From: Oceanospirillaceae bacterium | Lineage (GTDB): Bacteria > Pseudomonadota > Gammaproteobacteria > Pseudomonadales > Balneatricaceae | Reading direction: 5' to 3' | DNA length: 37,556 bases | Assembly: GCA_013215505.1 (NCBI GenBank) | Contig: JABSQZ010000036.1 | Span: 1 to 37,556 of the forward strand | Part shown: positions 1 through 37,556 of the stretch, one piece after another | Numbering within the stretch: position 1 is the stretch's first letter | Layout: the number at the start of each line of letters is the position of its first letter | The notes under the pieces: model-generated | Database searches by the model: none | Told to the model about the DNA's origin: nothing | What the model saw: the letters and a program-made list of their open reading frames with translations, nothing else | Program-made: the position numbers and the translations under genes

Positions 1-80
1 ATAAAGGGCCCGATCAACAAGCACGAGAGACAGCGTAAAATTTAAGAAAAGAGTGCCAACTACCTTGAAAAACACCGCAC

Positions 81-115
81 CTTCCAACTTCCACCTTCCA
101 CCTTCCAACTTCCAA
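81..115 (-). repeat. Heptamer tandem array after the XRE regulator stop codon
   Basis: Five 7-bp units without interruption. Read on the minus strand from 115 downward they are TTGGAAG, TTGGAAG, GTGGAAG, GTGGAAG, TTGGAAG. The first unit abuts the TAG stop codon (118-116) of the regulator gene, and the seven bases ending in that stop (TAGTTAG) also fit the family consensus TNGNNAG. Member of the dispersed heptamer family found at several other gene ends in this window. Confidence 0.9.
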
Positions 116-703
116 CTAACTATAGCTGACCACTAAAAAGCACACCGCTTCGACACTGTCAGTATTCTTTATGCAGTGCTCTACATCACCGCGGTAGTGC
201 GCAGAATCGCCCTCGCGCAAAACACTGCTATCCACCCCGGCAATGATCTCGACACTGCCTTTTTCGACGGTGATAAACTCTCTGGCCCCCTCAAAGTGTG
301 CACCACTTTGCAATTGCGCGTGTGGGCTAATCGACAGCTCATAGAACTCGATGTTTTTTTCCATATTTAATGGCGACAGAGTACGTATTTTACACTGGCT
401 GTCGTTTCTAAATAAAAAGGCCGGATCGTCGCGGCGAATCACTTCAATGGCGGAAGCTGTCCAGGGCTCGTCCACCAGCTCACCCACAGAGATAGAAAAG
501 GCCTTGGCGATCTTACAGGCAACCGCCAGGGTGGGGTTCGCCTGACCTCGCTCTATCTGCGATAACATCGAGCGACTGACCCCGGAAATCTCGGAGAAAC
601 TCTCCAGCGTCCAGCCTTTTTCCTTGCGTAAGCCCTTCACTTTTTCACATAAAACCTGGGCGACAGGTTCTATGCCTTTTCTGTTTTTTATCTGAGTGCT
701 CAT
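116..703 (-). CDS. XRE-family transcriptional regulator with C-terminal cupin domain
   Basis: A 195-residue protein with an N-terminal helix-turn-helix (about residues 20-75, including SRSMLSQIERGQANPTL) and a C-terminal cupin fold (about 115-190, with GAREFITVEKGSVEI). This two-domain design is typical of small-ligand-responsive regulators such as the SutR/YdcN and PuuR-like groups. The gene is divergent from tdh-kbl with about 170 bp between the start codons, so control of threonine degradation is a reasonable inference but is not shown. An ATTGGTCCAAT near-palindrome (705-715) lies immediately upstream of its start codon and could serve autoregulation. The stop codon TAG abuts a heptamer array. 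The ligand cannot be named from sequence. Confidence 0.9.
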   Translation of the reverse strand: MSTQIKNRKGIEPVAQVLCEKVKGLRKEKGWTLESFSEISGVSRSMLSQIERGQANPTLAVACKIAKAFSISVGELVDEPWTASAIEVIRRDDPAFLFRNDSQCKIRTLSPLNMEKNIEFYELSISPHAQLQSGAHFEGAREFITVEKGSVEIIAGVDSSVLREGDSAHYRGDVEHCIKNTDSVEAVCFLVVSYS

Positions 704-704
704 T

Positions 705-715
705 ATTGGTCCAAT
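705..715. promoter_or_regulatory. Candidate operator (ATTGGTCCAAT) at the XRE regulator start
   Basis: An 11-bp near-palindrome with perfect 5-bp arms (ATTGG/CCAAT) overlaps the position expected for the ribosome binding site of the minus-strand regulator gene. A second short inverted repeat (GTACA 806-810, TGTAC 821-825, 10-bp spacer) lies on the tdh side. Both are plausible sites for a dimeric helix-turn-helix protein. Neither has independent support. Confidence 0.35.
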
Positions 716-874
716 GAAATTCTAATATAAGAGAAATAATTCTTTTAAAATGGATTTTTTATCATTAGTATTGTTTTCCATCATACAGGATATATTTCCA
801 CTAAGGTACAATTTGAGCGATGTACTATCTTGTATATTGCACACAGACAATCACCGACAGACAGGAGAGCGGTA

Positions 875-1915
875 ATGGAAACCATGCAGGCGCTGGTAAA
901 GAGAGAGGCAAAAACTGGATTGTGGCTAGAGACCGTGCCAGTGCCGGAGATGGGCATCAACGATGTTAAAATTCGGGTGCTGAAAACCGCTATTTGCGGC
1001 ACTGACTTACATATCTACAACTGGGACGAGTGGGCACAGAAGACTATTCCAGTGCCTATGGTCATAGGTCACGAATTTGTCGGTGAAGTAGTCGCAGTGG
1101 GAGATAACGTCAATGCCTTTCAACCCGGAGAGATCGTCTCTGGCGAGGGCCACGTCGTCTGTGGTCGCTGTCGCAACTGCATGGCCGGTCGCCGCCACTT
1201 ATGCGCTCATACCAGCGGTATTGGAGTCAACCGCAGCGGCGCTTTTGCCGAATACGTGGTGCTACCGATGACCAATGTCTGGGAACACCGCCCGGGCATA
1301 GATCTGGATGTCGCGGCCATGTTTGATCCTTTTGGCAACGCCGTGCACACCGCGCTACAATTCGACCTGTTCAGTGAAGACGTATTAATCACCGGTGCCG
1401 GCCCGATTGGCTGCATGGCTGCCGCCGTCTGCAAGCAGGCGGGTGCCCGCCATATAGTGATCACCGATTTAAACCCTAAGCGACTGGCGATGGCAGCCAA
1501 ACTAGGGGCGACCCGCACCGTAGATGTACGCACAGAAAATTTGACCGATGTACAAAAACAGCTGGGGATGACCGAGGGATTTGACGTCGGCCTGGAAATG
1601 TCCGGCAGCCCTGTCGCCTTTAATGACATGATCCAAAACATGTGCCACGGTGGTAAAATCTCCCTATTGGGCATTCCCAGTGAAGAGAAAGCCACCGACT
1701 GGAACACCGTGATCTTTAACATGCTAACCATCAAAGGTATATATGGTCGCGAGATGTATGAAACTTGGTACAAAATGTCGGCAATGATTGAAAATGGTCT
1801 GGATATCAGCTCCATCATTACCCACAGATTACCCTATACAGAATTCCAGCAGGGCTTCGATGCCATGCTCAGTGGCGACGCGGGAAAAGTAATTCTCGAT
1901 TGGCACACTCTATAA
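875..1915 (+). CDS. tdh: L-threonine 3-dehydrogenase
   Basis: Zinc- and NAD-dependent oxidation of L-threonine to 2-amino-3-ketobutyrate, the first step of threonine to glycine conversion. The 346-residue protein carries the family's catalytic zinc ligands (Cys41 in AICGTD, His66-Glu67 in GHEF), the four structural-zinc cysteines (96, 99, 102, 110) and a Rossmann motif [18 protein letters not shown] and [17 protein letters not shown] are characteristic of Tdh. I chose the ATG at 875 because AGGAGA (863-868) precedes it at good spacing and homologues begin with this segment; an in-frame ATG at 830 would add 15 unrelated residues. kbl follows after 15 bp, so the two form an operon. Confidence 0.96.
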
Positions 1916-1930
1916 TTTTAGGAGAACAGT

Positions 1931-3118
1931 ATGTACGGCAAGTTCCAACAACACCTACACGGCCAGTTAGACGAAATTCGCAGCGCTGGCCTGTATAAAA
2001 ACGAGCGACAGATTCTCTCGGCACAAAATACTAATATCTCAGTTAAACAGGGCAAAGTGCTAAACCTCTGCGCCAACAATTATCTGGGTCTGGCGCAACA
2101 TCCTGAAGTATTGGCAGCGGCCCACAAAGGCCTGGACGAGTGGGGCTACGGCATGGCCTCAGTGCGTTTTATCTGCGGCACTCAGCAAATCCACAAACAG
2201 TTAGAGCAGCAGCTAACGGATTTTTTGGGCACCCAAGATACCATCCTCTACCCTTCATGTTTTGATGCCAACGGCGGCTTATATGAAACGTTGCTCGGCC
2301 CCGAAGATGCGGTGATCTCAGATTCGCTCAACCACGCCAGCATCATCGACGGTATCCGACTCTGTAAAGCCAAGCGCTACCGTTACAAAAATAACGATAT
2401 GGCTGATCTCGAGCAGCAATTGATAGCCGCCGACGCAGCGGGGGCCCGCTTTAAGTTAATCAGTACCGACGGCGTTTTCTCCATGGACGGTTTTTTTGCG
2501 CAACTGGATAAAATTTGTGATCTGGCGGAAAAATACAACGCGCTGGTACATTTTGATGACAGCCACGCCGTCGGTTTTGTCGGCAAAACCGGCCGCGGAA
2601 CCCACGAGCACTGCAACTGTATCGACAGAGTAGACATTACCACTGGTACTTTAGGCAAGGCATTAGGCGGCGCCAGCGGCGGCTACACCAGCGGTAAAAA
2701 AGAGATCATCGAGTTATTGCGTCAGCGCTCACGTCCCTATCTTTTCTCCAACACAGTCGCGCCACCAGTAGTAGCAGGCGGTATCGCAGCCCTTAAATTA
2801 CTCACAGATTCCACTGAGCTGCGCGATAAAGTAGAAGCCAACGGTAAGTATTTCCGCGAGGGCATGCAGGCGATAGGCTACGATCTATTACCGGGCAACC
2901 ACCCGATTATCCCGATCATGCTTTACGATGCACGCAAGGCCGCAGAGCTCGCTGAGCGCATGCTGACCAAAGGCATCTATGTGACGGCCTTCTCTTTCCC
3001 GGTAGTACCCAAAGAGCAAGCGCGCATCCGCACCCAAATTTCAGCGGCACACAGCATTGCCGATCTGGACTTTGCAATCGCCTGCTTCAAAGAAGCTAAA
3101 GAAGAAATGGGGATATAG
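1931..3118 (+). CDS. kbl: 2-amino-3-ketobutyrate coenzyme A ligase (glycine C-acetyltransferase)
   Basis: PLP enzyme of the alpha-oxoamine synthase family that cleaves 2-amino-3-ketobutyrate with CoA to glycine and acetyl-CoA, completing the pathway started by Tdh. Length (395 residues) matches the family closely. Visible landmarks are LCANNYLGL near residue 46, DDSHAVGF near 209 and the PLP lysine in [10 protein letters not shown] (Lys243). AGGAGA lies upstream of the ATG. It is co-transcribed with tdh. The TAG stop codon is followed within seven bases by a heptamer array, and a much longer array begins about 110 bp downstream. Confidence 0.97.
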
Positions 3119-3125
3119 GAAATAG

Positions 3126-3153
3126 TCGTGAGTAGCGAGTCGGAAGTAGGAAG
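3126..3153 (+). repeat. Heptamer array just after kbl
   Basis: Four in-phase units TCGTGAG, TAGCGAG, TCGGAAG, TAGGAAG, beginning 7 bp after the kbl stop codon TAG (3116-3118). Unit sequence varies while the 7-bp phase and the TNGNNAG frame are kept. Confidence 0.9.
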
Positions 3154-3231
3154 TAAAAACAGGGGGAGTATTGGCGAAATAGCTGATGTCGGACGGCAGT
3201 CTTGAGCCCATAAATAGCCGCGAGGCGTACG

Positions 3232-3315
3232 TCGGAAGTTGGAAGTTGGAAGTTGGAAGTTGGAAGTTGGAAGTTGGAAGTTGGAAGTTGGAAGTTGGAA
3301 GTTGGAAGTTGGAAG
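3232..3315 (+). repeat. Long heptamer array, eleven identical units
   Basis: One TCGGAAG followed by eleven perfect TTGGAAG units (3239-3315), 84 bp in total. It is the longest and most homogeneous array in the window, which suggests recent expansion by replication slippage. It runs in the kbl sense direction and faces the oppositely oriented arrays of rlmI (3324-3389). Confidence 0.95.
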
Positions 3316-3338
3316 TCTAAATACTTACGACTTCCAAC
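3308..3338. terminator. Hairpin between the facing arrays of kbl and rlmI
   Basis: GTTGGAAGTC (3308-3317) and GACTTCCAAC (3329-3338) are exact reverse complements separated by 11 bases. The stem is made from the last units of the kbl-side array and the first units of the rlmI-side array. Lying between convergent genes it could act as a bidirectional terminator. There is no U-run, so this remains an inference. Confidence 0.5.
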
Positions 3339-3389
3339 TCACGACTTTGTTTGTCTTTTAACTTACGACTTCCTAATTACGACTGTCTA
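3324..3389 (-). repeat. Heptamer arrays after rlmI (two blocks)
   Basis: Plus-strand units CTTACGA, CTTCCAA, CTCACGA (3324-3344) and CTTTTAA, CTTACGA, CTTCCTA, ATTACGA, CTGTCTA (3355-3389). On the rlmI sense strand these read as TCGTAAG/TAGGAAG-type units. The blocks are out of phase with each other by 3 bp. The array starts 8 bp after the rlmI TGA stop codon (3400-3398). Confidence 0.85.
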
Positions 3390-3397
3390 CTGTGGTT

Positions 3398-4597
3398 TCA
3401 CATCCCTGGCAGTATTCTGCAGGTGATGGATTTTAAGTATTCGGTCTCGGGGATCGCCGCGTGGATCGGGTGATCTGGTCCTTGATGTCCCTGTTCTATC
3501 ACCTGTGCGTTGCGATCCAGCTCGCGGGCGTTAGAGCGGATGATATCGATTAAGCTGCTGCGCTCCAAGTGCATAGAGCATGAGGCGCTGATTAAAATAC
3601 CGTTTTTGCTCAGCAGGCGCATCGCCAGATTGTTGATCCGGCCATAGGCGCGCTCGCCTGCGCGGATATCTTTGCGTCGGGTGATAAACGCCGGTGGATC
3701 GACAATAATCACATCGTATTTTTCCTGCTCCTGGATCAGTGCCTTACAAGAGTCAAAGGCATCACCTTGCAGGGCGATTAATCTATCTTCAGCACTGTTC
3801 AGTTTCGCGTTTTCCACTGCCACATCTAAAGCGTATTCAGAGGAATCGACACAAGTGACTTCACTGGCACCTGCCGCCAAAGCCTGCACTCCCCAACCAC
3901 CTACGTAGCTAAACAAATCTAATACTCGCTTGTCTTTCACATGGCGCTGCATAGTGGCGCGCGCCAGACGGTGATCGTAGAACCAACCGGTTTTTTGGCC
4001 ACTTAACACTGGGGCTAACAGTGACACACCGTTTTCTTCCAGTGGTACCAGCTCAGGTATTTCACCCTGTACTACTTCTACATAACTCTCCAGCCCTTCG
4101 GTAGTGCGCATTTTTCCGTCACAACGCAACACTATGGCGCTGGGCATAAAGACTTTATTCAGTGCCGAGACAATCTCTTGCACTACAGCTTCCATACCTG
4201 CAGTTGAGATCTGCACTACAAAAACGTCATAGAAGCGATCGATTACCAACCCTGACAAACCGTCTGAATCGCCATAAACCAATCGGTAGCAGGGAGCATC
4301 AAAACAAGCTTCACGCAGCGACAGCGCGATGTTTATACGGTGTACTAACAGCGAGCGATCCAACCGGTACTTAATATCGCGGCCAATAATACGCGCGCAG
4401 ATCAGCGTCTGTGGGTTGACATAGGCAACACCTAAAACTTTGCCACTGGCTGCTTGTACAAGTACTTGCTCACCGGCAGTAAAGTCTTTTAAGGGGGTCT
4501 TTTTGTTATCTACTTCGTTGGAGTAGATCCAGACATGACCACCGCGCAAGCGACGATCGGCACCGTTATTAAGGGCAAGAGTTCTAAGAGATGACAT
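3398..4597 (-). CDS. rlmI: 23S rRNA (cytosine-C5)-methyltransferase, RlmI type
   Basis: SAM-dependent RNA methyltransferase of 399 residues. It has an N-terminal PUA domain (about 1-75, GGHVWIYSNEVD), the linker signature QKTGWFYDHR (201-210), SAM motif I VLDLFSYVGGWG (225-236), DPPAF (300-304) and a cysteine in SASCS (Cys340) in the position of the catalytic nucleophile of m5C enzymes. These match E. coli RlmI (YccW), which modifies C1962 of 23S rRNA. The paralogous RlmL/K families are longer or lack the PUA. It is convergent with kbl and about 155 bp downstream of ubiI on the same strand; a hairpin between them suggests separate transcription. Confidence 0.92.
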   Translation of the reverse strand: MSSLRTLALNNGADRRLRGGHVWIYSNEVDNKKTPLKDFTAGEQVLVQAASGKVLGVAYVNPQTLICARIIGRDIKYRLDRSLLVHRINIALSLREACFDAPCYRLVYGDSDGLSGLVIDRFYDVFVVQISTAGMEAVVQEIVSALNKVFMPSAIVLRCDGKMRTTEGLESYVEVVQGEIPELVPLEENGVSLLAPVLSGQKTGWFYDHRLARATMQRHVKDKRVLDLFSYVGGWGVQALAAGASEVTCVDSSEYALDVAVENAKLNSAEDRLIALQGDAFDSCKALIQEQEKYDVIIVDPPAFITRRKDIRAGERAYGRINNLAMRLLSKNGILISASCSMHLERSSLIDIIRSNARELDRNAQVIEQGHQGPDHPIHAAIPETEYLKSITCRILPGM

Positions 4598-4627
4598 CTA
4601 GGTTCCAGTGATTTAATAAGTTTAACG

Positions 4628-4652
4628 CGACTGCACAGTTACAGTGTAGTCG
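4628..4652 (-). terminator. Hairpin between ubiI and rlmI
   Basis: CGACTGCAC (4628-4636) and GTGTAGTCG (4644-4652) pair over 9 bp with one G-T wobble and a 7-base loop. It lies in the gap between two minus-strand genes, a position fitting transcription termination after ubiI. No clear U-tract follows. A weaker GC-rich element and a T-run (minus strand about 4738-4717) lie closer to the ubiI stop codon and may do this job instead. Confidence 0.35.
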
Positions 4653-4752
4653 TAAATTTGGCTGAGCATTTTACCTGCACTAGCGACAAATTGTTACTAA
4701 TAGCTGAAGATCAGCACAAAAAACCCACAACTCGCGCTTAGCGACACCGATG

Positions 4753-6054
4753 CTACTGCGCCAGTTTTTGCCGGGCAAGTTGTGGCAGCTCACCCGATAA
4801 ACCCATGGCCTGCTGCATAACATGCTGTTTCAGTGGCTGAGTTTTATCCAGCAGATTCATCCCCAAGTTCCGGGCGATGATCAGCGGAGCAGGTTGCGGA
4901 TCAAACAGCCACTTAAAGGCCTGCATAGCTGCCGACATTTTCAGGTTATCTAAGTGGCGAGCGCGCTGAAATTGCTTCAGCAGTGCCTCGCTGCCAATGC
5001 TCTGCCCACGTTGTCGCCCTCTATCTAAAGTCTCTGCCAAAACGGCCGCATCCAGCAGCCCTAAATTCACCCCTTGACCTGCCAGGGGGTGAATAGTGTG
5101 GCAGGCATCACCGATCAGAGCCAAGCCCTGTTGCACATAATGTTTAGCATGGCGCTGCCGCAGTGGGAAAACCGCCCGCTGACAGACCTTGGTCACTGTG
5201 CCCAGTCGCTGTTCAAATTCCCTGGTTAACGCGCTACAAAATTGCTGCTCATCCATCGCCATCAAACTGCTGGCGTGGGCCACAGATGTAGACCAGACAA
5301 TACTGCAGAGATGCCGATTAGCTAGAGGAAGAAAAGCCAGTGGACCATCATTGGTAAAACGCTGCCAGGCGGTGCTCTGGTGCTCCCGCTCGGTGGATAC
5401 TGTAGCGACGATGGCGTGATGCCCATAGTCCCACTGCCACAGGGGAATAGCGGCTAACTGGCGAATTTTCGACATGGCGCCATCGGCCCCGACAATCAGC
5501 CGGGCACTAAAAACACTTTCTGTGGTTGGGCCACTGTCACTGCTCATACGGCAAGTTAACTGTCGCAGCCCATTGTCCGGCTCAGACATAGCAACGACTT
5601 TAGCTGCGCCCATTATCGGTAATTGACACTCTTTAGCAGTGCTCAGCAGTGCCGCCAGTGCGATCTTGTTTTCGACAATATGTCCAAGTCGCTGCTGCTG
5701 CACTTGTGCGCCAGAGAAATGCACACTGCCACTGCCCTCACCATCCCAGACTTGCATGTGCCGGTAGGAACTGAGCCGCAATGCAGCGATTTTCGACCAG
5801 ACATTCAGATTATCCAGGATATTCTCAGAGGCGCAGGTCAGGGCACTGACTCTGTTGTCGTAGCTGTCAATATTCTCAAGGTCGCTGCAGCTGCGTGACA
5901 TGTTTTCGGCCAGCGCAAAAAAATCGTCTTCGCGGCCATCAATCACTAACACTTTAAAGCCGTACTGCTGCACTGCCAGAGCCGCGGTCAGCCCCACCAT
6001 ACCTGCGCCAACGACGATCAGGTCTAAATCAGTATACTTTTGCTCGCTGTGCAT
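4753..6054 (-). CDS. ubiI: Ubiquinone biosynthesis FAD-dependent hydroxylase, UbiI/VisC type
   Basis: Flavin monooxygenase of the UbiH/UbiF/VisC family that hydroxylates the ubiquinone ring (C5 in E. coli UbiI). The 433-residue form shows a dinucleotide motif VVGAGMVGL near the N-terminus, RLGHIVENKIALAALL, GADGAMSKIR and the FAD signature GDACHTIHPLAGQGVNLG. HLCSIVWS and WDYGHHAIVATV are closer to VisC than to UbiH. I placed the start at 6054 because AAGGAAG precedes this ATG and sequence upstream is the end of ubiH; an open frame to 6138 adds 28 unrelated residues. It is the last gene of ygfB-pepP-ubiH-ubiI, 11 bp after ubiH. Confidence 0.92.
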   Translation of the reverse strand: MHSEQKYTDLDLIVVGAGMVGLTAALAVQQYGFKVLVIDGREDDFFALAENMSRSCSDLENIDSYDNRVSALTCASENILDNLNVWSKIAALRLSSYRHMQVWDGEGSGSVHFSGAQVQQQRLGHIVENKIALAALLSTAKECQLPIMGAAKVVAMSEPDNGLRQLTCRMSSDSGPTTESVFSARLIVGADGAMSKIRQLAAIPLWQWDYGHHAIVATVSTEREHQSTAWQRFTNDGPLAFLPLANRHLCSIVWSTSVAHASSLMAMDEQQFCSALTREFEQRLGTVTKVCQRAVFPLRQRHAKHYVQQGLALIGDACHTIHPLAGQGVNLGLLDAAVLAETLDRGRQRGQSIGSEALLKQFQRARHLDNLKMSAAMQAFKWLFDPQPAPLIIARNLGMNLLDKTQPLKQHVMQQAMGLSGELPQLARQKLAQ

Positions 6055-6065
6055 CTTCGCTTCCT

Positions 6066-7319
6066 TTAGTGCAAATCTGCCATGGGACTGGCCAGCCCCA
6101 TAGCGCTGCGAGAAAACAAGGTTTTCGCCGCGGGACAAATATCTAACAGCTGTAATCCGGCGTCTCTGCCAAGCGCCAGTAACGGATTATCTATGGCGAA
6201 CAGGCGCATGCTCTTATCACTAAAATTAATCGTGGCGCGCTGATCGGCCAATCTTGATTGCTGGTACTGATACAACATTTCATAATCGCCTAAGCTCTGG
6301 CCGTTGCGCGCAGCCCCCAGCAAGTGCTCGGCCAGTGCGGCAACCCCACGCAGCGCCAGGTTAAACCCCTGGCCGGCGATAGGATGTAAAGTGTGGGCGG
6401 CGTTACCCAATATAGCGACCCCGGCCCGCACTTGCTCTTGGGCGCGCTGCAATTTCAACGGATAGCTGAAGCGCTCTCCCACATGGGTAAATCGTCCGGC
6501 ACGAAAACCAAAGCGTCGCTGCAGTGCACTGATGAACTCCCGGTCAGATAATGCTAACAGTTCATCGCCCTGCTGCTCTGGCACTGTCCAGATCAGGCCA
6601 CAGCGGTGTTGTTTATTTTGTCGCAGCAATGGCAGCAGTGCCATGGGACCTGTATCAGTGAAACGTTCGTAGGCAATGTTGTTATGCGCACGATCTATGC
6701 CGACATTACACACCAGTGCCTGCTGTTGATACACTTCTTCTGTGTAACTGATGCCCATCTTATCGCGCAGCGCCGAGCGTCCGCCATCGGCCATCACCAG
6801 CAGATCGGTAGTCAGTTGCAGAGGTTGATCGCCAGTCTCTATCTGCAGCTGCATTTTTCCCTCCAGGCGCTCGGCCTGGGTGACAGTAGCACCGGTGCAA
6901 AAATCTAAGTTGGCGGCGTTAACGTGCTGTTGCAAGTGTTGATATAACACTTGCCCGAGCCATTTGTTTTCGACCACATAACCTAGCGCCGGTACTTTTT
7001 CCTGTTCGGCATGTAACCTGGCAGCACCAAAATGACCGCGCTCGGAAATGTGAATATGGGCTATCGGCTGCACCTGCGCCTGCAGTTTATCCCACAGCTG
7101 CAGCTGCTGATAAATTTGCGCAGAGCCATAGGCCAGGGCGGTAACCCGGCCGTCAAAGCTGGGTTGATAGCTGTGGGTATCAAGTTGCCCATCCAGTGGA
7201 TTCGGCTCTATCAAGGCGATATTCAAATGCAGCGCAGTCGCATGCTGCAATAGCGCTGCCGCCAGGCTGGCGCCGACCATGCCGGCACCCATAATGACTA
7301 TGTCGTAGTGTTGTCTCAT
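6066..7319 (-). CDS. ubiH: 2-octaprenyl-6-methoxyphenol hydroxylase
   Basis: FAD-dependent hydroxylase acting late in ubiquinone synthesis, 417 residues. The N-terminus has IVIMGAGMVGASLA; the middle has FDGRVTALAYGSAQI, ISERGHFG and YERFTDTGPMALLPL; the FAD signature is GNAAHTLHPIAGQGFNLAL. The FDGR and GNAAHTLHP forms match UbiH rather than UbiI, so the window carries one of each paralogue as in Pseudomonas and E. coli. The start ATG is 16 bp downstream of pepP, and ubiI follows after 11 bp, so the three are one transcription unit. Confidence 0.93.
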   Translation of the reverse strand: MRQHYDIVIMGAGMVGASLAAALLQHATALHLNIALIEPNPLDGQLDTHSYQPSFDGRVTALAYGSAQIYQQLQLWDKLQAQVQPIAHIHISERGHFGAARLHAEQEKVPALGYVVENKWLGQVLYQHLQQHVNAANLDFCTGATVTQAERLEGKMQLQIETGDQPLQLTTDLLVMADGGRSALRDKMGISYTEEVYQQQALVCNVGIDRAHNNIAYERFTDTGPMALLPLLRQNKQHRCGLIWTVPEQQGDELLALSDREFISALQRRFGFRAGRFTHVGERFSYPLKLQRAQEQVRAGVAILGNAAHTLHPIAGQGFNLALRGVAALAEHLLGAARNGQSLGDYEMLYQYQQSRLADQRATINFSDKSMRLFAIDNPLLALGRDAGLQLLDICPAAKTLFSRSAMGLASPMADLH

Positions 7320-7335
7320 CAGCCCGCTTCTCTGT

Positions 7336-8652
7336 TTAGCTCGCCATTAAGGCTTCGATGGCCGCTATCTCTTTAGGCACTTCCCTGCTCATGACCTCGC
7401 TGCCATTTTCGGTTACCAGCACATCGTCTTCGATGCGTATACCGATACCACGCCAGCGCTCTTCCACTTGGTTATTGTCCGGAGAGACGTAAATACCCGG
7501 CTCCACGGTCATCACCATCCCCGCAGCCAATTCGCGCCACTGTCCGTCTACTTTATAATTGCCGACATCGTGCACATCCATGCCCAACCAGTGACCCAAC
7601 TTGTGCATGAAATACTCGCGATAGGCCTCAGCGGCAATCAGCTCATCGACATCGCCCTGCAACAGGCCTAACTCCACCAGCCCAGTAGTAATGATCAACA
7701 CCGCCCGCTGGTGAATTTTGTCCCAGGGGGTACCAGGTGCAATCATCTCGATACAGCTCAGGTTGGCCTTTAACACCACTTCATAGAGAGCCCGCTGCTC
7801 GGGGCTGTATTTACCATTGACCGGAAAAGTTCGGGTGATATCACCGGCGTAATATTGATATTCAGCTCCTGAATCAATGAGTACCAACTGCTTATCTTGC
7901 AGTGGCTGTGAATTGTCGATGTAGTGCAATATACAGGCGTTATTACCGCCGCCGACAATACTTGGATAGGCCGCCTGAGCACAGCCATTGATGGCAAAAT
8001 GGTGTTGTATATGGGCATCCAACTGGTATTCCATCACCCCCACTTTTGTTTCTCGCATGGCCTTCACTTGCGCCTGTGCTGAAATGCTGGAGGCGCGGCG
8101 CATCATCTGCTGTTCTGCGGCAGATTTTATCAGCCGCATTTCATTGCTTATTTCATCTAATTGCATCAGCTGCACTGGGGCTGTAACTCCCTGGCGACTG
8201 CGTTTGTGCATACTGGTCAGCCACAGCTGTACCTGCTGAGTAAGGTTTTCGCGGCCGAAGCTGTAGTAGAGTGCAGCCGTGCCATTGAGCAGCTGCGGCA
8301 TTTTCTCGGCAATAGTTTCACTGCTGTAGGCAAAATCCGCCTGATAGTTTTCCAATACCCCCGCTGCACCGCAGCGGTAACCAAACCAAATCTCCATTTC
8401 TTTATCACGCGGCTGACAAAACAAATGGTATTCAACCACGCCGGCAACTTTCTTTAACAGCAACAGCGCATCCGGCTCATTAAAGCCGGTAAAGTAGAAG
8501 AAAGTACTGTCCTGGCGGAACAGGTAATCCACATCACTGTTGCGCTTTTGCATAGCGGCAGACTGAATCACCACGGCACTGTTATCATCGAGTTGTTGCA
8601 TCAAAGTGGCGCGGCGCTGGGAGAACTCCTGGGCAGTGATTTTGTCGAGCAT
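7336..8652 (-). CDS. pepP: Xaa-Pro aminopeptidase (aminopeptidase P)
   Basis: Cytoplasmic dimanganese M24B peptidase that removes N-terminal residues preceding proline; 438 residues, normal for the family. The N-terminal creatinase-like domain is followed by the pita-bread domain with all metal ligands visible: two aspartates in LIDSGAEYQYYAGDITRTFP, His in HKLGHWLGMDVHD, Glu in TVEPGIYV and Glu in GIRIEDDVLV. AAAGGA lies upstream of the ATG. Adjacency to ubiH is conserved across gammaproteobacteria, although a functional link to ubiquinone synthesis is not established. Confidence 0.95.
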   Translation of the reverse strand: MLDKITAQEFSQRRATLMQQLDDNSAVVIQSAAMQKRNSDVDYLFRQDSTFFYFTGFNEPDALLLLKKVAGVVEYHLFCQPRDKEMEIWFGYRCGAAGVLENYQADFAYSSETIAEKMPQLLNGTAALYYSFGRENLTQQVQLWLTSMHKRSRQGVTAPVQLMQLDEISNEMRLIKSAAEQQMMRRASSISAQAQVKAMRETKVGVMEYQLDAHIQHHFAINGCAQAAYPSIVGGGNNACILHYIDNSQPLQDKQLVLIDSGAEYQYYAGDITRTFPVNGKYSPEQRALYEVVLKANLSCIEMIAPGTPWDKIHQRAVLIITTGLVELGLLQGDVDELIAAEAYREYFMHKLGHWLGMDVHDVGNYKVDGQWRELAAGMVMTVEPGIYVSPDNNQVEERWRGIGIRIEDDVLVTENGSEVMSREVPKEIAAIEALMAS

Positions 8653-8763
8653 GCTTAATCCTTTAAATTATTGTTATTAATGGGCAGAGAAATATTGTCT
8701 GAGCAAATCCACAACGGGCCTCTTTACAGCCCTCTGAGCAGATACCGGACTTATTCGCATGAC

Positions 8764-9366
8764 TTAATGCAGAGTAGGTTTTGCTTGCTGATCAGGAACT
8801 GCGACGGGCTTATTACACTCAGTAAAAATATACACCGCGCCCATGCGCACGTATTCGCTCAGCTCAATAAAGTTATTTTCGCTGTCATCATCTTCCTCCA
8901 GATCAACACTGGCAACTTGGGAGATCTGCGCCAAATCATTGAGCATTTCCTTGGCATCTTCACTGAGTTTTTTATCTGCCTGGCGCCCCTGAGTGCCAAA
9001 ACCGGCCAAGAACCCTTGCACCCATAATCCCAGTGACTCAACCCGCTGACTGAGCTCGTAATCGTCGTCATCTGGCAGCAGCAAATCCAAGCTCATCTCC
9101 AGACCCTCGAACTGTGCCAAACTCTGCTGATATAAGCCCACCAAACCCACCTTGCTTTGCTCGTGGGAAAAATGTTCAATATCCAAAAAATCGTTGGCCA
9201 TCTGCAGCCACAAATCATTGCTCAATCGCGAGCCGCCGGCCAATTGACCACAGACCAAACCGTGTAATTCGGCGGGAGACAGCATAGTGATTTTTTCACT
9301 CACCAGTATATCGGCAATATCGTCAAAACTGAGCATTTGCAGGTCGACTGCATGTTTCTTTGTCAT
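8764..9366 (-). CDS. ygfB: UPF0149 family protein YgfB
   Basis: A 200-residue acidic, helical protein of the YgfB/UPF0149 family. Recognisable segments are LSPAELHGLVCGQLAGG, a DDDDYEL acidic stretch, LWVQGFLAGFG and FIELSEYVRMGAVYIFTE. The molecular role is poorly defined; a Pseudomonas YgfB has been linked to control of beta-lactamase-related regulation. The frame stays open to 9441, but the ATG at 9366 starts the conserved region, and a TATAAT box (9436-9431, minus strand) lies inside that extension, so the upstream part is leader. It is the first gene of the ygfB-pepP-ubiH-ubiI unit. Confidence 0.9.
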   Translation of the reverse strand: MTKKHAVDLQMLSFDDIADILVSEKITMLSPAELHGLVCGQLAGGSRLSNDLWLQMANDFLDIEHFSHEQSKVGLVGLYQQSLAQFEGLEMSLDLLLPDDDDYELSQRVESLGLWVQGFLAGFGTQGRQADKKLSEDAKEMLNDLAQISQVASVDLEEDDDSENNFIELSEYVRMGAVYIFTECNKPVAVPDQQAKPTLH

Positions 9367-9430
9367 AGGTTTCCATCGAGCTAGAGTAATAAATAGCGAC
9401 AGCAGTAGCGAAACACTGCCACCTCCAGAC

Positions 9431-9436
9431 ATTATA
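9431..9436 (-). promoter_or_regulatory. Promoter -10 element for ygfB-pepP-ubiH-ubiI
   Basis: Perfect TATAAT on the minus strand, about 65 bp upstream of the ygfB ATG. No good -35 hexamer is seen at 16-18 bp. The predicted transcript start is near 9424. Confidence 0.5.
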
Positions 9437-9624
9437 CTCAAATTAGATCTGAAAACATCACAGAGTGCATTGAAGTTCTCCCGAGGCTGCTAATATGCCT
9501 ATTTCTTTTAATTTCTTTATGATTATCCCAACAAATTTAGTGATATACATGTAATAATCAGCTGCATAAAATATCGATAACAATTGAGCCCCGCTCGAAA
9601 CTCTTGGTTTCTTTGGATTAACAG

Positions 9625-9960
9625 ATGACTGAAACATACCTAGCGCAATTAGAAGTGCAAATAGAGCGATTATTAGCCCATTGCGACACCTTAGAAGAAA
9701 AAAATCTGCAGCTACAAAACCAGACCCTGATTGCCAATCAAGCAGAGCAAGATCGCCGCGGCGAATACCAGCAGCTGATGTCCCGCTACGATGAACTGGA
9801 CAAGAGTTTGCAAGAGGTCACCGCCAAAGAACAGCGCGCCAGAACTTCAGAGCAGAAGGCACTGCAAGAAAAATCTAAGCTAGTGCAGCTCAACGACCGA
9901 ACCAAAAATCATATTGAGAAAATGATTAGTCGCCTGAAAGCACTGGAGAAAAATTCATGA
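9625..9960 (+). CDS. TIGR02449-type coiled-coil protein (ZapB-like)
   Basis: A 111-residue protein predicted to be almost entirely coiled coil, rich in Gln, Glu and Lys. Its N-terminal LAQLEVQIERLLAHCDTLEEKN and C-terminal IEKMISRLKALE fit the short family found immediately upstream of zapA in Pseudomonas and relatives, often compared with the division factor ZapB. The family is usually near 70 residues, so this copy seems to carry extra heptads in its middle. The stop codon overlaps the zapA start (ATGA), implying translational coupling and a joint role at the Z-ring. The role is inferred from context. Confidence 0.82.
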   Translation: MTETYLAQLEVQIERLLAHCDTLEEKNLQLQNQTLIANQAEQDRRGEYQQLMSRYDELDKSLQEVTAKEQRARTSEQKALQEKSKLVQLNDRTKNHIEKMISRLKALEKNS

Positions 9961-10289
9961 ACAAAAATGTCACGATAAGAATACTCACCAAAGAATTTGT
10001 GGTCGGCTGCCCAGCGGAAAACGAGGCAGATTTACTGGCCTCAGCCAGTTACCTAAACAGCAAGATGCTAGAAATTCAGTCCAGCGGTAAAATTTTGGGG
10101 TTGGAGCGAATCGCGGTGATGGCGGCGCTCAATATCAGCAACGAGTTACTCAGCAGTAAAGTGCAACAGCGTGAGCAGATGGAAGATACTATGCAGCGCC
10201 TATCGCAAAAGATAGATAAATCCCTGGCCAGCGATATCGCTGACAACTCGCTTGCTCTGGACATCCAGGACAGCCAATCCCCCAGGTAA
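9957..10289 (+). CDS. zapA: Cell division protein ZapA
   Basis: FtsZ-associated Z-ring stabiliser, 110 residues. The N-terminal head (VTIRILTKEFVVGCPAENEADLLASASYLNSKM) and the following helix (RIAVMAALNISNELL) match ZapA, with a coiled-coil C-terminal half for tetramerisation. Its ATG overlaps the upstream gene's stop codon by 4 bp. In many gammaproteobacteria 6S RNA and fau follow zapA directly; here a hairpin terminator and then the type II secretion operon follow. Confidence 0.95.
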   Translation: MNKNVTIRILTKEFVVGCPAENEADLLASASYLNSKMLEIQSSGKILGLERIAVMAALNISNELLSSKVQQREQMEDTMQRLSQKIDKSLASDIADNSLALDIQDSQSPR

Positions 10290-10307
10290 CTCAACTGTTA
10301 CATCGAC

Positions 10308-10333
10308 AAGAGTGCAGACTGCTCTGCACTCTT
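10308..10333 (+). terminator. Hairpin terminator after zapA
   Basis: Perfect 10-bp stem AAGAGTGCAG (10308-10317) / CTGCACTCTT (10324-10333) with loop ACTGCT, 18 bp after the zapA stop codon. The T-rich tail is short (CTAGTTTCC). The remaining 220 bp up to the gsp promoter shows no gene. Confidence 0.65.
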
Positions 10334-10553
10334 CTAGTTTCCTCCCAACTCTCGCTTGATAATTAGAAAGCTGTAATATCACTGCCTTGGATACCCACAA
10401 CTGTATTGAACTACTAACTAGTTAACTCAACAGTTTGCGGTTATCAAAAATACTGATACCCGCCAAGCTCTGGCTTTCTGATTATTTTCAACATTTTATA
10501 GACTCCCCTCCAGCAAATTAATGAACCCAAAACAAGCTTAACTCAAGATAACC

Positions 10554-10582
10554 TTGGCAGAGATGCATTAGTCATATATATT
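10554..10582 (+). promoter_or_regulatory. Sigma-70 promoter of the gsp operon
   Basis: TTGGCA (10554-10559) and TATATT (10577-10582) with an exact 17-bp spacer; each hexamer differs from consensus at one base. The predicted start near 10589 gives a leader of about 20 nt before the gspC ATG at 10610. Confidence 0.7.
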
Positions 10583-10609
10583 ATTCTTTATTTTCTAGGT
10601 ACTTGTATA

Positions 10610-11500
10610 ATGTTGAGTACAAGGATAAGTTCAACACTTTTATACTTACTGCTATTCGCGCTGGGCATAACTTTGGCGCAACTCACCTGGAAACTGGTCG
10701 AACTCACTGATGTCCAAGCGACTCGCACGAGTATTATCACCATAGCGACCAACCAACTAAACAGTCCCCAAGAAACTTTCAATTCCATCAATATTATCCG
10801 AGTTAACCATCTTTTTGGCCAGCCTCCTAGCGTAAATCCAGTCACTGTTACAAAGAGTATTGCGCCTAAAAAACTGCAAAAATCCAAGTTAAATATTCGC
10901 TTAACCGGTCTGCTCAACGGTCGGCCCAGCGTCGCAGTAATCGTCCACAAAGGGGCGCAGGGTGCTTATCTGATCAATGAATATATTGTCAAAACTAAGA
11001 AGCTGCATGTACAGCTCACCAGCATCCACAACAATTATGTGATCATTAGCAACAACGGCACCCAAGAGCGATTAAGCTTGCCTAAGTTAAATACAAAATC
11101 GCTGGCGCAGACGGGGATTATCGTCAATCCAGCGCCGAATAAAACCACCCCGACAACCGTTATCCAGCTAGATTTAAACTCGCCGCAGATAAGGGCTATA
11201 TTAGGCGCAGAGCCTAAAAAAATTATTACCGGCAATCCCTTAGCGCTAGCCAAATTCATGCAGATCAGCCCCAGTATCAAACGGGGCCAGCTGCATGGCT
11301 ATATTATTTCTAGCGGTCCAGATGAGCGTCTGTTGCAAATGTCCGGTATCCGCGCGGGAGACATCATTACTCACCTGGATGGCCAAGCGGTGGCTGGCCT
11401 CACATTACCGGGCATCTTTCAATCGCTGAACAGCAGCAACCAATTTAAAGTCACTGTCGATAGAAGCGGAACAATAATAACAATGGATATTAAACTTTAA
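10610..11500 (+). CDS. gspC: Type II secretion system inner-membrane protein GspC
   Basis: Links the inner-membrane platform to the secretin. The 296 residues comprise a short cytoplasmic start, one membrane segment (about 9-27, TLLYLLLFALGITLAQL), a periplasmic HR-type region (about 60-130, HLFGQPPSV and IRLTGLLNG) and a C-terminal PDZ domain (about 225-296, GIRAGDIITHLDGQ). It is the first gene of an unbroken twelve-gene gspC-N operon. The ribosome binding site is weak (AGGT, 10597-10600). gspD starts 2 bp after the stop codon. Confidence 0.94.
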   Translation: MLSTRISSTLLYLLLFALGITLAQLTWKLVELTDVQATRTSIITIATNQLNSPQETFNSINIIRVNHLFGQPPSVNPVTVTKSIAPKKLQKSKLNIRLTGLLNGRPSVAVIVHKGAQGAYLINEYIVKTKKLHVQLTSIHNNYVIISNNGTQERLSLPKLNTKSLAQTGIIVNPAPNKTTPTTVIQLDLNSPQIRAILGAEPKKIITGNPLALAKFMQISPSIKRGQLHGYIISSGPDERLLQMSGIRAGDIITHLDGQAVAGLTLPGIFQSLNSSNQFKVTVDRSGTIITMDIKL

Positions 11501-11502
11501 TC

Positions 11503-13590
11503 ATGATGTCAAAAATCAAATTAGTCTCTATCGGGTTACTGCTGAGCTTTAGCTCGGTTACCTATGGCGCGGCCAACAGCGATACCATTACCACCAATAA
11601 CCAAGGTCAATACACTTTAGATATGCGCGGCGTAGAGATACGTGAATTCATCAACACTATCTCTAAAATGATCGGAAAAACCATCATTACCGACAGTAAA
11701 GTTCGCGGTAAAGTTGATATCCAGAGCCCGGTAGGCCTGACCAAGGATGAACTCTACGAGGTCTTTTTGGTGCAGCTTGGTCTCAGCGGTTTCTCTGTGA
11801 TAGATACCCGAAGTGGTATCTTAAAAGTCATTCCCTCGCAGGGGGCTAAGCTTGAGGGAACCGGCATTCAAAACGCTGCTGATGCCCACAACAGTGAACA
11901 GATAGTCACCCGTATTGTAGAAGTAAAAAACGTCAATGCCAACCAGCTGGCAGCCACCTTGCGACCGTTAATCGACCCCCGCTTAGGCATTATTGCCGCC
12001 TACGAAACCTCTAATGTCATACTGATTACCGACCGCTCTTCCAATGTACGCCGTATCGCCCAGATCATCGACAAAGTAGATCAAGCCGACTCGCAGACAT
12101 TAGAGCTGATCCCGCTGTACAACGCCTCCGCGGGTGAACTGGAACGCATCCTGAAAAATTTAACCTTACAGCCCAACGGCAAGCAGGGAGTGGGCACCGG
12201 TTTTATCATCACCGCCGATCAACGCACTAACATGTTAATTGTCAAAGCGGATGACAATACCCGCGAGAAAATCCGTCGTATCGTCACTCAACTCGACAGT
12301 GAAGTACAGACCACCTCCAATACTAAAGTGATCTATTTAAAGTACGCCAAGGCCAAGGATTTAGTGCAAGTTCTGAAGGGCATCAGTGATACCATCATCA
12401 AAGAGGAGAGCCAGTCCCAGGGCAGCGCCACCGCTACTCGCGGCAGCAACATCAACATCGATATTCACGAGCCGACCAATACCGTAGTGATGTCCGGTAG
12501 CCCGCATATCATCAAGACTTTGGAGTCGGTGATTACCCAACTGGACATCCGTCGCGCGCAAGTATTAGTTGAGGCGATCATCGCCGAGGTCTCCGAAGAC
12601 AAAGCCAAGGAGCTCGGAGTACAGTGGCTATTGGCAAATGAAAACCGCCAACTGTCCAGTATTAATTTCAGATCAGGCAGCAGCGCCGGGATTGTCGATG
12701 TGGCCGCTGCAGCTAAGGCCGGCGCTATCCTGCCGAGTATGATAGGTAATGGCGCCAGTATCGGCTTGGGTAAAATCAGCACCGGTGGCTTTAGTTTTGC
12801 CGCTTTTATCAACGCCCTGGAGACCGACAGCGACTCCAACGTATTGTCGACCCCCAGCTTAGTGACCTTAGATAACGAAGAGGCATTCATTCAGGTGGGC
12901 CAGGAAGTCCCTATCATCACCGGTTCAACGGCCAGCTCCAGCAACTCCAACCCCTTTCGCACTATTGTGCGCAAAGATATCGGCATCAAACTTAAAGTGA
13001 CCCCGCAAATCAACGAGGGCGATGCCATTCAACTGACCATAGAGCAAGAAATTTCCTCTATTTCCCAGGATGCGCGCGCCTCAGATATCATCACTAACAA
13101 ACGCATCATTAAAACCACAGTGCTGATTGACGATGGCGGCACTATCACCCTCGGCGGCCTGATCAATGATGACATTGTAGATACCACCTCTAAAGTACCG
13201 TTTCTGGGCGATCTCCCGCTATTGGGCAAATTGTTCAGCTCCACCGTTTCAACGCGAAAGAAACGCACGTTGATGATCTTTATTCGCCCCACTATCATCA
13301 GATCACAGCGAGTCGCCAGCGACTTGAGCCGTCAGAAATACAATTTTTTGCGCGCCCAGCAAGTACTGTTGAACAGCAAAGGGCGCGGATTGTACGGAAA
13401 CAGCAACACTGCCCTGCAAGAGTGGCAACAGCGCACCGCCGTGGTTGATCTGCGCGGCAGCAAAACCAATCCCGGCTCGTTGAAGCAGGGCGACTCAACG
13501 CAGCAGCTGCCACCGGCTCCGGCCCCCGCTGAGATTGTCATTGTCGAGCGTTCTTTCCAGGCGCCAAAGCCTGCAAGAAAGGCACCTTAA
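11503..13590 (+). CDS. gspD: Type II secretion system secretin GspD
   Basis: Outer-membrane secretin, 695 residues. A signal peptide (about 1-24, cleavage near TYGA-AN) precedes an N0 domain (LDMRGVEIREFINTISKMIGKTI), repeated N1-N3 modules (VEVKNVNANQLAATLRPL, IPLYNASAGELERIL, IYLKYAKAKDLVQVLKG) and the secretin core (VGQEVPIITG, VPFLGDLPLLGKLF). A glycine/serine-rich insertion occurs in N3 (QSQGSATATRG). The C-terminus ends in a proline-rich tail (LPPAPAPAE) in place of an obvious S-domain. No GspS pilotin gene is in the window. Tandem ATGs at 11503 and 11506 leave a one-residue ambiguity in the start. Confidence 0.96.
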   Translation: MMSKIKLVSIGLLLSFSSVTYGAANSDTITTNNQGQYTLDMRGVEIREFINTISKMIGKTIITDSKVRGKVDIQSPVGLTKDELYEVFLVQLGLSGFSVIDTRSGILKVIPSQGAKLEGTGIQNAADAHNSEQIVTRIVEVKNVNANQLAATLRPLIDPRLGIIAAYETSNVILITDRSSNVRRIAQIIDKVDQADSQTLELIPLYNASAGELERILKNLTLQPNGKQGVGTGFIITADQRTNMLIVKADDNTREKIRRIVTQLDSEVQTTSNTKVIYLKYAKAKDLVQVLKGISDTIIKEESQSQGSATATRGSNINIDIHEPTNTVVMSGSPHIIKTLESVITQLDIRRAQVLVEAIIAEVSEDKAKELGVQWLLANENRQLSSINFRSGSSAGIVDVAAAAKAGAILPSMIGNGASIGLGKISTGGFSFAAFINALETDSDSNVLSTPSLVTLDNEEAFIQVGQEVPIITGSTASSSNSNPFRTIVRKDIGIKLKVTPQINEGDAIQLTIEQEISSISQDARASDIITNKRIIKTTVLIDDGGTITLGGLINDDIVDTTSKVPFLGDLPLLGKLFSSTVSTRKKRTLMIFIRPTIIRSQRVASDLSRQKYNFLRAQQVLLNSKGRGLYGNSNTALQEWQQRTAVVDLRGSKTNPGSLKQGDSTQQLPPAPAPAEIVIVERSFQAPKPARKAP

Positions 13591-13591
13591 G

Positions 13592-15079
13592 ATGCACAGC
13601 GGCCCTTTTTTCAGCTTTATCTTTGCCCGTAAAAACAGCGTTCTGGCGTTAGTAGACAACGGCAGTACGGAAGTTTATTACTCGGAACAAACCAGTTTAG
13701 ATGCCTTTATGGAAATCCAGCGCTGCTGCCCCGAGCCGATCAATTATCAGCTCAAACAACCGCAGCAGCTGGATGATGATATCAGCATCAGCTATCAGGC
13801 GGCCGAGAGTTCCCTGCACAATATCGACGAGCTCAACGATGTTATCGACCTCGATGAACTGGTAGAAAATATGCCGGAAAACGCCGACTTATTGGACGTT
13901 CAAGATGATGCGCCGATCATCCGCCTGATCAACGGGCTGTTTGCCAGGGCACTGCAGCAAAACGCCTCCGACATCCACATTGAAACCTTTGAGCACAGTA
14001 TGTCAGTTAGGTTCAGGGTCGACGGGGTACTTAAAGAAGTATTGACTCCACACCGCAAAGCCGCGCCGCTGCTAAACTCGCGCATTAAAGTCATGGCCAA
14101 ATTGGACATCGCCGAGAAACGCGTGCCCCAGGATGGCCGGGTATCACTGCGCATGGCTGGCAAGGCATTGGATGTACGGGTATCGACCATTCCCTCTATG
14201 TACGGGGAGCGCATCGTGATGCGCCTACTCGACACTCAGGCAGTGCAGCTAGACTTAACCCACTTGGGCATGCCCGAGCACTGCCTGAAAGAGTTTACCC
14301 ATTTACTCAATCAACCCAATGGCATCATTTTAGTCACAGGCCCCACCGGCTCTGGTAAAACCACTACTTTATACGCGGGCCTGACCGGCTTAAACACTAA
14401 GAGCCGCAACATATTAACCATAGAAGATCCGGTTGAATACGCGCTCGAGGGCATAGGTCAGACGCCGGTGAATGAAAAGTCGCAGATGAGTTTCGCCAAG
14501 GGGCTGCGAGCTATTTTACGCCAGGATCCAGACATCGTGATGATAGGTGAAATCCGCGACCCGGAGACCGCACAGATAGCAGTGCAGGCCAGTTTAACCG
14601 GCCACTTAGTATTGTCGACCTTGCATACTAATGACTCTTTTGGCGCTATCACCCGCCTCAAGGACATAGGGGTTGAGCCCTACCTGATCGCCTCTTCGCT
14701 GAAGGGCATTCTGGCGCAGCGCCTAGTGCGCAAACTCTGCTCTGAATGTAAAAAACCCGAACCGCTGATCCTCGCCGATGCCATCGCCCTGGGTGATGCC
14801 AGTTTAGTCGACCGCCAGGTGTACAGTGCTCAGGGCTGTGCTCAGTGTCACCACACGGGTTATGCCGGGCGACAAGGCCTGTATGAGCTGTTAGTGGTCG
14901 ATCAGGAGCTGACCCGGCAGATTCACGCCAACGAGGGCGAGCCAAAAATGCGCCAGCACATGCAGGGGAGATTTAATAGCATGCTCGACGAGGGCACAAT
15001 GGCAGTGCTTGCCGGTATCACTTCGACCTCGGAAGTGCTGCGCTCAGTAAGGGATTCGCTCCAAGATGCCATTCTTTGA
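13592..15079 (+). CDS. gspE: Type II secretion system ATPase GspE
   Basis: Cytoplasmic hexameric ATPase that powers pseudopilus assembly; 495 residues. It shows Walker A GPTGSGKTT (250-258), an Asp box (ILTIEDPVEY, 274-283), Walker B (DIVMIGEIRD, 314-323), a His box (LHTND, 344-348) and the four zinc cysteines (383, 386, 416, 419) of the GspE/PilB clade. The N1 domain is short and acidic. I chose ATG 13592, one base after the gspD stop codon and preceded by GAAAGG; the frame is open upstream to 13535 only inside gspD. The gene overlaps gspF by 14 bp. Confidence 0.96.
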   Translation: MHSGPFFSFIFARKNSVLALVDNGSTEVYYSEQTSLDAFMEIQRCCPEPINYQLKQPQQLDDDISISYQAAESSLHNIDELNDVIDLDELVENMPENADLLDVQDDAPIIRLINGLFARALQQNASDIHIETFEHSMSVRFRVDGVLKEVLTPHRKAAPLLNSRIKVMAKLDIAEKRVPQDGRVSLRMAGKALDVRVSTIPSMYGERIVMRLLDTQAVQLDLTHLGMPEHCLKEFTHLLNQPNGIILVTGPTGSGKTTTLYAGLTGLNTKSRNILTIEDPVEYALEGIGQTPVNEKSQMSFAKGLRAILRQDPDIVMIGEIRDPETAQIAVQASLTGHLVLSTLHTNDSFGAITRLKDIGVEPYLIASSLKGILAQRLVRKLCSECKKPEPLILADAIALGDASLVDRQVYSAQGCAQCHHTGYAGRQGLYELLVVDQELTRQIHANEGEPKMRQHMQGRFNSMLDEGTMAVLAGITSTSEVLRSVRDSLQDAIL

Positions 15080-16274
15080 TTACCAGGCGTTTGCCGCCAA
15101 TGGCCGCAAAAAGAGCGGCTCTATAGAAGCAGAGTCACAGCGCAGCGCCAGACAATTGCTGCGCGACCAACTGCTGGTGCCTATCGAGCTGAGGGCCCAG
15201 CAGCAAAAAAGCAGCAGTCAAAAGAGCCATAACCGGCGGGTACCCAATAAAGACATCGCCCTGTTCACCCAGCAGTTTGCAGCGCTAGTGCAATCTAATA
15301 TCCCGCTGGAAGAATCACTGCAAGTAGTGGCCTCCCAAACCCGCAACAAAAACTTACAGATCACACTGCAGCAGGTCAGGGCCAAAGTGCTGGAGGGCTA
15401 TTCAGTGGCCGATGGCATGCGTGATCACCCGAAAGTGTTCTCGCCGGTATTCCAGGCGCTGGTCCAAGCTGGTGAGCACACCGGTGAACTCAGCCAGGTA
15501 CTATTAAAGTTGGCAGATTATACCGAGCGCAGCCAAAAACTGCGCAATACCGTCGTGCAGGCCACTGTCTACCCTATGGTACTGACGGTGGTGGCCTTTA
15601 GCATCATCTCGTTATTAATGGCTTTTGTGGTGCCAAAAGTGGTGCAGCAGTTTGAAGGCACCGGGCAGACATTGCCGCTGCTGACTAAAATCATGATCAG
15701 CTGTTCCCATTTTATTCTCAACTATGGATTGTGGCTGGCACTGGCCACGGTAGTGTTTGGCATACTCTGCCACTATCTGCTGAAAAATGAACAGCTGCTC
15801 TACAAAGTACATCGATTTTTCCTGAAACTACCGGTAGCCGGTTATTTAATTATCAACCTTGAAACCACCCGTTTACTGGGGACTTTAAGCATCATGCTCA
15901 ACGGTGGCTCGGCGCTGCTCGAAGCCCTGTTAGTCTCCAGCAATACCATTCACAACCGCCGAATTCGCGGCATATTGATGGAAGTGACCGAGCAGGTAAA
16001 AGCCGGACAACTGTTGAGTAAAATGCTTGGCAATGCAAAAATCTTTCCTCCGATTTCTGTCTATATCGTCGCCAACGGTGAACACAGCGGCAAGTTAGCT
16101 AAGGCATTGGAGCAGGCGGCACAGCAGCAGGAAAACGAGTTAAATAATTCCATAGGTATCGCCACTAAACTGATAGAACCTATTCTGATGTTAGTTTTTG
16201 GCCTGTTGGTGTTCGCTATTGTACTGGCCATTTTGCTACCCATTTTACAGATGAATAACTTTAATAATATTTAG
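15066..16274 (+). CDS. gspF: Type II secretion system inner-membrane platform protein GspF
   Basis: Polytopic platform protein at the centre of the inner-membrane assembly, 402 residues. It has two repeated cytoplasmic T2SSF domains (about 70-190 and 270-390; FTQQFAALVQSNIPLEESL and LGTLSIMLNGGSALLEAL) and three membrane segments (about 170-195, 220-240 and 372-396). ATG 15066 overlaps the end of gspE by 14 bp, with AAGGGA upstream. Confidence 0.96.
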   Translation: MPFFDYQAFAANGRKKSGSIEAESQRSARQLLRDQLLVPIELRAQQQKSSSQKSHNRRVPNKDIALFTQQFAALVQSNIPLEESLQVVASQTRNKNLQITLQQVRAKVLEGYSVADGMRDHPKVFSPVFQALVQAGEHTGELSQVLLKLADYTERSQKLRNTVVQATVYPMVLTVVAFSIISLLMAFVVPKVVQQFEGTGQTLPLLTKIMISCSHFILNYGLWLALATVVFGILCHYLLKNEQLLYKVHRFFLKLPVAGYLIINLETTRLLGTLSIMLNGGSALLEALLVSSNTIHNRRIRGILMEVTEQVKAGQLLSKMLGNAKIFPPISVYIVANGEHSGKLAKALEQAAQQQENELNNSIGIATKLIEPILMLVFGLLVFAIVLAILLPILQMNNFNNI

Positions 16275-16293
16275 CCATTGGAGGCCCATGCAC

Positions 16294-16740
16294 ATGCACA
16301 ACCTGAAAAAAACCAGATCAGAGCAAACTGGCTTCACCCTTCTGGAAATCATGGTGGTTATTCTGATCATTGGTTTATTGGGGACCATAGTCACCCCCTA
16401 TGTGTTAGACAATTTAGACACCGCCAAAACCCAGAAAGCCAAAGCCGATATACACAACTTAGAGCTGGCTCTGGATCAATATAAACTGGACAACAATGAC
16501 TACCCGACCACCGACCAGGGGATTGAGAGCTTAGTAAAAAAACCCGCAGCTAGCCCTGAGCCGAGAAACTACCGTCCATCCGGGTACATCAAGCGGCTGC
16601 AGAAAGACCCTTGGGGCAATCAGTACCAATACCTGCAACCGGGAGAGCACGGGGCATTCGATTTATACTCTCTGGGCAAAGATAACCAGAGCGGTGGTGA
16701 AGGTTTAAATGCCGACATAGGCAATTGGACCAGTAACTAA
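16294..16740 (+). CDS. gspG: Type II secretion system major pseudopilin GspG
   Basis: Major pseudopilin. The prepilin peptidase site is TG-FTLLEIMVV with the conserved Glu at +5, then a hydrophobic helix, and the C-terminal signature DPWGNQYQY with an acidic calcium-site-like region (SLGKDNQSGGEGLNADIGNW). GGAGG (16280-16284) lies 9 nt before ATG 16294 but only 3 nt before an in-frame ATG at 16288, so I prefer 16294 (148 residues, 13-residue leader); the alternative adds two residues. No prepilin peptidase gene is in the window, so a shared PilD elsewhere is expected. Confidence 0.95.
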   Translation: MHNLKKTRSEQTGFTLLEIMVVILIIGLLGTIVTPYVLDNLDTAKTQKAKADIHNLELALDQYKLDNNDYPTTDQGIESLVKKPAASPEPRNYRPSGYIKRLQKDPWGNQYQYLQPGEHGAFDLYSLGKDNQSGGEGLNADIGNWTSN

Positions 16741-16741
16741 G

Positions 16742-17314
16742 ATGCAACGCCTCTCATCCGCTATAGCCAGCCTTAAACAGCGCCCCCAGCGCTCTACTGC
16801 GACTTACCCAGAAGCTAGTGGGCGGTTGGGCTGCGCCACTGAGCAACGCGGCTTTACCTTGCTGGAAATAATGGTAGTGATCACTTTAGTGGCACTTATC
16901 TCCACCTCGGTGATGCTGACATTGCCCGATACAACCCCAGATAAACAGCGTTTTGGGACACAAAAAGCGCAGTTCGCCGCTATCTTGCGCACGCTCAGTC
17001 AGCGGGCCATCGTTGAACAGCGCTGGTACGGACTGTATTTTATCGGCGATACTTACCAGGCGCTGCGCTACTCTGCAGACCAGTGGATTGCCGCATCGCA
17101 GAGCGAGCCCAGGTCTCTGCCAGAGGGCATGCCTTTCAGTTTGATGATCAATCAATTGTCAGTAAAAATCCTGCCCCAGCAGCCGCGCAAAAATAGCCCC
17201 TTAAGCCCGCAAATTCGCATCTCGCCCAGCGGGTTGTTCAATGACTTTGAACTGCGCTTTGGCGATGCAGATGCCGCTGAATTAATCTTGACTGATCCCT
17301 ATGCGAGCCTCTAA
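16742..17314 (+). CDS. gspH: Type II secretion system minor pseudopilin GspH
   Basis: Minor pseudopilin, 190 residues, with cleavage site QRG-FTLLEIMVVITLVALIS. The leader before the cleavage site is 37 residues, much longer than the usual 6-15. It contains no ATG nearer the site; a TTG at leader residue 29 is the only plausible shorter start and has no convincing ribosome binding site. The start is 1 bp after the gspG stop codon, which argues that the long leader is real. The C-terminal domain is a divergent GspH fold. The gene overlaps gspI by 14 bp. Confidence 0.9.
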   Translation: MQRLSSAIASLKQRPQRSTATYPEASGRLGCATEQRGFTLLEIMVVITLVALISTSVMLTLPDTTPDKQRFGTQKAQFAAILRTLSQRAIVEQRWYGLYFIGDTYQALRYSADQWIAASQSEPRSLPEGMPFSLMINQLSVKILPQQPRKNSPLSPQIRISPSGLFNDFELRFGDADAAELILTDPYASL

Positions 17315-17672
17315 AACTAGCGGTAAGCAGTCCGGTTTTACCTTGATCGAAGTGATGGTCGCGCTGATGATTTTATCGATAGTAGTCACCGCATTGTCGC
17401 TGGCGGTCAGCCAATCTACCAACAACATCGGGCGGTTAAAACAACATCAGTTTGCCGCTTGGGTAGCACACAACCAAATCAGCTTATACATGTTAGATGC
17501 GCAACCCGAAAGCTCTGGCAGCAGCCAATTCGCCGGGGGTAAATACCTGTGGAAAATAACCAGCAGCAATACAGATACCGCCAAATTTTATCGGCTGCGC
17601 GTGACAGTGGCAGCGGCGGCCGAACCCGATTACTTACTGGCGGACCTCAGCGCCTTTAAGGGCGAGCAGTGA
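17301..17672 (+). CDS. gspI: Type II secretion system minor pseudopilin GspI
   Basis: A 123-residue minor pseudopilin, part of the GspH-I-J-K tip complex. The leader MRASKTSGKQSG is followed by FTLIEVMVALMILSIV with Glu at +5, then a small T2SSI domain. The ATG lies inside the end of gspH (14 bp overlap) and the stop codon overlaps the gspJ start, so translation is coupled on both sides. Confidence 0.95.
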   Translation: MRASKTSGKQSGFTLIEVMVALMILSIVVTALSLAVSQSTNNIGRLKQHQFAAWVAHNQISLYMLDAQPESSGSSQFAGGKYLWKITSSNTDTAKFYRLRVTVAAAAEPDYLLADLSAFKGEQ

Positions 17673-18292
17673 CAGTGCCGGTGGCAGGAAAAGCTAAAAC
17701 GCAGCGCGGTTTTACACTGCTGGAGCTGATGGTCGCCATCAGCATAACCGCGGTAATCGGGCTGATGTCTGCCACTATCCTCAATACGATGATAGACAAT
17801 AACAACCAGGTACAAACACAGCACAAAGCATTGGTGCAACTGGAGCGGGCGCTGCAAATATTCCGCGATGATGTAGAGCAAATGGTAATGCGCCCGGTGA
17901 TTAAAACCATTTACAATGATCAGAGCTTTGTTCCGAGTATCGATCAGAGTCAGCTGATCAGCGATGGTGTGCGCATCGAGTTTAGTCGCTACAGCCGCTA
18001 TCCCGGCGCACAGAAAATCCAGCAGCGTCTCAGCAGGGTGCGTTATCAATTGGATGACGGCCAACTAGTGCGCGAATCTATCGCCGTCGCCAACCCGGCT
18101 AGCAACCAGGATTGGCAGCGGCTAGTGCTGTTGCAACAAGTCGAGCAGCTGCAGCTGGAATTTCTCTACGACCGCTGGGAGAGCTACCTGCTACTGGGCA
18201 CTAAAAACCCCAGAGCAGTGCGCATCCGCCTGGATACTCAGCGCTGGCCCAATATCACGGTAGTGGCCAGTATCAGCGGAGTTGACCAATGA
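17669..18292 (+). CDS. gspJ: Type II secretion system minor pseudopilin GspJ
   Basis: A 207-residue minor pseudopilin with leader MTVPVAGKAKTQRG and cleavage before FTLLELMVAISITAVIG. Downstream, LERALQIFRDDVEQMVMRPV is typical of GspJ. The start is GTG within GTGA, overlapping the gspI stop codon by 4 bp. No better ATG exists before the cleavage site, which supports the GTG. gspK overlaps the 3' end in ATGA. Confidence 0.95.
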   Translation: MTVPVAGKAKTQRGFTLLELMVAISITAVIGLMSATILNTMIDNNNQVQTQHKALVQLERALQIFRDDVEQMVMRPVIKTIYNDQSFVPSIDQSQLISDGVRIEFSRYSRYPGAQKIQQRLSRVRYQLDDGQLVRESIAVANPASNQDWQRLVLLQQVEQLQLEFLYDRWESYLLLGTKNPRAVRIRLDTQRWPNITVVASISGVDQ

Positions 18293-19386
18293 AACCTTAT
18301 AATCGACAACGCCTGGCAACTCTGGCAAAAAGCGCTAAAAAATCTAGCGGTGCAGCACTGATTCTAGTCTTGGGCATACTCTCGGTGATCGGCGTTTTAG
18401 CCGTGCAAATAATGGACACAGTCGATCAATTGACTCATCAGCAGCGGGGCCTGAAGCAACTGCAGCAGAGTTACTGGTATGCCCGCGCCGGTGAGCAATA
18501 TGCCGCCTTTCTCAGTAAAGATTACCTGTATACAAAAATGCTTAAAGCTGAGCAGAGGGAATTGAGCTTCCCGATCGAGCAGGGAGTACTGCAAGTCACC
18601 TTAAAACCGCTGCAGAACTGTTTTAATCTCAACAGCTTTTCCGAACGCAGCGGCATTGACGTCATTAACCGGGCTTTTATCGATATTATCGACAACCCGG
18701 CGATCAGCGTCGATACCCCCAAAGATGCCGCCGCCAGAGCCCTGGATGAAAATTTAAACGGCATTGCCCTGAAGCGTCGTCAGTTACAAGCACTCTTCGC
18801 CATGCATGACTTAGACAAAGACAGCAGTGACTATTTTGCCGACCGTTTAATCGACTGGCTGGATCTTGATACCCTGCCGAGCGGCTATCACGGTGCGGAA
18901 AACACTTACTACGCCTCAGAGCAGCCGGGCAAGCTGACTCCTAATCAGCATATGGTGCTGCTCGATGAAATGGTTGATTTTCTCGGTGATAAATTCAGCC
19001 AGTACGCGTCGATCTTGCCCTATCTGTGCACTCGCCCCGGCGACAACAGATTGCAGATCAACATCAATCAACTGAATGAAGATAACGCCTTTTTAATCAG
19101 TGCGGTACTGCTGGACAAGATTGATAAAGAGACCGCGATTGCTATTATTGCAGAGCGGCCGGAACAGGGCTTTAGCAGTCTCGATGACTTTTGGCAGCTA
19201 CCGGCCTTTAAAGACATAAAAATCAGCGTTATGCAGAAAAGCAGCCTGTCTCTGGAGAACCGCTATTTTCGGGTGCACAGCAAAGTCAGCTACAAAGATG
19301 CCAACTATATCTCGATTTCAGTGATCAGAATTAATGGCAAGAAACAAGTGCAGGTAATGTCCAGACAATACGGAGTCAACTCTTGA
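18289..19386 (+). CDS. gspK: Type II secretion system tip pseudopilin GspK
   Basis: Large minor pseudopilin that caps the pseudopilus, 365 residues. The N-terminal segment SSG-AALILVLGILSVIGVLAVQIM lacks Glu at +5, as is normal for GspK. An alpha-helical insertion domain (about 110-260) contains LFAMHDLDKDSSDYFADRLIDWLDLD, followed by helix-hairpin-helix-like residues EQGFSSLDDFWQLP. The ATG overlaps the gspJ TGA, and the gspK TGA overlaps the gspL TTG start. Confidence 0.95.
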   Translation: MKPYNRQRLATLAKSAKKSSGAALILVLGILSVIGVLAVQIMDTVDQLTHQQRGLKQLQQSYWYARAGEQYAAFLSKDYLYTKMLKAEQRELSFPIEQGVLQVTLKPLQNCFNLNSFSERSGIDVINRAFIDIIDNPAISVDTPKDAAARALDENLNGIALKRRQLQALFAMHDLDKDSSDYFADRLIDWLDLDTLPSGYHGAENTYYASEQPGKLTPNQHMVLLDEMVDFLGDKFSQYASILPYLCTRPGDNRLQININQLNEDNAFLISAVLLDKIDKETAIAIIAERPEQGFSSLDDFWQLPAFKDIKISVMQKSSLSLENRYFRVHSKVSYKDANYISISVIRINGKKQVQVMSRQYGVNS

Positions 19387-20612
19387 GCAACTACTTTTTT
19401 GTGCAACTTCCCCGCAACCCGACAGATGCACTGCAGTGGCTGCGCTGGGATACTAAAAAAGGCTATCTGGTCGGTCGCGGCGAAGCGAATCGCAGTGACA
19501 TAGCAGCAGTCGCCGAGAGCAGTGATAATCTGAGCATTTTGCTGGTTCCCGGCGAAGATGTGCGCTCAGTCTCTGTTAGCTTGCCAAACAAAAGCCGTGC
19601 AGCACAGAATACTGTGCCCTTTCAACTCGAAGAGCACTTTAGCAGCCCACTGGAAGAACTGCATTGGGTCAGCGGCAAAGCGCGACAGCTCAGTGTTACT
19701 AGCTTAGTCACCGAACAACAAAAGATGCAGCAATGGCAAAAATTCGCCAGCGACACTCAGATCAAATTTCGCCTGATACTGCCCGACTACAGCCTGTTGC
19801 CGGGCGCCGAATCCTCGAGAAAGTTAAAGACAGCGGCAACTGCAGGCAGCGCCTGGAGTGATGGCCAGCGCATTCTGCTCAACAACTCACAATTTCAGGG
19901 CGCCATCAGTCCGCTGGCTTTCGCCCGCTATCAAGCTGAGCTCTGCCCCGTAGCAGAGCAGCAATTAAATTATTACTGTGCCGCTGAACTGTTAGGGTAT
20001 TTCCCCAAATCTAGCTGCCGAACCCACTCAGATTTGCTGTCACTGCTGGCAGAAAATTTTGTGCAGCGCGGTCTGTTGAGCTTTAGCAACTTGTTACAGG
20101 GGCAATACCAGCTCAGCGGCAACCTCAGTCAACAGTTTAAATATTTTAAGGGCGCAGCCATCGCCGCTGCGCTGCTGTTAGTAGTAGGGCTAGCCCACTA
20201 CCAAGTTGACAGCGACCAGTTGGCCGTTAAAAACCAACAGCTTAAGCAGCAGATGACTGCTCTGTATCAACAGCTGTACCCCCGGGATCAAAGAATTAGC
20301 AATCCACATGCACAGATGCGCGGCAAGCTAAAGAACAGTGGAGCGAGCAGCGGCCAGCACTTGCTCAGCTGGCTGGCGCAAGTATCGCCAATATTGACCC
20401 AGCAGCAGATCACCCTAGTGAATTTAAAATACGATCAGCAGCCGGCGGTGCTGCGCCTGCAGATCGAAGCCAGTGATTACAATGTGCTGGAAGCCACAGC
20501 AGTGGCCATCAATCAGCTGCCCGAAGGGGAAATTAGCGCCAGTTTAGGTACCTTGCAAAAAGCTTCGCAGTCGCAGATTGTCACCTCCATTTTAACCTTG
20601 CGGGAGAACTAG
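19383..20612 (+). CDS. gspL: Type II secretion system inner-membrane protein GspL
   Basis: Recruits GspE to the inner membrane. It has 409 residues: a cytoplasmic actin-like domain (about 1-240, VPGEDVRSVSVSLPNKSR and AQNTVPFQLEEHFSSPLEELHW), one membrane segment (about 257-276, GAAIAAALLLVVGLAHY) and a periplasmic ferredoxin-like domain. The start codon is TTG, overlapping the gspK stop codon (TTGA), with GGAG (19372-19375) at proper spacing; no upstream or nearby ATG competes. Confidence 0.93.
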   Translation: MSNYFFVQLPRNPTDALQWLRWDTKKGYLVGRGEANRSDIAAVAESSDNLSILLVPGEDVRSVSVSLPNKSRAAQNTVPFQLEEHFSSPLEELHWVSGKARQLSVTSLVTEQQKMQQWQKFASDTQIKFRLILPDYSLLPGAESSRKLKTAATAGSAWSDGQRILLNNSQFQGAISPLAFARYQAELCPVAEQQLNYYCAAELLGYFPKSSCRTHSDLLSLLAENFVQRGLLSFSNLLQGQYQLSGNLSQQFKYFKGAAIAAALLLVVGLAHYQVDSDQLAVKNQQLKQQMTALYQQLYPRDQRISNPHAQMRGKLKNSGASSGQHLLSWLAQVSPILTQQQITLVNLKYDQQPAVLRLQIEASDYNVLEATAVAINQLPEGEISASLGTLQKASQSQIVTSILTLREN

Positions 20613-20613
20613 C

Positions 20614-21096
20614 ATGCTCAGGGAAAAATTTTACGCGCTGTCACTGCGCGAACAGCGCATAGTGACCATTACCGTGCCGGTGGTGGTTGCAATGTTGTGC
20701 TGGCTACTACTGCTAAAACCTATGCTGGATAACCGCGCTCAGCTGCAGCTCAGCTCGGCTAAAAATCAGCAGCAACTGAGCTGGATGCAACAAAATGCCA
20801 ACCGGGTCAGCGGTGCCTGGCTGTCATCCAATGATGCTGACAGCCCGAAAGATCAGAGCCAGTTGCGCCAGGTAATGAATCAACTACTGAAAGCGCAAAA
20901 CATCTCTATCCAGCGGATTCAGAACGTCAATGAAAAGGATGTCAGCTACCGTTTGGACAACAGCGACTTTAATAATATATTGCAGCTGTTAAAGAGTTGC
21001 CAGGATAGAAACATTCAGATAGTGCAGCTGCAGCTCACTAAAGGAAAGAATATTGGCAAGGTAAATACCCGCTTAACCATAGCGATACAAGGGTAA
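20614..21096 (+). CDS. gspM: Type II secretion system inner-membrane protein GspM
   Basis: A 160-residue partner of GspL: a short cytoplasmic start (SLREQRIVTI), one membrane segment (about 20-36, VPVVVAMLCWLLLLKP) and a small periplasmic ferredoxin-like domain. It begins 1 bp after the gspL stop codon, and gspN starts 5 bp after it ends. Confidence 0.92.
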   Translation: MLREKFYALSLREQRIVTITVPVVVAMLCWLLLLKPMLDNRAQLQLSSAKNQQQLSWMQQNANRVSGAWLSSNDADSPKDQSQLRQVMNQLLKAQNISIQRIQNVNEKDVSYRLDNSDFNNILQLLKSCQDRNIQIVQLQLTKGKNIGKVNTRLTIAIQG

Positions 21097-21101
21097 ATTA
21101 A

Positions 21102-21824
21102 ATGTTAAAAGCTACCATGTTTTTTCTGCTGATATTTTGCGCCGCACTGATAGCCACTGCACCTATGCAGTGGGTTTACAGCCAGCTAGATAACAGCGAT
21201 GATCCGATAACATTGAGCAATATCAATGGCAGTGTCTGGTCTGGCAGCGCCTCAGTGCAAGTGCGTAACACTCAGCTAAACTACCAGGCGGACAACTGGC
21301 ACTGGGATTTTCAGCCGCTGTCACTGCTCAGTTTAGAGCTCAACTGGCGCCTGACCCATCAACAGCAAAAGATCGATGCCGAAATCGCCACTAGCGCCTT
21401 TGCTTTTGGCAGCGATTTAAATATCCAGCTGCACTCCGACATACAAAGCTTAGTGCCCATCAATCCGCTGTTTAGTACTATATCGGGGCAGTTCAGCGCC
21501 CAATTAGAAAACTTTAGCCACAGCAACTGCAATGCTCATAGAGGAGAAGTGCAACTGCAGCAACTGCAATTTATGGGGTTCAAGCTACAGCAACTCAACG
21601 CCCATATCAGCTGTAGCCCAGAAGGCCTCTATAAAATAAGCTACCAGAGCCAGGACCCAGCCACCAACATCAAAGGCAGCCTGACGATCGACCAACAGGG
21701 CAGCTATCAGTCCTCAATGACTGTCAGCTCCAGTGATTCGCAAGTGTCAGAGCAGTTGGCGACATTGGCGACTAAGACGTTGAGTAAGGGGAAATATTTG
21801 ATAGAGACGGGTGGGGACTATTAG
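21102..21824 (+). CDS. gspN: Type II secretion system protein GspN
   Basis: A 240-residue bitopic protein with an N-terminal membrane anchor or signal (about 1-21, FFLLIFCAALIATAPMQWVY) and a periplasmic beta-rich domain (GSVWSGSASVQVRN, WHWDFQPLSLL) typical of GspN. GspN is accessory in most systems. It is the last gene of the operon. The TAG stop codon is followed at once by heptamer units, with no independent hairpin terminator, and fau faces it. Confidence 0.9.
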   Translation: MLKATMFFLLIFCAALIATAPMQWVYSQLDNSDDPITLSNINGSVWSGSASVQVRNTQLNYQADNWHWDFQPLSLLSLELNWRLTHQQQKIDAEIATSAFAFGSDLNIQLHSDIQSLVPINPLFSTISGQFSAQLENFSHSNCNAHRGEVQLQQLQFMGFKLQQLNAHISCSPEGLYKISYQSQDPATNIKGSLTIDQQGSYQSSMTVSSSDSQVSEQLATLATKTLSKGKYLIETGGDY

Positions 21825-21852
21825 TTGGAAGTCGCAAGTCGTCAGTCGCAAG
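21825..21852 (+). repeat. Heptamer array directly after gspN
   Basis: Four in-phase units, TTGGAAG, TCGCAAG, TCGTCAG, TCGCAAG, starting at the base after the gspN TAG stop codon. It is separated by TTAAAAAA (21853-21860) from the oppositely oriented array of fau. Confidence 0.9.
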
Positions 21853-21860
21853 TTAAAAAA

Positions 21861-21895
21861 CTCACTACTTACGACTTACGACTTACGACTGACTA
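21861..21895 (-). repeat. Heptamer array overlapping the 3' end of fau
   Basis: Five units on the plus strand: CTCACTA, three CTTACGA, CTGACTA. On the fau sense strand they read TAGTCAG, TCGTAAG (three times), TAGTGAG. The fau stop codon TAA (21885-21883) lies inside one of the TCGTAAG units, so the array forms part of the coding sequence. Confidence 0.9.
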
Positions 21896-22488
21896 CTCCA
21901 GCTTCGCTGGTTTGTAACAATCCCCGACAACGGAATATCCCAGCTCTCTACCGCCAACTTATCAACTTGCTGTAATTGATGGGCCAGTCCTATTAGTACC
22001 GGCAGATGTTTTTCTGCGCAATCAGTCGCTGTTTCCAACATAAAGGCAAAACTGCGATCGTAGTAGCCGCCCCCCATACCCATGCGGTTGCCCTGATCAT
22101 CAAAGGCGACTAAAGGGAGCAGTACTAAATCTAATTCAGCTGCCGGGATGCTTTTCTGGTAGGGAGTAGCAGGTTCCTCTATGGCGTATTTATTGCGGCA
22201 CATGAGGGTGTTGTTATGGTAGTGCACAAACAGTAACTGATTATGTAAATCCGGGTCTAATACCGGTAAATACACTTGCTTGCCCATAGCCCAGCAGTGG
22301 TCGATAACTGATTGCGGGTCTATTTCACCGTCGCTGGCTAAATACAAGGCGATATGTTCAGCGCTGTTAAAACTGTTTAGTTGTTGCAGATGATGCAATA
22401 GCGAAGCGCCAGAGAGTTGCTGTTGTTCTGCGCTTAATGCTTTACGGGCATCGCGCATTTGTCGGCGTAATTGTTGACGGGCTTCCAT
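21883..22488 (-). CDS. fau: 5-formyltetrahydrofolate cyclo-ligase
   Basis: ATP-dependent conversion of 5-formyl-THF to 5,10-methenyl-THF (YgfA/MTHFS family), 201 residues. Conserved blocks are LRRQMRDARKAL at the N-terminus, IALYLASDGEIDP, LVLLPLVAFDDQGNRMGMGGGYYDR and SWDIPLSGIVT. The family normally ends soon after WDIPL-VVT; here the last residues (SSQS) and the TAA stop codon are encoded by a heptamer array that has entered the reading frame. The gene lies about 120 bp downstream of 6S RNA on the same strand, the usual ssrS-fau arrangement. Confidence 0.94.
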   Translation of the reverse strand: MEARQQLRRQMRDARKALSAEQQQLSGASLLHHLQQLNSFNSAEHIALYLASDGEIDPQSVIDHCWAMGKQVYLPVLDPDLHNQLLFVHYHNNTLMCRNKYAIEEPATPYQKSIPAAELDLVLLPLVAFDDQGNRMGMGGGYYDRSFAFMLETATDCAEKHLPVLIGLAHQLQQVDKLAVESWDIPLSGIVTNQRSWSSQS

Positions 22489-22610
22489 AGCGTTAATCTC
22501 TGTGCATAAATAGGCTCAGATGATACAGGATAAACACAATTGTTAATGCCCAAATACGCTGCGGGTGCAGCTAAAAGCGTAAAACCAAACGGGAGATAAA
22601 AAAGAAAGGT

Positions 22611-22786
22611 GGCCCCCAAAGTGCCGGTATCGGCTACGGCCCTGAACCCGTAGGTTCAAGGAGGGAGCTACTGGGATACATTAGGCTTTCCGTAAACGGA
22701 CATGCACACAATACCCACAAAACAGCACCCATATTGGGAAAAATCGGCTCGAGGGACTACGCCAACGATCGAACACCCCAGGGACT
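22611..22786 (-). ncRNA. ssrS: 6S RNA
   Basis: Regulatory RNA that mimics an open promoter and binds sigma-70 RNA polymerase. On the minus strand the sequence contains elements shared with E. coli 6S: GTCCCTGGGGTGTTCG near the 5' end, GAGCCGAT, AAGCCT and the 3' hairpin CCTTGAACCTACGGGTTCAGG. The terminal stem can be seen: GTCCCTGGGGTG (22785-22774) pairs over 12 positions, including G-U pairs, with CACTTTGGGGGC (22623-22612). Length is about 176 nt against 184 in E. coli. Ends are estimated from the -10 box and the closing stem. fau lies downstream as in most relatives, but zapA does not lie upstream. Confidence 0.93.
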
Positions 22787-22792
22787 AAATTC

Positions 22793-22798
22793 ATTATA
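22793..22798 (-). promoter_or_regulatory. Promoter -10 element of 6S RNA
   Basis: Perfect TATAAT on the minus strand, 7-8 bp before the inferred 5' end of 6S RNA. The upstream sequence is very A/T-rich (TTTAATTAAATACAG), and no convincing -35 hexamer is seen. Confidence 0.65.
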
Positions 22799-22879
22799 AC
22801 TGTATTTAATTAAATTGCTGCGAATTTAAATTAAAAAGGAAAATATGTGGTTGAAATGTGTCCTCCCGGAGGGAGGGAG

Positions 22880-22907
22880 TAATGAGTCGGAAGTAGGAAG
22901 TCGCAAG
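22880..22907 (+). repeat. Orphan heptamer array
   Basis: Four in-phase units TAATGAG, TCGGAAG, TAGGAAG, TCGCAAG. Unlike the other arrays it follows no recognisable plus-strand gene, so it may mark the 3' end of a lost gene or an unannotated transcript. Confidence 0.8.
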
Positions 22908-22979
22908 AAAAATACAGGCTAGAGTTTTGTGTTGTAAAAATCTTACATTGTTTTTAATCTTAAAATCAATTGATTAAAG

Positions 22980-23380
22980 TGCAGTTTCGCCTGCGGCGAG
23001 TTCATTTCTTTTAAATGGGACAAGGCTTCCGCGTCCTGCTCACGCCCCTTACCTTACGTCCTGTAAGCAAAAAATACGGAACCAGCGCGCTCCTTGCCAT
23101 CCATGGCACCGCTTAATACCGCTCGTCCTGAACATAAAAACTCCACCCTACTATTGCCGAAGGACTCCTACGCTCTGAGCTAAATGATTGGCCGTTCATC
23201 AGCGCCATCTCGATAATTGCTCCATGCATTATTCTACCTCCTACATCCATGTGCTCGCAGGCGCATTCACTCTTTGCATCATCCTGATGCTCCGCTTCAA
23301 TCATTTAACTCAGAGCTACGGCGGCACTATCAAGGGTACTGGGCGGCTTGGTCGATAGTTTTACAATAGATAATCCCATA
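22980..23380. other. Gene-poor block with an inverted-repeat, MITE-like core
   Basis: No credible gene. The core 23172-23316 is bounded by 19-bp inverted arms, GCTCTGAGCTAAATGATTG (23172-23190) and CAATCATTTAACTCAGAGC (23298-23316), matching at 18 of 19 positions, each flanked outside by TAC. Upstream, 22980-23110 contains the small palindrome TCGCCTGCGGCGA and text resembling the dispersed repeat remnants seen in many proteobacterial genomes. A 63-codon minus-strand frame (23304-23113) crosses it but resembles no known protein. The rest, 23380-23720, shows nothing further. Confidence 0.4.
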
Positions 23381-23726
23381 GATAAAAATCCTATGTCGCT
23401 AACTCAGCGGTCACACAGAATTATTGTCAGGCTCGCCCTTAGACGATGTTCAATAGTATTTAGTATATTTCTGGATATCGCTTCTAGATCCCTAGACAAA
23501 CTATCGGGGCCCTCTGCCGTCAGATCCATTTCAATGTCCGGGACAACAAAGACAAAGTATCTGACCGACACCAAGTCTCTACAGAAGTTAAACTGCGCAT
23601 AGTTACTTCTTAACTTTAAGTCATGACAAATAGTAGAACTGCTAAATATCTCAGCCAAAACCTGAAACTTAGCCCTAGTTCTGTCGTTATTGGGTTGTCT
23701 TTGTCCAGCTGCTAGCGTTATGCTGC

Positions 23727-23759
23727 AACTACAGATACAAAATCTGCCTGTAGTTTTTT
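23727..23759 (+). terminator. Terminator-like hairpin in the gcvR leader
   Basis: AACTACAG (23727-23734) and CTGTAGTT (23748-23755) form a perfect 8-bp stem followed by TTTT, and an alternative inner pairing CAGAT/ATCTG is possible. It ends only 13 bp before the gcvR start codon, with the ribosome binding site in between, so any gcvR transcript must read through it. No plus-strand gene lies upstream to be terminated, which makes a leader attenuator possible. Confidence 0.5.
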
Positions 23760-23772
23760 AGAGGGATCTAAT

Positions 23773-24294
23773 ATGAACACAAGTTACGTTTTATCTTTTT
23801 CCGCTCAGGACAAGCCCGGTATCGTCGAGCTGCTCTCCAATACTATTTCTAGCAATGGCGGCAACTGGTTGGAATCGGCTATGTCACATCTGGCTGGCCG
23901 CTTTGTCGGTATTGTGGTGGTGGATGTCGCTGAGGAAAGTGCCGGGGCGCTAGTAGAGGCCACCGCTGGTTTGTCTTCGCAAGGGATCACAATTTCCTTT
24001 GAGGTGATAGAAGATGAAGTGCAGGAAGAGACTGAATATCTGGCTCTGGATGTTGTACTGACAGGCCATGATCGTCCGGGAATTGTCCGTGATATCGCCA
24101 GCGCTTTGGCCAGGCAAGGTGCCAATATTGAAGATTTAAGTACTGAGTTGGTATCGGGGTCGATGTCTGCAGAGCTACTGTTTAAAGCGGATATTCACGT
24201 CAGCGTGAAGAGCAATGCCGATTTAGATGATTTACAGGAAGCACTTGAGGCGATAGCCGAAGATCTGATGGTCGACATCAATATCAATAACTAA
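23773..24294 (+). CDS. gcvR: Glycine cleavage system regulator-like protein with two ACT domains
   Basis: A 173-residue protein built of two ACT domains (about 1-80, FSAQDKPGIVELLSNTI; about 93-165, LTGHDRPGIVRDIASAL) and no DNA-binding domain, as in GcvR. In E. coli GcvR binds glycine and antagonises the activator GcvA on the gcv operon. The gcvR symbol rests on architecture; gcvA and gcvTHP are not in the window, and other double-ACT proteins exist. A GAGGGA ribosome binding site precedes the ATG. Terminator-like hairpins lie just before and just after the gene, which appears monocistronic. A glycine-sensing role would fit thematically with tdh-kbl, but the two are 20 kb apart. Confidence 0.78.
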   Translation: MNTSYVLSFSAQDKPGIVELLSNTISSNGGNWLESAMSHLAGRFVGIVVVDVAEESAGALVEATAGLSSQGITISFEVIEDEVQEETEYLALDVVLTGHDRPGIVRDIASALARQGANIEDLSTELVSGSMSAELLFKADIHVSVKSNADLDDLQEALEAIAEDLMVDININN

Positions 24295-24317
24295 CTTTTA
24301 ATCGCGAAAGTTATCCA

Positions 24318-24349
24318 ACCTCTGAGTGCAAAACCAGATACTCAGAGGT
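24318..24349 (+). terminator. Hairpin terminator after gcvR
   Basis: Perfect 10-bp stem ACCTCTGAGT (24318-24327) / ACTCAGAGGT (24340-24349) with a 12-base loop, starting about 24 bp after the gcvR stop codon. The tail is TAATTACAT without a real U-run. Confidence 0.6.
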
Positions 24350-24420
24350 AATTACATACTTAAGGAAGGTCCCTCGCCTTTAACTTTAAAGTCGATAAGC
24401 CAGTGTTTGGCCTGACCTAC

Positions 24421-24490
24421 CTCACGCCTCACGCCTCACGCCTCACGCCTATTTTTTCCTAGCTACTTACGACTTCCTACTTGCTACTTT
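24421..24490 (-). repeat. Heptamer array after the VF530-type gene, two unit types in one phase
   Basis: Ten successive 7-bp blocks in strict phase on the plus strand: four CTCACGC (24421-24448), two divergent T-rich blocks (24449-24462), then CTACTTA, CGACTTC, CTACTTG, CTACTTT (24463-24490). On the sense strand of the upstream gene the proximal units read TAGAAAG, TAGCAAG, TAGGAAG, TCGTAAG and the distal ones GCGTGAG. The TAG stop codon of the gene (24493-24491) forms the first three bases of the first unit. Confidence 0.9.
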
Positions 24491-24745
24491 CTATTTCTGT
24501 TTATTCCAAGGATTATCCAGGTACTCCAGATACAGCGCCTCTACCTTGTCTCTGGCCCACTGAGTGCGGCGCAAAAACTTTAAGCTAGATTTAATGCTCG
24601 GGTCACTGTTAAAGCAGTTGATGTTGATCCGCAGTCCCAGCTCTTCCCAGCCGTAGGCATCTACCAATTCCTGTAGAATATCAGCCAGCTTTTTACCGTG
24701 TAGTGGATTATTGGCTTGTTTGTTTTGCTCGTTGTTGTCGCTCAT
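24491..24745 (-). CDS. VF530 family (DUF2132) protein
   Basis: An 84-residue protein. [49 protein letters not shown] and YLDNPW match the VF530 family, a small helical fold suggested to bind DNA. The function is not established. It is monocistronic: argH lies upstream on the same strand, but a strong hairpin separates them. Its TAG stop codon merges with a heptamer array. Confidence 0.88.
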
Positions 24746-24814
24746 AAAATTGCCTGAAAGTTACTTTTCAATCTTAACCAGCTGGGCCGAATGGCCATGC
24801 TGTGGGCTTTATCA

Positions 24815-24839
24815 ACAGGCCAGTATAGTACCGGCCTGT
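24815..24839 (-). terminator. Hairpin terminator after argH
   Basis: ACAGGCC (24815-24821) pairs with GGCCTGT (24833-24839), continued after one mismatch by GTA/TAC around a TAG loop. It lies 13 bp after the argH stop codon on the minus strand. The T-tract is weak (TTGATAAA). Confidence 0.6.
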
Positions 24840-24851
24840 GAGTAACTACAG

Positions 24852-26243
24852 TTATCTGGCGTCGAGCATTTTCTGTCCGCGGATAACTGCAGCGCGTACC
24901 TGATTGGGTGCAGTGCCACCGATGTGATCTCTGGCTGCTACTGATCCCTCCAGGGTCAGTACTTCAAACACATCAGCTTCAATATCTGCAGAGAATACTT
25001 GCAGCTCTTCCAGGCTCATTTCCGCCAGGTCTTTACTCTGCTCAATGCCGTAAGCCACTGACTTGCCAACCACTTCGTGGGCATCGCGGAACGGCATGCC
25101 CTTGCGGGTCAGGTAGTCAGCTAAGTCGGTAGCTGTTGAGAAGCCGCGCAGAGCCGCTTCACGCATTTCTGCTTTCTTCGACTCCAGTGCAGGCACCATG
25201 TCAGCGTAGGCACGCAGGCAGCCTTTGATCGTATCGATAGTATCGAACAACGGCTCTTTGTCTTCCTGGTTGTCTTTGTTGTAGGCCAGTGGCTGTGACT
25301 TCATCAACGTCAGCAGTGACATCAAATGTCCGTAGACACGGCCACTCTTACCGCGTACCAGCTCAGGTACATCCGGGTTTTTCTTCTGTGGCATGATCGA
25401 GGAACCAGTGCAGAAACGATCCGGCAAGTTGACAAAGTTAAACTGTGCCGAAGCCCATAGCACTAGCTCTTCAGACATGCGGGTCATGTGCATCGCCAGG
25501 ATACTGGAAGTGGCGCAAAACTCGATAGCGAAATCGCGATCGGAGACCGCATCTAAGGAGTTTTCCGCCGGACGATCAAAGCCCAGTAGATCACTGGTCA
25601 TCTGTCTGTTGATTGGGTATGTGGTTCCCGCCAGCGCCGCGGCACCTAATGGCGATATGTTTACGCGCTTGCGGGTATCGACATAGCGCTCGTAATCACG
25701 GCTAAGCATTTCGAACCAAGCCAATAGATGATGGCCAAAAGTCACCGGCTGGGCCGTCTGCAAATGGGTAAAGCCGGGCATGATAGTGTCGGCTTCGGCC
25801 TTTGCCAGGGTCAGCAAGCCCTGTTGCAAACGACTAATCTCGCTGAGAATGTTGTCGACTTCATCACGCACATAGAGGCGGATATCAGTGGCCACTTGGT
25901 CGTTACGTGAACGCCCGGTGTGTAATTTCTTACCGGTTGAGCCGATTTTTTTAGTCAGGGCCGCTTCGATATTCATGTGAATATCTTCCAGCTCTACCGA
26001 CCAGGGGAAATCACCGTTTTCAATTTCGCTCTGAATTTCAGCCAGGCCGGTTTCAATCGCCGCACACTCGTCGCCCGTTAGCACACCGGCTTCAGTAAGC
26101 ATTTTGGCGTGCGCAATAGAGCCCTTAATATCTTGTCGGTACATACGCTGATCAAAGTCGATAGAAGCGGTAAAACGAGCGACGAATGCATCTGTTGGTT
26201 CTGTGAAACGGCCGCCCCACTGCTGGTTAGTCTCTTTACTCAT
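24852..26243 (-). CDS. argH: Argininosuccinate lyase
   Basis: Last step of arginine synthesis: argininosuccinate to arginine and fumarate. The 463 residues contain the superfamily signature [35 protein letters not shown], and the catalytic His in [17 protein letters not shown]. Length is normal and the tetrameric fumarase/aspartase fold is expected. It is divergent from hemC. Pseudomonas has the same argH-hemC neighbourhood but with algZ-algR between; those genes are absent here. A TATAAT box lies about 48 bp upstream of the ATG. Confidence 0.97.
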
Positions 26244-26290
26244 TGTATGTTTTCCTTGTAATAAATAGATATCGCTGAAAAATTGGCGAG

Positions 26291-26296
26291 ATTATA
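26291..26296 (-). promoter_or_regulatory. Promoter -10 element of argH
   Basis: Perfect TATAAT on the minus strand, predicted start near 26284 and leader about 40 nt. No good -35 hexamer is visible. I see no clear ARG box by eye. Confidence 0.5.
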
Positions 26297-26468
26297 ACAG
26301 TTTTGATCCGCAAATATGCCGATAGCATGCTACAATTTTGCCAATTAACTACAACCCATATTTTCAGCGCCAATCCAGCTGCCAACTGGCGACGACAATT
26401 GCTATCTATATAGCAGCAGAGCCTTACTTCGCTGTCTATTAGCGGGTTTGTTTTAGACATTCCCGGGT

Positions 26469-26474
26469 TATAAT
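26469..26474 (+). promoter_or_regulatory. Candidate -10 element of hemCDXY
   Basis: TATAAT at 26469-26474 in the 380-bp argH-hemC gap, giving a leader of about 143 nt to the hemC ATG at 26624. The -35 region (TTTGTT around 26447) is poor. The gap also holds a small hairpin, GCTATCTATATAGC (26401-26414), and no gene. Confidence 0.4.
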
Positions 26475-26623
26475 GAAACATCTGAAAGCTGCAAACTGGC
26501 CCGTCTGGATACAGCTGTTCACTGCCAAACAAGCACCGAAATCAAGTTGTCAGAAAACGTCGGGAGCCAGCAATAGCCCCGGGCAACCCACTGCTAAAAA
26601 TAGAAAATTATTAGGATCAGGAT

Positions 26624-27565
26624 ATGCCACAAAAAACCATCCGTATTGCCACCCGTGAAAGTAAACTGGCGATGTGGCAGGCCGAATACGTCAAAGCCGA
26701 ACTAGAACACCACCACCCGGACATTACAGTCGAGCTACTAGGTATGACCACTAAGGGTGACATACTCCTGGACACTCCACTGGCAAAGATCGGCGGCAAG
26801 GGGCTGTTTGTTAAAGAACTTGAAGTGGCGATGCTGGAAAAGCGTGCCGATATCGCGGTGCACTCGATGAAAGATGTGCCTATGGAATTCCCCGAGGGGT
26901 TAGGTCTGGCAGTTATCTGCCCTCGGGAAGATCCCACCGATGCTTTTGTCTCTAACAACTATAAAAGCCTGGCCAACCTGCCCGAGGGCGCAATAGTAGG
27001 CACTTCTTCACTGCGCCGTCAGGCACTGATTCGCGAACACCGCCCCGATTTAAAAATCAAGGATCTGCGCGGTAATGTGCAAACCCGACTGCGTAAATTA
27101 GACGAGGGCATGTACGATGCAATCATTTTAGCCAGCGCCGGATTAATTCGCCTCGAGCTTGAACAGCGGATTCGTTTTCGTCTGCCGATCGACTTGTGCC
27201 TGCCAGCGGGCGGCCAGGGTGCGGTTGGCATTGAGTGCCGTCTCGATGATCAAGACACTATAGAGTTGCTCAAACCACTGCACCATGTTTCCAGCGCCTA
27301 CTGTGTCATGGCCGAGCGTGCCATGAACAAGAGACTGGAGGGTGGCTGTCAGGTACCTATCGCCTGCCATGCGTTACTCAACGAAGATCACTCGGAACTC
27401 TATTTGCGCGGCTTAGTTGCCAAGCCAGATGGCACTACCATTTTGCGCGATGAAATCCGCGGTCTGCCAGGTGATGCTGAAAAAATCGGCACTGAGTTGG
27501 CAGAGCGGTTGTTAGCTGCCGGGGCTGGAGAAATTCTCCGCGCCGTTTACGATCAGCAAAGTTAA
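26624..27565 (+). CDS. hemC: Porphobilinogen deaminase (hydroxymethylbilane synthase)
   Basis: Polymerises four porphobilinogens to hydroxymethylbilane in tetrapyrrole synthesis; 313 residues. The dipyrromethane cofactor cysteine is Cys242 in [13 protein letters not shown], at the same number as in E. coli. Other landmarks are [27 protein letters not shown] and [12 protein letters not shown] precedes the ATG. It is the first gene of hemC-hemD-hemX-hemY, with hemD starting 3 bp after its stop codon. Confidence 0.97.
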
Positions 27566-27568
27566 TTG

Positions 27569-28390
27569 ATGAGTCAGCCCTTGCCACTTACAGCAAAAGT
27601 ATTAGTCACCCGACCAGAGCACCGTCAAGCGGCGCTGTGCGAGTTATTGCAGCGCAACAGCCTGCAGCCGGTCTCCTTTGCCACCATTAAAATTGCTGCC
27701 AGGGACTCCAGTCACACTGATTACGGGCGACTAAAGCAACATATTTTGGATTTGGATCTGTTTGATATTATCATCTGTGTCAGTGCCAATGCCGCCGCTA
27801 TTGCCGGTGAATTAATTGAAGATTACTGGCCGCAGTTACCGCTGGGTATCACCTGGATAGCGATCGGCAGCGCCAGCGCCAGGGCGCTGGTCAAATACCA
27901 GATACAAGCGCTGACACCCGCGGCGGGCCACGACTCGGAAGCGCTGTTGCAACTTACACAATTACAACAGCTTGCAGGCAAAAAAGTATTAATTTTAAAA
28001 GGAAACTCAGGCCGGCAATTACTGTCTGAAACCTTACGCGATAGAGGAGCTATAATTACTGAAGCTGTACTCTACGACCGGATCATCGCAACTTATACTG
28101 ATCAGCAGATAAACAACAGCTTATATAATTCAGGCTTATCCGCTATTCTCGTCACTAGTGGAGAAGCATTGTGTAACTTAACCGCAATCGCCAGTGGTAG
28201 CCAAAAACAGTTCGAACATAAATCTTTACTGGCCACCCCATTGATTGTACCTAGTACTCGTGTAGCAAAAATTGCCTCTACACAGGGATATTACCGGATA
28301 ACTGTAGCCCGGGCCGCCGATAATCAGGCGATGCTGGACGCGCTACTCACAGTAAAAGGCTTGGAAGCTGACAATGAAGAAACGCAATAA
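27569..28390 (+). CDS. hemD: Uroporphyrinogen-III synthase
   Basis: Cyclises hydroxymethylbilane with inversion of ring D; 273 residues from ATG 27569 (an in-frame TTG at 27566 is less likely). HemD sequences diverge strongly, but LVTRPEHRQAALCELL, FDIIICVSANAAAIAGE, WIAIGSASARAL, LILKGNSGRQLLSETLRDRGA and AILVTSGEAL are recognisable family blocks, and position between hemC and hemX supports the call. It overlaps hemX by 17 bp. Confidence 0.93.
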   Translation: MSQPLPLTAKVLVTRPEHRQAALCELLQRNSLQPVSFATIKIAARDSSHTDYGRLKQHILDLDLFDIIICVSANAAAIAGELIEDYWPQLPLGITWIAIGSASARALVKYQIQALTPAAGHDSEALLQLTQLQQLAGKKVLILKGNSGRQLLSETLRDRGAIITEAVLYDRIIATYTDQQINNSLYNSGLSAILVTSGEALCNLTAIASGSQKQFEHKSLLATPLIVPSTRVAKIASTQGYYRITVARAADNQAMLDALLTVKGLEADNEETQ

Positions 28391-29816
28391 AATAATTACC
28401 GAAGAAAAAAAAGCCACTGATACCAACAGTGTTGTCAGCGAAATCACTCAGGGCGAGACTGTCGCAGATAAAGCGCCTGACAACTCTGAGTCGATAGCAA
28501 CCAAAGCCGAACTGGCATCAGTTGCAGACCCTGCAGATCCAATAAAGACTGACACTGCAGCTGTTGCTGCCTCGGAGCAACAATCGCTACAAGGTAAGGG
28601 CGATAAAACCACTAAGCCCACAGCGACCGGTAAAAAAACCACTGAGAAAGTGGATAAAGTTGTCATCGACACCAGCAGCAAGCGCGATACACAGCCCACT
28701 AAAGCAGTGAAGCCGAGCGAGAAAATGCCAGAAAAATCATCCTCCGGCCCGGCAAAGCTAGCAGTAGTAATCTCGCTGCTAGCCCTGGGATTAACCGGTT
28801 ATCAATACTACCAAAGCCTGCAGGCCTCATCGGCTCAGCAACAGCTGCTAGAAGGTAAAATCAGCCAATTAGAGCAGCAGCTGAATAACGGATTGGCAAC
28901 CGCTAGTAGCAGTGCCGAACAGACTAAAAGCTTAGTTGAGAGCAGCATTGCTGGAGTGAATAACAACCTGCAGCAACTGCAAGCGGCGACCGCAGAAAAA
29001 AGCGCTGATCTGCAAGCTCTGCAACAACGTCTGACCAAAAGCATTCAGCAAGTTAGCGCCTCAGGTTTGCAGCAAAATTCCCGCCGGGACTGGCTGCTGG
29101 CAGAAGTTGAATACCTGCTGCGCTTAGCCAACCAGCGAGTGTTAATGGAGAACACCCCCATTGGCGCCCTGGCACTCTTACAATCCGCCGATCAGATATT
29201 ACAGCAGACCGACGATGTCTCAATTTTCTCAGTGCGCAAGGCCTTAGCCGCCGACATCGTCGCGCTGGCCGCTGTGCCGCATGTAGATCAAGAGGGCCTA
29301 TACCTTAAAATTGATGCGCTTAGCTCGCAGATCAATCAGCTGCGATTAGTGCCGGTGTCCGACCAAAAGCGCCTCACCAATTCCATCAATGAACTGGCCA
29401 CTGATGCGATAGAAAATACCGAGAAAAATAGTTTTGCCAAAGTCTGGGACAACATCAGCACCGAGCTAAAACAACTGGTAGTGATCAGACACCGCGAGGA
29501 AGCTGTCGAGCCATTGCTGTCTACGGCGCAACAAGCCGGACTGCTGCAAAATTTGCACATTTTATTTGAGCAGGCGCAACTGGCACTGTTACAGCGCAAG
29601 CAGACCCCCTACCTGCGCAGCATCGAAAAAGCAGAGTTGATCATCAACAGTTATTTTCAGGCCAAAGATGCCACAACAACAGCACTGCTAAAAGGTTTGC
29701 AACAACTTAAAGGGCAGCAAATTAGCGTGCCGCTACCGAGCATCGCCGGCTCTCTGAATGCGCTCAAAGCCTATTTAAAGCAAGCCGCTGAACTTAAAGC
29801 TGGGGAGGCAGGCTAA
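28374..29816 (+). CDS. hemX: HemX, membrane-anchored protein of the heme operon
   Basis: A 480-residue protein: a low-complexity Lys/Thr/Ala-rich cytoplasmic region (about 1-124), one membrane segment (about 127-147, LAVVISLLALGLTGYQYY), a Gln/Ala-rich coiled coil (about 150-230) and a periplasmic helical HemX domain. It is often labelled uroporphyrinogen-III C-methyltransferase, but no SAM-binding methyltransferase motif is present, so that label should not be used. Its exact role beside HemY is unknown. The start lies inside hemD and the stop codon overlaps hemY (TAATG). Confidence 0.9.
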   Translation: MKKRNKIITEEKKATDTNSVVSEITQGETVADKAPDNSESIATKAELASVADPADPIKTDTAAVAASEQQSLQGKGDKTTKPTATGKKTTEKVDKVVIDTSSKRDTQPTKAVKPSEKMPEKSSSGPAKLAVVISLLALGLTGYQYYQSLQASSAQQQLLEGKISQLEQQLNNGLATASSSAEQTKSLVESSIAGVNNNLQQLQAATAEKSADLQALQQRLTKSIQQVSASGLQQNSRRDWLLAEVEYLLRLANQRVLMENTPIGALALLQSADQILQQTDDVSIFSVRKALAADIVALAAVPHVDQEGLYLKIDALSSQINQLRLVPVSDQKRLTNSINELATDAIENTEKNSFAKVWDNISTELKQLVVIRHREEAVEPLLSTAQQAGLLQNLHILFEQAQLALLQRKQTPYLRSIEKAELIINSYFQAKDATTTALLKGLQQLKGQQISVPLPSIAGSLNALKAYLKQAAELKAGEAG

Positions 29817-31111
29817 TGATTCGTCTATTGATTCTGTGTTTTACGGTGTTAGGTGCTGGGGCGTTCCTCGGTACATTGATGAAACAAGATGAAGGTTATG
29901 TACTGATCTCTATTAACAATACAACGGTCGAGACTAGCTTCTGGACCTTTATATTTCTCGGCTTCTTGATCTTTTTAGCCGCACACTGGAGCCTGAACTT
30001 ATTGTTCCGCATCGGCCTGCCCGGTAAGCACTTTTTTGAGTGGCGTAAAAACCGCATCGCCCGCACGGCGCAAAAACGCACCTTCAAAGGATTGGTTGCT
30101 CTGTCTGAAGGCCACTGGTGGCAAGCGCAACGGTTATTATCACAAACTGCGCCCACCGCTGCACAGCCACTGATTAACTATTTAGGTGCCGCCAAGGCCG
30201 CCCACGAGCAAGGGCATAAAGACAATACTGATGATTTCTTTGCCCAGGCGCGCGCCATCGCCCCGGAGGCCGAAGTCAGCATTGGCCTGCAGGAGTCCGA
30301 AGTCCAGGTAGATCGCGGTGAAATCGACGCGGCGACTATTACCTTAAAACGTTTGCATGTGCTAGCACCTAAACACTCGCGCATTCTGCGTGAATTATCT
30401 GAGCTCTACCGGCGCCAGCAAGAGTGGCAGGGGCTGATTGAGCTACTGCCAAAATTGCACAAGTTCAAAGTCTTTGAGCAACAGCAACTCACTGAACTAG
30501 AAGCGCTTTGCTACCGCGAAATGCTATTGTCGGTGGTGACTAAATTGCCGATCGAAAGCACCGCAGAGACTCGGGTTAAAGCGCTCAGCAGAGGCTGGAA
30601 AGCACTGCCGAACAAGCTCAACCAGAGTGTTGAAATGATGCATACTTACGCGCAGGCACTGATAGAAGCACAGGCCTTTGACGAAGCTGAAGTTTTTCTT
30701 AAAGACCAAATCAAACGCACTTGGGATGATTCACTGATTACCCTCTACGGCACAGTGCCCAGTTCCGATAGCTTGCGCCACTACAAGCAAGCGGTGGCCT
30801 GGCTGAAGAAGCAACCGAATAATGCCATACTGCTGCTCTGTACAGCCCGCTTGGCGATGGCCCACAGCGAGTGGCAGAGCGCAGTGCAATATCTTGAGAA
30901 GAGCATCGACATACTGCCCTCTGTTGAAAGCTACCGCGATCTGGCCCAGCTACTTGCCAGCTTAGGTGAGCAGGAGAAATCCCTGCAAATGAGCCAGAGA
31001 GCACTGGCGCTGACCGAGGATAGCATCAGCGCAATACCCCTGCCCCTTCCCACAGCAGAGCAGCAAGTTGAGTCAGGCGAGCCACAGCTGCAAGCAGCCG
31101 CTAAAGCTTAA
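29816..31111 (+). CDS. hemY: HemY, TPR-containing heme biosynthesis-associated membrane protein
   Basis: A 431-residue inner-membrane protein with two N-terminal membrane segments (about 2-20 and 39-64, FWTFIFLGFLIFLAAHW), the HemY_N region (RKNRIARTAQKRTFKGLVALSEGHWWQAQRLL) and TPR-like helices to the end. Proteobacterial HemY is unrelated to Bacillus protoporphyrinogen oxidase HemY and has no proven catalytic activity. It is the last gene of the operon; a strong hairpin with a T-run follows. Confidence 0.93.
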   Translation: MIRLLILCFTVLGAGAFLGTLMKQDEGYVLISINNTTVETSFWTFIFLGFLIFLAAHWSLNLLFRIGLPGKHFFEWRKNRIARTAQKRTFKGLVALSEGHWWQAQRLLSQTAPTAAQPLINYLGAAKAAHEQGHKDNTDDFFAQARAIAPEAEVSIGLQESEVQVDRGEIDAATITLKRLHVLAPKHSRILRELSELYRRQQEWQGLIELLPKLHKFKVFEQQQLTELEALCYREMLLSVVTKLPIESTAETRVKALSRGWKALPNKLNQSVEMMHTYAQALIEAQAFDEAEVFLKDQIKRTWDDSLITLYGTVPSSDSLRHYKQAVAWLKKQPNNAILLLCTARLAMAHSEWQSAVQYLEKSIDILPSVESYRDLAQLLASLGEQEKSLQMSQRALALTEDSISAIPLPLPTAEQQVESGEPQLQAAAKA

Positions 31112-31125
31112 CGTTGCAACAGCTT

Positions 31126-31154
31126 AAAAGCACTGGAAAAACACAGTGCTTTTT
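31126..31154 (+). terminator. Intrinsic terminator of hemCDXY
   Basis: Perfect 10-bp stem AAAAGCACTG (31126-31135) / CAGTGCTTTT (31144-31153), loop GAAAAACA, with the T-run part of the 3' arm. It lies 14 bp after the hemY stop codon and is the best intrinsic terminator in the window. Confidence 0.85.
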
Positions 31155-31250
31155 AATTTCTAGTCCAGAAAAAATACTGACAAGCCCGCAGAAAAACAAT
31201 AAATAGTTTCACAGCTTGTCCTGTATCCACCGCGCTGTTTAAGGATTTTT

Positions 31251-32309
31251 ATGCACATAAAGTCACTGCTCAATATTGAACTGCCGATTATTCAGGCCCC
31301 GATGGCCGGGGTCCAAGATCAGCGCCTGGCGATAGCAGTCACCAACTCCGGAGGCCTGGGATCGATCCCCTGCGCTATGCTCAGCCATGCACAAATAACT
31401 GAGCAGATTGAACAGTTTAAAGCGCAGAGTGATGGCAGCTACAACTTAAATTTTTTCTGCCATCAGACACCGGCGGATAACCCGGGTGCGCTGCAGCGCT
31501 GGCAGCAACAGCTGGCACCTTACTACGAAGAATTCAATATCCAGCCAAGTAATTCAGCCGGGCCCTCGCGCAACCCTATCGATCAGCAGATTGTAGAGCT
31601 ACTGGCCCCCTTTAAACCCCCTGTTATCAGTTTTCACTTTGGTCTTCCCAACCGAGCAATACTGCAGCAGATCAAAGCCTGGGGCACGGTTGTACTCTCC
31701 AGCGCCACCAGCGTTGCAGAAGCACTCTGGCTGGAGCAGCACGGCGCCGATGTCATTATCGCCCAGGGAGCGGAAGCCGGTGGCCACCGAGCGATGTTTT
31801 TGGAGACCGATCTGAGCGCTCAGCAGGGCACCTTCAGCTTGCTGCCAAATATCCTGAATGCGGTATCAGTGCCAGTGATTGCCGCTGGCGGCATTGCGGA
31901 TGCCAATGGCGTCAGAGCAGCGATCAGCTTAGGTGCCGGCGCCGTGCAGATAGGTACCAGCTATTTGCTTTGCGATGAAGCGACTACCAGTACACTGCAT
32001 CGTCAGGCTCTGCTATCGCCAAGTGGCAAGCACACTTGTATCACCAATGTGTTCAGCGGCAGGCCTGCACGTGGCATCATTAATCGAGCCATCACTGAAC
32101 TGGGCCCGATCAGCGAAATAGCGCCGCAATTCCCACTCGCCTCTGTGGCTTTCGCACCGCTACGCAGTGCCGTTGAACAACAGCAAATTGGTGATTTTTC
32201 GCACTTTTGGTGCGGCCAGAACAACAGCGGCTGCCAGGCCATCTCCGCCGCACAAATGACAAAACAGTTAAGCGCGGGATTAACAGGAGTTTCTACCAAT
32301 GCACATTAA
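31251..32309 (+). CDS. NAD(P)H-dependent flavin oxidoreductase / nitronate monooxygenase family
   Basis: A 352-residue FMN-binding TIM barrel of the 2-nitropropane dioxygenase family. Visible are the N-terminal PIIQAPMAGV, the loop GAEAGGHRA with the histidine (His179) that acts as base in nitronate monooxygenases, and the phosphate-binding segment IAAGGIADANGVRAAISLGAGAVQIGTSYL. Oxidation of alkyl nitronates is the best-known activity, but family members vary and the substrate is not determined. AAGGA precedes the ATG. The gene overlaps the next gene by 11 bp, implying coupling to a membrane protein. Confidence 0.88.
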   Translation: MHIKSLLNIELPIIQAPMAGVQDQRLAIAVTNSGGLGSIPCAMLSHAQITEQIEQFKAQSDGSYNLNFFCHQTPADNPGALQRWQQQLAPYYEEFNIQPSNSAGPSRNPIDQQIVELLAPFKPPVISFHFGLPNRAILQQIKAWGTVVLSSATSVAEALWLEQHGADVIIAQGAEAGGHRAMFLETDLSAQQGTFSLLPNILNAVSVPVIAAGGIADANGVRAAISLGAGAVQIGTSYLLCDEATTSTLHRQALLSPSGKHTCITNVFSGRPARGIINRAITELGPISEIAPQFPLASVAFAPLRSAVEQQQIGDFSHFWCGQNNSGCQAISAAQMTKQLSAGLTGVSTNAH

Positions 32310-33255
32310 GCTGGAAAATTTTTTACAGCAGTTACCGGTCGCGGCTGCGGGGCTGGCGCTGGGCATCGCCAGCTTGGGCCTGACCTCAGGGACACTCTAT
32401 CCGCAATTGGCATATTTGCAGTTAGTCACTAGCTTGATAGCCGTGCTGTTAGTCATTTTAGTCGCCAGCAAGCTACTGCTGGCCCCACAGAGTTTATGGC
32501 AGAGCATCTCTGATCCAGCGGCCGGGCCTATGTTGCCCACTATCGCTATGGTGTTAATGATCGCCAGTGAAAACCTGCCTGTAGCAGCGGCCTACTATCT
32601 GTGGGGCGCTGCGGTCGTGTTACACTTACTGCTGTTACTCGCTTTTATCATCAGCCGCTGGCAGAATTTCCAACTGCAGCAGCTGGCCCCCACCTGGTTT
32701 ATCCCGCCAATAGGTATCGCCGTCGCCTCGCTGACCAACCCCGGAGCCGAAACATTTACCTTTAGTTACCTGCTGTTAAATTTCGCTATTTGCTGCATGT
32801 TATTGATGCCGTTGATGATCTACCGACTCTGGCGCCACCCGGCACTAGCAAAACCGATTAAGCCAAGTTTAGCGCTGTTTGCGGCACCGCCTAATTTATG
32901 CCTGGCAGGCTATTTAACTTTCTATCAGAGCCCCGGGTTAATAGCAGTGAGCCTCTGGGTGGTGCTGGCTATGGCGATGAGTTTGTTTAGCTATTACTGT
33001 TTTATTCGCCTCTACCGGGATAGTTTCAGCCCGGTATTTGCCGCTTTCACTTTCCCGGCGGTAATCGGCGCTGCGGCTATGCAGCAGACTGCTGAATTTT
33101 TCGCCTACCGCGGGGTCGACGCTCAGCTAGTGCAATTATTTTCCAGTATTGCCCAAGTGCAAATATTGTTAGCCGCGCTGATTACCACCTTGGTCTGCTA
33201 TAGATTTATCAAACATTTTTACCAGATGCATTCGCAAGCTACTGTAGCGAGTTGA
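32299..33255 (+). CDS. TDT/SLAC1-family (TehA-like) membrane transport protein
   Basis: A 318-residue, highly hydrophobic protein with about ten membrane segments. The first helix (PVAAAGLALGIASLGL) and the internal FIPPIGIAVASLTNPGAE segment fit the tellurite-resistance/dicarboxylate transporter family, which includes TehA and plant SLAC1 anion channels. Substrate cannot be inferred. The start lies inside the 3' end of the flavoprotein gene, with AGGAG (32285-32289) upstream. No TehB-type methyltransferase is nearby, so tellurite resistance is not implied. Confidence 0.82.
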   Translation: MHIKLENFLQQLPVAAAGLALGIASLGLTSGTLYPQLAYLQLVTSLIAVLLVILVASKLLLAPQSLWQSISDPAAGPMLPTIAMVLMIASENLPVAAAYYLWGAAVVLHLLLLLAFIISRWQNFQLQQLAPTWFIPPIGIAVASLTNPGAETFTFSYLLLNFAICCMLLMPLMIYRLWRHPALAKPIKPSLALFAAPPNLCLAGYLTFYQSPGLIAVSLWVVLAMAMSLFSYYCFIRLYRDSFSPVFAAFTFPAVIGAAAMQQTAEFFAYRGVDAQLVQLFSSIAQVQILLAALITTLVCYRFIKHFYQMHSQATVAS

Positions 33256-33305
33256 AACTAAAGCGTAATTAATCAGTCGAAGCTCGGGAGTTGTTACACA
33301 TTTAA

Positions 33306-33317
33306 GGGCAATTGCCC
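33306..33317. promoter_or_regulatory. Perfect 12-bp palindrome upstream of the metallo-hydrolase gene
   Basis: GGGCAATTGCCC lies 8 bp upstream of a possible -10 hexamer (TACTAT, 33325-33330) and about 70 bp before the start codon at 33388, in the spacer region of the likely promoter. A repressor operator is plausible. No regulator gene is adjacent. Confidence 0.4.
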
Positions 33318-33387
33318 ACTTGTGTACTATGCTCAATTGATGTCGTTAAACCTGCAAAAGTAAGCCAACTACTTAAAAGGAAATAGC

Positions 33388-34278
33388 ATGTCTATAAAAC
33401 CTTCTCCACTGGCTGTATTAGCCCTTTCACTGATGTTTGTGGCGGGATCCGTCGCTGCGGCCGACCCCAAGATAACGGCCGAGCAAGTCAAAGATAATAT
33501 TTATATGCTGCAAGGCGGTGGCGGCAACGTAGGCCTGTTTATCGGTAAAGACGGTACTTTTTTAATTGACGATAAATTCGCCCCGATGAGCGCGGCGATC
33601 TTAGCGCAGATAAAAAAGCTTGGCGGTGATACCCCCAAGTATTTACTCAATACTCATTTCCATGGCGATCACACGGGTGGCAACCAAAATTTTGGCCAGC
33701 AGGGGGCGATCATTATCTCCCACGACAATGTACGCAAGCGCTTGCAACAGGGCTCTTATATCGCCGCTTTTGATATGAAAACCCCGCCTGCGCAGGCGCC
33801 TGCACTGCCGGTGATTACCTTCGCCCAGAACATCCACTTGCACCTCAACGGTGACAACGTTAGTGCCATCCATATCCCCAGCGCGCACACCGATGGCGAC
33901 AGCATCATTCACTTTAAAAAAGCCAACGTAATCCACACCGGTGATACTTTCTTTAACGGCTTTTATCCTTTCATCGATGCAGCCAACGGCGGCACCGTCA
34001 AGGGCATGATTGCCGCTGCCGATACCATCCTGGCACTGGCCAATGATCAAACTAAAATCATCCCAGGACACGGCCCACTAGCTAACAAGGCGGATTTGCA
34101 AAGTTTTCGCGACATGTTAGCGACTGCCTATAAAAGTTTGTCGGCACTGAAAAGTCAGGGCTTAAACGCCGATCAGGCAGTCCAAAAGAAGCCATTAGCC
34201 GCACTGGATGCGCAGTGGGGCAAGGGCTTTATGGGCACGGATAAGTGGATCAAAGTAGTCTATCCAGCGGTTGATTAA
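33388..34278 (+). CDS. Exported metallo-beta-lactamase-fold hydrolase
   Basis: A 296-residue protein with an N-terminal signal peptide (about 1-25, hydrophobic core LAVLALSLMFVAG, cleavage near SVAA-AD), so it is likely periplasmic. Metal ligands are His90, His92, Asp94 and His95 in NTHFHGDHTGG, a later His in IPSAHTDGDS, the Asp in HTGDTFF and His in IPGHGPL. This is the general MBL hydrolase pattern; nothing points specifically to beta-lactam hydrolysis, and exported quinoprotein-relay-type (SoxH-like) hydrolases look similar. AAAAGGAAA precedes the ATG. The gene is convergent with the next one, with only 9 bp between stop codons. Confidence 0.88.
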   Translation: MSIKPSPLAVLALSLMFVAGSVAAADPKITAEQVKDNIYMLQGGGGNVGLFIGKDGTFLIDDKFAPMSAAILAQIKKLGGDTPKYLLNTHFHGDHTGGNQNFGQQGAIIISHDNVRKRLQQGSYIAAFDMKTPPAQAPALPVITFAQNIHLHLNGDNVSAIHIPSAHTDGDSIIHFKKANVIHTGDTFFNGFYPFIDAANGGTVKGMIAAADTILALANDQTKIIPGHGPLANKADLQSFRDMLATAYKSLSALKSQGLNADQAVQKKPLAALDAQWGKGFMGTDKWIKVVYPAVD

Positions 34279-34298
34279 AGGATTGCTCTAACCGCTGG
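34264..34298. terminator. Shared hairpin across two convergent stop codons
   Basis: CCAGCGGTT (34264-34272) and AACCGCTGG (34290-34298) are exact reverse complements with a 17-base loop. The loop holds the stop codon of the metallo-hydrolase and most of that of the convergent M20 hydrolase; each arm also codes the last residues of one gene. It probably serves as a bidirectional terminator. Confidence 0.6.
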
Positions 34299-35508
34299 CA
34301 AGTTGCAAAACAACCCTCAGCAATACATTGGCTCCGGCCTCAATATCAGCAGTTTCTGTATGCTCTGTGATGTTGTGGCTTATCCCTGCTACGCTGGGGA
34401 CAAAGATCATCGCCGTCGGGCAGTTAGGGGCAAAAGATTGTGCATCGTGCCCAGCGCCGCTGGGCATACGCAATACACTATGCCCTTGAGCCAACGCAGT
34501 TTGTTCAACTAAGTTCAGCAGCTGTGGGTCGAAATCTACCGGGGCAAAACGCACTAACTCTTTGCAGTTAATCTGCACCTTTTCGCTGGCGGCAATTTTT
34601 TTAATATAAGCCGCTAGCTGTTGCTCGGCACAGTGCAGTAACTGCTGATCAGTATTACGCAAATCGACACTGATACTAGCACTATTAGCGATCACATTGA
34701 TCAGGTTCGGTTTTAACTCTATAGAGCCAACAGTGGCCACTTGATCTCCGCCCATTTTCAGCGCCAGCTCACGGACAAAAGTGGCTATTGCCATCGCCAC
34801 ATAACCGGCATCGCGACGCAGATGCATTGGGGTGGTACCGGCGTGGTTAGAGACTCCTGAAATATCAATTTGGCTCCAGGAAATTCCCTGCACACCCTCA
34901 ACTACACCAATAGTGATGCCCTGTTGCTCTAGAACCGGGCCCTGTTCTATATGCAGCTCTAAAAAGCTGTGAACTCGTTGACTGCCGCATTCCAGCTGAC
35001 CCGCGTAACCTATCTGCTCTAGCTGCTGGCCTAAATGGCTGCCGTCAAAACCAATAGTATCGAGCATTTGTTGAATATCCAGATGCCCTTGATGCGTCAT
35101 ACTTCCCATCATATCCGGGGTATAGCGAACCCCTTCCTCGTTAGTAAAAAAACCGACCGCAATCGCCCGTTCAGTCTCAATGCCTGCATCATTTAAACAG
35201 GCAATTACTTCCAACCCAGCCAGCACCCCTAAGTTGCCATCGTAATTACCACCAGTGGCCACGGTATCTATGTGCGAGCCGATCAATATCGGCTGCGCGT
35301 GCACAGTGCCTGCGCGGGTAGCAATCACATTCCCGAGCTGATCTATGCTCACCTCTAGTCCCAATTCACGCATCCAACTGACTACTAAATCGCGCCCCTG
35401 CTTATCGGCCTCACTCAAGGCAATCCGAGACACCCCACCACCGTCCAGCGCACCACATTGCGCTAACTGCTGCAGCCGCCCGGTTAATCGTTCAATATCA
35501 ATTTCCAC
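34288..35508 (-). CDS. Zn-dependent M20 amidase, hydantoinase/carbamoylase family
   Basis: A 406-residue member of the allantoate amidohydrolase / N-carbamoyl-L-amino acid hydrolase / beta-ureidopropionase group. Bimetal ligands are visible: His79 (GSHIDT), Asp90 (GGNYDGNLG), Glu124-Glu125 (FTNEEG), His186 (ELHIEQGPV) and His354 (SGAGHDAQSF). NHAGTTPMHLRRDA and NVIANSASISVDLRNT are typical. I chose the GTG at 35508, preceded by AGGGG 7 nt away; the frame is open to a GTG at 35532, but that part consists of degraded heptamer repeats. No other allantoin genes are present, so carbamoyl-amino-acid hydrolysis is equally possible. It is downstream of the M20 amidohydrolase gene on the same strand. 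Confidence 0.88.
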   Translation of the reverse strand: MEIDIERLTGRLQQLAQCGALDGGGVSRIALSEADKQGRDLVVSWMRELGLEVSIDQLGNVIATRAGTVHAQPILIGSHIDTVATGGNYDGNLGVLAGLEVIACLNDAGIETERAIAVGFFTNEEGVRYTPDMMGSMTHQGHLDIQQMLDTIGFDGSHLGQQLEQIGYAGQLECGSQRVHSFLELHIEQGPVLEQQGITIGVVEGVQGISWSQIDISGVSNHAGTTPMHLRRDAGYVAMAIATFVRELALKMGGDQVATVGSIELKPNLINVIANSASISVDLRNTDQQLLHCAEQQLAAYIKKIAASEKVQINCKELVRFAPVDFDPQLLNLVEQTALAQGHSVLRMPSGAGHDAQSFAPNCPTAMIFVPSVAGISHNITEHTETADIEAGANVLLRVVLQLASG

Positions 35509-35534
35509 TCTTAAACCCCTCACTCTACTCACTG

Positions 35535-35604
35535 CTAATTACTTACCACTTACGACTTCCTACTTCCTACTTCCTACTTCCTACTTCCTACTTACGACTT
35601 ACGA
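35535..35604 (-). repeat. Heptamer array between the two M20 hydrolase genes
   Basis: Ten in-phase units. On the sense strand, starting at the base after the TAG stop codon (35607-35605), they read TCGTAAG twice, TAGGAAG five times, TCGTAAG, TGGTAAG, TAATTAG. Less regular units continue toward the next start codon. Two unit types are interleaved without loss of phase. This is the only array lying inside a probable operon. Confidence 0.93.
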
Positions 35605-36786
35605 CTATGTTTTCAAACATTGCTGAACCAACTGCACCCAATAACTAGCACCTAACCCTAAGATGCCATCGTTAAAATCGTAGTGAGGGTTGTGTAAAGC
35701 ACAGCCGCCAATCGACTCCGTGCCGTTGCCAATCAAGGCATAACAGCCAGGTTTGACCCGTAACATGCTGGAAAAATCTTCAGACACAGTAATTGGCTCG
35801 CAATTACCATTGACCTGGTCGCGACCAAAAACGTGTTCGGCGGCGCTGACACAATTAGCGGTCTCGGTATTGCTATTGATCAGCGGATAAAAGGCGTGGC
35901 GAAACTCAAATTTATGCTCGGCACCTGCGGCACTGCACAACCCTGCAACTATCTCACCCATGCGCTGTTCCAGCTTTGCCAGGGTTACTTCGTCATAGCA
36001 GCGACAGTCACCTTTGAGCAGCACTTTTGAGGGGATCACATTGACAGTGCCATCAGTAATAAACTCGGTCACCGAAACGACCGCCGGCTGGCTTATGACA
36101 CTTAAATTACGCGACACTATCGTCTGCAGCGCCAGCACTATCTGTGAACCCAGCACTATTGGGTCAACCCCTACATGTGGCATAGCAGCGTGGCCACCCG
36201 CTGCCTCTATGCTAATTTCAAAACCGCTCTCGCTGGCCATGAGTGCCCCGCTGCGCACCGCAAACTCACCCGCAGCTAACCCAGGCAAGTTGTGCAAACC
36301 ATACACTGCCTGTATATCGAAACGGCTGAACAGCCCGTCATCAATCATTGCCTGAGCACCAGTTCCGTGTTCTTCTTCAGGCTGAAAGATAAAGTACACC
36401 GTACCCTCAAAGTTTTTAGTCTTGGCTAAATGTGCCGCCGCACCGAGCAGCATACTGGTGTGGCCATCGTGACCGCAGGCATGCATTTTCCCGCTGTTTT
36501 GTGAGCGATATGCAAAAGTGTTTTGCTCATTTATTTGCAGTGCGTCCATATCGGCGCGCAAACCAATACTGGCGGTACTTGTACCATTGCGTAAAATACC
36601 CACCAAGCCGGTTCTACCGATATTAGTCACTACTTCTATGCCAAAGCTGCGCAGTTTCTCTGCGACAAAAGCAGCGGTTTGCTGCACTTCAAAGCCACAC
36701 TCTGGATGAGCGTGGATTTTCCTGCGCCACTGCTGCATCTGCTCAATTAACGGCTCGCTTAAAGATACTTTGCTAGATGAGGTCAT
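35605..36786 (-). CDS. M20D-family amidohydrolase (N-acyl amino acid / hippurate hydrolase type)
   Basis: A 393-residue metallopeptidase-fold amidohydrolase. Motifs are RKIHAHPECGFEV, GLRADMDALQI, Cys104 and His106 in MHACGHDGHT, Glu137-Glu138 in FQPEEEHGTG, His165 in GLHNLPG and a final metal His in LHNPHYDFND. It is likely cytoplasmic and hydrolyses an N-acyl or similar amide of an amino acid; the precise substrate is unknown. GGAG lies before the ATG. It is divergent from an Lrp/AsnC regulator and upstream of the carbamoylase-type gene, suggesting an amino-acid-derivative catabolic unit under that regulator. The TAG stop codon abuts a long heptamer array. Confidence 0.9.
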   Translation of the reverse strand: MTSSSKVSLSEPLIEQMQQWRRKIHAHPECGFEVQQTAAFVAEKLRSFGIEVVTNIGRTGLVGILRNGTSTASIGLRADMDALQINEQNTFAYRSQNSGKMHACGHDGHTSMLLGAAAHLAKTKNFEGTVYFIFQPEEEHGTGAQAMIDDGLFSRFDIQAVYGLHNLPGLAAGEFAVRSGALMASESGFEISIEAAGGHAAMPHVGVDPIVLGSQIVLALQTIVSRNLSVISQPAVVSVTEFITDGTVNVIPSKVLLKGDCRCYDEVTLAKLEQRMGEIVAGLCSAAGAEHKFEFRHAFYPLINSNTETANCVSAAEHVFGRDQVNGNCEPITVSEDFSSMLRVKPGCYALIGNGTESIGGCALHNPHYDFNDGILGLGASYWVQLVQQCLKT

Positions 36787-36854
36787 TACTCACTCCGAAA
36801 AAATTTGACTATCAGTTCATTGCTCTAATACTAGCGACTTAAAGTGAAGGATTT

Positions 36855-36880
36855 CTGCATTAGTGAATTAAAAAATGCAG
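36855..36880. promoter_or_regulatory. Inverted repeat in the divergent M20-lrp region
   Basis: CTGCATT (36855-36861) and AATGCAG (36874-36880) form 7-bp arms around a 12-bp A/T-rich spacer. It could be an operator half-site pair or a short hairpin on the M20 side of the divergent promoter. Confidence 0.35.
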
Positions 36881-36912
36881 TTTATCGGCGCTGATTAACT
36901 CAGAGGTTATTA

Positions 36913-36928
36913 ATTTATGCGCATAAAT
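36913..36928. promoter_or_regulatory. Perfect 16-bp palindrome, candidate Lrp/AsnC operator
   Basis: ATTTATGCGCATAAAT is fully self-complementary and lies about 53 bp before the Lrp-type gene and 127 bp before the divergent M20 gene. Lrp/AsnC proteins bind roughly 15-bp A/T-flanked palindromes near their own genes, so this is the leading operator candidate for local and self regulation. Confidence 0.55.
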
Positions 36929-36980
36929 AGCTTAAACTCATACAGCGAAATAATTAACCCCCTTTGATCAGGAGACATCA

Positions 36981-37469
36981 GTGGCTGGTAACAACCTACA
37001 ATTGGATGATTTTGATACCCATATACTGCAACTGATGCAAGTGTCTAATCGTATCACCAGCGAGCAAATTGCTGAAAAAATTGGCCTTTCTGCCGCCGCC
37101 GTGCAGCGCCGGATTAAACGCTTGCGCGAAAGCAAAGTGATAAGCGGGGATGTCTCAATCGTCAACCCTAAGCTGCTGAATCGCCCCCTCACCTTAGTTG
37201 TGCAGGTCACCCTGGAGCGCGAGCGCGCCGATCTGATGGATGCGTTTAAAAAAGAGATGAAAGCTAACCCGATAGTACAGCAGTGCTACTACGTAACCGG
37301 CAGCTCAGATTTTATCCTGATTATCACCGCCAGCGACATGGACGACTACGAAGCTTTTACCCGCAGCTGCTTTTTCGACAACAGTAATATTCGTAACTTT
37401 CAGACTAATGTGGTGATGGACAGAGTGAAGGTGGGATTGACCGTGCCGGTGGAACGACGGGAGGCGTAG
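36981..37469 (+). CDS. Lrp/AsnC family transcriptional regulator
   Basis: A 162-residue regulator with an N-terminal helix-turn-helix (about 8-60, LDDFDTHILQLMQ and SEQIAEKIGLSAAAVQRRIKRLRESKVI) and a C-terminal RAM domain (about 70-145, with VTGSSDFILIITASDMDDYEAF) that normally binds an amino acid. The start is GTG at 36981 with AGGAGA (36970-36975) at ideal spacing. It probably controls the divergent hydrolase genes through the palindrome between them, and the effector may be an amino acid they release; both are inferences. The TAG stop codon is followed by two heptamer units. Confidence 0.92.
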   Translation: MAGNNLQLDDFDTHILQLMQVSNRITSEQIAEKIGLSAAAVQRRIKRLRESKVISGDVSIVNPKLLNRPLTLVVQVTLERERADLMDAFKKEMKANPIVQQCYYVTGSSDFILIITASDMDDYEAFTRSCFFDNSNIRNFQTNVVMDRVKVGLTVPVERREA

Positions 37470-37470
37470 G

Positions 37471-37484
37471 GTGTAAGTCGGAAG
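37471..37484 (+). repeat. Short heptamer array after the Lrp-type gene
   Basis: Two units, GTGTAAG and TCGGAAG, one base after the TAG stop codon (37467-37469). It is short enough to be chance alone, but orientation, position and unit sequence match the other arrays. Confidence 0.6.
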
Positions 37485-37556
37485 CCCTCTGTGTCAGGAT
37501 TGTTGTCACCCCTTAAAATTATCTATTAACCAATTATTGGGGGCGGTAAAAAGAGA

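Follow-up and report, generated by a model that had tools for sequence, protein, structure and literature searches.

The REP/BIME elements of enterobacteria are dispersed palindromic hairpins of ~35-40 nt at gene 3' ends, and the STRR family of cyanobacteria consists of heptameric repeats. A study of Xanthomonas describes an excess of heptamer repeats in many bacterial genomes and a function still to be found, with G-quadruplexes as the lead idea (Rehm et al., 2015; PMC4692102). According to that study, (GGGANTN)n/GGGAATC heptamers are dispersed over two Xanthomonas genomes, with 186 arrays in one species and 183 in the other; the arrays often lie at stop codons, are mostly transcribed, occur in inverted pairs and are explained through G-quadruplexes. 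The same study describes GGGGA(C/T)T in Nostoc/Anabaena, a heptameric intergenic repeat that prefers the coding strand just downstream of ORFs. Direct repeats of TAACTGA have been described in marine Beggiatoaceae, where related heptamers are described as rarely or never repeated (MacGregor, 2015; PMC4679880).

A further heptamer family, with the approximate consensus TNGNNAG, occurs in an Oceanospirillaceae bacterium (assembly GCA_013215505.1) that is a relative of deep-sea worm symbionts. We found no earlier report of TNGNNAG arrays in the literature searched, and the relevant passages on Osedax in PMC10192322 do not mention them. The first-pass annotation knew of no such family in gammaproteobacteria. 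That heptamers of this sort are unknown there is not supported: GGGANTN occurs in Xanthomonas and TAACTGA in marine Beggiatoaceae (PMC4692102; PMC4679880). We judge the Xanthomonas repeat to be the closest known case and TNGNNAG to be a variant of an already known, unexplained sort of repeat. The two share a 7-bp unit with fixed and degenerate positions, genome-wide dispersal, and downstream arrays that lie on the coding strand, overlapping stop codons or at most 50 nt past them; they differ in consensus, which is AGTNGNN here and GGGANTN there. Cyanobacterial heptamers resemble the present ones in placement preference, according to PMC4692102, but they and the STRR family differ from them in sequence and phylum. 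TAACTGA is a single unit that in the Guaymas genome is reportedly placed mainly at start codons (PMC4679880), whereas here a different unit follows stop codons. The likeness to REP/BIME is confined to dispersal at 3' ends, since the present repeats are direct heptamers, mostly unpaired and unstructured, and no palindromic unit was found in them.

The window, that is, the whole stretch of 37,556 nucleotides analysed (contig JABSQZ010000036.1, positions 1-37,556), contains nine TNGNNAG runs of at least three units in a strict in-phase scan, and none occurred in any of 200 dinucleotide-preserving shuffles (Table 1). Ten spans had been annotated at first pass, and nine indeed carry repeats; the tenth, 37471-37484, is weak, with one motif unit. 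Two sets of boundaries needed revision: the array given as 81-115 reaches 122 and has six units, two of them GTGGAAG, and 24421-24490 resolves into two arrays (24459-24493 and 24420-24450). Two of the spans, 22880-22907 and 3232-3315, abut no protein stop codon.

Table 1. Heptamer arrays of the window and their gene context
Feature	Position	Strand	Units	Context
Six-heptamer array	81-122	-	TAGTTAG TTGGAAG TTGGAAG GTGGAAG GTGGAAG TTGGAAG	first unit contains stop codon of HTH/cupin regulator gene 116-703(-)
Mixed array, four units	3126-3153	+	TCGTGAG TAGCGAG TCGGAAG TAGGAAG	7 nt between array and stop of gene 1931-3118(+) (PF00155), presumably kbl
Expanded array	3232-3315	+	TCGGAAG x1, TTGGAAG x11	113 nt past stop of gene 1931-3118(+), the nearest sense stop; inverted relative to 3324-3389(-), the two facing each other
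Interrupted array	3324-3389	-	four at 3362-3389 (two strict in-phase neighbours), then three at 3324-3344	sense to methyltransferase gene 3398-4597(-), beginning 8 nt past its stop
Mixed array, four units	21825-21852	+		abuts stop of type II secretion protein N gene 21102-21824(+)
Five-unit array	21861-21895	-		includes stop codon of 5-formyltetrahydrofolate cyclo-ligase gene 21883-22488(-)
Array with three strict motif units	22880-22907	+	TAATGAG plus three strict motif units	away from any protein stop codon; beyond 5' end of 6S RNA gene 22609-22787(-)
Five-unit TNGNNAG array	24459-24493	-		first unit gives TAG stop of VF530-family gene 24491-24745(-)
Related array	24420-24450	-	GCGTGAG (motif with T1 replaced by G)	downstream of array 24459-24493
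Long array	35535-35604	-	nine strict motif units plus TAATTAG	abuts stop of M20 peptidase gene 35605-36786(-); occupies most of gap before next tandem gene 34288-35532(-)
Weak span, outside array count	37471-37484	+	GTGTAAG TCGGAAG (single motif unit)	1 nt past stop (37469) of AsnC-type regulator gene

The heptamer repeats are real and genome-wide. The genome-wide scan that had been proposed returned 1,325 three-copy TNGNNAG matches (555 + 770; overlapping matches rather than arrays) and 9 (6 + 3) for the reversed pattern. Arrays reach 21 units, and arrays of at least four units occur in 25 of 276 sampled gammaproteobacterial genomes, the source genome included.

Placement was recorded relative to predicted stops in a non-random sample of 2.38 Mb (42% of the genome): the first 800 kb of contig C1, whole or long parts of C4, C5, C7, C9, C10, C11, C18, C20 and C21, 20 kb of eleven other contigs, and the window; most of the whole or long parts were picked once the opening 20 kb of the contig was known. 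Gene prediction relied on a home-made ORF scorer (coding fraction 0.76), so some neighbouring genes were missed. The sample holds 152 strict arrays; 18 were removed, 15 because they touch contig edges and three because they lie inside genes, and 69 of the remaining 134 lie in sense and start at most 20 nt after a stop codon. Random intergenic placement gave 3.4 such arrays (maximum 11 in 1,000 draws), and placement randomised inside each array's own gap gave 21.1 (maximum 33 in 1,000 draws). The earlier description is supported in that the family is dispersed, degenerate, 7-bp-phased and enriched in sense at gene 3' ends, with a consensus near TNGNNAG. The stop codon was in register with the array in 30 of 66 cases, the three counted phases having been defined after the list was seen. 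The other 65 of the 134 arrays fall outside the sense, stop-proximal class; 26 of 68 arrays in tandem gaps are antisense (median 154.5 nt from the stop), and nine of the 134 lie between divergent genes.

These distributions bear on the possibility that the arrays are neutral products of heptamer slippage, surviving only at sites that can take an insertion at small cost, for example between stop and terminator. We regard this as unlikely, though far from negligible; the scarcity of arrays between divergent genes fits it, as do uniform runs and arrays of up to 21 units. Among perfect 7-mer arrays (150 found, 16 lacking both neighbours dropped), however, those with the motif near stops number 53 in sense and two in antisense, a strand bias for which slippage gives no reason. 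Nor do other tandem repeats collect at the same place: with 12 arrays inside genes set aside and 4-mers excluded, only 5 of 29 intergenic arrays of other periods are near a stop (Fisher p = 1.5e-3), and heptamer arrays lacking the motif are there in 2 of 24 cases (p = 1.6e-4; small n). At the other end of genes, only five out of 110 perfect motif arrays come as close as 20 nt to a start codon, whereas Xanthomonas arrays show a second preference, for the non-coding strand in front of ORFs (PMC4692102).

A transcription-coupled origin, in which R-loops or single-stranded DNA just past the stop, at the point of ribosome departure, with a G/A-rich non-template strand generate arrays and no recognition factor is needed, would accommodate both the strand and the stop bias. 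Sense units are indeed rich in G and A (G 2767, A 2064, T 1765 and C 572 over 1024 units). We nevertheless consider this origin quite unlikely: the scarcity of motif-free heptamers near stops, small as that sample is, speaks against it, and it predicts neither the fixed bases of the unit, nor the length limit, nor the sharp array ends described below.

The unit has four fixed bases, T1, G3, A6 and G7. The 35 block boundaries examined, at which one block had to have the motif and the other was unrestricted, contain 59 changes, and 53 of these are at positions 2, 4 and 5, a concentration on three of seven positions that speaks against slippage. Array ends are sharp, with AG preceding 116 of 137 and T following 99 of 137. 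Runs of at least three units that lack identical neighbours comprise three units in 12 cases, four in 14, five in two and more in none, which also speaks against slippage. Four units are thus not clearly preferred over three, but there is a limit near four in runs without identical neighbours; among strict runs, 31 have three units and 32 have four, whereas four is clearly the commonest number in Xanthomonas as described there (PMC4692102). Longer arrays look slippage-expanded. Units grow less alike with distance (identity 0.65 for lag 1, 0.42 for lag 8), in favour of slippage. Of 18 changes of a single unit in an otherwise uniform stretch, 8 affect a fixed position, where 10.3 would be expected if nothing constrained them; selection on uniform runs is thus not apparent. 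The earlier remark that one slipping unit would not yield the mixture of types holds for mixed arrays, although long uniform runs do resemble slippage.

Loci of a genus relative, G006, were chosen for carrying arrays, and of eight, L269 had no match and L272 none across its array; all six alignable loci carry arrays in the source genome too. At the site of array 21861-21895 this relative has arrays on both strands. Heptamer type varies among members of the same genus and family, as slippage would allow. Past the counterpart of gene 1931-3118, one relative has a different heptamer and another a plain hairpin terminator, and in Rs1 no array was seen in this gap, which other sequence fills over ~1.2 kb. 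For genus g77, identical neighbours make up 25 of 64 in the listed arrays taken together (0.39, where 0.235 was expected), which also favours slippage. Against it, neighbours in arrays of exactly four units are no more alike than independent draws, both in g77 (3 of 39, 0.077, against 0.191) and in g135 (13 of 69, 0.188, against 0.188); these four-unit subsets exclude longer arrays, and the neighbour figures take in all 43 listed arrays.

Unlike neighbouring units differ at one, two and three positions in 125, 96 and 74 of 316 pairs, and differences at several positions at once could suggest units drawn from a small library, as if heptamers were added from an RNA template by a telomerase-like or retron-like reverse transcriptase. 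We think this extremely improbable, since RVT_1 (PF00078) had no match in the source genome G000 or in the array-rich G003, though it is present in 27 of 60 genomes of the family. An RVT_1-type enzyme in the source genome is refuted as far as its assembly (98% complete) allows.

Two explanations invoke nucleic acid structure. If the arrays were REP/BIME-like, inverted arms would pair in the mRNA and block exonucleases or end transcription. Neighbouring pairs at most 150 bp apart, 13 convergent and two divergent among the 152 arrays of at least three units, are in keeping with such pairing, as is the presence, at seven of ten examined g77/g135 loci, of an inverted partner two to four units long (counted by eye). 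The two Xanthomonas species have 70 and 75 such pairs (PMC4692102), more than found here. Yet an inverted partner within 150 nt accompanies only 1 of 26 stop-proximal arrays in tandem genes, against 13 of 43 in convergent gaps, which rules out the hairpin as a general basis in tandem genes, and single arrays have next to no structure (median folding energy -0.05 kcal/mol per nt). Terminators were called for 15 of 66 array genes, with the array before the terminator in all 15, and their frequency is unaffected by arrays, in convergent genes (10 of 41 with an array, 97 of 393 elsewhere) as in tandem genes (5 of 25 and 117 of 650). Terminator function was accordingly rejected, and the hairpin reading as a whole appears improbable.

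G-quadruplex formation, as put forward for Xanthomonas, would draw on the similar stop-codon placement and strand (as described in PMC4692102) and on the four or more GG runs present in 59 of 165 arrays (a set in which runs were joined across one non-motif unit). Canonical capacity is absent here, however: four GGG runs occur in none of the 165 arrays and any GGG in five, and the common units TCGTAAG and TAGCGAG lack GG. This explanation is largely refuted for the present arrays and retains hardly any probability.

Three other candidates were set aside. Replication-strand polarity does not fit the C1 sample, where 15 plus and 28 minus arrays are intermixed along its length. A triple-frame stop cassette was rejected because stops show no enrichment: of 347 collapsed units, 212 contain one (61%), and random TNGNNAG would give 58%. 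For Rho utilisation on the antisense strand, which was considered only, the antisense of TCGTAAG offers no YC steps, and cyanobacteria are not known to have Rho although a parallel heptamer family occurs in them.

Stop-side, sense placement suggests an unrecognised signal in mRNA tails. Our preferred reading, held tentatively and at somewhat less than even confidence, is a dispersed 3'-UTR element of about four 7-nt modules in mRNA, read by a putative factor. It builds on the observed position, strand, 7-nt phase, fixed T1/G3/A6/G7, limit near four without identical neighbours, and same-site arrays in a relative, and is further supported by the array's place ahead of every called terminator, the sharp array ends and the lack of structure; transcription and recognition are what we infer. 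The arrays would be transcribed as part of the mRNA 3' UTR, and their single-stranded RNA core may be recognised by a multimer or by one factor that has some four modules of 7 nt each. Such a factor could act on mRNA newly vacated by ribosomes, for instance by protecting or marking the 3' end, and later slippage would stretch single units into uniform runs.

Several results count against this reading: 65 of the 134 arrays fall outside the sense, stop-proximal class, 26 of 68 in tandem gaps are antisense, uniform runs show no visible selection, four units have no clear edge over three, relatives vary in what follows the counterpart of gene 1931-3118, and heptamers differ among members of a single genus and family, which does not favour a fixed factor. 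The family also separates two layers, mixed arrays with a ceiling of about four units and slippage at a later stage. A broader and distinctly speculative reading, in our view unlikely as it stands, is that many bacterial lineages carry their own mRNA tag directly past the stop, built from roughly four modules of 7 nt. A modular RNA-binding protein or other factor would read it, its specificity shifting from genus to genus (AGTNGNN in the present genome, AGCTNNN in sister genomes, TNGCKAG in two further gammaproteobacterial genera), and the over-abundance of heptamers would be the tag's slippage shadow. Because the present arrays show the same stop placement and strand without G-quadruplex capacity, G-quadruplexes cannot be the general answer. 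If the tag reading is true, the GGGANTN repeat of Xanthomonas would be another lineage's version of the same tag.

The window is contig C32 in full; a strict scan of it detects nine arrays in which three or more TNGNNAG units follow in phase, and 200 shuffles yield none. Across the 5.73 Mb genome (52 contigs), matches to three copies of the pattern number 555 + 770 and those to the reversed pattern 6 + 3. A single gene of the window, which we take to be kbl, relates it to the Osedax symbiont Rs1 and to three Oceanospirillaceae MAGs, at 86-89% protein identity. The 888 kb contig C1 has a GC content of 44.8%, versus 50% in the window, and its GC skew is negative in 16 of the first 16 50-kb bins.

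Features located in the source genome (G000) and in its genus relative G006
Sequence	Position	Strand	Feature
Window (C32)	1931-3118		Gene presumed to be kbl
Window (C32)	22609-22787	-	6S/SsrS RNA (94.2 bits), upstream of 5-formyltetrahydrofolate cyclo-ligase gene
G000 C3	first 20 kb		Coding fraction only 0.33 (home-made ORF scorer), GC 39.9%
G006 L266	1085-2840		DDE transposase gene (PF01609) splitting an array
G000 C16	about 9397		Counterpart of L266 array, uninterrupted
G006 L267	1050-2500		MFS transporter gene (PF07690) between two arrays sharing about 30 bp
G000 C1	about 441280-441375		Same site as L267, MFS gene absent

A non-random 2.38 Mb sample (42% of the genome), with genes called by a home-made ORF scorer, contains 152 strict arrays, 134 of which could be classified between two genes. 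The gaps that hold them are convergent for 57 arrays, tandem for 68 (42 sense, 26 antisense) and divergent for 9. Sixty-nine of the 134 arrays lie in sense orientation within 20 nt of a stop codon, where 3.4 would be expected for random intergenic positions and 21.1 for random positions within the same gaps; the other 65 lack this placement. Within tandem gaps, the median distance to the stop is 10 nt for sense and 154.5 nt for antisense arrays. Among motif arrays, 55/110 have a stop no more than 20 nt away (53 in sense, 2 in antisense), compared with 2/24 for non-motif heptamers and 5/29 for repeats of other periods. Placement at stop codons is a property of the motif, not of repeats as such.

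The stop codon stands in the array register for 30 of 66 array genes, against 13.4 expected (p = 4e-6, with phases chosen afterwards), and 28 of the 66 end in TAG, compared with 24.5% elsewhere. Arrays thus often supply the stop codon. An intrinsic terminator was called for 15 of the 66 array genes, and in 15/15 the array lies ahead of it.

Among the perfect arrays in the sample that repeat a unit three or more times, period 7 dominates (150, versus 75 for the remaining periods between 4 and 24 together); 31 of the 75 are 4-mers, about as many as one shuffle yields (32). TNGNNAG, in any rotation or strand, fits 126 of the 150, whereas by arithmetic about 5% of random heptamers (14/256) would fit. 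After identical neighbours are counted once, the 347 remaining units refine the motif to T-H-G-B-R-A-G, with G at position 2 in 4%, A at position 4 in 4% and a purine at position 5 in 92%. AG directly precedes 116/137 arrays and T directly follows 99/137, and the element can accordingly be written AGT(NGNNAGT)n.

Runs of at least three units without identical neighbours have three (n = 12), four (n = 14) or five units (n = 2) and are never longer; uniform runs reach 12 units and the longest strict run has 21. Collapsing identical neighbours leaves one to four blocks in 144/152 arrays. We examined 35 boundaries between duplicated blocks, with one block required to be motif and the other unrestricted. 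Changes across them fall at the free positions 2, 4 and 5 in 53/59 cases, and the motif holds on both sides at 29/35. Against such constraint, 8/18 single changes that stand isolated between identical neighbours fall at fixed positions, as if uniform runs were unconstrained. We take the core of up to about four units to be older and constrained, and slippage to be younger.

Matches occur in all seven genomes of the genus, in counts ranging from 15 to 1,325; those in G004 are not above control (15 versus 16). Eight array loci were taken from G006; six of them align to the sampled part of the source genome (73-86% nucleotide identity), where arrays occupy the same site in every case. The gene differences at two of the six, L266 and L267, are tabulated; the L267 case raises the possibility that genes are gained or lost by recombination at arrays. 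In relatives, ten 7-mer arrays were placed: the distance to a stop is at most 15 nt for six (G001, G002, G003, G023 and two named MAGs) and 69 nt for another, one array is 3 nt away from a start, and the last two, at a contig end, have a stop called on neither side. A second form, AGCTNNN, is present in 14/60 family genomes; G002 has 303 matches, and G004, G008, G035, G060, G061 and G068 have 47-65 each. The kbl-like gene is followed by an AGCTAAA array in DT_75 and by a hairpin-and-T terminator in DT_74; in Rs1 no array was seen after this gene, and the gap between the genes is filled by other sequence of about 1.2 kb.

Among 276 gammaproteobacteria sampled, 25, counting the source genome, carry TNGNNAG arrays with four or more units. 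In genera g77 and g135 these arrays take the form TNGCKAG. The search pattern there demanded at least four units, and unit numbers were counted by hand; among the arrays listed, exactly four units were found in 14/14 (G179), 9/11 (G284), 7/9 (G121) and 6/9 (G247). Identical neighbours in the listed exactly-four arrays (3/39 in g77, 13/69 in g135) are no more frequent than in independent draws, so four-unit arrays there are not visibly made by slippage. With longer listed arrays included, the counts become 25/64 (g77, 0.235 expected) and 16/77 (g135, 0.18 expected), which indicates that slippage acts in these genera also. The reversed control pattern outnumbers TNGNNAG in several genomes (G300, with 183 + 152, G155, G299 and G205), a sign of other heptamer families in other gammaproteobacteria. 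A 26% GC stretch of the about 0.4 Mb genome G326 carries TTGTTAG and TTTGTGG heptamer tracts and lacks stop-to-stop frames over 210 nt throughout 1.6 kb.

The strand rule at stops, the position of arrays before terminators and their lack of structure suggest that what would be read is single-stranded mRNA. The fixed bases, the sharp ends and the limit near four units likewise point to recognition by a putative factor with about four 7-nt modules. We infer that a reader of the arrays exists; the strongest rivals are neutral slippage and a transcription-coupled origin.

The closest family is the GGGANTN heptamers of Xanthomonas, which are alike in stop-codon place, strand rule and sites common to species and for which G-quadruplexes were proposed as the explanation (PMC4692102). 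That explanation fails for TNGNNAG arrays, since four GGG runs occur in 0/165. The TAACTGA repeats of Beggiatoaceae, another gammaproteobacterial heptamer family, are located differently (PMC4679880). TNGNNAG arrays are therefore a new form within an already known, unexplained sort of heptamer repeat. They add that placement is tied to the motif, that mixed arrays are separable from slippage, and that no general account of such heptamer repeats can rest on G-quadruplexes.
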